NCBI GenBank assembly: GCA_017626035.1
Contig: JAGAJR010000013.1
Coordinates: 1-64,000 of the forward strand
DNA: 64,000 nt
Reading direction: 5' to 3'
Source of the DNA: Alphaproteobacteria bacterium
GTDB lineage: Bacteria; Pseudomonadota; Alphaproteobacteria; RF32; CAG-239
In this document: positions 1-64,000 of the stretch, piece by piece
Numbering within the stretch: position 1 is the stretch's first letter
Layout: every line of letters starts with the position of its first letter
Program-made: the position numbers and the translations under genes
Notes under the pieces: generated by a model
The model's database searches: none
What the model was told of the DNA's origin: nothing
Seen by the model: the letters and a program-made list of their open reading frames with translations, nothing else

Positions 1-83
1 CAATGAACGAAGGCTTGCGTTTCGCAATTCGTGAAGGCGGCAGAACGGTAGGTGCCGGTGTCGTTTCTAAAATCTTGAAGTAG
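1..83 (+). CDS. tuf: Elongation factor Tu, 3' end only
   Basis: This is the last part of EF-Tu, the GTPase that delivers aminoacyl-tRNA to the ribosome. Reading from base 3, the final 26 codons contain the conserved EF-Tu C-terminal stretch GLRFAIREGGRTVGAGVVSK and stop at 81-83. The rest lies left of the window. A tuf copy upstream of tRNA-Trp, secE and nusG is a common bacterial arrangement and fits what follows. An intrinsic terminator comes about 27 bases after the stop, so the next gene is transcribed separately. Confidence 0.95.
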   Translation, partial: MNEGLRFAIREGGRTVGAGVVSKILK

Positions 84-109
84 TTTTTATAAGCTATTTT
101 ATAAAAGAA

Positions 110-139
110 AATCCTCATCATTAGATGGGGATTTTTTTT
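110..139 (+). terminator. Intrinsic terminator after tuf
   Basis: AATCC-TCATC pairs with GATGG-GGATT around an ATTA loop and is followed by eight T residues. It closes the tuf transcript. Confidence 0.85.
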
Positions 140-211
140 GTGATGAAAGTTTTATTTTTGCCGTTTGGTAATGATTATATTTTATGGAAATTATTTTTTA
201 CAAAATAATGC

Positions 212-242
212 TTGACTTAGAGTAAACTCTAAAGGTTATGAT
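212..242 (+). promoter_or_regulatory. MerR-type promoter with dyad between -35 and -10
   Basis: The -35 TTGACT (212-217) and -10 TATGAT (237-242) are separated by 19 bp instead of the usual 17. Between them lies a perfect 7-bp inverted repeat, TTAGAGT-AA-ACTCTAA (217-232). An over-long spacer holding a dyad is the hallmark of promoters activated by MerR-family regulators, which untwist the spacer. It sits about 30 bp upstream of the DXS-like gene and is its only evident promoter. No MerR gene lies in this window, so the regulator would act from elsewhere. Confidence 0.75.
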
Positions 243-271
243 GCGGTAGTTTAATAATTAAAAAGGGAAAA

Positions 272-2020
272 ATGATGGCTGATTATGAAATTTTAAAGAC
301 TATTAATTCTCCTAAAGATGTTAAAGATTTATCTTTTATGGGATTAAAAGAATTATGTGATGAAATGAGAAGTGCTATTTTGAACCGTGTCAGCAGAATC
401 GGCGGGCATGTGGGGCCGAATCTCGGTGTAATAGAATTGACCGTTGCTTTGCATTATGTTTTTAATTCTCCGGTTGATAAGCTGGTTTGGGATGTAAGCC
501 ATCAGAGTTATCCGCATAAAATGCTGACCGGACGGGCAATCGGTTTTTACGATGAATCCCGTTTCGGAGAGATTACCGGTTATACGGCACCTCAAGAGAG
601 TGAGCATGATATTTTTACCGTCGGGCATACTTCAACTTCAGTCAGTTTGGCGGCCGGTTTAGCCAAGGCTCGTGATTTTAAGGGCGAAAAGCATAATGTG
701 ATTGCGATTATCGGGGACGGTTCCCTTTCCGGCGGAGAGGCTTTTGAAGGATTGGATAATGTCGGTGATTTTAAATCCAACTTTATTGTTATTGTGAATG
801 ACAATGAGATGTCTATTGCCGAGAATCACGGCGGACTTTACGGTAATCTTGCCAAGCTGCGTGAGACAAAAGGTCAGGCCTCGGATAATTATTTTAAGGC
901 TCTTGGTTTTGATTATCGCTATGTGGAAGACGGTAACGATGTTGTAAAGTTAATAACCGAGCTGATGAAAGTGAAAGATGTTGATCATCCGGTGGTTGTT
1001 CATATTCATACGCTTAAAGGGCATGGTTATCATCCGGCGGAGAAAAATAAAGAGGCTTTTCACTGGTCGTTGCCATTTGATGTCGACAGCGGAAAAGTTT
1101 TGCCGTTTGAAGCAAAAGAGTCTTACGGGGCCGTGGTTGCCGATTATTTGGAAAAGAGGGTTCAGAAAGATCCTCAGTTGGCCGTTGTCAATGCCGGAAC
1201 GCCGGGAGCTGTTTGCATGCAGGGATTTAGGGATAAACATCCTGATAATTTCTTTGATGTCGGTATTGCCGAAGAACATCTGGTTGCCTTTATTTCCGGT
1301 ATGGCCAAATCCGGTTTGAAACCGGTCGGTTTATTTTACGGAGGATTTATTCAGAGAACTTATGACCAATTGTCTCAGGATTTATGTCTGAATAAAAGTC
1401 CGGCGGTTATTGTTGTTGAGAGCTGCGGAATTACGGCAATGGATGTAACGCATTTGTCTATCTTTGATATTGCCATGACGAGTAATATTCCAAATCTTGT
1501 CGGTTTGGCACCAAGTTGTAAGTCGGAAACAGTGCGGATGCTGGATTGGGCTTTTGCTCAAAAAGATTTTCCGGTTATTATCCGGACCCCGGCGGATGTT
1601 CCTAATGTGTTGACTTATGAGCCGAAAGAAAATATAGAACTGAATAAATTTGAAATGGTGAAAAAAGGTTCAAAAGTTGCGTTGCTCGGTTTGGGAAATT
1701 TCCTCAAGCTTGCGGAAGAAACCGCAGAACTTCTGAAAGAAAAAGGTGTTGACGCCACGATTATCAATCCTCGTTTTACAACGGGTCTGGATGAGAAAAT
1801 GTTATCATCTCTTCCGGCAGAGCATGAAATTATCGTTACTTTGGAAGACGGAGTGTTGTCCGGTGGTTTTGGAGAGAAAGTGTCAGCATTTTATGGCGAT
1901 AAACCGGTAAAGGTTTATAACTTCGGGGCGGATAAAGAGTTTACGGACAGAGTTCCGGTTGCTGAATTGCTGAAACGTAATGATTTGACACCGGAACAAA
2001 TTGTGCGGAAAATTATGTAA
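272..2020 (+). CDS. DXS-like transketolase-family enzyme, 582 aa
   Basis: A thiamine-diphosphate enzyme resembling 1-deoxy-D-xylulose-5-phosphate synthase, which joins pyruvate and glyceraldehyde 3-phosphate. Visible are an N-terminal GGHVGPNLG motif, the ThDP/Mg motif GDGSLSGG with NDNEMSI about 30 residues later, and the catalytic-glutamate motif DVGIAEEH near residue 330. It is about 40 residues shorter than typical DXS. The canonical DRAG segment that contacts substrate reads ESCG here, and GxTHQG is altered to DVTHLS. This suggests a paralogue with another acceptor or role, not necessarily the pathway enzyme. ATG codons at 272 and 275 are both possible; the GGG-containing ribosome site suits 275 better. 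It has a MerR-type promoter and its own terminator, so it is a single-gene unit placed between tuf and tRNA-Trp. Confidence 0.85.
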   Translation: MMADYEILKTINSPKDVKDLSFMGLKELCDEMRSAILNRVSRIGGHVGPNLGVIELTVALHYVFNSPVDKLVWDVSHQSYPHKMLTGRAIGFYDESRFGEITGYTAPQESEHDIFTVGHTSTSVSLAAGLAKARDFKGEKHNVIAIIGDGSLSGGEAFEGLDNVGDFKSNFIVIVNDNEMSIAENHGGLYGNLAKLRETKGQASDNYFKALGFDYRYVEDGNDVVKLITELMKVKDVDHPVVVHIHTLKGHGYHPAEKNKEAFHWSLPFDVDSGKVLPFEAKESYGAVVADYLEKRVQKDPQLAVVNAGTPGAVCMQGFRDKHPDNFFDVGIAEEHLVAFISGMAKSGLKPVGLFYGGFIQRTYDQLSQDLCLNKSPAVIVVESCGITAMDVTHLSIFDIAMTSNIPNLVGLAPSCKSETVRMLDWAFAQKDFPVIIRTPADVPNVLTYEPKENIELNKFEMVKKGSKVALLGLGNFLKLAEETAELLKEKGVDATIINPRFTTGLDEKMLSSLPAEHEIIVTLEDGVLSGGFGEKVSAFYGDKPVKVYNFGADKEFTDRVPVAELLKRNDLTPEQIVRKIM

Positions 2021-2025
2021 AGATG

Positions 2026-2053
2026 AGGGCGGTGAAAATCCGCCCTTATTTTT
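2026..2053 (+). terminator. Intrinsic terminator after DXS-like gene
   Basis: AGGGCGG pairs perfectly with CCGCCCT across a short A-rich loop, followed by TATTTTT. Confidence 0.9.
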
Positions 2054-2076
2054 GTGTTTGATAAATAAAAAAGTTC

Positions 2077-2105
2077 TTGATTTATTAGTGATTAATGTGT
2101 ATCAA
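2077..2105 (+). promoter_or_regulatory. Promoter of tRNA-Trp
   Basis: TTGATT (2077-2082), a 17-bp spacer and TATCAA (2100-2105) lie about 38 bp upstream of tRNA-Trp. In the ancestral order this promoter would also have served secE-nusG. The island now separates them. Confidence 0.65.
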
Positions 2106-2141
2106 AGAGAACACAAGCCGAAATCATTTCGGCAGTCTCTA

Positions 2142-3725
2142 TTAGGGGTGTAGTTCAGCTGGTAGAGCGTCGGTCTCCAAAACCGAATGTCGCGGGTTCG
2201 AATCCTGCCGCCCCTGCCATGTTTGACAAGAGCCTATTTCAGCTAGTGCTGAAATAGGCTTTCTCATTGAAATAACTATATTTTTCCCGTCTAATAAAAT
2301 TTCCGAACAGAGTAATTTTAAAATCTTCTGTTTTTGTTCATTTTTCGGAAAATCCCAAATTTTGTCTGCATAAAAATACAGGTTAGTCAAATATTTAAGT
2401 GTTATATAGTTCTGTTGTACTAAGTAGCTGTAGCCTAAAAGTTGCTCGGCTATTTTTTCTTTTTCTTGGGCTAGTTCTTTTATTTTTTTGCTATGTATAT
2501 TCCGTGTAATACTAGCTTCGGCATACATCTCATGCCACCGTTCTTGTTTCGTGTCACATTCACGCAATTTTCGCTCTAAATATTTTTTATGTTCAATCTC
2601 AATCCTATGGTCTTCATATACCAAATCATCAAGGCATTTTGTCATCTTTTCTAACACGCCGTTAGGAAGCGATTTAAGCGAGCCTAAGGCTTGTTTTATT
2701 TTTTCAATGCCTTTTTCTTCATTTATATGCGTACCCTTGCATTTCGGGCAAAAAAGGTATTTATAAGCGATTTTTTCTCCACCTTTCTTTTTTGCCGCAT
2801 GGATGCTGATATAAGGCGATATCATTGCACCGCATTTTTTACATTTCATTACGCCCTTAAATAAGTGTTCGTGTTTTTGTTCTTTGTGATTTATACGTCC
2901 TTCCAGAATTTCTTGGCACCGGTTAAATGTTTTCCAGTCAATTAAGGTTTCGTATCGATGTTTGTAATACTCGCCATAACCGTACATCTCTCCGGCATAA
3001 AAGCGATTGGTCAAGATATTTCGTATTGTTTGTTTGTACAATTTTTTGCTTTTGGGCATTGTTAGTCCCATTTCCTGTGCTTTTTTCGTTATCTGTTCTA
3101 AATTATAAATTCCGCTTGCGTATTCTTTGAACAGAGCCGTTATAAGGAATCCTCTGTCAGGGTCAATAATAACATCACTGTTACCTTTGCTGTCTTTTAC
3201 ATTTAGGTAACCTACGGGTGCTCTATGAGCCCATTTCCCCTCTTTTCTCATCTGTTTAAGGCTCCGTTTTACGTTATCCGAAATACAGTCCGTATAGTTT
3301 TCAGCCATAACAACAATCATTCTGTAGCAGGCTAAATCAGAACCGTTTGTATCTTTTTCTATGACTTTATTTTCTCGCGAAAAATGCAGTTCGATTTTTC
3401 CGGCTTTTCGTAATTCTTCCAGCACCGGAACTTCTGAAACTCGTCGTTGTAGTCTGTCAACTTTATCGGAAATAATTGCTATGCGTTGTTTTTGACGCTT
3501 TACCCAGTTAATCATATCATGAAACTGTTTTCTATCCCCCTGCGTTGAACTTTCAATAATCTCAAAAATTTTAATAATTTCAATTCCTCTACGCTCGGCG
3601 TAGCTTTTTGAATTTTCAATTTGAGCATCTAAAGAGTAGCCATCCTCTTGTTCTCTTGATGAAACTCTTGCCCAAATGATACCTTTTGTTGCTGTTGCTT
3701 GAAATTTCTTTATCTGTCTTGGCAT
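2142..3725 (-). CDS. Large serine recombinase (island integrase), 527 aa
   Basis: A large serine site-specific recombinase, the likely integrase of the island. An N-terminal resolvase domain carries the catalytic motif ARVSS (Ser22) and the KVDRLQRR helix segment. A recombinase domain follows, then a zinc ribbon with Cys295/Cys298 and Cys326/Cys329, and a coiled coil at about 350-450. The start is supported by AGGA eight bases upstream of the ATG. The last 23 or so residues (GRQDSNPRHSVLETDALPAE...) are the antisense translation of tRNA-Trp, and the stop lies at the tRNA 5' edge. The C-terminus is therefore supplied by host DNA at the insertion site. It lies downstream of a second recombinase and a replication-initiator-like gene on the same strand. 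Confidence 0.92.
   Translation of the reverse strand: MPRQIKKFQATATKGIIWARVSSREQEDGYSLDAQIENSKSYAERRGIEIIKIFEIIESSTQGDRKQFHDMINWVKRQKQRIAIISDKVDRLQRRVSEVPVLEELRKAGKIELHFSRENKVIEKDTNGSDLACYRMIVVMAENYTDCISDNVKRSLKQMRKEGKWAHRAPVGYLNVKDSKGNSDVIIDPDRGFLITALFKEYASGIYNLEQITKKAQEMGLTMPKSKKLYKQTIRNILTNRFYAGEMYGYGEYYKHRYETLIDWKTFNRCQEILEGRINHKEQKHEHLFKGVMKCKKCGAMISPYISIHAAKKKGGEKIAYKYLFCPKCKGTHINEEKGIEKIKQALGSLKSLPNGVLEKMTKCLDDLVYEDHRIEIEHKKYLERKLRECDTKQERWHEMYAEASITRNIHSKKIKELAQEKEKIAEQLLGYSYLVQQNYITLKYLTNLYFYADKIWDFPKNEQKQKILKLLCSEILLDGKNIVISMRKPISALAEIGSCQTWQGRQDSNPRHSVLETDALPAELHP
2144..2219 (+). tRNA. trpT: tRNA-Trp (CCA anticodon)
   Basis: A complete cloverleaf can be folded. The acceptor arms AGGGGTG/CGCCCCT pair with one G-T wobble. 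The anticodon arm is TCGGT/ACCGA with loop CTCCAAA, giving anticodon CCA at 2177-2179. The T arm holds GGTTCGAATC, the discriminator is G, and the CCA tail is encoded. tRNA-Trp normally sits directly upstream of secE; here about 14.8 kb of accessory DNA follows it. The antisense strand of the whole gene is the 3' end of the neighbouring recombinase reading frame. Confidence 0.97.
2231..2260. repeat. 13-bp perfect inverted repeat beside tRNA-Trp
   Basis: AGCCTATTTCAGC (2231-2243), loop TAGT, then GCTGAAATAGGCT (2248-2260), starting 11 bases after the tRNA. It could be the tRNA terminator (a short TTTC follows), part of the recombinase attachment site, or both. On the other strand it is inside the recombinase reading frame. 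Confidence 0.8.
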
Positions 3726-3780
3726 ATTGTTGTTCCTTTTTTGTCTGTTTTTTTAATTAATGGATTGCTGGTTTCTTAAA

Positions 3781-3819
3781 GTCAATGAAGGCCGGAATTT
3801 AATCCAGCCTTCATTTGAC
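3781..3819. repeat. Inverted repeat between the two serine recombinases
   Basis: GTCAA-TGAAGGC-GGA is mirrored by TCC-GCCTTCA-TTGAC with one mismatch and one bulge. It lies 14 bases after the stop of the upstream recombinase. There is no clear T-run, so it may be a weak terminator or a recombinase binding site. Confidence 0.6.
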
Positions 3820-3832
3820 GGAGCGATTGCCC

Positions 3833-4666
3833 TTATTCCTTATTTTTTCGGTAATGTTTCAGGCGAATTTGGCACTTCTCCCAAACATCTTCCTCAACTA
3901 GGCGTTTGTAATAATGAGGGTAAATTTCTCCGTTGTGGCGGAATTGCCCCTTGTAAAACGGATTTTGCAAAATCCGAATTATGGCTTTAGTGCATAGAGG
4001 GTTATTCTTGACAGAAGTTAATCCTGCCTTAAGGCACCAAACGGCAAGTTGTTTAAGACTGTTACCTTCTACAAATTTTTTAAATATTTCGGCAACTAAT
4101 AGAGCTTTTTGGACATCGGTATAAATCCACGCCAGCCCATATTCGTTTCGTCGATTTCTGTATCCAATAGGGGCTAATCCCGGATAGCGTCCTTGTTGGC
4201 AACAAATCAATATTTTTTCACGGGTTTCTTCTGAAATCCGGTTACTAAACATTTCCGCATCAGCAGCAAGAAGACGAAATCTGTGGATGTCTGAAGCCGT
4301 AGAATCTTTAGTAAGGATCATGTTGTCTTTAACAGCATGAAGCTGCAATTTTCCTTGTTGTCGGAGTTTGTCTAGTTCCGGCATTTCATTGAATCGACGT
4401 AGAAGCCTGTCTATTTTGGTAAAGATCAGAGCAGTACAGCCGTCACATTTTTTTATATTGTTGAGCATTTGCTGAAATTCTTTTCGTTTGCCGCGAGAAG
4501 AACTTTCTTTCAGTGTGTAAACTTCAAATTGGTTAATGCCAAGATTTTTGATATATTTTTGGCATGTAGCCAATTGTTGTTCCGTTGATTCTTCAACGGC
4601 CTGTTTGGAGCAGGACACTCTGGTTAGCAAAATAATATGTTTAATTGAAGTATTTAAAATTTTCAT
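3833..4666 (-). CDS. Second serine recombinase, lacking zinc ribbon, 277 aa
   Basis: Resolvase domain with catalytic motif TRVSCS (Ser18) and FTKIDRLLRR, then a recombinase domain ending in the NPFYKGQF segment. It stops where the neighbouring recombinase would start its zinc ribbon, so the zinc ribbon and coiled coil are absent. It is either a naturally short partner or a truncated form. It overlaps the end of the replication-initiator-like gene by 4 bp (ATGA), which indicates translational coupling. It is clearly diverged from its neighbour, so the pair is not a recent tandem duplication. Adjacent serine recombinases sometimes act together in mobile elements, but a joint role is my inference. 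Confidence 0.85.
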   Translation of the reverse strand: MKILNTSIKHIILLTRVSCSKQAVEESTEQQLATCQKYIKNLGINQFEVYTLKESSSRGKRKEFQQMLNNIKKCDGCTALIFTKIDRLLRRFNEMPELDKLRQQGKLQLHAVKDNMILTKDSTASDIHRFRLLAADAEMFSNRISEETREKILICCQQGRYPGLAPIGYRNRRNEYGLAWIYTDVQKALLVAEIFKKFVEGNSLKQLAVWCLKAGLTSVKNNPLCTKAIIRILQNPFYKGQFRHNGEIYPHYYKRLVEEDVWEKCQIRLKHYRKNKE

Positions 4667-5556
4667 ATTTCATTCCTTTTAAGTTTAATAACATTATTTT
4701 CTTCTATTATCCTTTGAATTTGCAGATAATGCTTCATGAGCCAATCCTCTCTTGGGGTAATGTTTTTAATTTTCCGTAACAAGTCGTAAATCGCAGGTGA
4801 TAGTGTTTTTCCGGCATGGAAGCGAAATTCTCTCATGCCCATTTCACTTAAGACACTGGTTAGTCCGATGAGTTGCAGGGCTTTTAAAATTTTGTAACCG
4901 TTGTTAAGTAGCTGTTTGAACAAATCTGCGACATTTTCATTGCAGAGATGATGTATCAGGCACGCTTGCATAAGTTCGCCCCAGTAATAAAGGTTAATCT
5001 TGCGGCAGATTTCACTTTGAAACAGGTTTTCAAAAGTCAATTCTGGGACGTTAACCTCTGCTTTATTTAAGGCTTGCCGAATTGCGTCTGAATTACCGAG
5101 CTGAATCTCGAAACGTAGATATTGTTCTTCGTTTAGAGATGTCCAATCAAGTAATTGAGCGTTCTCACCTACAGCCCGGCGTGGACTAAAATTAGCTTTT
5201 CTAATGTCGGCTAACTTATCATAGAGTACGACATTCTTATGCGTTGTTAAAAAGTGCAATGAATGTCCATCATTACGGTAAGTTTTGTTGGCAGAGTCTA
5301 GGCGTTTGCTTATGTCTGCTTTAGCTAATTCTTGCAGCAGCAATGCAGGCTTTATCTGTACTTTGCAATTTTTGCCATAATCGACACGAGTGACTTTTGC
5401 CTTTCGGATGCTTTCTGGCGAAACTCTTGCTCCAAGTTCAGATATACGCTTTTGCAAGGTCTTAACGATGGTTTCAAAATCCTCATCACAAACCTCTTCA
5501 AGGTTGTTTGACGGTTGGTTAATCAGTTTCATAGCTGAAAATTCTATTCGCAGCAT
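4663..5556 (-). CDS. Replication-initiator-like mobile-element protein (first ATG)
   Basis: I recognise this as the type of conserved protein found beside serine recombinases in integrative elements; it resembles plasmid or phage replication initiators. Landmarks are LRIEFSAMKL, VDYGKN, SKRLDSANKTYRNDGHSLHF and NVVLYDKLADI, followed by a C-terminal helical part. The coordinates use the only in-frame ATG, but family-like sequence continues for another 71 codons upstream without any ATG, GTG or TTG (see next entry). Starting at this ATG would cut into a conserved block. The biochemical role is inferred from family resemblance. Confidence 0.65.
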   Translation of the reverse strand: MLRIEFSAMKLINQPSNNLEEVCDEDFETIVKTLQKRISELGARVSPESIRKAKVTRVDYGKNCKVQIKPALLLQELAKADISKRLDSANKTYRNDGHSLHFLTTHKNVVLYDKLADIRKANFSPRRAVGENAQLLDWTSLNEEQYLRFEIQLGNSDAIRQALNKAEVNVPELTFENLFQSEICRKINLYYWGELMQACLIHHLCNENVADLFKQLLNNGYKILKALQLIGLTSVLSEMGMREFRFHAGKTLSPAIYDLLRKIKNITPREDWLMKHYLQIQRIIEENNVIKLKRNEI

Positions 5557-5769
5557 GACGCTATATTCTCCAACGCGACGATGAGCCGTTACTAATAATT
5601 TAGGATAATAATTTTTCTGCTTTTCAATTGCTGTCGCGTAGCTAGAGCAATTTACCGATTGTGCGTTGCCTAAATTCCATAAAATTTCAAGATTGGGCGA
5701 AAACCGTTCAGGTTTTGTAATCTTAATGTCTTGGTATGGAATTAGCAGAATGAAGGTGTCGGCAACATT
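5557..5769 (-). pseudogene. N-terminal extension of initiator-like gene without a start codon
   Basis: The frame of the downstream gene stays open upstream and translates to a plausible N-terminus: NVADTFILLIPYQDIKI, then SYATAIEKQKNYYPKLLVTA leading into the ATG-started part. The DTF...IPY and PKLLVT blocks are what I expect of this family. No ATG, GTG or TTG occurs in frame. An ATG at the edge of the eight-A run (5768-5775) is in another frame and stops after eight codons. The explanations are loss of the start by mutation, a frameshift at the A-run, or a non-standard start such as AUU or AUA. Confidence 0.6.
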
Positions 5770-5773
5770 TTTT

Positions 5774-5959
5774 TTATTCGATGTCGTTCTCCTTTCCTGT
5801 TTCGATTAACGTTTTTAGTTCTGGTGTTTCCTGAACCGTGTCAGACAGCAGCTTGGCGATTTGAAGCAGAGCATCACCGGCCTCGATGGCTTCCTCTTCG
5901 GAAAGTTCGGGGCAGAAACTGCGAATTTCTTCGTAATATTCTTTAAGGTGTTTGCTCAA
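5774..5959 (-). CDS. Small acidic helical protein, 61 aa, TTG start
   Basis: An unrecognised 61-residue acidic protein rich in Glu and Leu, probably all helical. The TTG start is supported by AAGGA eight bases upstream. It ends at the edge of the A-run that precedes the initiator-like frame, so both are probably on one transcript. In similar elements such small genes precede the replication or recombinase genes, but I cannot assign a function. Confidence 0.65.
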   Translation of the reverse strand: MSKHLKEYYEEIRSFCPELSEEEAIEAGDALLQIAKLLSDTVQETPELKTLIETGKENDIE

Positions 5960-6123
5960 TTTTCTTATCCTTAGGTTGCTTGTTTGCAGCCGTTAAGCTG
6001 TTGTTATGACAAAAGAATATCAGAGGACGGCGGCTGTGTCATTTGAAGTGAATTGAAGAAAATCGGATATTTTTTGAAAAAATCAGACGTTTTTTTGAAC
6101 TTTTAAGAAAAATGCAAAAATTC

Positions 6124-6153
6124 AAAAAAAATGGTCTCAAATTTTGAGACCAT
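6124..6153 (-). terminator. Intrinsic terminator after the 259-aa gene
   Basis: ATGGTCTCAAA and TTTGAGACCAT form an 11-bp stem, followed on the minus strand by seven T residues. It lies about 20 bases past the stop of the upstream gene, so the recombinase group further left needs its own promoter. I see no convincing one between 5960 and 6120. Confidence 0.85.
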
Positions 6154-6174
6154 TGGGTGAGGTGTTTGCTTGCT

Positions 6175-6954
6175 TTAGTGTTTTGGCGGAATAATATCTT
6201 GGATGTGATTCCTGATTGTCCGCTCCGTTGGACCTGGTGTACGGTAGTGGTCAAAGATTCTCCGAATCTCTGTTGCCGCTTGATTTAGAGTGTAGCCGGC
6301 TTCTTTCATCTTAACGGCCCAGCTCCGGTAATGTTGCTTCAGTTCCAGCTTTCCGCATTTCTGGCATATAGCATCCTTCAATTGTTCTTCTGCCGTTTCA
6401 AAATCAATAGAATCGGTTCTGTACAACACATCCAGTTCATCAAATTGAACAGTAATGAAAGCGAATCCTTCTGTACGAATATATATGCCATTGTCGGTTA
6501 ATGATACGCAGGTTAGATTTTGGGCGATTATGCTATGTTGCCAGTCAAAATCATAGACGGATAGCTCATTGGGTAAAAGGACGCGTTCCAACGGTTCTTC
6601 TTTATTATCGCGGACTATCTCCAGTGGGTAGCGATGGCTAAAGAAAGAAGTCGGTGTATCCGGCTCAATCCAGTCGTTGTACGGATATAATGCTTGTTGT
6701 CCGTTCTCTTGTATAACTTTTAAAAAGTTGTCGTCCAAAGAGGGAACATCGTTAATTTCGATTTTGCCGGGAATACCGTAGAGCTTCAAGAGGCCTGCTT
6801 CAATCCAAGAACGCAAAGAGACTTTTGCTGCGTCCATTTCTTCATCGTCGAAGTAGCAAGTACGTTCTTTATCCAAATGATACGGCAGTGGTACTGTTCT
6901 ATTAGCGGTAAATTCAAGAGCTTGGACAAGACTGATAAAATTACTATGGTGCAT
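6175..6954 (-). CDS. Unrecognised island protein, 259 aa, with HTH-like C-terminus
   Basis: No family recognised. The N-terminal half contains an ETFDDEEMD-type acidic stretch and a possible ligand or nucleic-acid region. A CxxCG pair (CQKCGKL) lies in the middle. The last 50 or so residues (AGYTLNQAATEIRRIF, then TERTIRNHI) look like a helix-turn-helix, suggesting DNA binding. The start chosen is the ATG at 6954, with GGAG six bases upstream; longer forms starting at 6966 or at a TTG at 7005 lack a ribosome site. It is flanked by terminators on both sides and is probably a single-gene unit. Confidence 0.6.
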   Translation of the reverse strand: MHHSNFISLVQALEFTANRTVPLPYHLDKERTCYFDDEEMDAAKVSLRSWIEAGLLKLYGIPGKIEINDVPSLDDNFLKVIQENGQQALYPYNDWIEPDTPTSFFSHRYPLEIVRDNKEEPLERVLLPNELSVYDFDWQHSIIAQNLTCVSLTDNGIYIRTEGFAFITVQFDELDVLYRTDSIDFETAEEQLKDAICQKCGKLELKQHYRSWAVKMKEAGYTLNQAATEIRRIFDHYRTPGPTERTIRNHIQDIIPPKH

Positions 6955-7150
6955 TTTGTTCTCCATATTTGTAAAATTAAAATAACTACAGCCATAGAGA
7001 ACCAAAAAACATAAGAAACCTAAGCTGTAGAGCCAGTGGGTTCATCATGTTTTCTTTTCAAGCAGCAAGACCCGGAATATGCTTGACCCGGTGGGATTTG
7101 CTGTAATCGGTATAATAAAAGAATTTCATTGTCAAGAGCACTTTTAAAAG

Positions 7151-7186
7151 AAAAAAACAGCCCCGAATAAAAGATATCCGGGGCTG
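7151..7186 (-). terminator. Terminator of the autotransporter gene
   Basis: CAGCCCCG pairs with CGGGGCTG and is followed on the minus strand by seven T residues, about 20 bases after the autotransporter stop. Confidence 0.92.
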
Positions 7187-7208
7187 CTTTGTTTGGATGA
7201 TTTAACGC

Positions 7209-9689
7209 TTAAAATTTATACTTGGCGTTAATCAAGCCTGTGTGGTCTTGGTAGTCCTCACGGAATTTGCCTTCATAACCAAGCGAAAGTTCGACACTAT
7301 CGTTGACTTCCGCTGTTACACCGGCACCAAATTCCATACCGAAACGGTCAAGAGCTTCACCATTTACAGTATAAGCAGAACCGTTTGCCAAGGTTACAAC
7401 CGAATTAACATCATCGTTCATCAGGTCATAAGTTGCGGCAATGCGTGCTTCCGGTTTGATATTCATACCGTTGGACAGCTCAAAGTTCTTACTGACTTTG
7501 GCTCCGATAACACCGGTCAAAATATCGCTGTCATTGGCAGAAACACGCTGGTCGGCAGAATCTTTGTAAGCGTCTTGTTTGATGTGAACGTAACGCAATC
7601 CGGCTTCCGGTGTAACACCCAAGCCGTTGACATTCATGTCATAACCGGTCATTGCCTGCAAACCAAAGGTTTCGACATCGTAGTCAGCTTTGACACCAAC
7701 TCCGGCAACACTCTTCTTTTCTTCATAGTCAGACCAGCCGTAGGTTGCGATACCGTTTATATACCAGTTAGACGGTTTATATTCGCCATACAGGATAGCA
7801 GTATGCGTATCGACATCAGTATCACGCATGAAACCATCTATATCGGTATTGGTATAAGCGTAACCAATACCAACTTTGACATTATCGTTGACAAACTTTT
7901 CAGCACCGAACGCAATACCAGAGCTGTCTGCATCAAAGCCTTTCGCCTTGGATGTATCGTCCAGTTTGGATTTGTTGAACAATCCCTGAACCCACATTGC
8001 ACCGCGTTTGAAGATATTGTCGCCGGAAGCCATCCCTTCACCACCGGTAGAGATTGAGCCGCCGGTTAAACGGGTTGATACGGCACCAAAGACTTGATTA
8101 GCCGTTTCAGTCTGGGTTTTCTGAACCATCGGCGCAACTTCCGGAGCAACGGCAGTCAAAGCGTCAACATAGGCTTTTTGCTCGGCAGCACTGGTGCTGT
8201 TGGAAAGCTGTGCCAGTTTTTCCGTAACGGCAGCAGCAACCGGGGAGCTGTTTGAGGCACTGACGCTGTCCCATGCCTCGGCTGTTCCGGCATTATTGGC
8301 AGAACCACCGGCATCAACAACAGCATCCGTGGCAGAACCGACAGAAGTAACTTCAAAAGTTCCGTCGCCATTGTCCGTAAATTCATAACGGGAATTTTGG
8401 CTTAGATTTGCAAATTTGCCTTCAACCTCTGCTTCGGCAACATCGGCACCGTTAAATAATTTAAAAGTAGCTGTTTCGCCTTTAGCCAAAGCGGCACTGT
8501 TTAAGGTCATATTCAAATTTGTGCCGTTTTCGCTGATTTTGATATAATTGGCTTTGATTTTGCCATAGGTATCTTTATCGGTTACGGTAAAGGCTAAAGT
8601 TGAATTATCGGCAAAAATGACACCTTCGCCATCGGCTTTATCACCGCTTGAATGCAGTGTTTTATCGCCGATATCCAGCGTTGCACCATTGCCGACCTGA
8701 ACAGTCGTAATTGTATCAGTCGGTTCTTTATCAAATGTCAGAGTTCCCTTGTTGATGGCTAAAATGTCTAAAGCTCCGATATCGCCGCTGATTGCATTAT
8801 TTAAAGAGTGGCTGTTTTCAAAAATCAGGCTGACATCTTCAACATTACCGTCAATTTTGGCGTTTGAATTTTGGAAATGAATTTTGCCGCGGTCATCACC
8901 ATTAATATTGGCACTTAAAGCTCCAGCCAGATTGATTTTTGAGGTGCTGTCATTCATGGTTATTGTTGCTTTATTGCCAAAAGTTACAACATCAATGTCT
9001 GCATCATCTGAGTCCGGCTCATCGATTTTGTAATTTTCATAAGCGAATAAGGTTGCTCCCTCTTTAATGTCCAGAGTTGCATCACCTCTTAATTTGATAG
9101 AGGTACCAAAAATAACATTACCATTATCGTAAATATCATTCGCAGAACTGCCAAGACCAACGCCACCTTTAACATTTATCACGCCACCACTGATATCTGT
9201 TGTGCCTCCGGCATAGCTTGTTACAGTTCCTTCAACTTTTTCGGTATCTCTTCCAACAGCACCTATTTGCGTTTGGTCGTTTGCATTAATCGTGCCGCCG
9301 GTCATCGCAAATGAATTGTTTTCCCTCAGCTCACCTTTGTTAAGGTTGATTGTTCCTCCGCTGATGGTTAACTTGTTTGTGTCGATATCGCTGTTATTAT
9401 TTAAATTAAGAACAGCATCTCCGCTGATTTCCGTATTACCGTTAAAAGTCTTAATAGTGGAATCATTTAAGGATAACGTTCCGCCGTTGACCGTCAAATT
9501 TTTTCCGTCAGGATAATTCAGGCTAACAGTAGAACTGTCTTTTGTCGAAACATTACCACCGGAAATTATTACATTGTCAGTATATTCACTTTCCAGAACT
9601 GTGTCTGAATTGATAGCTACATCCGCAAAAGCATTGCCGGACACCGAAAGTGCCACCAATGCCGTTGTCATTAATAAAGTTTTTTTCAT
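7209..9689 (-). CDS. Autotransporter adhesin-like outer-membrane protein
   Basis: A type V secretion protein of about 826 residues. It has a Sec signal peptide (MKKTLLMTTALVALSVSGNA then FAD), a long passenger of repeated short beta-strand units rich in Gly, Asn, Asp and Ser (a beta-helix pattern), a linker near 500-560, and a C-terminal autotransporter barrel of about 270 residues ending in aromatic KYKF. The passenger would be displayed or released at the cell surface; adhesion is a guess from the class. The preferred start is the ATG at 9689; the ATG at 9701 directly abuts the AAGG ribosome site. It is monocistronic with a strong terminator and faces away from the hydrolase gene across a highly structured spacer. 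Its base use looks closer to the core genome than that of the defence-like genes further right. Confidence 0.9.
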   Translation of the reverse strand: MKKTLLMTTALVALSVSGNAFADVAINSDTVLESEYTDNVIISGGNVSTKDSSTVSLNYPDGKNLTVNGGTLSLNDSTIKTFNGNTEISGDAVLNLNNNSDIDTNKLTISGGTINLNKGELRENNSFAMTGGTINANDQTQIGAVGRDTEKVEGTVTSYAGGTTDISGGVINVKGGVGLGSSANDIYDNGNVIFGTSIKLRGDATLDIKEGATLFAYENYKIDEPDSDDADIDVVTFGNKATITMNDSTSKINLAGALSANINGDDRGKIHFQNSNAKIDGNVEDVSLIFENSHSLNNAISGDIGALDILAINKGTLTFDKEPTDTITTVQVGNGATLDIGDKTLHSSGDKADGEGVIFADNSTLAFTVTDKDTYGKIKANYIKISENGTNLNMTLNSAALAKGETATFKLFNGADVAEAEVEGKFANLSQNSRYEFTDNGDGTFEVTSVGSATDAVVDAGGSANNAGTAEAWDSVSASNSSPVAAAVTEKLAQLSNSTSAAEQKAYVDALTAVAPEVAPMVQKTQTETANQVFGAVSTRLTGGSISTGGEGMASGDNIFKRGAMWVQGLFNKSKLDDTSKAKGFDADSSGIAFGAEKFVNDNVKVGIGYAYTNTDIDGFMRDTDVDTHTAILYGEYKPSNWYINGIATYGWSDYEEKKSVAGVGVKADYDVETFGLQAMTGYDMNVNGLGVTPEAGLRYVHIKQDAYKDSADQRVSANDSDILTGVIGAKVSKNFELSNGMNIKPEARIAATYDLMNDDVNSVVTLANGSAYTVNGEALDRFGMEFGAGVTAEVNDSVELSLGYEGKFREDYQDHTGLINAKYKF

Positions 9690-9746
9690 ACGATTAAACA
9701 TCCTTGTTAACTAGTTAAAACAAAACCCACCATTCATAAAGAAAGG

Positions 9747-9896
9747 CGGGCGGATGTTCGAAAACCGTATAAGCTTAAACGGCTCGGCTTATTTGGCTGA
9801 GCCTTATTCGCCGACATCCGTCCAAGCATAGACAAGAAAGTCGGCACATATTTAAGGTCGTGTGCACACGACCAAGCTTATAAAAGGGTTTTCGAC
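9747..9896. repeat. Nested inverted repeats between autotransporter and hydrolase
   Basis: Several complementary arms lie in about 150 bp. (1) GGGCGGATGT (9748-9757) pairs with ACATCCGTCC (9814-9823). (2) GGCTCGGC (9781-9788) pairs with GCTGAGCC (9796-9803). (3) The 18-base palindrome GGTCGTGTGCACACGACC lies at 9856-9873. (4) TCGAAAACC and TATAAGCTT (9758-9776) recur inverted as AAGCTTATA and GGTTTTCGA (9874-9895). Pairs 1 and 4 cross, so as RNA they would form a pseudoknot or alternative states. G-T wobbles in pairs 1 and 2 become mismatches on the minus strand, which favours a plus-strand RNA. It could instead be a DNA recombination or origin-like site. Confidence 0.6.
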
Positions 9897-10022
9897 GCCC
9901 TAAGCAGTAAACTGCTCGGATTTATATTATAAAGCCTTTTGAAGACAATCAAGCTAAAAGTCAAAAACCCTCTGGAATTTTTATAAATAGTCCGATATAG
10001 TCTTTTATAAAGGGCTGAATAT

Positions 10023-10772
10023 ATGATAAAAATATTAATAACTTTGCTGTTTCTAACCGGGTGTACAACAATCAAAACCCCGACTGATTTTGTGTATAAA
10101 GAGGTTAAGACAAGGGATTTTACTCTTGCCAGTTGGCAAAAGGTAACAAATCCGGTGGCTCCTTACAAAATATATATAGAAGGAGATGGTTACGCCTTTA
10201 ATGTCCGAGGCAAGGCAACGCAAGACCCGACACCTCACAGCACCCTAGTTCGTGAACTGGCTTTCGGTGATAAAAGTCCGAATGTCATTTATCTGGCAAG
10301 GCCGTGCCAATATGTTAAAAGTCTGATTTGTTCAAAAAGACATTGGACGACTGCCCGTTTTGCTCCTGAAATTGTCAATGCCGAATATGAGGCAATTAAA
10401 AATATTGCCGAACATAATTCAGTCATTCTAATTGGCTTTTCCGGTGGAGCACAGATTGCCGGATTGGTGGCGACTGCCAAACCGGGGCTGAATGTCAAAA
10501 AGATTATAACCATTGCCGGAAATCTCGACCACTTGGCATGGACGCAATATCACAACCTGCCGCCGCTTAATGAATCAATGAATTTGGAAAGCTACCTCAA
10601 ACAGTTCGCACAACTTCCGCAAATTCATTATGTCGGCAGTAATGACAAGGTCATGCCACCGGTTTTGATTCGTGAATTTGTCGATAATGATGATTTAATC
10701 GTTGAAGTGGACGGAGCAAGCCATAACGAGGGCTGGGAAAAAATTTATAATAAAGTCTGGAGCGAAAGATGA
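10023..10772 (+). CDS. Lipoprotein alpha/beta hydrolase, 249 aa
   Basis: A predicted lipid-anchored serine hydrolase. The N-terminus is a short signal peptide with lipobox LTGC (Cys14). The nucleophile elbow is GFSGGA (Ser140). The other triad members are probably Asp208 in GSNDKV and His234 in GASHNEGW, in the order expected for the alpha/beta hydrolase fold. IYIEGDG near residue 50 likely forms the oxyanion side. The substrate is unknown; esters, peptides or cell-wall material are possible. A GGG-containing ribosome site lies about eight bases upstream. It overlaps the next gene by 4 bp (ATGA), so the two are translated together. Confidence 0.82.
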   Translation: MIKILITLLFLTGCTTIKTPTDFVYKEVKTRDFTLASWQKVTNPVAPYKIYIEGDGYAFNVRGKATQDPTPHSTLVRELAFGDKSPNVIYLARPCQYVKSLICSKRHWTTARFAPEIVNAEYEAIKNIAEHNSVILIGFSGGAQIAGLVATAKPGLNVKKIITIAGNLDHLAWTQYHNLPPLNESMNLESYLKQFAQLPQIHYVGSNDKVMPPVLIREFVDNDDLIVEVDGASHNEGWEKIYNKVWSER

Positions 10773-10981
10773 AAAGAACCTTATGCTTATTAATTTTCCT
10801 GCTTTTATCCGCACCTGTTTTGGCTGCCGACAACTCAACCGTGGTGATGAATACCAAGACTTATATTTATCATAGCCCAACCTGTAAATGGGCAAAACGT
10901 TGTACCAAAAACTGTATAAAAACTACCAAAGACAACGCAAAATCACAAGGTGCCAGACCTTGCAAAGTCTGCGGCGGATAA
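10769..10981 (+). CDS. Small secreted Cys-rich protein, 70 aa
   Basis: A signal peptide (KRTLCLLIFLLLSAPVLA then AD) leads to a mature part of about 50 residues with five cysteines: YHSPTCKWAKRC, KNC and RPCKVC. The HxPxC...RPCxxC layout resembles the small metal-binding modules found in Ada-type and nuclease-associated secreted proteins, so zinc binding or disulfides in the periplasm are plausible. It overlaps the hydrolase lipoprotein gene, so the pair probably works in the cell envelope. The exact function is unknown. Confidence 0.75.
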   Translation: MKRTLCLLIFLLLSAPVLAADNSTVVMNTKTYIYHSPTCKWAKRCTKNCIKTTKDNAKSQGARPCKVCGG

Positions 10982-11104
10982 ACTCATTATATAATCTAAG
11001 TTTTATAATGAGTCCTTATTTTTCAAGCATTACAAGACTTTGAGCCTGGACTTTTATTTTATACTCATTATAATTTATCACATAGATTCAATAACATAAT
11101 GAGT
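10982..11104. repeat. Four 9-bp ACTCATTAT repeats upstream of tyrosine recombinase
   Basis: ACTCATTAT at 10982-10990 and 11063-11071, and its exact complement ATAATGAGT at 11005-11013 and 11096-11104, give two inverted pairs in 123 bp. The first pair can also form a weak AT-rich terminator after the Cys-rich gene. The last copy ends 11 bases before the recombinase start. This is the arrangement expected of binding sites for the recombinase itself, for integration, inversion or autoregulation. Confidence 0.6.
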
Positions 11105-11115
11105 TTGAAGTAAAA

Positions 11116-11715
11116 ATGGCACTTAACAAGCAGGCAAAAATCCTCACACCGAAGCAGCAGAAACTGGCATTGAGCTATCTGGAACAGACAAGATATCCGC
11201 TTCGCAACAAAATTATTTTTATGCTTAGTTACAAGGCCGGATTGCGGGCAAAAGAAATAGCAAATCTAAGCTGGCTGATGGTTTGCGATTCGCAAGGACA
11301 ATTAAGCCGCGAAATTAACCTTATTAATAAGGCTTCCAAGGGTAAGCAATCTGGCCGGATTATTCCTCTGCATAAAGATTTGGCGGTTTTATTGGCAGAA
11401 TTACTAAGTAAGCAACAGAAGGACGAGCATTTTAATTTGACGAATCGGATTATCACGACAGAACGCGACAATAAGACCAGCCCGCAGGCAATCGTCAATT
11501 TCTTTTATAACTTATATAAAAAAATAGGCTTTGAAGGTTGCTCCTCGCATAGCGGTCGCAGAACATTCATTACCACCGCCGCTAAAAACATCAGCCTTGC
11601 CGGCGGAACCTTAAACGACATCCGTATGCTGGCCGGACATTCCACCCTTGCCACTACCCAACGCTATATTGAATACAACACCGATGCCCAGAAGAAAATT
11701 GTAGAGATGGTTTGA
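11116..11715 (+). CDS. Small tyrosine recombinase, 199 aa (FimB/XerD-like)
   Basis: A compact tyrosine recombinase made almost only of the catalytic domain. The active-site residues are all present: Arg44 (GLRAKE), a lysine near 75, His145-x-x-Arg148 (HSGRR), His175 (LAGH) and Tyr184 (TQRYIEY). At 199 residues it matches FimB/FimE-type invertases and the short integrases of small elements, not full-length XerC/D (about 300). There is no separate N-terminal core-binding domain beyond about 25 residues. It is preceded by four 9-bp inverted repeats. It ends 1 bp before the stop of the convergent ATPase gene. Confidence 0.88.
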   Translation: MALNKQAKILTPKQQKLALSYLEQTRYPLRNKIIFMLSYKAGLRAKEIANLSWLMVCDSQGQLSREINLINKASKGKQSGRIIPLHKDLAVLLAELLSKQQKDEHFNLTNRIITTERDNKTSPQAIVNFFYNLYKKIGFEGCSSHSGRRTFITTAAKNISLAGGTLNDIRMLAGHSTLATTQRYIEYNTDAQKKIVEMV

Positions 11716-11716
11716 T

Positions 11717-13636
11717 TTAGTTCTTTTTCTTTATTATGTCCAAAAAGGCCTTATTACGTGCTTCTGCATCTTGGATAATTGCTTCAACAGACATTACAAC
11801 AACGTAAATAGGAGGAATTTCTTTGCTAAAATATCTTGCAAAAATTGAAAAGCCTTTTGCAGTGGAAAATAAAGGAATATAATCATCTCCGGTTAAACTG
11901 GCTCTTAAATCATCATCTAATTTTGTAACTAAATAAACCCAGAAATCTTTTATTTTATTATTGTTTTTGTAAATTGTTCGAGCATAGTCTCTCAACTGAT
12001 CTGCTCCTATTTTCTTTTTTCTATGATTTATTCCAAATGGTTTTATTTCTACTAAAACACAAGATAAATTTTCAACGTCAGGAGCATCCGAATAGAACAT
12101 TGCTAAATCCGGTCTATCTATTTCTTCTTTTATATCAATACCAGAATATTTTATAATTTTATTAATTTCCATATCACTAGCAGCATAGGTATATGATAAA
12201 AATTTATCATCAAGCAACCATAAGTTACTATCATACGATGATATTTTGCTATGCTCATTATTGACACTTTCTGTTCTCATATCCATAAACAAATTATGAA
12301 TCATCTTCTCTATTTTTTCATCATTGTCTGCCATTTTTTTCATGGCTTCAATAATTTGCTGGCGATAACTGATGTAAGCAGCCAGCTCTCGTGACGCCAT
12401 TTCACTTACATCATCTAAAGAAGAAAATAGGTCTTTTTCATTAACCTTTTTTTTCTTTAGTAAGTTTTTGAAATTGCTTTTAATCTTTAATTTTTCTGCT
12501 TCATATTTTTCTTTTGCTAGCTTAATTACCTGTAATTTTTTAGGATATAAGCTTTTATCCTCTCTTATATATTTTGCTAAATAGGGATATTCTTCAATAC
12601 ATTCTGCTAAAATACTTTCTCTTTCATTGTTAAGTTCAGGGTATCTTGTACTTAAAATCTCATCTACATTCTGTTTTAATGTTCTATTAATCTCAGTAAA
12701 AGAGATATTTTCAAAATCTCCTTCTTCATCTTCCTCTTGTTTTATGCTAAATTCATTCCGTTCATCATTAACCATTTTGTCTAGATAAGGAGAAGTCAGT
12801 AACATAATTACTGAGTTATTGTCAGGAACTTTAGTAAATGAAACATTCTCGCTAAATTTAGAAACAGCTCGGTTATTGGCACAATAATGAAGTTCAATAT
12901 ACTTCATATCTGGATTTTCAACAAAACTATAATACAAGTCAAAAGGAAAAACGGTATTTGAGGTATTGGTAACCTCAAAGCTTTGTTTATTTAACTCAGG
13001 AATATTACGCTCATTAATGTTAACTTCTTTATCTTCCGCTTTTAATTTTATGTTAAAGTTTTGCCCCTGATTCTTTAAAAAGGTTAGCTTTACCAGAAGA
13101 TGTTTTTCTAATTTATTTCTAATTAAATCAATATCCGCAAGCTCACGTTTGTCAATAATAGTTCCTTTAGAAGGTGTTCTGTAATAATTTTGAGTTACAT
13201 TCTTAAATTGAATATTTGTATAGCTTGACTGCAAATGGTCAGATGACTTAATTATAATATCAGTGTCTTCGTTAAAGTTTTTGGTAAAATTTATCGAAAT
13301 ATCATTACCATCTGCGTAGCTTTCAATACTAATATTTTCAAATACTTTAAGCCATGTTAAGCGTCCAATACCCTTACAGCCTAATTCTTGCTTATATGAT
13401 GACCACAATGTTTTAAAAGAGCTAATGCTTTCTTGTGTAAAACCTCTACCATTATCAAATATGGAAAAACCCGTCATATACCCAACATTGTCGTCAAGAA
13501 GATTGTCTTCAACGTTTAAAGTAATAACTACTTCATTAGCTCCTGCCTCTAATGAATTGCTTACAGCTTCAAACATAGGTTGAAGATATGATATATTTCT
13601 GAATTTATTAACAACTGCTGTTAAATTTACTTCCAT
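11717..13636 (-). CDS. GHKL ATPase fused to PD-(D/E)XK-like nuclease domain, 639 aa
   Basis: The N-terminus is a GHKL (MutL/Hsp90/MORC-type) ATP-binding fold: EAVSNSLEAGA with Glu23 and Asn27, DNGRG at 61-65 and KGIGR at 88-92. The middle (about 330-470) is charged and helical, likely coiled coil. The C-terminus looks like a PD-(D/E)XK nuclease: Asp510 in RPDLAMF, EIK at 530-532 and Gln547 in ADQLRDYA. MutL/MORC-type ATPases joined to nucleases are known from restriction-like and anti-phage loci, so a defence role is my inference. It has its own promoter and a strong ribosome site (GGAGG, five bases before ATG), and it looks more AT-rich than core genes. No methylase partner is adjacent. Confidence 0.8.
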   Translation of the reverse strand: MEVNLTAVVNKFRNISYLQPMFEAVSNSLEAGANEVVITLNVEDNLLDDNVGYMTGFSIFDNGRGFTQESISSFKTLWSSYKQELGCKGIGRLTWLKVFENISIESYADGNDISINFTKNFNEDTDIIIKSSDHLQSSYTNIQFKNVTQNYYRTPSKGTIIDKRELADIDLIRNKLEKHLLVKLTFLKNQGQNFNIKLKAEDKEVNINERNIPELNKQSFEVTNTSNTVFPFDLYYSFVENPDMKYIELHYCANNRAVSKFSENVSFTKVPDNNSVIMLLTSPYLDKMVNDERNEFSIKQEEDEEGDFENISFTEINRTLKQNVDEILSTRYPELNNERESILAECIEEYPYLAKYIREDKSLYPKKLQVIKLAKEKYEAEKLKIKSNFKNLLKKKKVNEKDLFSSLDDVSEMASRELAAYISYRQQIIEAMKKMADNDEKIEKMIHNLFMDMRTESVNNEHSKISSYDSNLWLLDDKFLSYTYAASDMEINKIIKYSGIDIKEEIDRPDLAMFYSDAPDVENLSCVLVEIKPFGINHRKKKIGADQLRDYARTIYKNNNKIKDFWVYLVTKLDDDLRASLTGDDYIPLFSTAKGFSIFARYFSKEIPPIYVVVMSVEAIIQDAEARNKAFLDIIKKKN

Positions 13637-13668
13637 ATCTTCCTCCTATAATATTAACGGACTGAAAA

Positions 13669-13697
13669 ATTATAGAGTGCATCAATTATATTATCAA
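13669..13697 (-). promoter_or_regulatory. Promoter of the GHKL-nuclease gene
   Basis: On the minus strand, -35 TTGATA (13692-13697), a 17-bp spacer and a consensus -10 TATAAT (13669-13674). The gene starts about 33 bases past the -10. Confidence 0.8.
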
Positions 13698-13707
13698 TCC
13701 ATTTTTC

Positions 13708-13724
13708 AATATTGTCACAATATT
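13708..13724. promoter_or_regulatory. Palindromic operator candidate
   Basis: AATATTGT-C-ACAATATT is a perfect 8-bp inverted repeat with one central base. It ends 11 bp upstream of the -35 of the GHKL-nuclease promoter. A dimeric regulator could bind here. The site lies in the spacer after the 84-aa gene. Confidence 0.55.
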
Positions 13725-13732
13725 AAACAAAA

Positions 13733-13987
13733 TTATTCGCCTTTATCCGCCCTTTCAAAAATAGCACCTAAGACTTCAAGATTTTTAATCGTGGCCTTTA
13801 GTATCTTATTTTGCATTGCACGGAGCGTATAAAAATTTTTGCTTTTGTTTGATTCCATTGTTTTGACAATCATTTCAACTTCCAAGCCTGTATAGCAACG
13901 CATTATTCGCGTAAACGGATTACTGAAATGTTTTAATGCATAATTTAGCGCCGTATTGTCCAGACAAATATAAAAGTCTTTAATCAT
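13733..13987 (-). CDS. Unrecognised basic small protein, 84 aa
   Basis: A mostly helical, slightly basic protein, MIKDFYICLDNTAL..., without recognised motif, signal peptide or membrane segment. AGGA lies nine bases before the ATG. It is upstream of the GHKL-nuclease gene on the same strand, but a separate promoter lies between them. It could be a regulator binding the palindrome just past its stop; this is speculation. Confidence 0.5.
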   Translation of the reverse strand: MIKDFYICLDNTALNYALKHFSNPFTRIMRCYTGLEVEMIVKTMESNKSKNFYTLRAMQNKILKATIKNLEVLGAIFERADKGE

Positions 13988-14033
13988 TTTTATTATTCCT
14001 TTTGCGATTGGTTATATAATAAAAATATTGAGG

Positions 14034-14207
14034 TCAGTTTATTTTTAGAATTTTCTGAACCTGAGGATCGTTCTCCAAACTTTGAACAATAGGGTACAAT
14101 TCGGTTAATTCATCGGCGTATTTTTTCCTAAGGTCATAAAGTTTGCGCTGCCAAGGAAAATCAAGGGTTTGCGAGGAATTGCAAGCCCTTTTATTCTGAC
14201 TTTTAGC
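14034..14207 (-). pseudogene. Coding remnant without start, about 57 codons
   Basis: An open frame with protein-like composition, SSQTLDFPWQRKLYDLRKKY then ELTELYPIVQSLENDP, ends at a TGA but begins just after an in-frame stop and has no usable start codon. It is probably the 3' end of a lost gene, upstream of the 84-aa gene. Identity unknown. Just upstream, GTCAGAAT occurs twice near 14257-14275 and inverted near 14194, which suggests a rearrangement junction. Confidence 0.45.
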
Positions 14208-14280
14208 CTACATTTTGGCTCACGCAGAATCAAATACTTAGCACCGTTTGTCAGAATAAAGTCAGAATGAATTTTGGCAT

Positions 14281-14302
14281 AAAAAACCCCGATTTCTCGG
14301 GG
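14281..14302 (-). terminator. Orphan minus-strand terminator
   Basis: CCCCGA/TCGGGG stem with six T residues on the minus strand. No minus-strand gene lies immediately upstream of it, so it is probably left from a deleted gene. Confidence 0.75.
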
Positions 14303-14333
14303 GGCATTGTTAATCGATGTTCAGATATTGTGA

Positions 14334-14483
14334 TTACTTGTTACGGATTGTAAATTTAATGGCAAGAGGTTGGAATACAAACTCAAAGCCCCATTTGATA
14401 AGCTGGTTGCTTGCTCAAATTATCAAGACTGGTCTCAAGTTGCTGTCGAGAATTTAGGAGAGTTTGAGAAAGCGATAGTGTGA
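14334..14483 (+). pseudogene. C-terminal remnant of a third serine recombinase
   Basis: A 49-codon open frame, opening at an in-frame stop, reads LLVTDCKFNGKRLEYKLKAP then FDKLVACSNYQDW and ends in TGA. The pattern G-x-x-L-x-Y-x-x-K-x-PFD followed by W is the typical end of large serine recombinases; compare LLDGKNIVISMRKPI in the intact one at 2142. It is on the plus strand, opposite to the intact recombinases. It indicates a second, older insertion that has lost most of its integrase. Confidence 0.5.
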
Positions 14484-14567
14484 TTTTGGGGTTTTCTTCT
14501 TGCGTGTATAAATTTTTTTATCTACATTATCAATAGAAGTTAAATAAATAAGTAGGAAGGGTTATCT

Positions 14568-14864
14568 ATGTTTAATTATGGAGTAATGCCTAATTCGGCT
14601 CAGTCTGCAAGTAGAATTTATGAACAACAGAAGAAAGAAAAGCTGCTACAAGAACAAAAAGAGAGATTACAATACGAACGTGAAAACCGCAGAGATCAAG
14701 TAACCGAAGAATATAATCAAAAGAGTCTTGAATTGGCAGAACAGGCTAAATTGCTTAGTGAGAAGTCAGTAAAATTTACAAAATTATCTTTATGGATTGG
14801 AGAGATAACCTTACTTGTGACTACAATTGGAGCTGTTTTTACAATTTTAAGCTATTTTAGGTAA
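14568..14864 (+). CDS. Coiled-coil protein with C-terminal membrane anchor, 98 aa
   Basis: Residues about 17-70 are a heptad-like, Glu/Lys/Gln-rich coiled coil. Residues about 74-97 (LWIGEITLLVTTIGAVFTIL) form one membrane segment, so it is a tail-anchored protein with a cytoplasmic coiled coil. GGAAGGG lies six bases before the ATG. The next gene begins 11 bases after the stop, making a two-gene operon. I infer that it tethers or senses for the nuclease-like partner. No family recognised. Confidence 0.75.
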   Translation: MFNYGVMPNSAQSASRIYEQQKKEKLLQEQKERLQYERENRRDQVTEEYNQKSLELAEQAKLLSEKSVKFTKLSLWIGEITLLVTTIGAVFTILSYFR

Positions 14865-14875
14865 AGATTATATAA

Positions 14876-16240
14876 ATGGTAATAAAAAAATCATCTGGAT
14901 TTACAGAAGGAGAGAGACAGGTAGCTGAACTATGTGAACATAGTTTTCTAAAATTATGGAGTTATCCTAACTTATTTAAACAACAAGGAAAAGAACTTTG
15001 CGATAATCTAATTTTATTTGGTGATACTATTATTCTTATTTCGGAAAAGACTAAAACTCCGTTTGAGTATGATTATTCTTTATATGGAGATGAAGATTCT
15101 AAGAAGCCAATAGGTGAAAGACATATAGATATTTTGTGGAGAAGATGGAGTAAAGAATTAAAATCATCTGAAGATCAATTAAATGGTGCAGAGCGATGGA
15201 TAAAGAAACACCCTGACCAAATTTATCTCGATTCTAAATGCCAAAATAAGTTTCCATTAAAAATATCGGATATTGAAAATTTTAAATTTATAAAAATATC
15301 CGTAGTTAATGGACTGGATAAAGTTAATAAATTAAGAGAACAAGCTTGTAATAATGAACTGGCTTATGAGCTACCATCTGATATGATGTTGTTTAAAATG
15401 GATTTAAACAATATTATCCATTTGTTGGATGATTATACATTTCCTATTATAATGAAAGAATTGGATACTGTAACAGATTTTATACTTTTCTTTCAAAAAA
15501 AGGAAGATTTACTAAAATCGGGAAAGTGCCTATTGGGAATCTTAGATTTAGATTTGTTGCCAATATATTTAACGAATATTGATTATGAAAAGTGTTGTTT
15601 TTGTTTGGGAGAATTGGAGCAAGAAGCTAAGAAGGCTGATTTTATAATAATTGATAATCCTATTGATCCATATCCTGAATTTATAAAAGAAAAAAGATAT
15701 ATTGATTTTCGAAACAGTTTAAAAAATAGTTATTTATGGGATAGACTTATAAACAGTTGTTCGCAAGATGCTTTTGATGATGTTCTAATTGAGGGAAAGG
15801 ATTTAGATAAAGTTGATACTATTTTGCGAATTATGGCCTCAGAAACTAGATTGTCTAGATGTGAATTATCTAAATTATATATGGATGTTATTTATTCTTT
15901 TGATATTTCTAGACTATATAAAGGACGAGCTGTTCAATCCCTATGTAATAAAGAAATTATGTATGTATTTCTTCAAGTGAGTAAACAGGATGAAGAAACC
16001 TATGAGGAGTACCGTAAACGGCGCTGTGGACTTGCAGAAATGTATTGTTGGGCAATCAACGCGAATAATGATATTATCAAACATATTGTTGTAATTGCTT
16101 CAGAGCCGGTAAAATATAATCAATATCTAAGTCGTGATTTTATTCTATATCCTTGTCAGTTATTGTCACCAGAAGAAAAGATTGAGATATTAAAAATGCA
16201 AAAAGAACTTAATATTTTAAATGGCAACACATCTAGTTAA
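14876..16240 (+). CDS. Nuclease-like protein, 454 aa, partner of coiled-coil gene
   Basis: The N-terminal 110 or so residues have the outline of a PD-(D/E)XK/NERD-like fold: an early Glu-rich helix, GKELCDNLILFGDTIILISE with Asp43, Lys58 closing the second strand, then a W..RW segment and SSEDQLNGAERWI, where Gln would be the late motif. The usual E-x-K is replaced by S-E-K, so catalysis is uncertain. The remaining 340 residues are unrecognised. It is AT-rich with many ATA and AGA codons, unlike the core genes, which points to transfer. Together with the tail-anchored coiled-coil gene it makes a compact cassette of the type seen in defence islands; that role is inference. Confidence 0.7.
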   Translation: MVIKKSSGFTEGERQVAELCEHSFLKLWSYPNLFKQQGKELCDNLILFGDTIILISEKTKTPFEYDYSLYGDEDSKKPIGERHIDILWRRWSKELKSSEDQLNGAERWIKKHPDQIYLDSKCQNKFPLKISDIENFKFIKISVVNGLDKVNKLREQACNNELAYELPSDMMLFKMDLNNIIHLLDDYTFPIIMKELDTVTDFILFFQKKEDLLKSGKCLLGILDLDLLPIYLTNIDYEKCCFCLGELEQEAKKADFIIIDNPIDPYPEFIKEKRYIDFRNSLKNSYLWDRLINSCSQDAFDDVLIEGKDLDKVDTILRIMASETRLSRCELSKLYMDVIYSFDISRLYKGRAVQSLCNKEIMYVFLQVSKQDEETYEEYRKRRCGLAEMYCWAINANNDIIKHIVVIASEPVKYNQYLSRDFILYPCQLLSPEEKIEILKMQKELNILNGNTSS

Positions 16241-16246
16241 AAAAAT

Positions 16247-16327
16247 ATGAAAAGTAAAATAGATAGAAATGATGTGTATTCATATAGAAACAAATTAAAA
16301 GATGAAGAATACTGTTTGTATAAATAA
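16247..16327 (+). CDS. Possible 26-aa peptide
   Basis: ATG-started frame MKSKIDRNDVYSYRNKLKDE... ending in TAA, six bases after the nuclease-like gene. No clear ribosome site; it may be translated by coupling or be chance. No function assigned. Confidence 0.25.
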   Translation: MKSKIDRNDVYSYRNKLKDEEYCLYK

Positions 16328-16396
16328 GTCCGTGGATTGCACTATGTGCCCAGCCAGTTAAGATAAGCTGTCCGAAAGGGTGGTGAGGTTATTTAA

Positions 16397-16428
16397 TAAA
16401 AAACCCGCAAAACAGTATGTTTCGCGGG
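16397..16428 (-). terminator. Terminator of the small membrane-protein gene
   Basis: CCCGC-AAAC/GTTT-GCGGG hairpin. The one imperfect pair is G-T on the minus strand and A-C on the plus strand, and the T-run is on the minus side, so it acts for minus-strand transcription. The stretch 16328-16396 shows no gene I can identify. Confidence 0.85.
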
Positions 16429-16469
16429 ATTGAAATCGTTAATACTCGTTAACTAATTTATTAATTAAC

Positions 16470-16739
16470 TTACCTAACTCTACAGCCTTTAGAACGGATG
16501 TTCATGGAGAATTTGCTGCATTCCAAATCATTCGTAGGTGAACGGATATGTACCGAGAGGGATGTTCCCGTGATGTTATTTAAGACATTCGTCTTTTCCC
16601 TCTTTAAGCAAGACATCATCGGGGGTAAATAAATCGGTTCGCTACTGTCCTGAATTTGTCTTAATTCTAATGTGTCGCTATCGTAAATGATAAGGACTAA
16701 CAGACAAAACAGGATTGTTATAACAAAATAAGTGTCCAT
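16470..16739 (-). CDS. Small membrane-anchored protein, 89 aa
   Basis: MDTYFVITILFCLLVLIIYD gives one N-terminal membrane segment; the remaining 65 or so residues are polar with three cysteines and probably outside the cytoplasm. The frame is open to 16796, but the TTG there is the -35 box, so the ATG at 16739 is the start, about 20 bases past the inferred transcription start. There is no clear ribosome site. A near-consensus promoter and a matched terminator strongly indicate a real transcription unit. Family unknown. Confidence 0.6.
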   Translation of the reverse strand: MDTYFVITILFCLLVLIIYDSDTLELRQIQDSSEPIYLPPMMSCLKREKTNVLNNITGTSLSVHIRSPTNDLECSKFSMNIRSKGCRVR

Positions 16740-16767
16740 GAGCCATAATTGTAATTTTCTGATGAGG

Positions 16768-16796
16768 TTTATATGGAGGAAATGCTTTTTTGTCAA
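16768..16796 (-). promoter_or_regulatory. Near-consensus promoter of the small membrane-protein gene
   Basis: TTGACA (16791-16796), exactly 17 bp, TATAAA (16768-16773), read on the minus strand. Confidence 0.85.
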
Positions 16797-16894
16797 GATA
16801 ATTTTATGGTCGGTGCACTTGTCGAAGGATTGTGTATGGCAAGTTGTTAATCTGTTGTATGTTCAGGTTATTGAGGGCGATAAGAATATATTTA

Positions 16895-16923
16895 TTGACA
16901 TCTAAAAAATAATTGACTATGTT
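16895..16923 (+). promoter_or_regulatory. Promoter of secE-nusG
   Basis: TTGACA (16895-16900), 17-bp spacer, TATGTT (16918-16923), about 125 bp before secE. The island separates secE from the tRNA-Trp promoter, so this one probably drives secE-nusG now. The stretch from here to secE holds no gene I can see. Confidence 0.65.
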
Positions 16924-17048
16924 TGCGGCATTGAGCTAGGCATATATGTGGTGCAAAAGGTTTTGTTTGTACTATGTTGTGTTTTGTTATTTTCTTTCCG
17001 GTTTGGAAATGAATGGTTTTTAATTTTTTTTTATAATGGATAGGATCC

Positions 17049-17246
17049 ATGGCAAAAGTTAGTCCAATACAGTTTTTTAGACAAGTAAAACAGGAAGTCA
17101 AGAAAGTTACTTGGCCGACCAAGAAAGAGGTTTTGCAAACATCTACAATGGTTATCATTTTGGTATCAATTGCAGCTGCATTTTTCTTCTTTGTTGATCA
17201 AATTCTCGGTTGGATGGTGCAGTTAATATTTGGTCTTGGAGTTTAG
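17049..17246 (+). CDS. secE: Preprotein translocase subunit SecE
   Basis: SecE, the small clamp subunit of the SecYEG channel in the inner membrane. At 65 residues it is the short, single-span form: a cytoplasmic amphipathic part with the conserved [11 protein letters not shown] motif, then one membrane helix ([20 protein letters not shown]). AGGA lies just upstream of the ATG. nusG follows after four bases, the universal secE-nusG operon. Its usual upstream neighbour, tRNA-Trp, is now about 14.8 kb away across the island. Confidence 0.97.
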
Positions 17247-17250
17247 TTGT

Positions 17251-17781
17251 ATGTCAGCACGTTGGTATGTTCTTCACGTTTATTCCGGTTCGGAGAAAAA
17301 AGTTGCCGAATCTATTCGTGAACAGGCTGTTTTGAAGAAAATGGAAGACAAAATTCTGGAAGTAATTGTTCCGACAGAAGATATTGTTGAAGTTAAAAAA
17401 GGTGCAAAAGTAAACAGTGAACGCAAGTTTTTCCCTGGTTATGTTTTAATTAAAATGGAAATGACGGATGATTGCTGGCACGTTGTTAAGAATACGCCGA
17501 AAGTTACCGGATTTTTAGGCAGCCGCAACAAGCCGCAGCCGATTACGGAAGCTGAAGCTCAACGCATTATTACTCAGATGCAGGATGGTGTTGAACGGCC
17601 TCAAACGGTTGTTGATTATGAAGTCGGCGAACAAATTCGCGTTATCGATGGTCCGTTTGCTTCTTTTGTCGGTTTGGTTGAAGATGTTGATGCCGAAAAA
17701 GCTCGTTTGAAGGTTTCTGTTTCTATTTTCGGACGTTCTACTCCGGTTGAATTGGAATTTTCACAAGTAGAAAAAATCTAA
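17251..17781 (+). CDS. nusG: Transcription termination/antitermination factor NusG
   Basis: A 176-residue NusG, which binds RNA polymerase, reduces pausing and couples to Rho or ribosomes. The NGN domain begins [20 protein letters not shown] and includes [10 protein letters not shown]; the C-terminal KOW domain contains [19 protein letters not shown]. The ATG at 17251 is preferred to an upstream GTG frame because it matches the family N-terminus and has GGAG upstream. A strong terminator follows, so the operon is just secE-nusG. Confidence 0.97.
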
Positions 17782-17801
17782 CAGAAAATATCTTTAAATA
17801 A

Positions 17802-17828
17802 AAAAGTTCTCTTCGGGAGAACTTTTTT
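17802..17828 (+). terminator. Terminator after nusG
   Basis: GTTCTC/GAGAAC stem with a TTCGG loop, flanked by A and T runs. Confidence 0.93.
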
Positions 17829-17846
17829 CGTATCAAGGAGAAAATA

Positions 17847-18350
17847 ATGTTTAAAAACTTTATTAATGAATTTAAGAAATTTGCAATGAGAGGCAATGTT
17901 ATCGATATGGCTGTCGGTATTATCATTGGTGCCGCTTTCGGAAAAATTGTCGACTCTTTGGTTAAAGACGTTATCATGCCGCCAATCGGTCTTTTGTTGG
18001 GAAAGGTGGATTTCTCAAATCTGTTTGTGGTTTTGAAAGACGGAGCCGAAAAAGCCGGTCCGTATGTTTCTTTGGATGCCGCTCAGAATGCCGGAGCCAT
18101 TACCGTTAACATCGGTTTGTTCATTAATGCGGTTATCAGCTTCACAATCGTGGCTTTTGCCGTTTTTATCTTAATTAAGGCGATTAATGAACTTCAAGCC
18201 AAAATGTTAAAGCAGGAAGCCGCGGAAGAGGCCAAAAAAGCCCCTACGACAAAGAAATGCCCGTTCTGTTGCTCCGAGATTGCCATTGAAGCCGTGAAAT
18301 GTCCTCATTGCACATCGGATTTGGATGTTTCAAAAAAATCGAAAAAGTAA
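17847..18350 (+). CDS. mscL: Large-conductance mechanosensitive channel with zinc ribbon
   Basis: MscL opens under membrane tension to release solutes during hypo-osmotic shock. The N-terminal helix [20 protein letters not shown] and the first pore helix are canonical; the second membrane helix is near residues 90-112. After the normal cytoplasmic helix the protein carries an extra tail with CPFC (138-141) and CPHC (152-155), a zinc-ribbon-like knuckle present in some MscL proteins. It is 167 residues against about 136 in E. coli. The gene sits alone between the nusG and rplK units with a terminator on each side, an insertion into the usual secE-nusG-rplK order. Confidence 0.95.
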
Positions 18351-18354
18351 AAAA

Positions 18355-18378
18355 GAGCCCTCTTCGGAGGGCTTTTTT
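18355..18378 (+). terminator. Terminator after mscL
   Basis: GCCCTC-TTCG-GAGGGC stem-loop followed by six T residues. Confidence 0.95.
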
Positions 18379-18438
18379 AGTTGGCATTTTTCCGAATCGA
18401 ATCAAAGACTTGAATCGGAATTTTTTTGAAAAAAATGC

Positions 18439-18466
18439 TTGCAAATTGAATCGGTTGTGGTATACA
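18439..18466 (+). promoter_or_regulatory. Promoter of the rplK-rplA operon
   Basis: TTGCAA (18439-18444), 16-bp spacer, TATACA (18461-18466), followed by a GC-rich start region. It gives a leader of about 110 bases before rplK. Confidence 0.7.
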
Positions 18467-18530
18467 GGGGCGACTCTGAAAGGGAGGAATCTGCCTTTGA
18501 TGAGTGCGAATCGTGAATTTTAATTAATTT

Positions 18531-18562
18531 TGTGGGAGGCGAGCCATCGTCTTGTTACCACA
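18531..18562 (+). promoter_or_regulatory. Probable L1-binding leader hairpin
   Basis: TGTGG pairs with CCACA around an interior containing GGAGGCGAGCC. The position just upstream of rplK matches the site where ribosomal protein L1 represses its own operon in other bacteria. The assignment is by position and general form. Confidence 0.5.
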
Positions 18563-18583
18563 AAACCTAACAGAGGTATGAAA

Positions 18584-19021
18584 ATGGCTAAGTCTAAAAA
18601 GAAAATTTTAGGATTAATCAAGCTTCAAATCCCTGCCGGAAAGGCTAACCCTTCTCCGCCAGTTGGTCCTGCTTTGGGTCAAAAAGGCTTGAACATTATG
18701 GAATTCTGCAAAGCATTCAATGCAGCTACTCAGAAAATGGAACCGGGTATTCCTGTTCCGGTTGTTATTACAGCCTATGAAGACAAATCTTTTACTTTTG
18801 AAACAAAACTTCCGCCGGTTGCTTATTACATTAAGAAAGCCGCTAACGTTAAGTCTGCTTCAAAAGAACCGGGTAAAGTTGTTGCCGGACAGATTACAAT
18901 TGCTCAGGTTAAAGAAATCGCCGAAGCTAAATTGCCTGATTTGAACTGTTCTACAGTTGAATCTGCAATGAATATGGTTAAAGGCCAGGCTGTTTCTATG
19001 GGTATTAAGGTTGTGGAGTAG
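18584..19021 (+). CDS. rplK: 50S ribosomal protein L11
   Basis: L11 binds 23S rRNA at the GTPase-associated centre and is needed for stringent-response signalling. The 145-residue protein shows the hallmark [20 protein letters not shown]. The ATG at 18584 (MAKSKKK) is favoured over one two codons earlier because GAGG is seven bases upstream. rplA starts two bases after the stop, so both are translated together. Confidence 0.97.
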
Positions 19022-19022
19022 T

Positions 19023-19709
19023 ATGATGCAGGGAAAAAGAATCGTAAACGCTTATAAAACAGTTGATAAAAATCAGGCTTATGCTCTGAATGAAGCTGTT
19101 AAAATCGTTAAAACCAATGCTACTGCAAAATTTGACGAAACAATTGATGTTGCAATCAATCTGGGTGTTGATCCGAAACATGCCGACCAGATGGTTCGCG
19201 GTGTTTGTGCTTTGCCTCACGGAACAGGTAAAACTATCCGCGTTGCCGTTTTGGCTCAAGGTGAAAAAGCCGATGAAGCTAAAGCTGCCGGTGCAGATGT
19301 TGTCGGTGCCGAAAACTTAATCGACTCTATCCTTTCCGGTAAAATCGATTTCGACAGATGTATTGCTACTCCGGATATGATGGGCTTGGCCGGTAAGGTT
19401 GCCCGCGTTCTGGGTCCTAAAGGCTTGATGCCAAACCCTAAATTGGGTACGGTTACCGCTGACGTTGCGACTGCCGTTAAGAAGGCTAAGGCTGGTGAAG
19501 TTCAGTATCGTGTTGAAAAAACGGGTATTGTTCACGCCGGTATTGCAAAGGCTTCTTTCTCTGAAGAACAGATTTATGAGAATGCCAAAACCTTCTTGGA
19601 TGCAATTATTAAAGCAAGACCTCAAGGTGCCAAAGGTACTTATATTAAGAAGATTACTTTGAGCAGCACCATGGGTGTCGGCGTAAAAGTTGACGCTGCC
19701 GCTTTGTAA
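19023..19709 (+). CDS. rplA: 50S ribosomal protein L1
   Basis: L1 forms the mobile stalk at the ribosomal E site and in many bacteria represses the L11 operon by binding its mRNA. About 228 residues; [20 protein letters not shown] and the [20 protein letters not shown] signature are plain. ATG codons at 19023 and 19026 are both possible; GGAG lies four and seven bases upstream, favouring the second. The structured rplJ leader follows. Confidence 0.97.
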
Positions 19710-19713
19710 GAAT

Positions 19714-19741
19714 TTGCATGGCGGGTCTGGTTTCATATCAG
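19714..19741 (+). promoter_or_regulatory. Candidate rplJ-rplL promoter
   Basis: TTGCAT (19714-19719), 16-bp spacer, TATCAG (19736-19741), directly after rplA. It is similar in form to the rplK promoter. A hairpin GGGTGATGA/TCATCACCC at 19759-19783 follows. Confidence 0.4.
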
Positions 19742-19789
19742 ACAAGCGAAAAAGTTTTGGGTGATGAACTTTAATCATCACCCACTCTT

Positions 19790-20060
19790 CAAGAGCAGGG
19801 CTGTTGTTTTGCTCTTGGAAACTGTCCAAGACCGTAGGTGGTCGGAACAAAGTTTGAAAGTTATTTTTAACGGAGTTCAAATCTTAAATATCCTACGCAG
19901 ACGGGAGTTGAGAAATATTTTAATATCTTTTTCTCCTGGACAGATTAGGTCCCGCCGGACGGCTTGTTTGAGGAGAACTCCTTAAATCGGTTTAGGACGG
20001 TGGAAAGTGTAAAGAAACGGCATCTTTTGTTTTTTATCAAGGGATGTTTAATTTGGAGAC
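19790..20060 (+). promoter_or_regulatory. L10 (rplJ) mRNA leader
   Basis: The 357-base gap before rplJ holds the structured leader through which the L10-L12 complex represses rplJL in bacteria. Recognisable are GTCCAAGACCGTAGGTGG (19824-19841), which is close to the conserved L10-leader core, and CCTACGCAGACGGG (19892-19905), the matching downstream strand. No ORF is evident in the gap. Confidence 0.7.
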
Positions 20061-20066
20061 AAATAA

Positions 20067-20549
20067 GTGAACCGTGAAGAAAAAGCACAACTGCTCAGCG
20101 AATTGGCTGAATTGTTTAATGGTTCTGAAATCGTAGTTGTATCACACTATAAAGGTCTTACAGTTAAAGAAGTTTCAGAATTGAGAGACAATATCAGAAA
20201 AGCCGGAGCAGGTTTCAGAGTTACTAAAAACCGGATTACTCGTCTTGCTCTCAAAGGCACAAAGTTTGAAGCTTTGACTGATTTGTTCAAAGGTCCGACA
20301 GCAATCGCATTTGCTAACGATCCGATCTCGGCTTGTAAAGCTTGTGTCGAATTTTCCAAAAACAACGAAAAATTAATCGTTGTTGGCGGTGCTATGGGAA
20401 CAGGTGTTCTTTCTACAGCTGAAATCAACAAATTGGCTACTATTCCGTCTATGGACGAACTCAGAGCCAAAATCATCGGCCTCCTGCAGGCTCCTGCCGC
20501 TCAATTGGCAAGAGTTACAAAGGCTTACAGCGAGAAAGAAGCCGCTTAA
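20067..20549 (+). CDS. rplJ: 50S ribosomal protein L10
   Basis: L10 anchors L7/L12 dimers to the large subunit. The 160-residue protein begins MNREEKAQLLSEL and contains the VVVSHYKGLTV and FRVTKNRITRLAL blocks, with a C-terminal helix for L12 binding. The start is GTG, with GGAG nine bases upstream. It is probably autoregulated by the leader in front. Confidence 0.97.
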   Translation: MNREEKAQLLSELAELFNGSEIVVVSHYKGLTVKEVSELRDNIRKAGAGFRVTKNRITRLALKGTKFEALTDLFKGPTAIAFANDPISACKACVEFSKNNEKLIVVGGAMGTGVLSTAEINKLATIPSMDELRAKIIGLLQAPAAQLARVTKAYSEKEAA

Positions 20550-20657
20550 TTATTTTTTGTTTTTTATGCTGTCTGACAGTTCTAAAAACAAAAGATTTTA
20601 AGCTAGAGAGTAACAAAGTTTTTAATTTGATTTAATTTATTTTATTGGAGAAAAAAA

Positions 20658-21032
20658 ATGGCCGATTTAGCCAAATTAGTAGATGAATTATCAGCTTTGA
20701 CAGTTATGGAAGCTGCTGACTTGTCAAAAATGTTAGAAGAAAAATGGGGCGTTTCTGCCGCTGCTGCCGTTGCCGTTGCTGCCGGTGGTGCTGCAGGCGG
20801 TGCCGCTGCTGCTGAAGAAAAAGATGAATTTGATGTTATCTTGGCAGATGCCGGTGCAAACAAAATCAACGTTATTAAAGAAATCCGTGCAATCACACAA
20901 TTGGGCTTGAAAGAAGCTAAAGACTTGGTTGACGGTGCTCCTAAAACTGTTAAAGAAGCTGCTCCTAAAGCTGAAGCTGAAGAAATCAAAGCTAAATTGG
21001 AAGCCGCTGGTGCTAAAGTTGAACTTAAGTAA
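20658..21032 (+). CDS. rplL: 50S ribosomal protein L7/L12
   Basis: The 124-residue stalk protein that recruits translation factors. An N-terminal dimerisation part ([20 protein letters not shown]), an Ala/Gly-rich hinge and a C-terminal domain ([39 protein letters not shown]) are all typical. GGAG lies seven bases before the ATG. About 400 bases of structured spacer separate it from rpoB. Confidence 0.98.
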
Positions 21033-21044
21033 TTAAGTTTTGAT

Positions 21045-21230
21045 ATACGGTGGATTTGAGGAAAACTCAGTGTTTTTCTTCAAATCCTTTCCGTGTATTT
21101 CGGTATTATTAAGAATCTTTCCGAAGACGTTTGGGAATGTTCTTAAGTTCTAAGCTTAATTACCGGAGTGCCGATGAGGGAGTTTAGAGCGGAATTATTT
21201 TCAAAAAGGGCTGTTGGAATCAGGCCCTTG
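21045..21230 (+). promoter_or_regulatory. rplL-rpoB intergenic hairpins (attenuator or processing region)
   Basis: Three hairpins follow rplL: ATACGG-GGATTTGA (21045-21059) with TTCAAATCC-CCGTGTAT (21079-21098); TTAAGAA...TTCC with GGGAA...TTCTTAA (about 21110-21148); and AAGGGC/GCCCTT (about 21206-21229). None has a strong T-run. In E. coli this gap holds an attenuator and an RNase III site that set the ribosomal protein to polymerase ratio; a similar role is inferred. 21231-21431 shows no gene and no convincing promoter. Confidence 0.55.
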
Positions 21231-21431
21231 ACTCATTTTAAATGCAAAAGTTGTTTTACGCTTTTTTAAGAGTTGGTATTAGTATGTAATCATCGTTAAG
21301 AGGATATGTCTGTATCCGAGGGTTTGGCGAGATTGTAAAACTTTTAATTATATTTAACCCTTCTGTAATCGGGTTTCAGTTCAGGCTGATAGGATTGTTA
21401 CAGAAATCTTAACCAAAGGGATGAAAGCACA

Positions 21432-25607
<4,176 letters not shown>

Positions 25608-25612
25608 GGTAA

Positions 25613-29800
<4,188 letters not shown>

Positions 29801-29819
29801 TTTCTGACGTAAATCTTGA

Positions 29820-29853
29820 AAAACTCCCGCGGGTAACTGCGGGAGTTTTTTTG
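29820..29853 (+). terminator. Terminator of the rpoBC operon
   Basis: AAAAACTCCCGC and GCGGGAGTTTTT form a long stem followed by T residues. Confidence 0.95.
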
Positions 29854-29930
29854 TATGAAAAAAAATCTTGAACTTTTTTTATTGATATAGTATTTATGAG
29901 GGCGATTTTTTTAAGACAATGTAAAATATT

Positions 29931-30068
29931 ATGTGGTGCACGGCATTCATCGTTTCTAATCTGGTATGGATAGTTCTGTATTGCAGATTAAAGAGAAAAG
30001 TCAAGCGATCGAAAACAGAAATTAAAAGGTTAAAGCGAGAGCTTTATATTTCTTTCTCAAGTCATTAA
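29931..30068 (+). CDS. Possible small membrane protein, 45 aa
   Basis: MWCTAFIVSNLVWIVLYCRL gives one membrane helix, followed by a strongly basic helical tail (KRKVKRSKTEIKRLKREL). The hydrophobic-then-basic pattern looks selected. The ribosome site is poor. Not recognised. It precedes a second small membrane ORF, and a terminator closes the pair. Confidence 0.4.
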   Translation: MWCTAFIVSNLVWIVLYCRLKRKVKRSKTEIKRLKRELYISFSSH

Positions 30069-30110
30069 TTACTAATTAAAAAATAAACGAAAATGGAAGT
30101 GTTATCTATT

Positions 30111-30221
30111 ATGTTTTTTGCAGTCGTGATGTTTTTGATTCTTTGGTCAGGCGTTGCTTACACCGAGAATAGTGTCGAGAAATTCTATAAAAAGAATAAA
30201 CTCGAAAATACGGAAGACTGA
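30111..30221 (+). CDS. Possible small membrane protein, 36 aa
   Basis: MFFAVVMFLILWSGVAYTEN is one membrane segment, followed by a charged tail EKFYKKNKLENTED. An in-frame ATG six codons earlier is possible. A terminator lies about 35 bases after the stop, which supports a transcript ending here. Function unknown. Confidence 0.45.
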   Translation: MFFAVVMFLILWSGVAYTENSVEKFYKKNKLENTED

Positions 30222-30252
30222 GTTCCAAGACATTAAAAAAAACAGGAACAAG

Positions 30253-30292
30253 CGAGCGTTCTTCTTTTGAGAGAAGACGCTCTTTTTTATTT
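30253..30292 (+). terminator. Terminator after the small membrane ORFs
   Basis: GAGCG-TCTTC pairs with GAAGA-CGCTC, followed by six T residues. Confidence 0.85.
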
Positions 30293-30374
30293 TGTGATGA
30301 CCAATATAAAAAAACTTGTGCTTTGTCGTGGAATCTTTTAAATTGAAAAGCAGTTTTAATTCAGGAGAAATGAT

Positions 30375-31013
30375 ATGAAAAAAACAGTTTTAAGCTTGGT
30401 TGCGGTTTCTTTTTTAGCCGCTTGTGCAACTGATCCGTATACCGGAGAAAGCAAGGTTTCTAAAACGGCATGGGGAACAGGTATCGGAACTTTGGCCGGG
30501 GCAGGAATAGGTGCTTTGGTCGGTGGTGAGAAAGGAGCCTTAATCGGTGCCGGTGTGGGTGCTGCGAGCGGTGCGGCCGTTGGCGGCTATATGGATATTC
30601 AGGCTCGCAAATTGCGTCAGGAACTTTTGGGAACGGGGGTTCAGGTTAAGCAGGCAGATGGCCGTGTTTATCTGATTATGCCGAGTAATATTACTTTTGC
30701 TACGGATTCCGCAGTTTTCAAACCGGCATTTAATCCTGTTTTGGATTCAGTGGCTAAAGTCATTGCCGAATATGACAAGACGTTGGTTCAAATTACCGGT
30801 TATACGGATAATACCGGTTCTTTGGCTTATAATAATCAATTGTCCTTGAAACGTGCAGATGCCGTTGCAACATATCTGAAACTGCGAAATGTTGCCGCTA
30901 ATCGCATCAGTGTTTCCGGCATGGGACCAAACAATCCTATAGCCTCTAATTCAACAGCTGCCGGAAGAGAGCAGAATAGAAGGGTTGAGATTACGCTTAT
31001 CAATAACCAGTAA
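30375..31013 (+). CDS. OmpA-family lipoprotein with glycine zipper, 212 aa
   Basis: An outer-membrane lipoprotein that binds peptidoglycan. The signal peptide ends in lipobox LAAC (Cys17). Residues about 34-75 are a glycine zipper (GTLAGAGIGALVGG, GAGVGAASGAAVGG), which may insert in the membrane. The C-terminal OmpA domain begins near 95 and has the peptidoglycan-binding pattern ITGYTDNTGSLAYNNQLSLK ending with REQNRRVEI. A probable promoter TTGTGC-17-TAAATT lies at 30316-30344. It is monocistronic; a repeat region follows. Confidence 0.93.
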   Translation: MKKTVLSLVAVSFLAACATDPYTGESKVSKTAWGTGIGTLAGAGIGALVGGEKGALIGAGVGAASGAAVGGYMDIQARKLRQELLGTGVQVKQADGRVYLIMPSNITFATDSAVFKPAFNPVLDSVAKVIAEYDKTLVQITGYTDNTGSLAYNNQLSLKRADAVATYLKLRNVAANRISVSGMGPNNPIASNSTAAGREQNRRVEITLINNQ

Positions 31014-31033
31014 AAAACTCGTATAATGGTCAT

Positions 31034-31337
31034 CTAATACAGATTGGTCGAGTTGAAAGTTTCCTCACGTACGTTTATGTACGCTGCGGTACTTTCACTC
31101 TTCAATCTTATTATATGACTCATTCTCCGAGTTTTTGTAAAAACTCATCTAGCTGGTAACTAATACAGAAATTTCAGATAAAATGCTCGGTCATGTACTA
31201 TTGGGTACACTCCCTCACATTTTTCTTTATTTCTTATTATTTCCCTCGTTCTCCGGATTTTTTATGTTGTCTAATACAGATTGGTCGAGTTGAAAGTTTC
31301 CTCACGTACTTTCACTCTTCAATCTTGTTACATGACT
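31034..31337. repeat. Palindromic intergenic repeat, two full copies and a partial
   Basis: A 39-base identical block beginning CTAATACAGATTGGTCGAGT occurs at 31034-31072 and 31271-31309. Each is followed by TTTCACTCTTCAATCTT, which pairs back (GATTG...CAATC, GAGTTGAAAGT...ACTTTCACTC), so each unit can fold into a hairpin. Copy one has a 20-base insertion (31073-31092) with repeated GTAC. A third CTAATACAGA lies at 31160. It fills the gap between two genes and looks like a dispersed REP- or RPE-type element. No ORF is evident. Confidence 0.8.
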
Positions 31338-31348
31338 TATCAATTTAT

Positions 31349-31380
31349 TAAAAAAGCCTCCGTTTCGGAGGCTCTTTTTG
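31349..31380 (-). terminator. Terminator of ftsZ (bidirectional)
   Basis: GCCTCCG/CGGAGGC stem with six T residues on the minus strand and CTTTTT on the plus strand. Confidence 0.93.
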
Positions 31381-31411
31381 GTTTATAACGATAATAATTT
31401 TTGAATGACGT

Positions 31412-33091
31412 TTATTTACGACGCAGGAAAGATGGAATCTCCAAATTCAATCTGTCTTCTGTGTGGTATTCGTCATCAGAGAAAGAAGGAGTTACAGCTT
31501 CTTGAATATGCTCTTGCTCTTTTTTCTTTCTGTTTCTTCTGGCGATGGAAAAACCTGTTACTCTTTCAATCAGAGTAGGGGTATATTCTTCATCGTCATT
31601 CACAATCAATTCTTCAGGCTCTTCCTGTTTGCGGCGAGCGAAAGGGGTTGGATTGTGATCCGGGAATAATTCCGGCTCTTCTTCAATGGTTCTGATAGAA
31701 CTTTTAGCCGTAAAAACATTTTCGTTTGAAGACAGGATGTTCTCTAATTGAGCTTCCGAATTTAAGTCTTCTGATTTGTTAATAATAGCTTTGAACAAAG
31801 AAGATGCTTTTGGCATTTCGTTTAAAACCGGAGATCTTTCCAGAGTATCGAAATCCTCAAACTTTTCTTCTTCAATGGAAGTCTGGATAATAGGTTCTTC
31901 CTTTTGTTCAGGTTCCGTATCGCCGGAGAGAATTGATGATGCGTCAATCGTTTCGGCGATGGTTTCGACAACTTCTTTTTCTTTAGTTGCCGAGAATTTC
32001 TCAAGGTTTGAATCCAACTCCGGAGTAGGGGTCGGAGTTACATCCAAATCTTTAATATAACTTTCTTCAATATAACTTGTCGGTTTGTTGTTTACTTGCG
32101 GTTTCGGTTGTACGCCTTTGGCATCGCCGATGCCTGTTGCAACAATGGAAACGCGGATTTTACCGGCCAGGTTTTCATCAAAGCTTGAACCGAAAATGAT
32201 GTTGGCATCTTCGTCAACTTCTTCTTTGATGCGGCTGGCAGCTTCGTCAATTTCAAACAGGGTAATATCTGAACCGCCGGTAATATTTATCAGGACACCC
32301 TTTGCACCCTGCATGGAACAATCGTCAAGCAACGGGTTGGCCAAAGCTTGTTCGGCAGCTTTGACTGCACGGTCTTCGCCTTCGGCTTCTCCTGTTCCCA
32401 TAATGGCTTTGCCTTTGTCTTGCATAATGCTTTTGATATCGGCAAAATCAAGGTTGATTAATCCCGGCATCATCATCAAATCGGTAATGGAACGAACACC
32501 GGCGTATAAAACATTGTCCGCCATAATGAAAGCATCGGCCAAGGTTGTTTTTTTGTCGGCAATACGGAATAAATTTTGGTTTGGAATGATGATAATACTG
32601 TCTACAGAGGAGGTGAAATCTTCAACTGCGGCTTCGGCCGTTTCATAACGTTTACGGCCTTCAAACTGGAACGGTTTGGTAACAACACCCACTGTCAAAA
32701 TACCTTTTTCTTTTGCCAGTCTGGCAACAACCGGAGCTGCTCCGGAACCTGTTCCGCCGCCCATTCCGGCAGTGATAAACACCATATTGGCTCCTTCAAG
32801 CTCTCTTTCAATTTCTTCTTTGGCTTCTTCAGCAGCAGCACGGCCGACTTCCGGGCGGGCACCGGCTCCAAGTCCCTGAGTGGTTTCAAGGCCCAGTTGA
32901 ATTTTACGACTGGCGGATGAGTGAGCAAGAGCCTGAGCATCTGTGTTGGCAACAATGAAATCAACGCCTTCAAGTTGTTGGGCAATCATATTATTTACGG
33001 CATTTCCGCCGCCGCCGCCGACGCCGATTACGGAGATTCTTGGTTTGAGGTGGGTTATTGTTTTTTCCGGAACGGCTAACTTAATTGACAT
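31412..33091 (-). CDS. ftsZ: Cell division protein FtsZ, 559 aa
   Basis: The tubulin-like GTPase that forms the division ring. [13 protein letters not shown] near residue 22 and the tubulin signature [10 protein letters not shown] near residue 115 are intact. The core ends near 320; then comes an acidic, probably disordered linker of about 220 residues and the C-terminal membrane-protein-binding peptide [10 protein letters not shown]. It is longer than the E. coli protein (383), as is common in alphaproteobacteria. A terminator separates it from ftsA, so it must have a promoter between 33092 and 33215. Confidence 0.98.
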
Positions 33092-33215
33092 CGTATTTCT
33101 TACTCCAAAAATTTTATTCGTTTTGTTTAGAATAAGAAAAATAAATTAAGTTTTGGTTACTAAACACAATTTTTATGCTGATAATTTGTTTTATGTTTTC
33201 GGCTTGGATATTTGA

Positions 33216-33240
33216 AAGAAAAAGCACCCGAACAGGTGCT
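33216..33240 (-). terminator. Terminator between ftsA and ftsZ
   Basis: On the minus strand AGCACC/GGTGCT with a six-base loop and a T-rich tail, just after the ftsA stop. It would reduce read-through into ftsZ. Confidence 0.75.
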
Positions 33241-33249
33241 TTATTCAGT

Positions 33250-34503
33250 CTAAAAATTTTGTTTTATCCATTCGAAAATTTTACCGAATCCGCTGTTACT
33301 GCCGGATGGTTTGCTGATTATTTTATTAGGCTTTTTCTCTGTATAGTTCAGGGCAAAAAGCAATAAGCCGACGGCAGTTGAAAAAGACGGCGTGTAAAGG
33401 TTGTCGGGAAGGTTTAAGATATTTTTCGGACGTCCCAGACGAACTTGTTTATCCAACACCATGGAGGCGACTTCCCGGATGCCGGAGAGCTGGCTTCCGC
33501 CGCCGGTTAAAACAACGCGGTGGCTGGATATGTCTTTTAAGCCGTGTTCGGTCAGTTTTTTGTTTATCAATTCAAAAGTTTCTTCAATCCGCGGCGTGAT
33601 GATATTAATTAAATCTGCTCTCGGAACTTGTTTTATTAAGCTGTCATCTTCTTCTCCGACCGGGTAGACATTAATAGTTTCTTCTTTGTCTTTGCTGGTC
33701 AGAAAAGCACAGCCATGCAGGGTTTTGAGCCTTTCGGCATGAGTAAAAGAGGTAGTTAATCCCCAGGCAATATCGTTGGTTACATTATTGCCGCCGACAC
33801 CCAAAGATGAGAAATAAACCGGATAGCCGTGTTTAAAGGTTGCGATATTTGTTGTTCCGCCGCCGATATCAATGATAGTGGCACCGATTTCTTTTTCGTC
33901 GTCGACCAGACAGGACAAGCCGGAAGCATAGGCCGAAAAAGCTTTTTCGGCAATTTCAAGGTGAGCGTTTTCAATAACGGTAGAAATATTTTTAAATTGT
34001 ATTTCGGGAATCAAGCCGAGAAGGATATTAACGGACAGGTTTTCGCCGTAAATATTTCTGGGATCTTTGATTTCATCCCCCATATCCAAACGATAGTTTG
34101 TTGGCAGGCAATGTATCAATTCGTGGTCTTCAACGTTGATTTTATTAATGCCTTTTTCAATAACCTTATTGATGTCATTTTCATTTACGGGACGGTTTTT
34201 ATTAATGGAGATTGTGGCTTCTTTAACAGTGCTTTTGATTTTATCTCCGGAAATGTTGACAATAATCCGGTCAATGCGTTCGTTGGCCATTTGTTCGGCC
34301 GTTTCAACCGCATTGCAGACAGATAATGTTGCTTGATTGATATCCGTAACAATACCGTTTTTTATGCCTTTGGAGGCATTATAACCGTAGCCTACCACAT
34401 TAATTCTTTTATCCCGGCTGATTTTGGCGATAACGCAGCAGACCTTGGATGAACCGATATCCAATGCGGCAACCGTTGTCAGTCGATTGAATGAATGTGG
34501 CAA
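33250..34503 (-). CDS. ftsA: Cell division protein FtsA
   Basis: An actin-like ATPase that tethers FtsZ to the membrane. AALDIGSSKVCCVIA opens the ATPase fold; IDIGGGTTNIA and VVLTGGGSQLSGI are the later phosphate and adenosine motifs. The C-terminal amphipathic helix FGKIFEWIKQNF is the membrane anchor. The start is TTG, supported by GGAGG eight bases upstream. It follows ftsQ by 23 bases. Confidence 0.96.
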   Translation of the reverse strand: MPHSFNRLTTVAALDIGSSKVCCVIAKISRDKRINVVGYGYNASKGIKNGIVTDINQATLSVCNAVETAEQMANERIDRIIVNISGDKIKSTVKEATISINKNRPVNENDINKVIEKGINKINVEDHELIHCLPTNYRLDMGDEIKDPRNIYGENLSVNILLGLIPEIQFKNISTVIENAHLEIAEKAFSAYASGLSCLVDDEKEIGATIIDIGGGTTNIATFKHGYPVYFSSLGVGGNNVTNDIAWGLTTSFTHAERLKTLHGCAFLTSKDKEETINVYPVGEEDDSLIKQVPRADLINIITPRIEETFELINKKLTEHGLKDISSHRVVLTGGGSQLSGIREVASMVLDKQVRLGRPKNILNLPDNLYTPSFSTAVGLLLFALNYTEKKPNKIISKPSGSNSGFGKIFEWIKQNF

Positions 34504-34526
34504 TGTTATATCCTCCGTTAAAAATT

Positions 34527-35405
34527 TTACATTTTTTGTTCTTTTTTATTTTTGCGGAGTTGTTCTTTCTCTTTTGTGCTTATTTTGCCGAGTTTAACAA
34601 CAACCTTATCTTCCAATCGTAAGTCAATGATGGTTAATTTACGTTTAAGAATACCTTGTGTTGTGTTTAATTTTAATAATTTTTCCCAAGCTTTATCCGG
34701 ATTTTCTTCAGGCAGTTTTACGGTAATGCCGTTTTCAATGTCATCCAAAATAATGTTCCAGCGGCGTTTGGAAATGTAACTGGCGACTTTTATGCGTTTG
34801 GAAATTTCCGGTTCGGAGGACACGAAATCAAGAAGTTCGGTTATATGTTCCGGAGCTTCTTCTCCGACAATAAGCAGTATTGGGCGGGAAGGTTTGAACG
34901 GAGCGTCAATCACGTTTCCTTCCGTGTCAATCGGGTGGAATTTTTCGGATAGCTGCCAGATGGCTCGAACTTGACGTTCCTCTATTTTGATATGCAGAAT
35001 GTTAGGGAAAAAGCTTCTTTTGACAACAGCGTCCCGAACCCAAGGCAGTGTTTTTATTTTTTCCCGAATCTCCTCAAGATCAATTTCCAGGATATTGCTT
35101 TCCCGATTAAGATTTAAGGTGTTCAGTATGGCTTGTTTGGAAGTTTTGTTTCTTCCCTCAAGGATGATGTCATCAATGGTAAATCCGATAGTTCCGCTGT
35201 AATCATAGAATTGTTGCCGTAAATCGGTTATTTTCTTACTGACCAGGCTGTTTTTGATTGTGATTGTGATTGAGGCAATGAAAAAAATAAAGCCCAAAAT
35301 TATCAGATTGCCAATAATGCGATAAGGCCATGTCCTTGGCAAAAAGACTTTGTTATCGGCCGGTTTTATCTGATTTTCCGGTTTATTTTCTGGTGTTTCA
35401 GCCAT
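34527..35405 (-). CDS. ftsQ: Cell division protein FtsQ
   Basis: A bitopic divisome protein: a short cytoplasmic part, one membrane helix (IIGNLIILGFIFFIASITI), a POTRA domain (IDDIILEGRNKTSKQAIL, then ILEIDLEEIREKIKTLPWVR) and a beta domain that binds FtsB/FtsL. 292 residues, ending in a Lys-rich tail. It sits between murB (4 bp away) and ftsA, as in other alphaproteobacteria except that ddl is missing. Confidence 0.93.
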   Translation of the reverse strand: MAETPENKPENQIKPADNKVFLPRTWPYRIIGNLIILGFIFFIASITITIKNSLVSKKITDLRQQFYDYSGTIGFTIDDIILEGRNKTSKQAILNTLNLNRESNILEIDLEEIREKIKTLPWVRDAVVKRSFFPNILHIKIEERQVRAIWQLSEKFHPIDTEGNVIDAPFKPSRPILLIVGEEAPEHITELLDFVSSEPEISKRIKVASYISKRRWNIILDDIENGITVKLPEENPDKAWEKLLKLNTTQGILKRKLTIIDLRLEDKVVVKLGKISTKEKEQLRKNKKEQKM

Positions 35406-35409
35406 GTTC

Positions 35410-36345
35410 TTATTTATTGATACCCAAACGTTTTACTTCCCATTCCAAAGTAATGGACGTTTTATCTTTAACTTTTTGGATAATTGTTTCGCCAAGAATT
35501 TCCAAATCTTTGGCGGAGGCGTTTCCGGTGTTAATCAGAAAGTTGCAGTGTTTTTCCGAGACTTTTGCTCCGCCGATTTGTAAATCGGCACAGCCGGATT
35601 TTTTTATAAGTTCCCAAGCTTTGAGGCCGTCGGGGTTTTTGAAAGTTGAGCCGGCGGTTTTTTCATTGTAAGGCTGGCTTTTCATTCGGTATTTTTTATG
35701 CTCTTCCAATGTTTTTTTGATGTTTTCGGCGGAGCTTTTTTCTACCTTAAAGGTGATGGAGAGAATAATCCAGTCATCAGGAAAGTAACTGCTGCGGTAG
35801 GAAAGCATCAAATCGTCGACACTGACGGTTTTTTCTTCTCCCGTATCATCGATGATTCGGGCTTCCAAAATAACGTCTTTTACGGATTTTCCAAAACATC
35901 CGGCATTGGTTTTTACCGAACCGCCTATCATTCCCGGAATGGAGCAAAGAAATTCCAGACCGCCGAGCCCATGTTCAATCATGACTTTTTTGAGTTCGAT
36001 GTTTTTTACGCCGGCTCCGCAGGTAATGGTGTTTTCATTGACGGTTATTTTCTTAAAATACGGGCTGTCCAATTTGATGACAACACCCGGCACACCGCCG
36101 TCCCGGACCAGAAGATTGGAACCTCCGCCGATAACGCATACCGGCAAATTATACGGTTTTAATTTTAAGAATAATCCTAAGTCTTTGCTGTCTGCCGGAA
36201 CAAATAAAACTTCTGCAGGACCGCCGACGCCGAACCAGGTGTGTCGGCTTAAGGGAATATTGCTTAAATATTTTCCCCGAACTTCAGGTAACAGTTCTAT
36301 AAGTCCGTTTTTCTTTTTGAATTTAAATAAATTCAGCCCCAGCAT
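35410..36345 (-). CDS. murB: UDP-N-acetylenolpyruvoylglucosamine reductase MurB
   Basis: A flavoenzyme that reduces UDP-GlcNAc-enolpyruvate to UDP-MurNAc with NADPH. FAD-binding segments LSRHTWFGVGGPAEV and IGGGSNLLVRD, IPGMIGGSVKTNAGCFG in the middle, and AGSTFKNPDG carrying the catalytic serine near residue 230. The total of 311 residues without an extra domain fits the short type. Normally murC separates murG and murB; here murB follows murG directly. Confidence 0.97.
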   Translation of the reverse strand: MLGLNLFKFKKKNGLIELLPEVRGKYLSNIPLSRHTWFGVGGPAEVLFVPADSKDLGLFLKLKPYNLPVCVIGGGSNLLVRDGGVPGVVIKLDSPYFKKITVNENTITCGAGVKNIELKKVMIEHGLGGLEFLCSIPGMIGGSVKTNAGCFGKSVKDVILEARIIDDTGEEKTVSVDDLMLSYRSSYFPDDWIILSITFKVEKSSAENIKKTLEEHKKYRMKSQPYNEKTAGSTFKNPDGLKAWELIKKSGCADLQIGGAKVSEKHCNFLINTGNASAKDLEILGETIIQKVKDKTSITLEWEVKRLGINK

Positions 36346-36362
36346 ATTTATTTTCTCCGGTA

Positions 36363-37481
36363 TCAGCGTTTGGCAATAATTTCTTTTTCAATGGCATTGG
36401 CAAAACGTTCTGCCGCATCGACAATTCCTACTTTTTTGGCATTGGCGGACATGGTTTTGAGTCTTTTTTCATCAGACATCAGCGACAACAGCAGTTCACT
36501 TAGCTTTTCTTTGGTAAAATCTTTTTGTTTTAAGACAATGCCGGCTTTAGCATCGGCAATTTCCTGAGCATTGGACGTTTGGTGGTCATCGGCGGCAATC
36601 GGAAGCGGAATGAGAATCGAAGGAAGGCCGACAGCGGCGATTTCACTGACAGAAGATGCTCCGGCTCGGGAAATAATTAAATGTGTTTGTTCATAAAGTT
36701 CCGGCATATTGTTGAAAAAATGAGACAATGTTATTTCGGCGGAAGAGCCGTCGTAGGCTTCTTTTATGGTTGGAACGTCCGCTTCCCGGCATTGCTGGAA
36801 GAGGCGGATTTTTTTCTGATCTTCTTTGGTCAGACTTTTAATGACTTCAGGAACTACATCTCCGAAGATTTTGGCTCCCTGAGATCCGCCCAAGACCATA
36901 ATTTGAAATTTTTTTCCTTTGATTTCCGGATATTCCGAATCGCGAATATCGGCAATTGCTTTACGAATAGGCATTCCGGTCAAAACGGTTTTGATATTTT
37001 GAGGCGTGTATTTTACTTTTTTGAAGCTTTGGGCGATTAGCGAAGCATATTTGCTCAAAAAACGATTGGTGCGGCTCATGACGGAATTTTGTTCGTGGAT
37101 GACCAAGTCAACCCCCATCAGAATAGCAGCCATGGATGCAGGGAAGGAAGCGTATCCGCCGAAACCGACTACACAGGCAGGCCGTTCCCGGAACAAAATG
37201 TATCCGGCTTGAACAATGCCCAGACAGGTTTTGAACAGGCTTTTGATTTTAAACCATTTGGATTTTCCGACCAAGGCTCCGGCATAGACGGCGTAATTTT
37301 TTATTTCGCCGAGTTTTCCTTTGTAGTTGTCTTTTCCGCGTTTGTCGGTAATCAGGGCGAGGCGGTATGCCCGTTTGTTGAGTTCTTCGGCTAAGGCTTC
37401 TGCGGGGTAGACGTGTCCGCCGGTTCCTCCGGCAGTGAGAATAATCAATGGTTTTCGGGATGATTGGTTTCTAGTTTTCAT
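36363..37481 (-). CDS. murG: MurG N-acetylglucosaminyltransferase
   Basis: Makes lipid II from lipid I on the inner face of the membrane. GGTGGHVYPAEALAEEL near the N-terminus and MVLGGSQGAKIF, then SRAGASSVSEIAAVGLPSIL are the family signatures; QTSNAQEI closes the UDP-GlcNAc site. The ATG at 37481 has GGAGG seven bases upstream; an ATG 15 bases earlier contains that site. The start overlaps the end of ftsW, indicating coupling. Confidence 0.97.
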   Translation of the reverse strand: MKTRNQSSRKPLIILTAGGTGGHVYPAEALAEELNKRAYRLALITDKRGKDNYKGKLGEIKNYAVYAGALVGKSKWFKIKSLFKTCLGIVQAGYILFRERPACVVGFGGYASFPASMAAILMGVDLVIHEQNSVMSRTNRFLSKYASLIAQSFKKVKYTPQNIKTVLTGMPIRKAIADIRDSEYPEIKGKKFQIMVLGGSQGAKIFGDVVPEVIKSLTKEDQKKIRLFQQCREADVPTIKEAYDGSSAEITLSHFFNNMPELYEQTHLIISRAGASSVSEIAAVGLPSILIPLPIAADDHQTSNAQEIADAKAGIVLKQKDFTKEKLSELLLSLMSDEKRLKTMSANAKKVGIVDAAERFANAIEKEIIAKR

Positions 37482-38601
37482 CTTTGTCCTCCGCATGTAC
37501 GTTTTTACGGGTTATGGCCAATAACATTCCCATTCCGATGGCCGATGCCAGAATGGATGAACCGCCGTAGGAAATAAAAGGAAGCGTCATACCTTTGGTT
37601 GGCATAAGATGCAGGGTTGACGCCATATTGATAATGCCCTGCAAACCGAAAGAAGCGGATAATCCGGCGGCGGAAAGAATAATAAACAGATTGTTGTCTT
37701 TCATGGAAATTAACATGGAGCGAATAACAATCGTTGCAAATAAGCCTACCAGAATTAAACATAAAATCAAACCAAATTCCTCGGCGGCAACTGCAAAAAT
37801 AAAATCTGTATGGGCATCGGGAATATTCAGTTTGACAATACCTTCGCCCGGTCCTCTTCCGAAGAGGCTTCCGCTTTGAAATGCCTCTAAGGATTTTTTG
37901 ACCTGATAGCTCAGATTATGCTCAGAATCCAAAAACTGTTGAACCCGGGTATGGACATGGCTGAAAGTGAAGTAAGCCAAAACCATCAGCCCGATACCGA
38001 CAATTCCCAATACCGTAACCAGAAGGATGGAAAGGCCGGCCAAAAAGAATTGAAAGACCCAGATGGCGGAAACGACGATGGACATTCCCACATCCGGCTG
38101 CATCAGCAATAAAATCAGCGTAAATGCGTAAAGACTCATGGAAAGGAAATTGCCCGGCATATCGCGGTATTTTTTCTGTCCTTCAAAAAGCCATGCGGCG
38201 ACAACGGCAAAAAACGGTTTGATAAATTCCGAAGGTTGCAGGGAAAAGCCCAAAATGCGAATCCAACGGGAAGCCCCTTTTGTTTCTTCGCCCCAGAATA
38301 GTGTCAAAATCATCAGAAAAATTGTTGCGACATATCCCAAAATGGCCGTCCGCCTTATGGTTTTTAGGCTTTGCATGGAGAGAAAAATCATCAGGGCATA
38401 AGCCAAAGGGATGAAGAACAACTGGCGTTTGACAAAGTGAAAACTGCCGTAGCCGATGCGGTTGGCAACAGCCGGGCTGGCAGAAAAGTTGAGGAAGATT
38501 CCGACGGCAATCAGAATTGTTACCAGAGACAGCAAAACCTTGTCAACGGTCCACCACCAGTTGGCGATTAAGCTTTTGCTGTTTCTGGAAAATGAGATCA
38601 A
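37471..38601 (-). CDS. ftsW: Lipid II polymerase FtsW
   Basis: SEDS-family peptidoglycan glycosyltransferase of the divisome, about ten membrane helices. GASRWIRILGFSLQPSEFIK and the late LMPTKGMTLPFISYGGSSI are diagnostic, with AAEEFGLI in between. 376 residues. It follows mraY after 11 bases and overlaps murG. murD, usual between mraY and ftsW, is absent. Confidence 0.96.
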   Translation of the reverse strand: MISFSRNSKSLIANWWWTVDKVLLSLVTILIAVGIFLNFSASPAVANRIGYGSFHFVKRQLFFIPLAYALMIFLSMQSLKTIRRTAILGYVATIFLMILTLFWGEETKGASRWIRILGFSLQPSEFIKPFFAVVAAWLFEGQKKYRDMPGNFLSMSLYAFTLILLLMQPDVGMSIVVSAIWVFQFFLAGLSILLVTVLGIVGIGLMVLAYFTFSHVHTRVQQFLDSEHNLSYQVKKSLEAFQSGSLFGRGPGEGIVKLNIPDAHTDFIFAVAAEEFGLILCLILVGLFATIVIRSMLISMKDNNLFIILSAAGLSASFGLQGIINMASTLHLMPTKGMTLPFISYGGSSILASAIGMGMLLAITRKNVHAEDKDEN

Positions 38602-38612
38602 AGTTCTGCTCC

Positions 38613-39686
38613 TTAGATTGTCATCAGAGAGGTCAAGCCGATAACAGCCAAAATGAAACCGATAATCCAGAAGCGGACAACGACATTTACTTCACTCCAG
38701 CCGAGCTGTTCAAAGTGGTGATGTATCGGAGCCATTTTGAAAAAGCGTTTGCCGGTTTTTTTGAACCAGAATACCTGAATCATCACGGATACGGCTTCCA
38801 TTACAAAGACTCCGCCGACAATGGCCAGAAGAATTTCGTGCTTAGTCATAACGGCGATGGTACCGAGCAAAGCTCCCAATGCCAGAGAACCGGTATCTCC
38901 CATAAATACTTTTGCTTTAGGGGCGTTAAACCATAAGAAACCAACCAGACTTCCGATAATGCCGGAACATAAAACGGCAATTTCTCCGGATTGAGGAATC
39001 GGGGTAATGTAAAAGTATCTGGCAATGTCTGTTCCGCAAATGTAGGCAATAATCATAAATACCATAAATGCACAAATTGATAATCCGGCGGCTAAACCGT
39101 CAAGACCGTCGTTTAAGTTTACGGCGTTGGATGCTCCGGCAATCACTACCATGGCAAACGGAATATAAAACCAGCAAAGGTTAATTGCCACGTTTTTGAG
39201 ATACGGAATATTCAGGCTGTAACGTTGATCTTCCGGTGTGGCGTAAGAAATAACCAACACTGCGGCCAAAGCTGTTGTGAACTGCAATAAAAGTTTCATT
39301 CTTGCGGTCATGGCGTTCGCCGTTTGTTTGGTAACTTTCATATAGTCATCAACGAATCCGGTTATTCCGAAAATAATCAAGACAAGAATTGCAATCCAAA
39401 CAAATAAATTGCTGAGGTTTGTGCAAATAAGAGCGGTTAATATTCCTGAACCGAGAATCAGAATTCCGCCCATGGTCGGGGTTCCTTTTTTTGTTAACAG
39501 GTGGCTTTGAGGGCCGTCTTCTCTTATCGGCTGGCCTTTGCTTTGGTGATGGTGGAGAAAATCGATTAAACGTTCTCCGAAACTTAAAGAAATGAGCAGA
39601 GACACAAAAAAGGCCATGACACCGCGAGCCGTCAACGTATTGAAATAATCCGGGGCGGACAGATAATTGAAAATATAGTTTAACAT
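38613..39686 (-). CDS. mraY: MraY phospho-MurNAc-pentapeptide translocase
   Basis: Joins UDP-MurNAc-pentapeptide to undecaprenyl phosphate to form lipid I. Multi-spanning; the motifs GTPTMGG, GFVDDYMKV, NLNDGLDGLAAG and the late APIHHHFE are present. 357 residues. AAGGA lies seven bases before the ATG. It is first in the division and wall cluster here; murE and murF, which usually precede it, are not in the window. Confidence 0.97.
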   Translation of the reverse strand: MLNYIFNYLSAPDYFNTLTARGVMAFFVSLLISLSFGERLIDFLHHHQSKGQPIREDGPQSHLLTKKGTPTMGGILILGSGILTALICTNLSNLFVWIAILVLIIFGITGFVDDYMKVTKQTANAMTARMKLLLQFTTALAAVLVISYATPEDQRYSLNIPYLKNVAINLCWFYIPFAMVVIAGASNAVNLNDGLDGLAAGLSICAFMVFMIIAYICGTDIARYFYITPIPQSGEIAVLCSGIIGSLVGFLWFNAPKAKVFMGDTGSLALGALLGTIAVMTKHEILLAIVGGVFVMEAVSVMIQVFWFKKTGKRFFKMAPIHHHFEQLGWSEVNVVVRFWIIGFILAVIGLTSLMTI

Positions 39687-39756
39687 TACATATTCCTTCT
39701 GGTTTAATTTGGAGGAATTTTATCGCTAAACTCTAAAGTTTTTATTAAAAATCGGC

Positions 39757-40824
39757 TTAATTATCTAAATACAGGGAGCTCTTTTTGTAGTTTTCAATAG
39801 CGTGGCGGATAAGCACGCCGATGATGGCGGCAACCGGAACGGCAATCATTAATCCCAGAAAACCGAGCAATACACCTCCGGCCAACAAAGCAAACATAAC
39901 CCAAACCGGATGAAGCCCCACGTTTTCGCCGACGAGTTTCGGGGTTAGAAAGTTGCCTTCCAAAAATTGTCCGGTGATGAATACGATTACGACCTGAATT
40001 ATCGGCATGAGAGAATCAAATTGGGCAAAAGCAATTCCCAGACTGACTACGAATCCGACAATGCTTCCGACGTAAGGGATGAACGAAATCAAACCGGCAA
40101 TGAAACCGACCAAGACGCCGAGTTCCAATCCGACAAAATACAATCCAAGAGAATAGTATGTTCCGAGCAGGACGCAGACGCTGAATTGTCCGCGGATAAA
40201 TCCGGACAAGGTGCGGTCTATTTCCCGAGCTTGTTGCCGAATGGAGGCTTTTGAACTTCTGGGAAGCAGGCTGTCAACTTTGGCGATGAACTTGTCCCAG
40301 TCGCGGAGCATATAGAATGTTACGACCGGAGTAATTAAAAGCAGGGACAGCAAGTTGAAGAAGGCAAATCCGCCGGTTATGACACTTCTGAATACCGATC
40401 CGACCAATTTTAATCCGTTTGTGGCGTTATTCCTCAGATAGTCTTTGATTTTGTCCGGTTCGAGATTTGGAAAGCGGTCTTGAAGTTCAATAATCAGCGG
40501 TTCTATTTTTTTGATTAAACTTCCTATATATTGAGGAACAACGGCGATGAAACGTCCCAATTGTTCATCAATGACGCCAAACAGGATAATCAGGGCCGGG
40601 ACGAGTGTGATGATAACCAGAAAGAGGACTAAAAAGGTTGCCAGAGTTCTGTTCAGCCCGAGTTTGGTAAATTTTGAGGTTAACGGATCCAAAAGGTAAC
40701 CGATGATAATTCCGGCAACAAACGGTAAAAGTACCGACCGGAGAATATATACGGAGGCACAAAAAAGAACAAACAGAGTCAGCCAGAATACCCAGTTGCG
40801 ATTAGCCTTTTTTATTTCGGTCAT
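39757..40824 (-). CDS. AI-2E/PerM family permease
   Basis: A 355-residue membrane protein of the AI-2E transporter (PerM, YdiK) family, with about eight hydrophobic helices, a cytoplasmic helical segment after the second or third, and the family motifs SFIPYVGSIVGF and FLEGNFLTPKLVG. The substrate is not predictable; the family name comes from a debated autoinducer-2 exporter and includes Na+/H+ antiporters. AAGGA six bases before the ATG. It follows the DUF2066 gene after 16 bases, a pairing seen in other alphaproteobacteria. Confidence 0.88.
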   Translation of the reverse strand: MTEIKKANRNWVFWLTLFVLFCASVYILRSVLLPFVAGIIIGYLLDPLTSKFTKLGLNRTLATFLVLFLVIITLVPALIILFGVIDEQLGRFIAVVPQYIGSLIKKIEPLIIELQDRFPNLEPDKIKDYLRNNATNGLKLVGSVFRSVITGGFAFFNLLSLLLITPVVTFYMLRDWDKFIAKVDSLLPRSSKASIRQQAREIDRTLSGFIRGQFSVCVLLGTYYSLGLYFVGLELGVLVGFIAGLISFIPYVGSIVGFVVSLGIAFAQFDSLMPIIQVVIVFITGQFLEGNFLTPKLVGENVGLHPVWVMFALLAGGVLLGFLGLMIAVPVAAIIGVLIRHAIENYKKSSLYLDN

Positions 40825-40840
40825 GATGTATCCTTATTTA

Positions 40841-41890
40841 TTAAATTTTTTCAATATTATAAAAGCTGCCGAAGCTTCTTAAATTGTAATACTTATCTCT
40901 TACGGCTCTTTGAAGTTTGTCTTCATTGCCGACATAGTGGATTTTAAATTGGACTTTTCCGCTGCCGATGGCATCAATGCTAATGGCGTCCACAATGGCG
41001 ATACTTTTAAGCGTTTTTTCCAAACTCAGCCAATCACGGATAGCGTTATACTTATATAATACGGTTATTTCCGATTTCTGTTGGCTGTCGGCAATATCTT
41101 GTTGTTTAATCGTATTGTTGATACGGGCGGTTATTTCAGTGATGGCGTCTTCAAACAGTTGAGGGGAGCGTTCTCCGGAGACGTTAATCGTTTCCTCTGT
41201 TCCTTTTTTGGCGGAACGCAAGGTAACGGTTAAACCTTCAATTCCATTATAAACGGCGTCAGCTGTATAAATATCTGTTGTTCCGTTTATGCGGGCAATC
41301 TTATCCAAAGCTATGCCGTCTTGAGAAAGAGCTCTTTCTGCCGTCATTACGGACATATTTTCTTCGGTGGACGGAAGCGGAGAGATTTTAATCTGGCCTT
41401 GTTGATAAGGTTTTTCCTCCCAGGCTTTTCTCCACAAGTTTCCTTCTTCCCACAACAGCGGCGTATCGCCGGAAAATTCTCTGAATGTCGGAATTATCAA
41501 AATATTGGCATCACTGCCGACGGCGAAAGAAATATTTTTTTCCCGCATGTAGGTTTTAAAAATGTTTTCGTTTATTGCGACTTTTAAGTCGGCTATGTAG
41601 CGGACATCCGAAACTTTTTCCGAGAGAATGGAAACTTCTTTGATGAAGTTGAGTATTTGTGCATTGCTCAGTGAAGATAACGCCTCAACACCGGAAGAAG
41701 TGGTAAAGCGTCCGGCAACAGCAAGAAATGCTTTGCGGTTAGCTTCGTTCATCGCTTTTTCGCGGGCAACGGAAGCGTTTTCGGCGGTAACATCGACCAT
41801 GATTTCCGCAGAATACAAATCATTGTTTTGAGCAGCCGCCGGAGCTGCAAAACATAAAACAGCCAAACATAAAAGCAGCAGTTTCTGCAC
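40841..41890 (-). CDS. DUF2066 periplasmic protein, 349 aa
   Basis: Signal peptide (QKLLLLCLAVLCFAAPAAAQ) and a mature exported protein. The first mature segment (YSAEIMVDVTAENASVAREK, then AFLAVAGRFT) matches the DUF2066 pattern. Function unknown. The start is GTG with GGAG nine bases upstream. In related genomes it adjoins PerM-type permease genes and replication-regulator genes; here the permease follows and ndk precedes it by 12 bases. Confidence 0.82.
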   Translation of the reverse strand: MQKLLLLCLAVLCFAAPAAAQNNDLYSAEIMVDVTAENASVAREKAMNEANRKAFLAVAGRFTTSSGVEALSSLSNAQILNFIKEVSILSEKVSDVRYIADLKVAINENIFKTYMREKNISFAVGSDANILIIPTFREFSGDTPLLWEEGNLWRKAWEEKPYQQGQIKISPLPSTEENMSVMTAERALSQDGIALDKIARINGTTDIYTADAVYNGIEGLTVTLRSAKKGTEETINVSGERSPQLFEDAITEITARINNTIKQQDIADSQQKSEITVLYKYNAIRDWLSLEKTLKSIAIVDAISIDAIGSGKVQFKIHYVGNEDKLQRAVRDKYYNLRSFGSFYNIEKI

Positions 41891-41902
41891 TTTTAAAAAC
41901 TC

Positions 41903-42319
41903 CTAACCAACAATTTCCGTGCCGCTGAAAAAGAAATCAATTTCTCTTTTGGCACTTTCCGGAGAATCCGAACCGTGAACGGTATTTTTATCAATTGAAA
42001 GGGCAAATGTTTTGCGGATGGTTCCTTCTTCCGCAACGGCAGGGTTGGTGGTTCCCATAATTTTACGATACAAAGCAATTGCATCGTCGGCTTCCAAAAC
42101 CTGAACGACAACCGGAGCAGAAGTCATAAAGTCGACCAAGCTGGTAAAGAAAGCCTTGTCTTTGTGTTCGGCATAAAATTCTTCAGCCTGAAGAGGGGTA
42201 AGACGGATACGTTTCTGAGCGATAATTCTTAATCCGGCGTCTTCAATCATGCTGTTTACTTTGCCGGTAATGTTGCGGGTTGTCGCATCCGGTTTAATTA
42301 TTGACAGGGTTCTTTCCAT
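41903..42319 (-). CDS. ndk: Nucleoside diphosphate kinase
   Basis: Balances NTP pools by transferring the gamma phosphate through a phosphohistidine. 138 residues; [14 protein letters not shown] at the start and the active-site motif NTVHGSDS with His near residue 117. GGAA upstream of the ATG. It is divergent from pta-ackA across a 157-base spacer. Confidence 0.97.
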
Positions 42320-42436
42320 GGTAATTTCCTTTTCAATCAGACAAAGCTTATTAAATTTTAAGCGATAATAGTATATTTACATCTAAAAATCAAAAGTTTT
42401 TATGGACTTTTGCAGCGAAGAGTTGTTTATTACTGA

Positions 42437-42442
42437 TATAAT
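42437..42442 (+). promoter_or_regulatory. Extended -10 promoter of pta-ackA
   Basis: TG-A-TATAAT (42434-42442) is a consensus -10 with the extended TGn element about 35 bases upstream of pta; no good -35 is seen, as is usual for this promoter type. Confidence 0.6.
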
Positions 42443-42476
42443 TTTTTTGTGCAACATATTAAAGAGGTTAGATATA

Positions 42477-43481
42477 ATGTCTGAAAGTGCGTACCTTAAC
42501 AGTATCATTGAAAAAGCAAAACAGTATTACAAAACGATTGTTCTGCCGGAAGGCGAAGATGAAAGAGTTTTGAAAGCCGCCCACATCATTACCGAGAAAA
42601 AGGCTGCAAAGATTATCATTTTGGGTAACGAGGCAGAAATTAAAAGCTATTTTGAAAAAAACAGCTGGAGCCTTGAGGGAATAGAAATCATTCATCCGGA
42701 AACATCTCCGAAACTTCAGGAATATACCGACTTGCTTTATGAAATGCGTAAAGAAAAAGGTATGACCAGAGAGGCTGCCGCTCAAACGGTTTTGAACTAT
42801 AACTACTTCGGAACGTTGATGATTAAAAACGGGGATGCCGACGGAATGGTCAGCGGAGCCAACCACTCAACGGCGGATACGGTTCGTCCGGCTTTGCAGA
42901 TTATTAAATCGGCTCGCAAAGACCGAGGGGTTTCCTCTTTTCTGATTATGGTTTCCAACGGTGTGCCTTATTTGTTTTCCGATTGTGCCGTTGTCATTAA
43001 TCCTAATGAAAAAGAATTGGCAGATATTGCGTTAACCAGTGCCGACACGGCTCTCAAATTCGGTATTGATCCGAAAGTGGCTATGTTGTCTTTCTCAACA
43101 TACGGCTCTGGAAAAGGCGAGCAGGTTGACAAAGTGAAAAAAGCGACGGAACTTGCCAAAGAAGCTTTGGCTGCTGACGAATATAAAAATTCGGGAATTG
43201 AACTTGACGGAGAATTGCAGGTTGATGCCGCATTAAATGAAGTTGTGGCTAAGAAAAAAGCTCCGGAAAGCCATGTCGCCGGAAAGGCCAGAGTTTTGAT
43301 TTTCCCTGATTTGAATGCCGGAAATATCGGCTACAAATTATTGCAGCGTTTGGGCGGATGCGAAGCTTACGGTCCGATGCTGCAGGGGTTGAAGGCTCCG
43401 GTCAATGATTTGTCCCGCGGTTGTTTTGCCGAGGATATTGTCGGGGTTATTGCCATTACTGCCTTACAGGCTGCCAAATAA
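42477..43481 (+). CDS. pta: Phosphate acetyltransferase
   Basis: Converts acetyl-CoA and phosphate to acetyl phosphate. 334 residues, the short catalytic form without the N-terminal regulatory domains of E. coli Pta. IVLPEGEDERVLKAA opens the fold; MVSGANHSTADTVRPALQII, MLSFSTYGSG and FPDLNAGNIGYKL are conserved. The ATG at 42477 has AGAGG upstream; the longer frame from 42402 is not needed. It is followed by ackA after 30 bases, forming the overflow acetate pathway that yields ATP. Confidence 0.96.
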   Translation: MSESAYLNSIIEKAKQYYKTIVLPEGEDERVLKAAHIITEKKAAKIIILGNEAEIKSYFEKNSWSLEGIEIIHPETSPKLQEYTDLLYEMRKEKGMTREAAAQTVLNYNYFGTLMIKNGDADGMVSGANHSTADTVRPALQIIKSARKDRGVSSFLIMVSNGVPYLFSDCAVVINPNEKELADIALTSADTALKFGIDPKVAMLSFSTYGSGKGEQVDKVKKATELAKEALAADEYKNSGIELDGELQVDAALNEVVAKKKAPESHVAGKARVLIFPDLNAGNIGYKLLQRLGGCEAYGPMLQGLKAPVNDLSRGCFAEDIVGVIAITALQAAK

Positions 43482-43511
43482 TTTTTATTAACCAAAACCA
43501 AGGACTTGAAT

Positions 43512-44693
43512 ATGAAAAAAATATTAGTGTTAAACGCCGGTTCCTCAACTTTGAAATATCAGTTGTTTAATGTTGACGGAGATAAATATGACGTTGTGGC
43601 TAAAGGTAATGCCGAACGTATCGGAAGAGATGCCTCTTTTGTCGGGATTAAATATGCCGACGGCAGCAAAAAAGAAGTCAATGTTGATTTACCGAATCAC
43701 AATGCCGCTTTTAATGAAGTTATGAAATTATTGATGGACGGCGTGATTGCCGATTTGAGTGAGATTGATGCCATTGGGCACCGTATTGTTCAGGGTGGTT
43801 CCATTTTCAAAGAATCTACTTTAATTAATGATAAAGTAATTGAGGATATTGCCGAACTTTCGACGTTAGCCCCGTTACATAACCCTGCGGCTGTTTTGGT
43901 TATTAAAGCAGTTAAAGCCGAATTGCCGAATGTGGCACAGGTTGCTGTTTTTGACACGGCTTTTCATCAGACAATGCCTTATGAAGCTTATACCTATGCT
44001 TTGCCTGAAGAGCAGATTTCAAAATACAAAATTCGCCGTTACGGAGCTCACGGAACATCTCATAAATTTGTTGCTGAGGAAGCTGCTAAAATCATTGGTA
44101 AAAATTCAAAAATCATTACCTGCCATATCGGCAGCGGAGCCTCAATTACGGCTGTAAAAGACGGAAAATGTATTGATACCTCTATGGGAATGACTCCGTT
44201 GGCCGGTATTGTGATGGATACCCGCTGCGGCGACATTGATCCGTATATTCCGCTTTATATTATGAAAACTCAAAATCTGAGTGTTGATGAAGTTAACGAT
44301 ATGTTGAACAAGAAAAGCGGAAAGGCCGGTTTGACGGGATACAGCGACTCCCGCGATTTTGAAGCGGCTTATCTTAAAGGCGAACAGAAGGTTATTGACG
44401 CGATGAATGTTTATACATACAGCATTGCCAAATATATCGGCAGCTATATGGTTGCTCTCGGCGGTGTTGACGCCATTATCTTTACGGCCGGCGTCGGAGA
44501 GAATTCATCTCTGGTTCGCAAGTTGGTTCTTGAACGTCTGCATTATCTCGGAGTAGAGATTGATGATGAAAAGAATAAACAGCGTGGCGAGTTTGTCGAA
44601 ATTACAAAACCGACTTCAAAAATTCGTGCTTTTGTTGTTCCGACGAACGAAGAGTTGGCAATTGCTCAAGATACGGTAAGATTGTCAAAGTAA
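43512..44693 (+). CDS. ackA: Acetate kinase
   Basis: Interconverts acetyl phosphate plus ADP and acetate plus ATP. 393 residues; MKKILVLNAGSSTLKYQLF at the start, VFDTAFHQTMP, YGAHGTSHKFV, HIGSGASITAVKDGKCIDTS and FTAGVGENS are signatures of the ASKHA fold. AAGGA seven bases before the ATG favours 43512 over a TTG at 43506. With pta it allows growth on excess carbon with acetate secretion; a terminator follows. Confidence 0.97.
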   Translation: MKKILVLNAGSSTLKYQLFNVDGDKYDVVAKGNAERIGRDASFVGIKYADGSKKEVNVDLPNHNAAFNEVMKLLMDGVIADLSEIDAIGHRIVQGGSIFKESTLINDKVIEDIAELSTLAPLHNPAAVLVIKAVKAELPNVAQVAVFDTAFHQTMPYEAYTYALPEEQISKYKIRRYGAHGTSHKFVAEEAAKIIGKNSKIITCHIGSGASITAVKDGKCIDTSMGMTPLAGIVMDTRCGDIDPYIPLYIMKTQNLSVDEVNDMLNKKSGKAGLTGYSDSRDFEAAYLKGEQKVIDAMNVYTYSIAKYIGSYMVALGGVDAIIFTAGVGENSSLVRKLVLERLHYLGVEIDDEKNKQRGEFVEITKPTSKIRAFVVPTNEELAIAQDTVRLSK

Positions 44694-44720
44694 TTTTTCT
44701 GTTCTGATAGATAAATGGTT

Positions 44721-44757
44721 GTAAAGGGGAGATTTTTATCTCCCCTTTGTTGTTTTT
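44721..44757 (+). terminator. Terminator after ackA
   Basis: AAAGGGGAGAT/ATCTCCCCTTT stem followed by a T-rich tail. Confidence 0.93.
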
Positions 44758-44815
44758 TGCAAATCTCGGATTATTTCATTGATAACTTAAATTTTTAATT
44801 TAATGCGAGGTTAAA

Positions 44816-45322
44816 ATGGGAGAAGCATTGAGAAATGTTGTTGTGCTGGTTTGGGCATTGAGTGCCGTTAACAGCAATGCCGAGGCCAAGCCGAATGTTA
44901 TCGTGATTTCAGAAGAACTTAATTCTTCCCAGCCGACAATCGTGTATGGTGCGGCAGAGGAAAAAAACGGTCAGAAAGATGAAGTTATTGTGGAACAGCC
45001 TGCTGCCGGTGATAATCCGTTAGGCAATCCGATTGCAATGCCTGATGACGCTTCTCAGCCGGTTGAAGCACCGATTGTTAATGATAATCAGGAAAATAAG
45101 GCCGAAGTAAAAAAGCCGTCTGCGGAGATAAATGAAATTACGCCGCAGAATCCAAAAATTTCTCCGGAAAGGACACCGCAGAAAATGGATGATGAAATTC
45201 AAAACACATTATACGAATCCGGTGATAGAATTTATGATGTTCAATCCTATCCGGTAAAAGATGTAAAGGATATTACCGAGCCGAATGTTGACAACGAGGT
45301 TGTGAATTATCCGATTTATTAA
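44816..45322 (+). CDS. Secreted low-complexity acidic protein, 168 aa
   Basis: A hydrophobic start (LRNVVVLVWALSAVNSNAEA) looks like a signal peptide, although basic residues before it are few. The remaining sequence is rich in Pro, Glu, Asn and Asp, without a clear fold; probably disordered and periplasmic. No family recognised. GAGG lies before the ATG. Its stop overlaps the convergent trmB stop by 4 bp. Confidence 0.65.
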   Translation: MGEALRNVVVLVWALSAVNSNAEAKPNVIVISEELNSSQPTIVYGAAEEKNGQKDEVIVEQPAAGDNPLGNPIAMPDDASQPVEAPIVNDNQENKAEVKKPSAEINEITPQNPKISPERTPQKMDDEIQNTLYESGDRIYDVQSYPVKDVKDITEPNVDNEVVNYPIY

Positions 45323-46044
45323 ACCCGTTTGTAATCCAGAAAAACCGGACGTCTTCCTTCTCTGATGGCTTTTCTTTGATATTTAGTCTGCACCCAGTCG
45401 GAAGGTTCGTGTTTCCAATCGTTTCCGCATTTGGCTGTCCAAACAAAATTTTTATCGGCGGCCATTTGTCGCAGTGTCCAGCCTTTGTAAACTTTATGGT
45501 CGGTGGCAACGCGAAGAATGCCGTCTTTTTTTAGAATACGGGCGATTTCTTTTAAGTTGTCAGGATTAATAAAGCGGCGGGAAGCATGGCGTTTTTTTGG
45601 CCATGGATCGGGAAATAAGACAAAAACTTTATCTACAAAATTGTCCGGTATTTTAGAAAATAACAAGCGGACATCGTCATCCCAAACACGGATGTTATCG
45701 TTTCTGCCGGGTAAAAGGGTTATTTTTTCAGGAAGATTATCTCCTTCTTTGATTCCGGTTATCAAAGTCAGCAAGTTGGCGACGCCGTTTTGAAATACTT
45801 CTGCTCCGATAAAACCGGTTTCCGGGTTGTTTAAGGCTTGTCCGGCAAGGTGTTCTCCGTTGCCAAACCCGATTTCCAGAAAAACTTTTTCAACCGGCCG
45901 GACAAACAATGTTTGTTTGTTGAAGTTAGTTTCCGGTGTGATTTTTATTGTAGGAAGAAAAGCTTCCAATAAGGTACTTTTGGCCTTGCGAATGGTTCTG
46001 CCTTTTCTGCGGCCGAAGAATTTTGGTTTATCGCTTAAAAACAT
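45319..46044 (-). CDS. trmB: tRNA (guanine-N7)-methyltransferase TrmB
   Basis: Adds the methyl group at N7 of G46 in tRNA using SAM. FLEIGFGNGEHLAGQA is the SAM-binding loop; FPDPWPKKRHASRRFI is the family signature, and YQRKAIREGRRP closes the protein. 241 residues. The start overlaps the end of metK by 10 bp, so SAM synthesis and this SAM user are co-expressed. Confidence 0.95.
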   Translation of the reverse strand: MFLSDKPKFFGRRKGRTIRKAKSTLLEAFLPTIKITPETNFNKQTLFVRPVEKVFLEIGFGNGEHLAGQALNNPETGFIGAEVFQNGVANLLTLITGIKEGDNLPEKITLLPGRNDNIRVWDDDVRLLFSKIPDNFVDKVFVLFPDPWPKKRHASRRFINPDNLKEIARILKKDGILRVATDHKVYKGWTLRQMAADKNFVWTAKCGNDWKHEPSDWVQTKYQRKAIREGRRPVFLDYKRV

Positions 46045-47189
46045 TTTTTTAACTGCTCCGCTAAATCAAGTTTTTCCCATGAGAAACAACCGTTTTCCTG
46101 CGGCTGTCTTCCGAAATGTCCGTATGCCGCTGTCGGCGTATAAATCGGCCGCCTCAGGTTTAATTTGGTTATAATGTTTTTAGGGGTTAAAGAAACCATT
46201 TCATTGATGGTGTCCAGTATCTTTTTTTCATCGACTTTATTGGTTTTCCGGCAGTCAATATATAAAGACAACGGTTCTGCAATGCCGATGGCGTAAGAAA
46301 CCTGAAGCAGACATTCATCAGCCAGTCCCGCGGCCACAATGTTTTTGGCGAGATAACGGAGCATATAAGCAGCCGAACGGTCTACTTTTGTGGCGTCTTT
46401 TCCTGAAAAGGCTCCGCCGCCGTGAGGGGCATAACCGCCATAATTGTCGACAATGATTTTTCTTCCCGTTAATCCGGTATCGCCGTCCGGTCCGCCGATG
46501 ACAAAGCGTCCGGTCGGATTTATCAGAATGTTTTTATCTTCGGGCATCCAACCTTCAGGAAGTGTCCGGGCGATGTATTGTTTAGCAATGTGTCTGACTT
46601 CTTCTTGCGAAAGTTTGTCTGAATGCTGGGTTGATAAAACAACTGTTTTAACGGCAACCGGTTTTCCGTTGTTATCGTATTCCAAAGTTACCTGGCTTTT
46701 GGCGTCGGGTTCAATACCCGGAACCTCTCCGTTATGTCGGGCAAAGCTGAGATTTTTAAGAATTTGGTTGGACAGGTAAATAGCCAAAGGCATATATTCA
46801 CTATCAAATCCTTGTTCCTTTTTTGCGTATCCGAACATTATTCCCTGATCTCCGGCTCCGTCAATATCTACTCCCAAAGCAATGTCTGCGGATTGGTGAT
46901 GCAGGTAGTTGTCAATTTGAACCGTTTGCCAGCTGAAACCTTTTTGGTCGTAGCCGATATTTCGCACGGCCTGACGGACGGTATTCTCAATTTCTTCCTT
47001 GCTGATATATTCGTTGCAGCTGGTTTCTCCGGAGATGATAATCCGATTGGTCGTGGCGAGCGTCTCAATTGCACAGCGGGCGTAGTTGTCTTTGTTTAAG
47101 AATAAGTCGACGAGGCTGTCTGAGATGCAGTCGCAGACTTTGTCCGGATGTCCTTCGGAGACGGATTCAGAAGTAAACAGATATGACAT
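46035..47189 (-). CDS. metK: S-adenosylmethionine synthetase
   Basis: Makes SAM from methionine and ATP. 384 residues; FTSESVSEGHPDKVCDCISD, GAGDQGIMFGYA and GGGAFSGKDATKVDRSAAY are diagnostic. AAGGAA lies before the ATG. An XRE regulator gene is immediately upstream, the usual alphaproteobacterial order, but a terminator separates them. No SAM riboswitch is evident in the 98-base gap. Confidence 0.98.
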   Translation of the reverse strand: MSYLFTSESVSEGHPDKVCDCISDSLVDLFLNKDNYARCAIETLATTNRIIISGETSCNEYISKEEIENTVRQAVRNIGYDQKGFSWQTVQIDNYLHHQSADIALGVDIDGAGDQGIMFGYAKKEQGFDSEYMPLAIYLSNQILKNLSFARHNGEVPGIEPDAKSQVTLEYDNNGKPVAVKTVVLSTQHSDKLSQEEVRHIAKQYIARTLPEGWMPEDKNILINPTGRFVIGGPDGDTGLTGRKIIVDNYGGYAPHGGGAFSGKDATKVDRSAAYMLRYLAKNIVAAGLADECLLQVSYAIGIAEPLSLYIDCRKTNKVDEKKILDTINEMVSLTPKNIITKLNLRRPIYTPTAAYGHFGRQPQENGCFSWEKLDLAEQLKKCF

Positions 47190-47227
47190 TTTTGTTCCTT
47201 GAAATAAATGGGTGTCAATTGGCGAAA

Positions 47228-47263
47228 GTATAAAAAAAAAGCCGGCAGGTTGCCAGCTTTTTT
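47228..47263 (-). terminator. Terminator after the XRE regulator (bidirectional)
   Basis: AGCTGGCA/TGCCGGCT stem with A and T runs on the two sides. Confidence 0.9.
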
Positions 47264-47287
47264 TAGGAAATGTGCAGAAATTATTTC

Positions 47288-47785
47288 TTAGTCATTTTCG
47301 TCATCGTTGTTATATGTTGTTTTTGACATGGTTACAATCAAATCAAACATATGTTTTGCGGCTTTACGATTTGGAATTTTATAGTAAGCCTTTACCAACT
47401 CGATGGTTTCCTGGCGGTGCATCGGGTCAACGTCAAATTCTTCGGAATCTTCAGCCAAGCAGACCGGTGTGCTGTCCGGCAGGCTGAACATTCGAGGGCT
47501 TTGGCTGGCAACTTCCCTGTCCATATCTTCATAAAAGAAGCCGACCGGAACTTCCAGAACTTTACCGATATCCCACAGACGGCTGGCACCGACACGGTTC
47601 ATTCCTCTTTCGTATTTTTGAACCTGCTGAAAAGTTAACCCCAGTAAGCTGGCTAATTTTTCCTGACTGAGACCGAGCAGGGTTCTTCTCAGTCTGATAC
47701 GATTGCCGACGTGTACATCAATTGGGTTCGGTTGACCGTTTGGTGTTCTACCCCGGCTAGATTTTTTTACAGTTTCTGCAGTCAT
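47288..47785 (-). CDS. XRE-family transcriptional regulator, 165 aa
   Basis: One helix-turn-helix near residues 28-82 (VGNRIRLRRTLLGLSQEKLA, then FQQVQKYERGMNRVGASRLW), followed by a tail of about 80 residues. This protein is conserved next to metK and lnt in many alphaproteobacteria, where some homologues act in stress and membrane control. GGAA upstream of the ATG. Regulatory targets cannot be read here. Confidence 0.9.
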   Translation of the reverse strand: MTAETVKKSSRGRTPNGQPNPIDVHVGNRIRLRRTLLGLSQEKLASLLGLTFQQVQKYERGMNRVGASRLWDIGKVLEVPVGFFYEDMDREVASQSPRMFSLPDSTPVCLAEDSEEFDVDPMHRQETIELVKAYYKIPNRKAAKHMFDLIVTMSKTTYNNDDEND

Positions 47786-47921
47786 CTGTTGTTCCTTATT
47801 GTGTTATCTTATAACATATAAATATGATTTTAAGCGGGTTTCGTCAACAAATATTTATATAATATTTTATATTTTTAATCGTCAGAATAACACATTTTCC
47901 GTTTAATCTGTTGAAATAACT

Positions 47922-49460
47922 CTATTTAGTTGTGTTTTTCGTCAGGAAAAAAGCTAAACATATATTTAATAATGCTAATGTTAACGGTATGATATTTCTA
48001 TATTTTCCGTAAAGAGTCGGCATGGAGAGGTTTTGCGGGAGAGGGATATCTTTAATGCCGGTTTCGTTGAGAGGAATGCTGTCGATGATTTCACCCGTTC
48101 GGGATATCAGGGCACTGATGCCCGAGTTGGCCGTCCGGGCAATCGTAATTCCTTCTTCAACGGCACGAAGCCTTGCGGAAGTCAAGTGTTGGTAAGGGCC
48201 GGAGCTTTCTCCGTACCAACCGTCGTTTGTCAGATTAATCAGCCAGTCCGGCTTGTTTTCTTCGTTCACTACCTCTGCGGGAAAAATTATCTCGTAGCAG
48301 ATGAGGGCTCCAAACCCCGGATGGTTTCCTATTTTGATGTTTTTGTGGCCTGTTCCCGCTTTGAAATTTGCAATTGTGTTTGTTATCGGACGAACCCATT
48401 TAGGCAGATACCTGCGGAACGGGATATACTCTCCGAACGGGACGAGGTGTGTTTTGTCGTAGTAATTTTCAATGTCTCCGTTTTTGTTTAAAACAAACAT
48501 GGAATTCATCGGTTGGTAGTAGTCGTAATTATCAAACTTGTATCTTACCAAACCGGTAACAAGATAGCCGTTTTCAGGAATGGCGGCGGTTACCATATTC
48601 CGGTATTCGTCTTCCATATCCAGGGCGAAAGCACTGGCAGTTTCTCCCCAGAGGACAAAGTCTGTTTTTTCTAATCCTTCCGTTTGACTGAGGGAAATAT
48701 ATTGTTTGAGGTTGTTTTCCAGTTCCCCTTTGTCCCATTTCATACTTTGGGGAATGCTCGGTTGAACGAATCTTAAAATTGTTTCGGAAGCTCCGCCGTC
48801 CGGGTAAACTTTCAGCCTGAATTCTCCGAAAGCAAAGATGAAACAGCTTAACCCGATGATTATTCCCAGAGAGGCATATATGGATGTTTGGGTACGATAT
48901 TTAAAATATAATGCCGGAGCTGATGTCAGTAAAATGACCAACAGAGACAAGCCGTAGGTTCCGATAAGGGATGCGGTTTGAAGGGTCGCGGTATTGAAAG
49001 CCATTACCGATCCCAGCAAGTTCCACGGAAATCCCGTGAAAATGAAACTTCTTAAAATTTCAGACAATATCCAAAATGCCGGGAATGCGAAGTATTTTGC
49101 TTCGAGTTTCTTGAAAGGATAGCATAACAGGGTTGGAATTGCGGTAAATAAGCCGAAAAATGCTCCTCCGGCAATCAAACATATCGGATAGAGCCAGCCG
49201 AATTTCAGTGGTTCGACCAAAAGAGCGTTTCCGACCCAGGATAATCCGAAGCCGAAGAAGCCAAATCCGAACCAGTATCCGGCGGCAAAAGAAGCTTTGG
49301 CCGTTTCCGCTTTGTCCATTATCAGCAGGAGCAGGGTAAAGCTGATAAATAATATCGGAAAAATATGATAAGGCGGAAGAGCCAATACGGCAATAGAGCC
49401 GAGAATGAGAGATGATAATTTTTTGTGGTTGAAAATTTGATTAATCAGAGTTTGCAACAT
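47922..49460 (-). CDS. lnt: Apolipoprotein N-acyltransferase
   Basis: Adds the third acyl chain to lipoproteins in the inner membrane. About six N-terminal membrane helices, then a nitrilase-type catalytic domain with Glu in LWGETASAF, Lys in YYDKTHLVPFGEYIPFR and Cys in GALICYEIIFP. A last membrane helix precedes the end. The ATG at 49460, with GAG seven bases upstream, lies inside the end of corC, so the genes overlap. It serves lipoproteins such as the OmpA-type and hydrolase lipoproteins in this window. Confidence 0.94.
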   Translation of the reverse strand: MLQTLINQIFNHKKLSSLILGSIAVLALPPYHIFPILFISFTLLLLIMDKAETAKASFAAGYWFGFGFFGFGLSWVGNALLVEPLKFGWLYPICLIAGGAFFGLFTAIPTLLCYPFKKLEAKYFAFPAFWILSEILRSFIFTGFPWNLLGSVMAFNTATLQTASLIGTYGLSLLVILLTSAPALYFKYRTQTSIYASLGIIIGLSCFIFAFGEFRLKVYPDGGASETILRFVQPSIPQSMKWDKGELENNLKQYISLSQTEGLEKTDFVLWGETASAFALDMEDEYRNMVTAAIPENGYLVTGLVRYKFDNYDYYQPMNSMFVLNKNGDIENYYDKTHLVPFGEYIPFRRYLPKWVRPITNTIANFKAGTGHKNIKIGNHPGFGALICYEIIFPAEVVNEENKPDWLINLTNDGWYGESSGPYQHLTSARLRAVEEGITIARTANSGISALISRTGEIIDSIPLNETGIKDIPLPQNLSMPTLYGKYRNIIPLTLALLNICLAFFLTKNTTK

Positions 49461-50340
49461 CCGTTTTCTCTTTTTTAGGGGTCGGAACAACAATCATAAT
49501 TTTTTTGATACGTCTCGGGTCGACTTCCAGAATCCGAAATTTTACGCCGTTTTTATCTTCAATAATTTCACCGCGGTTCGGTATTCTTTGAGCCAGTTGG
49601 AAGACATAGCCGCCGAGGGTGTCTATTTCCAATTCTTCGTCTTTTTCGTCAGAGGTTAAATCCAGCCCCGTTGCGTCCTTGATTTCATCCAACTCGGCCC
49701 GGGCGTCGGCAATTATTAAGCCTTCGTCCTGAAGCATGATAACGTGTTGTTCTTCAAAATCGTATTCGTCTTCAATATCGCCGACGATTTCCTCAAGCAA
49801 GTCTTCAATCGTAACCAGCCCGTCAATTCCACCGTATTCGTCCACCACCATGGCCATGTGAATTTTATTGGCCTGCATTTCTCTGAGCAAATCCAGAACT
49901 CTCATAGACGGGGAAACAAACTTGATTTCCCGATTGACAATGTCTTCGACTTTAGTATTGCCTTTGCCTTTCAGAAGGCATTTAGCCAAATCTATAATGT
50001 GGATAATACCGAGAATGTCATCCATTGATTCTCCGTAAACGGGAATACGAGAGTGGCCTTTGGTAACCATCAGCTCGGCCAGTTCTTTGACTGTTCCGTC
50101 TTTATGAAAGGCGACGATATTGGCTCTGGGAATCATGGCATGGCAGCATTTTTTATCCCTCAGGCACAAAATATTGTTCAACAAAAGCTGCTCATGTTCG
50201 CTGAACTGGTCTTCCCCGTTGGAATTGGCTTCTTCAATGAGGTCTTCGATAGTTTCCCGGACGGTTTCATTTTGTTTGCGGGAGAAGATGTTTTTGATAT
50301 AGCATGTAAGGGAATGGGGGTGATGGTTTTCTTCAGTCAT
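49441..50340 (-). CDS. CorC/HlyC-family CBS-domain protein
   Basis: A cytoplasmic protein with two CBS domains (residues about 75-200, with MIPRANIVAF and MAMVVDEYGGIDGLVTIEDL) and a C-terminal CorC_HlyC domain (DTLGGYVFQLAQRIPNRGEI). Family members are linked to Mg/Co efflux and appear beside ybeY and lnt in most proteobacteria. 299 residues. The N-terminal DUF21 membrane part of some relatives is absent. Confidence 0.9.
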   Translation of the reverse strand: MTEENHHPHSLTCYIKNIFSRKQNETVRETIEDLIEEANSNGEDQFSEHEQLLLNNILCLRDKKCCHAMIPRANIVAFHKDGTVKELAELMVTKGHSRIPVYGESMDDILGIIHIIDLAKCLLKGKGNTKVEDIVNREIKFVSPSMRVLDLLREMQANKIHMAMVVDEYGGIDGLVTIEDLLEEIVGDIEDEYDFEEQHVIMLQDEGLIIADARAELDEIKDATGLDLTSDEKDEELEIDTLGGYVFQLAQRIPNRGEIIEDKNGVKFRILEVDPRRIKKIMIVVPTPKKEKTDVANSD

Positions 50341-50349
50341 CTCTGAATT

Positions 50350-50868
50350 TTACTCCTCGTAAGGATTGGCGATGTTTAATTGTTTAAGAATCTCGACTTC
50401 AAAGCTTTCCATATATTCGGCTTCATCGTCTTCAATGTGGTCAAACCCCAGCAAGTGAAGAATACCATGGGTCAGAAGATGGCAAAAATGATCTTTTAAG
50501 GAAATATTTTTTTCTTCAGCTTCTCTCTGCATGGTTTCAAGGGCGATGATGATATCGCCTAATTCTATTTCATCAAACAATTCAATGTTGTTGTCAAAAT
50601 TTTCATCGTCAATATTGGCAAAGGACAAAACATTGGTCGGCTTGTCCATATTGCGAAAATCACGATTTAAGGTTTGCACTTCGTTGTCGTCGCTTAAACA
50701 CAAATTTATGACTATCGGTTTGCCAATATTAAGAAAGTCAATGTCTTCGTGTTGATTTACGTAGTTAAACGCCGCAATGACGACATTGTTTGATGTCGTT
50801 TCAATGTCGTCAATGTGTTTTTCCCATGCGGGTTCGTTTAGATTTATTATTAATTGGGTTTTAGTCAT
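50350..50868 (-). CDS. ybeY: Endoribonuclease YbeY
   Basis: A zinc RNase for 16S rRNA 3' maturation and ribosome quality control. The metal site HGILHLLGFDH is intact near the C-terminus, with NVLSFAN in the middle. The ATG at 50868 overlaps the phoH stop (ATGACTAA), a coupling signal; a longer start at 50898 is possible but has no ribosome site. Confidence 0.93.
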   Translation of the reverse strand: MTKTQLIINLNEPAWEKHIDDIETTSNNVVIAAFNYVNQHEDIDFLNIGKPIVINLCLSDDNEVQTLNRDFRNMDKPTNVLSFANIDDENFDNNIELFDEIELGDIIIALETMQREAEEKNISLKDHFCHLLTHGILHLLGFDHIEDDEAEYMESFEVEILKQLNIANPYEE

Positions 50869-51826
50869 ATCCGTGTTGTTTTTTACCTTTTTCTTCATAA
50901 GCTTTGACTATCTTTGCCACCAGTCCGTGTCTGACGACGTCGGAAGCACTGAATGTTACGGCTCCGATACTGCTGACATTTTCCAGGGTGTCAAGAGCGT
51001 CTTTTAATCCGGAAATAACGCCGCGAGGCAGGTCTACCTGGCTTAAGTCGCCGTTGACTACCATGCGGGAGTTTTCACCGAGACGGGTTAAAAACATTTT
51101 CATCTGCATCGGGGTTGTGTTTTGAGCTTCATCCAAGATGACAAAAGCGTTGGATAATGTTCGTCCACGCATGAAAGCCAACGGGGCGATTTCGATTTCG
51201 CCGATAGCCAGTTTTTTGTCGACCTGTTCTGCCGGCAGCATTTCATATAAAGCGTCATACAAAGGGCGAAGGTACGGATCTACTTTGTCTTTTAAGTCGC
51301 CCGGAAGGAAGCCGAGATTTTCGCCGGCTTCAACGGCCGGACGGGACAGGACGATTTTATCGATTTTTCCTTCAAGCATCATGGAAACGGCCAAAGCAAC
51401 GGCAAGATAAGTTTTACCGGTACCAGCAGGTCCGAGGCCGAAGACCAGTTCGTTTTTCATCATTTCCTGAATGTATTTTGCCTGCGTGGCGGAACGAGGG
51501 TAGATGTGTCTTTTTTTAGTTTTAAGGACAATATCGTTTAAGTTTTTATCGTCAATGACGGCAGGTCCTTCATCGCTCATGCGGATGGCGGCTTTTACTT
51601 CCTGTTCGGAAATTTCAATGCCTTTACTGACTTTGTGATACAGAATGTCAACAGCCGTTTTTGCTTGTTCGACGGCTTCAGCATTGCCTTTGATGGTCAT
51701 TTGGTTGCCAAAGGAACCGATTTCGACATTCAGCATTGTTTCAATTAATTTTAAGTTTGTATCCGATGGGCCGACCAACTGTTGGACCAACTGATTATTG
51801 TAAAGCTCAAAACTGATTTCTGCCAT
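50861..51826 (-). CDS. PhoH-like ATPase
   Basis: A PhoH-family P-loop protein. Walker A GPAGTGKTYLAVALA near residue 134 and Walker B AFVILDEAQNTTP near 230; the N-terminal KH-like part may bind RNA. It is nearly always beside ybeY and miaB, which implies a role in RNA handling. The ATG at 51826 has AAAGGCGG upstream and overlaps the miaB stop. Confidence 0.95.
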   Translation of the reverse strand: MAEISFELYNNQLVQQLVGPSDTNLKLIETMLNVEIGSFGNQMTIKGNAEAVEQAKTAVDILYHKVSKGIEISEQEVKAAIRMSDEGPAVIDDKNLNDIVLKTKKRHIYPRSATQAKYIQEMMKNELVFGLGPAGTGKTYLAVALAVSMMLEGKIDKIVLSRPAVEAGENLGFLPGDLKDKVDPYLRPLYDALYEMLPAEQVDKKLAIGEIEIAPLAFMRGRTLSNAFVILDEAQNTTPMQMKMFLTRLGENSRMVVNGDLSQVDLPRGVISGLKDALDTLENVSSIGAVTFSASDVVRHGLVAKIVKAYEEKGKKQHGYD

Positions 51827-51827
51827 T

Positions 51828-53162
51828 TTATACCGCCTTTCCACTCAAAGAGTTTGTTGTTGCTTCTGTTACTTGTACGTTTATGATTTTATTCAAACAA
51901 TCATTGCTTAATTCCGCGTGCAGATTTTGCATGTAAGGAGTTCTGCCGATAAGCTGTCCTTTATGCCGGCCTTTGCTTTCGAATAAAACAGGCATAATTT
52001 TACCGACACATTCTTTATTAAAGTTTAACTGATAGGAAAAAAGCATATCCTGCAAAATGTTCAGCCGCTCTTTTTTGATTTTTTCTTCCACCTGGTTAGG
52101 CATTAAGGCGGCGGGCGTTCCTGCCCGGCGGCTGTATTTGAAAGAAAAAGCTTGAATGTAGCCGACTTCTTTGACAATATTCAATGTTGCCTGAAAATCT
52201 TTGTCTTCTTCCCCCGGAAACCCGACAATAAAATCGGAAGACATTCTCAAGTCGGGATTGGCTTTTTTCAACTTTTCTATAATTTTCAAATAATCGCCGG
52301 AAGTGTGTCTGCGGTTCATTGCTTTTAAGATTTTATCCGAACCGGATTGGACGGGAAGGTGGAGGTATGGCATCAGCTTTTTAATGTCATGATGGCAGGA
52401 GATTAAATCATCGTCGACATCAGCCGGGTAAGAGGTTGTGTAGCGAATGCGTTCCAAGCCGTCAATCTCGGCCAATTGTCGCAAAAGATATGCAAGATTG
52501 CGTTCTTTTCCGTTGCCGTCTTCGCCATGGTAGGAGTTAACGTTTTGTCCCAGCAGGTTGAGTTCGCAGCTGCCGCTTTTTACCAAACGGCGGGCTTCTT
52601 TAATGACCTCGTCAACCGGGCGGGAATATTCCACACCTCGGGTGTATGGCACAACGCAATAAGTGCAAAAATTGTCGCATCCTTCCTGAATGGCTAGAAA
52701 AGAACATCCGCCCTGAGATTTGTTTTCCGGAAGAAAATCAAATTTTGCTTCGGCGGGAAATTCGGTATCAATAATGCTTTGGCCTTTTTTACGGGCAATT
52801 TTTGCCAGAATTTCGGGCAGGCGGTGGTATGTCAGCGGGCCGGTGGCAAAGTCAACAAAAGGTGCCCTTTTGGCAATTTGTTCGTCTTCCGCCTGAACGA
52901 CGCAGCCGACAACGCCGATAATCGTATCCAGCCCTTGTTCGGCTCGTTCCTGCTTCAACAGGTAAATACGCCCTAAATCGGAAAAGACTTTTTCCGCGGC
53001 TTTTTCGCGAATATGGCAGGTGTTGAAAATGATGAGATCGGCTGATTTTGCGTTTGATGCTTCCGTATAGCCCAGATTTTGCAAAATACCGGCAATGCGG
53101 TTTGAATCATAGACATTCATCTGGCAGCCGAAGGTTTTAATATAATATTTCTTATTACTCAC
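51828..53162 (-). CDS. miaB: tRNA methylthiotransferase MiaB
   Basis: A radical-SAM enzyme that adds a methylthio group at position 2 of i6A37 in tRNA. The N-terminal cluster site uses FGCQMN and later cysteines, and the radical-SAM motif CDNFCTYC is present near residue 155. A TRAM domain closes the protein. 444 residues. The start is GTG. It heads the operon miaB-phoH-ybeY-corC-lnt, whose members overlap or nearly overlap. Confidence 0.96.
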   Translation of the reverse strand: MSNKKYYIKTFGCQMNVYDSNRIAGILQNLGYTEASNAKSADLIIFNTCHIREKAAEKVFSDLGRIYLLKQERAEQGLDTIIGVVGCVVQAEDEQIAKRAPFVDFATGPLTYHRLPEILAKIARKKGQSIIDTEFPAEAKFDFLPENKSQGGCSFLAIQEGCDNFCTYCVVPYTRGVEYSRPVDEVIKEARRLVKSGSCELNLLGQNVNSYHGEDGNGKERNLAYLLRQLAEIDGLERIRYTTSYPADVDDDLISCHHDIKKLMPYLHLPVQSGSDKILKAMNRRHTSGDYLKIIEKLKKANPDLRMSSDFIVGFPGEEDKDFQATLNIVKEVGYIQAFSFKYSRRAGTPAALMPNQVEEKIKKERLNILQDMLFSYQLNFNKECVGKIMPVLFESKGRHKGQLIGRTPYMQNLHAELSNDCLNKIINVQVTEATTNSLSGKAV

Positions 53163-53352
53163 ATTATTCTCGTTTTTGTTATTATTCTTTTTCTATTTTA
53201 AGGCAAAGATTTGGCTTTTTCAAACTTTTTTTGGGGCTTTCCCCTCTTTTTGGTCTTTTGTCGGCATTTTTATCGCTTTTTTGTTGCCAAAAAACAGTAT
53301 TTACTGATATTATTTTGTCAGGATATGCAATTTATGAAAAGGATCTTTTAAC

Positions 53353-53796
53353 ATGGATTTGAAAATGGAGACGGATATGGATTGTTTGGCTCAGTTGAGC
53401 GAGGATCAAAAAATCGCTTTTATGAAAGCTTTTGCCAGATTGGCGGCTGCCGACGGGAATGTTGATGAAGATGAAATGGCCTATATTAAAAATGTTGCCG
53501 TTGTTTACGGTGTGTCTCCGCAGAGAGTCAATGAAATTTTGAAGGTCGACAGTGATGACGAAGTTGTTGAGGCTGTTAAAATTATCAATAACCGTCGGGC
53601 GGCTTTGGAGCTTATTAAGGAAATGTGTATTCTGGCTCATGCCGATGATGTTTTGTCTGACGAGGAAACGGTTTTAATCGGAAAAGTCGGTATGGCAATG
53701 GGGGTTGATTTGGAAAAAATCGAGCAAATCAGCAATTGGGTTATTGACCGGATTATTTGGCTGGAAGAAGCAAAAATTATTTTTGAAGAAGTTTAA
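53353..53796 (+). CDS. TerB-like protein, 147 aa
   Basis: An all-helical protein with a repeated LAAADGNVDEDEMAYI / LAHADDVLSDEETVLI pattern typical of the TerB/DjlA N-terminal fold, in which acidic loops may bind a metal. The function of such stand-alone TerB proteins is unknown; tellurite resistance is only the family name. AAGGA nine bases before the ATG. The next gene follows after 21 bases. Confidence 0.8.
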   Translation: MDLKMETDMDCLAQLSEDQKIAFMKAFARLAAADGNVDEDEMAYIKNVAVVYGVSPQRVNEILKVDSDDEVVEAVKIINNRRAALELIKEMCILAHADDVLSDEETVLIGKVGMAMGVDLEKIEQISNWVIDRIIWLEEAKIIFEEV

Positions 53797-53817
53797 CCTT
53801 TGTGCCGGAGGTAGGTT

Positions 53818-54870
53818 ATGGCAGAGAAAACAAACAGTGTGGGCGGAATGAATCAAGACAGTAATGTGTTAAGCAATTCGTCGGCAAGAAATGATGCGGA
53901 GCTGACCCGCCGTGTTATGCGGGAAAAGTCCAAGGATGCGATTTCTAAAGTGTTGGCCAGGGATTATGGCTATATTAAGGAAGAAGAGCGGGAACGTGTT
54001 GCCAGACAGGTTATGACGGCACCGAGAGATTCCGTCATCAAAATCGGGCAGGAAGAAGTTTATGTCGATAAGTTTCAAAATGAAATCGGAAACTCTCTGT
54101 TAGAATTTGAACTAGCAGAATCTATAGAACGCATTAACTGCGGAACCACAACTCAGGAAGAATATTTCAGCTGGATTGAAGAGGGACGAGATATTATTGC
54201 CCATTGTAATGACGGGGAATATACCAAGGAAGACGAAAAAGAACGCAATGATTTTCTGGATCAGTCTTTTCAACGGGAAATCGAACTGATGACCTGTATT
54301 TCTCTCTATGAAAACAACCGTTGCGAAGGAGCTGCCGCTAAATGTGAGTTTTTGAAGCAGAAGCTGCTCAAGCTCAGGGAAATCCGCAGTGCAATTTTAA
54401 ATTCGACCAAGAATAAGGCTGATGACAAAGCCAGTACGAAAGAAGAATATGAAAAAGCTGTCGCATATCGCCGGATGTTAAGGCAAATGAAAGAGCTTGA
54501 GGAACTTCGGGAAGCCGGTATGGCACAAAGGCTTTTGGCTGAAAAAGAACGTTTGGGCTGTCGGCACGACAGAGACACGGATTTGACTACACCCGGATTT
54601 TTCTATGGTTCTCTGGTGTTGGCCGGAATGATGCAAAATGACGGTTATACATATCATATTCCATGCACAAACAGTCCTGCCGAACGGTTGGCTTTGCATA
54701 AGGCACGCAAGGAAACGAGGGAAGATGTTCAGCACCGTTTGGAAATGCTCAGCGGCCGGCGTCCTCCGTTGAAAGATCTGCCGTCGCATGAGCATGACAA
54801 TATTCGTAAGCGGATGTTTACCAAGGAAGCTTTTTTGAGAGCTTTTGACAACCTGGAAAATACTCATTGA
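53818..54870 (+). CDS. Unrecognised charged helical protein, 350 aa
   Basis: No family recognised. No signal peptide or membrane segment. It is rich in Glu, Arg and Lys; residues about 165-240 (QKLLKLREIRSAIL, RRMLRQMKELEELREAGMAQ) suggest a coiled coil. A later patch (TTPGFFYGSLVLAGMMQNDG) is less charged. GGAGG lies before the ATG. It follows the TerB-like gene on the same strand and probably the same transcript. It may be a lineage-specific protein. Confidence 0.7.
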   Translation: MAEKTNSVGGMNQDSNVLSNSSARNDAELTRRVMREKSKDAISKVLARDYGYIKEEERERVARQVMTAPRDSVIKIGQEEVYVDKFQNEIGNSLLEFELAESIERINCGTTTQEEYFSWIEEGRDIIAHCNDGEYTKEDEKERNDFLDQSFQREIELMTCISLYENNRCEGAAAKCEFLKQKLLKLREIRSAILNSTKNKADDKASTKEEYEKAVAYRRMLRQMKELEELREAGMAQRLLAEKERLGCRHDRDTDLTTPGFFYGSLVLAGMMQNDGYTYHIPCTNSPAERLALHKARKETREDVQHRLEMLSGRRPPLKDLPSHEHDNIRKRMFTKEAFLRAFDNLENTH

Positions 54871-54926
54871 TAATTAAAAAAATCTGAGGTAATAATTGAT
54901 AAGTTTAATTTTTGGGAGATAAATTT

Positions 54927-55226
54927 ATGGGTGCTTTGTTTGAGCCGTTTTTGTATATTATTGGCCTTGTTGTTGACATTTATTTCAAAATCGTTGTGGT
55001 TGAAGTTGTTTTGCATTGGTTGATTCACTTCAAAATTTTGGAACCGACAAACAAATATGCCAAAAAAACTATGGAACTTTTAGAAAAAGCAACTGCTCCG
55101 GTATATAAGAAAATCGGTGAAAAAATTCCTCCGGTTTCCGGTTTTGATTTTTCTCCGTTTATTTTGCTTCTGGCTTTGTTGTTTATCGGCAGACTGGTTT
55201 ATCGTTTGTCGGAAATGGTAATGTAG
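54927..55226 (+). CDS. YggT-family membrane protein
   Basis: About 99 residues, two membrane helices around a short loop. The segment VVVEVVLHWLIHFKILEPTN and later PVSGFDFSPFILLLALLFI follow the YggT pattern. Family members are implicated in osmotic or ion homeostasis and division-site biology, without a firm function. GGGAG eight bases before the ATG at 54927. Confidence 0.88.
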   Translation: MGALFEPFLYIIGLVVDIYFKIVVVEVVLHWLIHFKILEPTNKYAKKTMELLEKATAPVYKKIGEKIPPVSGFDFSPFILLLALLFIGRLVYRLSEMVM

Positions 55227-55255
55227 TTTTTTATTCAGAACCATTTTAACGGCGA

Positions 55256-55585
55256 ATGATATTTGAAGAAAAAGAAGATTGTATCTTATTGAGAGTTAGG
55301 TTAACCCCTAACTCTTCTTCTTGTTGTATAAACGGGATTTTCAACGGGCCGGACGGGGAAGACTTTCTTAAAATCAATGTTGTCAGCGTCCCGGAAAAAG
55401 GAAAAGCAAATAAAGAGTTGATTGCATTTCTTTCTAAATTTTTTCGGTTGTCAAAGTCAAGTTTTCAGATTGTCGGCGGGGAACTTGACCGATATAAAAG
55501 AATAGAAATTTCAGCTGAGAAATGTGAGATTGTCCGTCGTCTTATTGAATTGGCAGGAGAAAAAAATGACAGCGAAAATCATTGA
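55256..55585 (+). CDS. DUF167 (YggU) family protein
   Basis: 109 residues of the DUF167 fold; LRVRLTPNSSS, VVSVPEKGKANKELIAFLSK and VGGELDRYKRIEI match the family. Function unknown. YggT-YggU pairs are widespread, and folD overlaps its end by 20 bp. Confidence 0.9.
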   Translation: MIFEEKEDCILLRVRLTPNSSSCCINGIFNGPDGEDFLKINVVSVPEKGKANKELIAFLSKFFRLSKSSFQIVGGELDRYKRIEISAEKCEIVRRLIELAGEKNDSENH

Positions 55586-56420
55586 CGGGAAAAATCTGTC
55601 CGTGCAGATTAAAGCGGAAATTGCTTCCAAAATTACGGCGTTGGATAAGGCTCCTTGTTTGGCGGTGATTTTGGTTGGAAACGACGAAGCCAGTCTGGTT
55701 TATGATCGGAACAAGCAGAAAGCGGCACAGACGGTTGGCATGGATTGTGAATTTTATCATTTGGAGGAGCAGACCAAGGAGCAGGAGTTATTGGATTTGA
55801 TTTCCCGATTGAATAATGACAGTCATGTGAACGGGATAATTGTTCAACTGCCTCTGCCAAAACATCTGGATACGAAAAAAATTCTTGAAGCCGTAGCTCC
55901 GAAAAAAGATGTGGACGGATTTAATCCGGTTAATGCCGGCAGATTGCAGTCCAAAGATTCCGAAGCTTTTGTTTCCGCGACGCCGCGGGGCGTTTTGTTT
56001 ATGTTGCAAAGCGTTTGTTCTGATTTATCTGGCAAAAATGTGGTGATTATCGGTCGTTCCAATATTGTCGGCCGGCCGTTGGCTTCTTTGTTGTTAAATC
56101 ATGACTGCACGGTTACGGTAACTCATTCCAAGACTAAAAATATTCAAGATTTTACGAAAAACGCGGATATTGTTATTGCAGCCTGCGGATGTCCGAAAAT
56201 GGTGAAAAAAGAATGGATAAAAGACGGAGCAATTGTGATTGACGTCGGCATTAACCGTATTGACGGAAAGTTGTGCGGTGATGTAGATTTTGAAGATGTT
56301 CTGAGCGTCGCCGGTTATGTTACGCCGGTTCCCGGCGGTGTCGGGCCGATGACAATTGCCATGCTTTTGGAGAACACGTATGATGCTTATCTTAAGCAGA
56401 ACGGTATTGTAAAAAAGTAG
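55566..56420 (+). CDS. folD: Methylenetetrahydrofolate dehydrogenase/cyclohydrolase FolD
   Basis: Bifunctional enzyme of one-carbon metabolism: NADP-linked oxidation of methylene-THF and hydrolysis of methenyl-THF. Lys in SLVYDRNKQKAAQ corresponds to the catalytic tyrosine-lysine region, and GIIVQLPLPKHLD, VVIIGRSNIVGRPLASLLL and PVPGGVGPMTIAML are diagnostic. 284 residues. GGAG five bases before the ATG at 55566, inside the DUF167 gene. Confidence 0.96.
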   Translation: MTAKIIDGKNLSVQIKAEIASKITALDKAPCLAVILVGNDEASLVYDRNKQKAAQTVGMDCEFYHLEEQTKEQELLDLISRLNNDSHVNGIIVQLPLPKHLDTKKILEAVAPKKDVDGFNPVNAGRLQSKDSEAFVSATPRGVLFMLQSVCSDLSGKNVVIIGRSNIVGRPLASLLLNHDCTVTVTHSKTKNIQDFTKNADIVIAACGCPKMVKKEWIKDGAIVIDVGINRIDGKLCGDVDFEDVLSVAGYVTPVPGGVGPMTIAMLLENTYDAYLKQNGIVKK

Positions 56421-56433
56421 AAAGGGAAAATCT

Positions 56434-57048
56434 ATGCCGTTTAAAAAAATAATCGCTTATTTCAGAGGGCTGATACAGGCTTGTTATGATTATATGTTGA
56501 AATTGGCGGGTAATGACAATGCTGTTTATTATTTGGCGGTGGTTTCTTTTATTGAAAGTTCGTTTTTTCCAATTCCTCCGGATATTATGCTCATTCCGAT
56601 GGTTTTGGCAATGCCTCGGAAAGCTTATCGTATTGCTGCCGTGGCTACTGCGGCAAGTGTTATCGGCGGATATTTCGGTTACTTAATCGGGGTTTATGCT
56701 TTTGACTTAATTGCTAAACCGCTTTTGACTTTTTATGGATATATGCAGCAATTTGACGTCTTTAAGGGATATTATCACAAATGGGGGGCATGGATTGTTT
56801 TCGGAGCCGGAATTACGCCGTTCCCATACAAAGTTATTACAATTGCCAGCGGTGTTGTTCATTTGAATATCTGGGTGTTTGGTTTGGCTTCAATCGTGGC
56901 CCGAGGCATTCGTTTTTATTTGATAGCCTGGTTGCTGAAAAAATACGGAGCTCCGATGAAGATTTTTATTGATAAGCATTTGGGAAAATTATCAATATTG
57001 TTTTTGCTATTGCTTATAGGTGGTTTTGCCTGCATTAAGCTGTTATAA
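56434..57048 (+). CDS. YqaA/DedA-like membrane protein
   Basis: A 204-residue protein with about five hydrophobic segments. FIESSFFPIPPDIMLIPMVL resembles the ESSxxPxPxE-type motif of the DedA/VTT superfamily, and GAGITPFPYKVITIASG the second conserved block. DedA relatives flip lipid carriers; this YqaA-like branch is less characterised. GGGAAA upstream of the ATG. It is last in the folD transcript. Confidence 0.85.
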   Translation: MPFKKIIAYFRGLIQACYDYMLKLAGNDNAVYYLAVVSFIESSFFPIPPDIMLIPMVLAMPRKAYRIAAVATAASVIGGYFGYLIGVYAFDLIAKPLLTFYGYMQQFDVFKGYYHKWGAWIVFGAGITPFPYKVITIASGVVHLNIWVFGLASIVARGIRFYLIAWLLKKYGAPMKIFIDKHLGKLSILFLLLLIGGFACIKLL

Positions 57049-57049
57049 A

Positions 57050-57077
57050 AAAAGCCTCTTGAAAGAGGCTTTTTTTA
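57050..57077. terminator. Bidirectional terminator between DedA-like gene and infA
   Basis: AAGCCTCTT/AAGAGGCTT stem with A and T runs on the two sides. Confidence 0.93.
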
Positions 57078-57296
57078 ATCTTTATGACGGAAAGTAATAC
57101 GGCCTTTGGTTAAGTCGTAAGGTGTCATTTCAATATCCACTTTGTCTCCGACCATAACGCGAATACGGAACTTACGCATTTTTCCGGCTGTGTGTGCCAA
57201 TATTTCCACGCCGTTTTCCAATTTAACCCGGAACATGGCATTCGGAAGTTTTTCAATTACCTGTCCGGTCAGTTCCAGAAGTTCTTCTTTACTCAT
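57075..57296 (-). CDS. infA: Translation initiation factor IF-1
   Basis: A 73-residue OB-fold protein that occupies the ribosomal A site during initiation. [20 protein letters not shown] and [20 protein letters not shown] are the signatures. GGA upstream of the ATG. Single gene, with its terminator just past the stop. Confidence 0.98.
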
Positions 57297-57347
57297 AAAA
57301 TTATCCTTTTGTCTTTTTAACTTTTTTTACTGTATAAACCACAAATT

Positions 57348-59063
57348 TTATTTATGCAATGACTTTTTCTTCTGAAGTGAAGCATTGCCGTTATCAGAAG
57401 CCGGAAATTCCATAATAAAACAGGTGCCTTTGTTTTCTTGGCTTCGGACGGAGAGCGTTCCGTTGATTTTCTCGATAATGGATTTTACAATAGCCAGCCC
57501 CAGACCGGTTCCTTTGTTTTGAGTGTTTTTTCCCTCTGAGAAAAACGGCTCGAAAATACGGTTGATTTTATCCTTCGGGATACCAATACCGTTGTCTTCA
57601 ATTTCCAGAACATTCTGTCTGTTGTCTTTTTGATAAGTGTTAATTCTTAATTTTCCGCCGTTTGGCATAGCCTTAAAGGCATTTTGGATGATGTTGATAA
57701 TGGCCATTTTGAAATCGGCTTCAAAGCCTATAATGCTTAAATTTTCATCCGGAGCGTTAAGTTCGACGGTTACGCCGTTTCTTTTTGCTTCATAATCCAA
57801 CAAGTCTATTACTTCTTTGACGCTGTTTATATATTTTATTTCCTGTTGATCGTCATTGGAGTAACGAGACAGTTTCAACAATCTTTCGGGAACATTAATG
57901 CAAGAGATGAGTTGATTGTTAATCATGGATAGATATTGTTTTTCTTCATTGTCATCAGGAATATCTTTGTAGAATTTGTCGAGAATGGCTTCCAGAATCA
58001 TTCTGATTGATCCTAAATGATTTTTCATTTCATGAGCAACAGAGGTTGCCAAAAAGCCCAAAGAAGAAAGTTTTTGCTGATGTGAAAAACGAATGTCATC
58101 GCTTAAGTCGCGGATGACTTCGACGATGTATGAGTTTTGTTCTCCGTTGGTATTGATTGTCAGCGGGGCGGCATTGATAGATAAATGTCGGTTCGGATAT
58201 TTGGCAAACTGCTGCACAAATTTTACTTTTTTGAGATGTTTATGGTTGATTTCCTGCAACGGGCACATATAGAGGCTTGCCGGGCAAGGGTTTTTGAGAT
58301 TTTGTGAGGAAGCATAGCATTTGCTGCATTGTGCTTTTTTTCCGGCCTGGCGATAATATTCTTTGTTGGCGATAATAATGTTGTAATTGTCGTCAATAAC
58401 GCGAATACCGTCCGGTATTCCGTCAATCAGGGATTGAAGAAAGGTTTCTTTGTTTTTTATTTCAAGAATACCGTTTTCGATGTTTTCCAGCATTTGGTTG
58501 AATGTATGGGAAAGGTCGTCAAATTCATCCGTAAATACCTGGTGGGAAAATGTATTAACCCGGGTGGCGAAATTACCTGACGCAACTTGTCTGCTGGCGG
58601 CGGCAAGCTTGTTAATCGGGGCAATTACCCAGCGTTTGATTAATGTCCAGAGCAACAGCATGGATAAAATAATTAAAACAGAGCTGAAAATAACGATTCT
58701 GACGGCTTGTTGCAGGGCCTCATAGCGTTCATTGTAAGTTTGAACCATTTCGGCGGTTTTTTTTCGTTCAAGAGACAATTCTTCTTGTTGAGAACGTATG
58801 TCTTTTTTGTTTTTCAGCAGATTATTTAATTTTTCTCCGGAGGGAATTTTGTTGGTTGTGATTATGTTATCCAGTGCGTTGCGGAGATTGATGTTTTCGT
58901 ATAATAATTCAATATATTGCTGGTTACGCAGAAAGGTGGAGCGTTGTTCTTCCTGAAGTTTGGAGCCGTAGATGTTGTAAAATGTAAAAACAAACAGTGC
59001 TGCCGTAAAAAGAAAGAACAGAGCAATGGTATAAATGAATTTTTTGTTTAAACTGAAAAACAT
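57348..59063 (-). CDS. Orphan sensor histidine kinase with Cys-rich PAS-like region
   Basis: A 571-residue membrane kinase. Membrane helix at about 10-30, an extracytoplasmic helical sensor (about 31-118), a second helix at 120-142, then HAMP (about 145-200). A PAS-like domain (205-320) carries Cys246, Cys249, Cys260 and Cys267, which could bind a metal or Fe-S cluster. The H-box is SVAHEMKNHLGSIRM (His344); the ATPase part has NIIQNAFKAMP, DNGIGIP and GTGLGLAIVKS. No response regulator is adjacent. Ligand unknown; redox or metal sensing is a guess from the cysteines. Confidence 0.9.
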   Translation of the reverse strand: MFFSLNKKFIYTIALFFLFTAALFVFTFYNIYGSKLQEEQRSTFLRNQQYIELLYENINLRNALDNIITTNKIPSGEKLNNLLKNKKDIRSQQEELSLERKKTAEMVQTYNERYEALQQAVRIVIFSSVLIILSMLLLWTLIKRWVIAPINKLAAASRQVASGNFATRVNTFSHQVFTDEFDDLSHTFNQMLENIENGILEIKNKETFLQSLIDGIPDGIRVIDDNYNIIIANKEYYRQAGKKAQCSKCYASSQNLKNPCPASLYMCPLQEINHKHLKKVKFVQQFAKYPNRHLSINAAPLTINTNGEQNSYIVEVIRDLSDDIRFSHQQKLSSLGFLATSVAHEMKNHLGSIRMILEAILDKFYKDIPDDNEEKQYLSMINNQLISCINVPERLLKLSRYSNDDQQEIKYINSVKEVIDLLDYEAKRNGVTVELNAPDENLSIIGFEADFKMAIINIIQNAFKAMPNGGKLRINTYQKDNRQNVLEIEDNGIGIPKDKINRIFEPFFSEGKNTQNKGTGLGLAIVKSIIEKINGTLSVRSQENKGTCFIMEFPASDNGNASLQKKKSLHK

Positions 59064-59169
59064 AGATTTATCCTGCCGATTGAGTGATGAATATGTTAGT
59101 TATTATTTAATAATATCGGAATAATATTAATAAATGTTTAGAAAGAAATTGACAGAGAAGAGTATTGTT

Positions 59170-59397
59170 ATGAAAAGCCGAGATTTGAAAAAAACAGAAG
59201 TTTTTGACGCTTATGCGGAAGAGTTGTGCGAGTGGAATGACAGTAATGTCGCTTTTATTAAAAATGATATTTATGAAGGGCGGCAAATGTGGATGATTTA
59301 TGCGGCAGACGGGACGAGAATTGCCGCCACGGATGATCGGGATTTTGCTTTTATTATGGCTAAGCAAAATGATTTGGAACCCAAAAGCGTTCATTAA
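59170..59397 (+). CDS. DUF1150 family protein
   Basis: About 75 residues. The part MWMIYAADGTRIAATDDRDF then PKSVH fits DUF1150, a small family essentially restricted to alphaproteobacteria, of unknown function. The ATG at 59170 is preferred because it has a GAAGAG stretch upstream; a start at 59134 is possible. A terminator follows, shared with ptsN on the other strand. Confidence 0.8.
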   Translation: MKSRDLKKTEVFDAYAEELCEWNDSNVAFIKNDIYEGRQMWMIYAADGTRIAATDDRDFAFIMAKQNDLEPKSVH

Positions 59398-59426
59398 AAA
59401 AGCCGGAGGAAACTCCGGCTTTTTTA
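59397..59426. terminator. Bidirectional terminator between DUF1150 gene and ptsN
   Basis: AAGCCGGAG/CTCCGGCTT stem flanked by A and T runs. Confidence 0.92.
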
Positions 59427-59430
59427 TTTA

Positions 59431-59874
59431 TCAGTTATTAAGTAATGAGAATATTTCATCTGCCCGGGAAGCCGCCCGCAGTTTGCTGCAAGTTGCTTCG
59501 TCTTTGAGAATTCTTGATACTTGGGCAAGAGCGGTCAGATGATCGGCTCCGCTGCCTTCCGGCGAAATCAGCATAAATACCAAATCAACAGGTTTTCCGT
59601 CGATGGATTCAAAATCAACCGGTGTGTTTAATTTGGTAACAATACCGTATACCTTGTCGATGTCGGCAATTCGTCCGTGAGGAAGAGCCGTTCCGGCACC
59701 AAACCCGGTTGAACCGAGATTTTCGCGTTCCAAAATCGTATCAAAAATCGTTCTGTCATTAATGCCGGTTATCTCAGATGCTTTTTGGGCCAATTCCTGG
59801 AGCAATTGTCTTTTGCTGTTGGCTTTTATGCCCATAACAACGGATTTCTCGGTCATTATATCGGAAATTTTCAT
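59431..59874 (-). CDS. ptsN: Nitrogen PTS protein EIIA-Ntr
   Basis: The regulatory phosphocarrier of the nitrogen-related PTS, which links potassium, nitrogen and carbon status. 147 residues; the phosphorylated His is in GAGTALPHGRI near residue 67. It ends the lptC-lptA-lptB-rpoN-hpf-ptsN order, conserved in proteobacteria. Confidence 0.95.
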   Translation of the reverse strand: MKISDIMTEKSVVMGIKANSKRQLLQELAQKASEITGINDRTIFDTILERENLGSTGFGAGTALPHGRIADIDKVYGIVTKLNTPVDFESIDGKPVDLVFMLISPEGSGADHLTALAQVSRILKDEATCSKLRAASRADEIFSLLNN

Positions 59875-59900
59875 AAACTTAATGCCTTATATTGTTAGAA

Positions 59901-60467
59901 TTAATTGTCAGCTTTAGGTTCTACCCAGCCGATGTTGCCGTCTTTGCGGCGATATACCATGGAGATATGATTGTTGGCTGAGTTTCTGAACATGATGGCA
60001 TATTCATTAACCAAGTCCATGTACATAACAGCTTCAGATACCGTACATACAGGGATGTTTGCTTCTGTTTCGGCAATTGTCAACGGAGCGTTGACGTCGA
60101 TATCCATTTCCTCTTCGGTTTCTTTAAGCGGGAATACGGCTTCGTTAGCCATTTCTGCCAAACCGGTTTTGCCCTTGTGGTCATTTAATTTTGTTTTATG
60201 ACGACGCAGGCGGGTTGCGATGTGAGCGTTGGCATTGTCAAATGCGGAATAAGGATCCCCGGCAACGCCGCTTCCTTTTAATACAATATTTTTAGCAGGA
60301 TGAACGGTTACTTCGGCACTGAAATCTTCTCCTTCTTTAGAGAAAGCCACCGTGCAGCTGATTGGAGCATTGAAGTATTTGTTTACGGAATTCAAAACGT
60401 TTTCTTCAACGTGGTTGCGAAGTCTGTCACCAATATCAACTTGTTTACCTGTCAATGTAATTTTCAT
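59901..60467 (-). CDS. hpf: Ribosome hibernation promoting factor, long form
   Basis: About 188 residues: an N-terminal S30AE domain (MKITLTGKQVDIGDRLRNHV ...) and a C-terminal domain (VMYMDLVNEYAIMFRNSANN) that drives 100S ribosome dimers in the long forms. The ATG at 60467 has AAGGAAG upstream. It is downstream of rpoN. Confidence 0.95.
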   Translation of the reverse strand: MKITLTGKQVDIGDRLRNHVEENVLNSVNKYFNAPISCTVAFSKEGEDFSAEVTVHPAKNIVLKGSGVAGDPYSAFDNANAHIATRLRRHKTKLNDHKGKTGLAEMANEAVFPLKETEEEMDIDVNAPLTIAETEANIPVCTVSEAVMYMDLVNEYAIMFRNSANNHISMVYRRKDGNIGWVEPKADN

Positions 60468-60583
60468 AATTCTTCCTTGCAATATTTATTAATAAAACTT
60501 TTCAAAAGAGAGATAACCCTAATTTGATATAAAAGTCAATATATAATATCATCAAGGCAAAATCAATAGACATCATCAGGTTA

Positions 60584-62068
60584 TCAGAGTTTATTGCGTT
60601 TTATCCGCTTTCTTTCCGCGGAGGTCGGAATACCCATACTCTCCCGATATTTGTTAACGGTACGGCGGGCGATTTTAACGCCCTGAGCGGCCATCAGTTC
60701 AACAATCCGGTCGTCGGAAAGAATGTCTTTTTCGTCTTCTTCCTCAATCAGTTTTTTGATTTTATGTTTTATGCTGAGTGTGGAGGCTCCCTCCTGGCCG
60801 GTATAGGTTTCCGCAGCCTGGGTAAAGAAGTATTTCAATTCGAAAATTCCCCGGGGAGTGCTTATGAATTTGTTGTTGGTTACGCGGCTGATTGTGCTTT
60901 CGTGCATTTCTACCGCTTCGGCAATATCTTTAAGAGCCATAGGTTTTAAGTGTTCAATTCCGTGTTCAAAAAAGTCCCGCTGGGTTTTGACGATTTCTTC
61001 GCTGACCCGCAGCATGGTAACGGCTCTTTGGTGCATGGCCTTGACGAGAAATCCGGCATTGCCGAGTTGTTCTTTCAGGTAACGTTTGGCTTGTTTATCT
61101 TTGGCGACGACATTTTTTATCTCGCTGTAATATTCCCGGTTTATCAGAACACGGGGAAGGGACATATTGTTGAGCTCAACAATATATTCGCCGTATTTGT
61201 TAGTGCGGACGAAGACATCAGGAATAACATAGCCGGTTATGCCGCCGGCAAAATTTGCGGCGGGTTTGGGATTGAGAGACTTGATGTCGTTTATCATTGA
61301 TGCCAAGTCTTCGTCGTTTGTTTCGCATATTTTTTTTAATTCTTTAAATTTTCTGGCCGCTAAAAGTTCCAGATTTTGCAGTAATTTTTCAATCATGGGA
61401 TCATAGCGGTTTAAATCTTTGAGCTGAATGGACAGGCATTGGGAAAGGGAAGTAGCAAATATTCCGGATGGTTCCAATGTTTGGAGTTGGGAAAGGATAT
61501 TTGAAATTTCTGTTTCGTTTGTATTCAGTTTTTGGGCAATGGATTTGATGTCTCCGCGGAAGTAACCGCTTTCATCCAAAAATTCAGTCAGGTGCAAAGC
61601 AATGATTTTTTCTTTTTCGTGAGCAAATAAAGTTGAAATCTGTTCTTCCAGAAAACGATATAATGATTTGGAACCGCTGAGTTTTTTTTCAATATAATCA
61701 AAATCTTCTCCGGCAGTGCCTTTGGATTTGGAGTAATCCTGCCAGTCGTAGTCGTTTCCGTTTTCATAACCTTCACGGTCGCTGGCAAAATCATCGTCAA
61801 ATTGGTTGTCGTAGTCGATATCCGGACTTTCATCCTCAGGTAGAGGCGTTTGAGGTTCATCATAAGAAGCAATGGTTTTTTGTTCCGGTTCAAAGTTTTC
61901 AATCCGGTCATCTTCTTTTTCCAATAACGGATTGTTTTCCAGTTCTTTTTCAACAAGTTCGTTTAATTCAAGATTGGACATTTGTAGGATGTTAATGGCC
62001 TGACGCAAACTCGGGGTCATTAATAATGACTGAGATTGGCGTATTTCAATTTTAGGGGTTATGGCCAT
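60584..62068 (-). CDS. rpoN: RNA polymerase sigma-54 factor
   Basis: Sigma-54, which needs enhancer-binding ATPases to open promoters. N-terminal Gln/Leu-rich region I (IRQSQSLLMTPSLRQAINIL), an acidic region II (about 55-115), core-binding middle, and the RpoN box ARRTVNKYRE near the end. 494 residues. It shares the operon with lptB upstream and hpf downstream. The window itself shows no obvious sigma-54 promoter. Confidence 0.97.
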   Translation of the reverse strand: MAITPKIEIRQSQSLLMTPSLRQAINILQMSNLELNELVEKELENNPLLEKEDDRIENFEPEQKTIASYDEPQTPLPEDESPDIDYDNQFDDDFASDREGYENGNDYDWQDYSKSKGTAGEDFDYIEKKLSGSKSLYRFLEEQISTLFAHEKEKIIALHLTEFLDESGYFRGDIKSIAQKLNTNETEISNILSQLQTLEPSGIFATSLSQCLSIQLKDLNRYDPMIEKLLQNLELLAARKFKELKKICETNDEDLASMINDIKSLNPKPAANFAGGITGYVIPDVFVRTNKYGEYIVELNNMSLPRVLINREYYSEIKNVVAKDKQAKRYLKEQLGNAGFLVKAMHQRAVTMLRVSEEIVKTQRDFFEHGIEHLKPMALKDIAEAVEMHESTISRVTNNKFISTPRGIFELKYFFTQAAETYTGQEGASTLSIKHKIKKLIEEEDEKDILSDDRIVELMAAQGVKIARRTVNKYRESMGIPTSAERKRIKRNKL

Positions 62069-62095
62069 TGCTGTTTCCTGTGTTTTCCGGGAAAA

Positions 62096-62839
62096 CTACA
62101 TGGAGAAGTTATCGCCCAGATATACTTTTCTTACTTCTTTGTTGGCGACGATTTCTTCCGGTGTTCCTTCCATCAGCACTGTTCCGCCATGCAAAATATA
62201 AGCACGGTCGGTAATGTCCAGAGTTTCGCGGACGTTGTGGTCGGTAATCAGGACGCCTAAACCGCGATGTTTTAATTGAGATACCAGATTGCGGATTTCA
62301 CCGACGGCAATCGGGTCAATACCGGCCAAAGGTTCATCCAGCAAAATGAAATTCGGCTGACTGGCCAAGGCTCTGGCAATTTCAAGGCGACGGCGTTCTC
62401 CGCCGGATAAGGCGATTGCAGGGGATTTACGCAAATGGGCAATAGAGAATTCCGAAAGCAATTCCTCCAGCATGTTTTCTCTTTCGCTTTCATTATCAAT
62501 GACGATTTCCAAAATTGCCTTAATATTGTCTTCCACGCTCAGGCTGCGGAAAATGGAAGCTTCTTGCGGCAGATAACCGATACCCATCCGGGCTCTGCGA
62601 TACATCGGCAAATCGGTAATATCCTGACCGTCAATATGGACATCGCCGTAATCAGGAGTAATCAATCCGGTAACGCAATAAAAACAAGTGGTTTTTCCCG
62701 CTCCGTTCGGGCCAAGCAGACCGACGGCTTCGCCTCGTTTGACGTTTAAGGATACGTTGCGGAGAACAGGGCGGTTTTTATACTTCTTGCCGATGTTGAA
62801 AACTTCAAGCGTTGATTCTGAATTATAGTTTTTTCTCAT
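62096..62839 (-). CDS. lptB: LPS export ABC transporter ATPase LptB
   Basis: Powers extraction of LPS from the inner membrane with LptFG. Walker A GPNGAGKTTCFY, signature ALSGGERRRLEIARAL, Walker B FILLDEPLAGIDP and switch His in LITDHNVRE are present. 247 residues. It overlaps lptA by 4 bp. Confidence 0.97.
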   Translation of the reverse strand: MRKNYNSESTLEVFNIGKKYKNRPVLRNVSLNVKRGEAVGLLGPNGAGKTTCFYCVTGLITPDYGDVHIDGQDITDLPMYRRARMGIGYLPQEASIFRSLSVEDNIKAILEIVIDNESERENMLEELLSEFSIAHLRKSPAIALSGGERRRLEIARALASQPNFILLDEPLAGIDPIAVGEIRNLVSQLKHRGLGVLITDHNVRETLDITDRAYILHGGTVLMEGTPEEIVANKEVRKVYLGDNFSM

Positions 62840-63627
62840 TGTTTTTTCTCTTTATTGCTTTTGGATTTTTCTTTGAAAACGCCGGTTACCCGTTTTCCGG
62901 ACGATTTCTTGGTCAACAGTTTGGAAACGCCCGTATCCAAATTGGTTTCGGCCATGTCTCCTTTTAAGATATTGCCGTCTTGTTCAATAACAACGTTGTT
63001 AAATAGTTTAACCATGCTTTCTTTTGGGAGGTAAAGCCCTTTTTCGGCAGTAACGACAGCGTCTTTTGAAACGATTTTTACGTTATCAAAAATTTCAACC
63101 CGATCCATTTCCAGATTACCTTGTTGGTTTTTACTGAAATAGCTGACCATTTTGTTTGAATAAATTTTGTTGGCGTTGTTGCTGGCGATAACTTCTCCCA
63201 AAGCAATGGCCTGTTGCTTGTTGGGATAATAGGTAATGCTTTCGGTAGCGGTTATGGTTTCTTTTTCGGTTTTGATTTTAGCCGGACGTCCTTTTAATAC
63301 CACAGTTTCCGCTGCCACGTCATAGTCCATGGTGTCGCCGAACCCATCGGCTTTCGGGGAGTGCATTTTAACGTTTCCTTCCGCATGAACCGTGCTGATT
63401 CCGGTTTTGTCTTGGCCGTTGACTCTGTATGAAGAATAATATCCGGTCATTTTATCGGCTCGGATGTTCATGTCTTTTTTAGAAGCGACGGCATTACCGA
63501 CAGCAACCATTTTTTGTTCGTTCTGATACCATTCGACCTTGTCATCGGCAACAAGGTTAATGTCTTCGGCATAGCTGTAAGAAACGGTGTAAAGGCAGGC
63601 AGATAAAATGCACAGTAGTTTTTTCAT
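62836..63627 (-). CDS. lptA: LPS transport periplasmic protein LptA
   Basis: Signal peptide (KKLLCILSACLYTVSYSYA) and a repeated beta-jellyroll of the OstA type: DKVEWYQNEQKMVAVGNAVA, ADKMTGYY, ITATESITYYPNKQQAIALG. It bridges LptC and LptD across the periplasm. 263 residues, longer than E. coli LptA (185), with a basic tail. The start overlaps the lptC stop by one base. Confidence 0.92.
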   Translation of the reverse strand: MKKLLCILSACLYTVSYSYAEDINLVADDKVEWYQNEQKMVAVGNAVASKKDMNIRADKMTGYYSSYRVNGQDKTGISTVHAEGNVKMHSPKADGFGDTMDYDVAAETVVLKGRPAKIKTEKETITATESITYYPNKQQAIALGEVIASNNANKIYSNKMVSYFSKNQQGNLEMDRVEIFDNVKIVSKDAVVTAEKGLYLPKESMVKLFNNVVIEQDGNILKGDMAETNLDTGVSKLLTKKSSGKRVTGVFKEKSKSNKEKKQ

Positions 63628-64000
63628 TAGTCGTTTCCTTTTAAACTTTCTTCTCGAATGTTAATATAAGTTTTTCCGGTAAAAACAAGAAGGCTGTTTT
63701 CGGTGTAAAAATTAAAACCTTCCGATTTCAAATTGCCAAAGACTCCTTGAGCCTGTACCGGTTTGTCTCCGAACCCTTCTTTTTTGTTGAAGTCATAAGA
63801 CATAATTTCGGTTTGGGCATCCATTCCGTCGCTGTAAAAAAGTTCAACATTCTGTTCAAGACGGAGAATATTGGTATTTTGGTCGAAAAAACCTATCGGG
63901 GCTTTGATGTTCAGCCATGTTCCTTTTGAACCGGGCAGCGTTCCTTCCGGATTGGTTAACTGCACCAATTTGGAACCGGGTTCGGTTTCATCTATATTTT
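63627..64000 (-). CDS. lptC: LptC, C-terminal part (runs off window)
   Basis: The open frame continues past the right edge; only about 124 C-terminal residues are visible. GFFDQNTNILRLEQNVELFY and FNKKEGFGDKPVQAQG fit the beta-jellyroll of LptC, the membrane-anchored link between LptBFG and LptA. An internal GTG at 63968 is not the true start. The operon order lptC-lptA-lptB is the standard one. Confidence 0.9.
   Translation of the reverse strand, partial: NIDETEPGSKLVQLTNPEGTLPGSKGTWLNIKAPIGFFDQNTNILRLEQNVELFYSDGMDAQTEIMSYDFNKKEGFGDKPVQAQGVFGNLKSEGFNFYTENSLLVFTGKTYINIREESLKGND

Follow-up and report, generated by a model that had tools for sequence, protein, structure and literature searches.

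In the window (the whole 64,000-nucleotide stretch of DNA analysed, from a gut-type alphaproteobacterium), the 3′ end of the tRNA-Trp gene is occupied by an 11.9-kb element, E1, whose large serine recombinase (LSR) gene, int, very probably contains the attachment site attP, integration exchanging the C-terminus of the enzyme and taking it from 541 to 527 aa. Behind E1 stands a second, smaller element, E2, followed by secE. The features of the interval are as follows.

2144–2219 (+), tRNA-Trp(CCA), the attB target (ARAGORN, Rfam)
2214–2219, attL core CTGCCA, the final 6 nt of tRNA-Trp (attL compared with attR)
2220–14153, E1, 11.9 kb, integrated at the 3′ end of tRNA-Trp (homology break and CTGCCA repeat)
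2142–3725 (−), large serine recombinase gene int, integrated form of 527 aa (Pfam Resolvase and Recombinase; PHROG 95 integrase)
2231–2260 (+), hairpin in the int 3′ end, stem 2231–2243/2248–2260, then TTTCTC (nine-element alignment)
3833–4666 (−), small serine recombinase, 277 aa, catalytic and recombinase domains only (Pfam)
4663–5556 (−), probable G2P-like rolling-circle replication initiator, 297 aa (conservation, Phage_CRI)
6175–7005 (−), cargo protein, 276 aa (ORF; also in the G071 and G127 elements)
7209–9701 (−), autotransporter, 830 aa (Pfam PF03797, 3.2e-55)
10023–10772 (+), serine-hydrolase-like protein (weak), 249 aa, lipoprotein-like N-terminus (Pfam FSH1, 4.8e-5)
11116–11715 (+), minimal tyrosine recombinase, 199 aa (Pfam PF00589; PHROG 216)
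11717–13636 (−), GHKL-ATPase cargo protein, 639 aa (HATPase_c_3, 4.5e-8; phrog_6203)
14034–14153 (−), orphan native int 3′ end, WQRKLYDLRKKYADELTELYPIVQSLENDPQVQKILKIN* (in frame, homologues, purifying selection)
14154–16356, E2, 2.2 kb, in tandem behind E1 (left end, E1 attR; right end, att arm)
14321–14483 (+), C-terminal remnant of a class-b (not split) LSR (against the intact G023 gene)
14568–14864, 98-aa ORF of E2
14876–16240 (+), E2 cargo protein, 454 aa (phrog_18195, 2e-35)
16327–16356 (+), E2 right att arm, AGTCCGTGGATTGCACTATGTGCCCAGCCA (same arm in relatives)
16357–17048, putative leftover of the ancestral tRNA-Trp/secE spacer (from the native flank of relatives)
17049–17246, secE

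The int gene and its displaced 3′ end

BLASTN similarity to the elements of G071 (at tRNA-Trp), G029 (at tRNA-Gln) and G021 stops jointly at 14153/14154, where the attR core CTGCCA (14148–14153) is identical to the final six bases of tRNA-Trp. The original prediction had left the right boundary undefined, reporting no repeat of the tRNA 3′ end; E1 in fact ends at 14153 with the CTGCCA repeat and E2 at 16356, the repeat having been overlooked because the core of a serine recombinase is short. A right boundary at secE is ruled out by these two right ends nearer tRNA-Trp. Read by eye, the attR flanks of the G071, G029 and G021 elements contain a hairpin and then a T-rich stretch, which is what the native terminator of the target tRNA, once displaced, would be expected to look like.

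At the left end, the int product has a PF00239 Resolvase catalytic domain followed by a PF07508 recombinase domain, and resembles the TP901-1 integrase catalytic domain. The frame has no stop inside E1: it reads antisense through the entire tRNA-Trp gene and stops at 2142, the final 23 codons of the integrated gene being tRNA antisense and W503 the complement of the tRNA CCA end. Serine recombinases had correctly been placed at this end (the LSR ORF and the small serine recombinase, both on the minus strand), the passage of the LSR frame through the opposite strand of the tRNA having gone unremarked.

The far end of E1 carries an orphan tail of 39 codons, with no start of its own, which starts precisely at the attR core and runs to 14034. 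When the ends of E1 are joined at the core, the result is an uninterrupted int frame of 541 aa, and C-termini reconstituted in this way align without gaps, through a conserved Trp, with intact class-b (unsplit) LSRs, in which a comparable C-terminal segment forms the ordinary coding end after the same Trp. In-frame orphan tails are likewise present in G071, G127, G029, G131 and G021, a further one lies elsewhere in this genome (C3:10274–10366), and the tRNA-Leu and tRNA-Thr element families have tails of their own, each beginning at its own core. The tail ends of this genome (G000), G071, G029 and G021 were located by homology and their in-frame status was seen afterwards; the G131, Leu and Thr-array tails come from a search of the int frame alone. 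G063 has an int 3′ fragment that runs straight into a tail without an intervening tRNA, as would be expected at attP or after a tandem insertion. By its sequence, E1 has the marks of a self-disrupting integrase, attP probably lying within the integrase gene and integration parting that gene.

Among the genomes compared, neither a circle nor any split-type gene at full length, tail included, was found, and tails of the Asp, His, Pro and Glu groups were likewise not found. One Asp tail candidate was discarded, as it lay at equal distance from int at both loci, within homologous interior sequence. One gene of the Glu group that does not adjoin a tRNA stops about one codon beyond the core; the tRNA-Glu-type LSR found off any tRNA on G178 C8 (L161) ends ...EGIAIGDA*, which is perhaps the native uncut C-terminus of the group. 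In a search of virome records for circular copies, the candidates MT837677.1 and MT836653.1 both contain the tRNA and hence are integrated forms, and the IMG/VR contigs stop inside or at the LSR and have no clear attP. Four stretches from a Chloroflexota sample, searched for tails via tRNA-end repeats, contained no such repeat of ≥10 nt, in keeping with a core of ~6 nt.

Selection on the tail was estimated outside its first 30 nt, which are likely an att half-site. Three pairs gave a dN/dS ratio of 0.07–0.18 and a fourth, with few differences, one of 0.38; a fifth pair was saturated. Pooled pN/pS was 0.18 for the int frame, against 0.67 and 2.41 for the remaining frames, and third codon positions hold 22 of the 34 differences (p = 2e-4; four separate pairs, three families). 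Constraint is weaker in the Thr-array tails (pN/pS 0.64), yet this value is still the lowest of the frames. The tail is under purifying selection in the int frame only. It has no start codon when integrated, and selection must therefore take effect while tail and gene body are fused, presumably in the circle; conservation of the tail could in part reflect an attP half-site at the DNA level.

This codon selection, lying past the att half-site and confined to one frame, makes it unlikely that the overlap with the tRNA is trivial, i.e., that the LSR needs no tail to be complete, translation merely continues into the adjoining sequence, and the far-end DNA is an attP half-site in frame by chance. 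The retention of a similar segment as a normal coding end in class-b LSRs also argues against triviality, as does the finding that none of 39 tRNA-adjacent LSRs has its own stop ahead of the tRNA. A trivial overlap would fit the resemblance of the first ~30 nt of Thr-type tails to class-b non-coding att arms and the variability of the tRNA antisense tails, which run from about 4 to over 20 residues; low-efficiency translation giving a variable C-terminus was named as a possibility for the Dehalococcoides islands (PMC3146451).

Taking an exchange of C-termini as the preferred reading, we propose the following scheme, which builds on what can be read from the sequence, namely the ends, the in-frame split, the selection on the tail and the recurrence in other elements. 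E1 would exist as a circle in which int is complete, encoding 541 aa, of which the last 39 are the native tail. A crossover at the CTGCCA/TGGCAG core would join the int body to the tRNA and leave the tail at the far end, and the integrated gene would read the antisense strand of the tRNA to give 527 aa with a foreign tail. The full-length enzyme would carry out integration; the exchanged tail would alter the enzyme, the tRNA-tailed form being impaired or in need of help to excise, which could come from the small serine recombinase, from the integrase of another element, or from a tandem neighbour that supplies a tail. Given the split, there is about an even chance that it renders integration self-limiting and directional. 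The wider picture is tentative and slightly on the doubtful side: a widespread bacterial serine-integrase clade with its own gene as attP, in which the tail swap would serve as an in/out record and a direction switch, ~2-kb integrase-less units stacked at tRNA-Thr, each with core plus tail at its end, would be moved in trans, and a neighbour's tail would restore the enzyme.

The 3′ end of int may have further duties. The hairpin at 2231–2260 shows one compensatory pair, C–G to T–A, across nine aligned elements, and by its predicted structure can replace the displaced tRNA-Trp terminator on the plus strand. This stretch of int may be protein coding sequence, att arm and tRNA transcript end in one.

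Target range and comparison with known systems

The LSR set comprised 65 non-redundant frames from the family and a few classmates. A tRNA lies antisense at the 3′ end of 39 of these frames, and all 39 overlap it, by 12–201 nt. The overlapped tRNAs are of eight types (Gln, Leu, Thr, Glu, Trp, Pro, Asp and His). In 31 of the 39, the int frame reads the complement of CCA; in the Glu group this complement falls in another frame, so that TGG TGA is avoided. The LSR tree requires 14 changes of target group versus a minimum of 8, and targets have therefore switched repeatedly. Overlap with tRNAs is also common among distant LSRs (22–43% identity; Elusimicrobia, Planctomycetes, Bacteroidetes and others), and in a phylum sample around a Chloroflexia record about half of the LSRs overlap tRNAs and one overlaps tmRNA. 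The latter, L254 (G560), comes from a 1.4-Mb genome and is possibly a DsiB-type integrase. At three tRNA-Thr loci (L098/G008, L152/G125 and L162/G178) core plus tail is repeated 2–4 times at a spacing of ~1–2.5 kb, an arrangement that suggests integrase-less units stacked behind the tRNA.

The closest known system to E1 is that of the Dehalococcoides ssrA islands, with the integrases DsiB and DsiA (McMurdie 2011, PMC3146451). Like E1, DsiB islands have an LSR of ~540 aa that adjoins attL on the reverse strand with a second, small serine recombinase beside it; the LSR frame overlaps the target RNA gene and has no stop within the island, and islands occur in tandem, some without the integration module. 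Unlike E1 and its relatives, which target tRNAs for at least eight amino acids, they target ssrA (tmRNA), and their module genes are RecF-, ParB-, Mom- and RNA-polymerase-like, in place of which E1 carries a G2P-like gene together with different cargo. The authors of that study proposed that dsiB is complete perhaps only on the circle or beside an island carrying a 3′ fragment (PMC3146451). The missing fragment postulated there is here located, at the far end and under selection, in elements that target many tRNAs. The tRNA targets and the located, selected fragment are what is new relative to DsiB; an earlier description is possible, as the literature covered was partial and preprints lay outside it.

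Self-disrupting recombinases have been called exclusively archaeal in a review, which describes the split enzyme of archaeal suicidal (SSV-type) integrases as inactive (PMC8371274). The likeness to E1 is that attP lies within the integrase gene and integration leaves one fragment at each end. SSV-type integrases are, however, tyrosine recombinases, a family unrelated to the serine recombinase of E1, and the catalytic part is severed in them, whereas only the C-terminal ~39 residues are severed here. Our findings suggest that self-splitting integrases are not limited to archaeal tyrosine recombinases. In Myxococcus phage Mx8, attP lies inside int and the new 3′ end is reported to alter specificity without inactivation (PMC6070905), a precedent for a modified enzyme as the archaeal integrases are for an inactive one; a survey of tyrosine integrases groups the Mx8 enzyme with integrases extending across attP (PMC4383910). 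In Mx8, as in E1, integration supplies int with a new 3′ end; Mx8 differs in being a phage and in having an enzyme outside the recombinase clade of E1. SCC elements, whose target is the end of the rlmH/orfX gene, share with E1 a serine recombinase pair (CcrA/CcrB) and tandem elements at a fixed gene end; they differ in target, and the 277-aa small recombinase of E1 is only weakly similar in sequence to CcrA/CcrB. Phage phiRSM1 (tRNA-Ser) and mycobacterial AICEs (tRNA-Leu) are described, in the passages on them, as using tRNA-gene targets (the 3′ end for phiRSM1) with a serine recombinase, as E1 does; the same passages give phiRSM1 a small recombinase and an attP between genes, and report a split integrase for neither (PMC3218068, PMC3816273).

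A direct test is possible, since two natural forms of one enzyme can be compared. The arrangement would account for an annotation oddity, namely recombinases that end in tRNA-antisense peptides such as GRQDSNPRHSVLETDALPAELHP. It also bears on the mining of serine integrases for genome engineering, as proteins predicted from such integrated elements would have the wrong C-terminus.

Contents of E1 and history of the junction

The small serine recombinase and LSR pair recurs in homologous elements, and the gene for the 297-aa protein adjoins this pair throughout the subfamily. A replication role for this protein is probable from weak Phage_CRI matches in 5 of 11 members of its family (best, 6.9e-5), the member from E1 itself having no match; it had two matches to unnamed viral-library entries, and a PDB fold search gave no significant match. 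Defence-system models gave no meaningful match, and none to the 639-aa GHKL-ATPase protein. The autotransporter gene is preceded by a very stable structured leader (9700–9945, minus strand; z = -6.2), which matches sRNA-Xcc1 (4.7e-5) and DUF3800-I RNA (0.15) in Rfam below the threshold. This leader is common to the G029 and G007 elements; G071 and G127 have an unrelated block instead. The 199-aa tyrosine recombinase is kept across E1-type elements and is partly duplicated in G029 (L066 8107–8844, 10649–10845), and inverted repeats lie directly upstream of it at 10980–11115. Inversion of the autotransporter promoter by this recombinase was considered and rejected, the divergent promoter being without suitable flanking inverted repeats. 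In G021, the attL of an E1-type element (L068, C3:100000–118000) is joined to a class-b-like att arm and not to a tRNA, probably through stacked insertions; another LSR, overlapping tRNA-Gln, lies ~20 kb from it.

That E1 is a dead relic, its arrangement without present function, is improbable: an integrase deprived of its native end may be inactive, and the neighbouring E2 is clearly degraded, but the body of E1 occurs at 90% nucleotide identity at tRNA-Trp in genomes of other genera, its ORFs are intact, and differences in the int body fall mostly at third positions (15/11/47).

E2 is older than E1 and clearly degraded. A terminator-like hairpin at 14163–14190, after the E1 attR, marks its left end. 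The opposite-direction recombinase remnant that had been predicted at 14.3 kb is indeed there, an LSR C-terminus that matches the intact G023 gene at 86% identity over 147 nt. The right arm AGTCCGTGGATTGCACTATGTGCCCAGCCA is present in the tRNA-Trp/secE gap of relatives (e.g., L072, L076, L082 and L102) and also directly downstream of an intact unsplit LSR gene. It is followed by a decayed form of the sequence that comes after CCA in relatives, with a terminator-like stretch at 16367–16384, apparently the decayed native terminator of tRNA-Trp. The final ~0.7 kb ahead of secE is most plausibly old spacer, and the gap as a whole would consist of two tandem elements, E1 and E2, plus this remainder. 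The two att right ends bear out the prediction of at least two insertions.

The distance between tRNA-Trp and secE is 14,829 bp, matching the 14.8 kb given in the original prediction; the gene to the left of tRNA-Trp is dxs and not, as had been stated, tuf. Outside the bacterial family, the spacing was 19–264 bp in the genomes read, and a short spacing is likely ancestral. One family member, G013, has a gap of 44 bp and the others have 0.45–15.2 kb, most family genomes having an insert of some kind (all genomes compared are draft or metagenome assemblies). Relatives with tRNA-Trp close before secE had been anticipated and are thus found in G013 and outside the family. Gap sizes of 44 bp to 15.2 kb across the family mark the junction as an integration hotspot, and the differing content of these gaps agrees with the view that the interval is accessory. 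That the gap holds one long island, or vertically inherited core sequence of the same content, is very improbable, for although most family genomes hold something in the gap, its content and size vary among relatives, E1 homologues are found at other tRNAs, and two att right ends lie within it.
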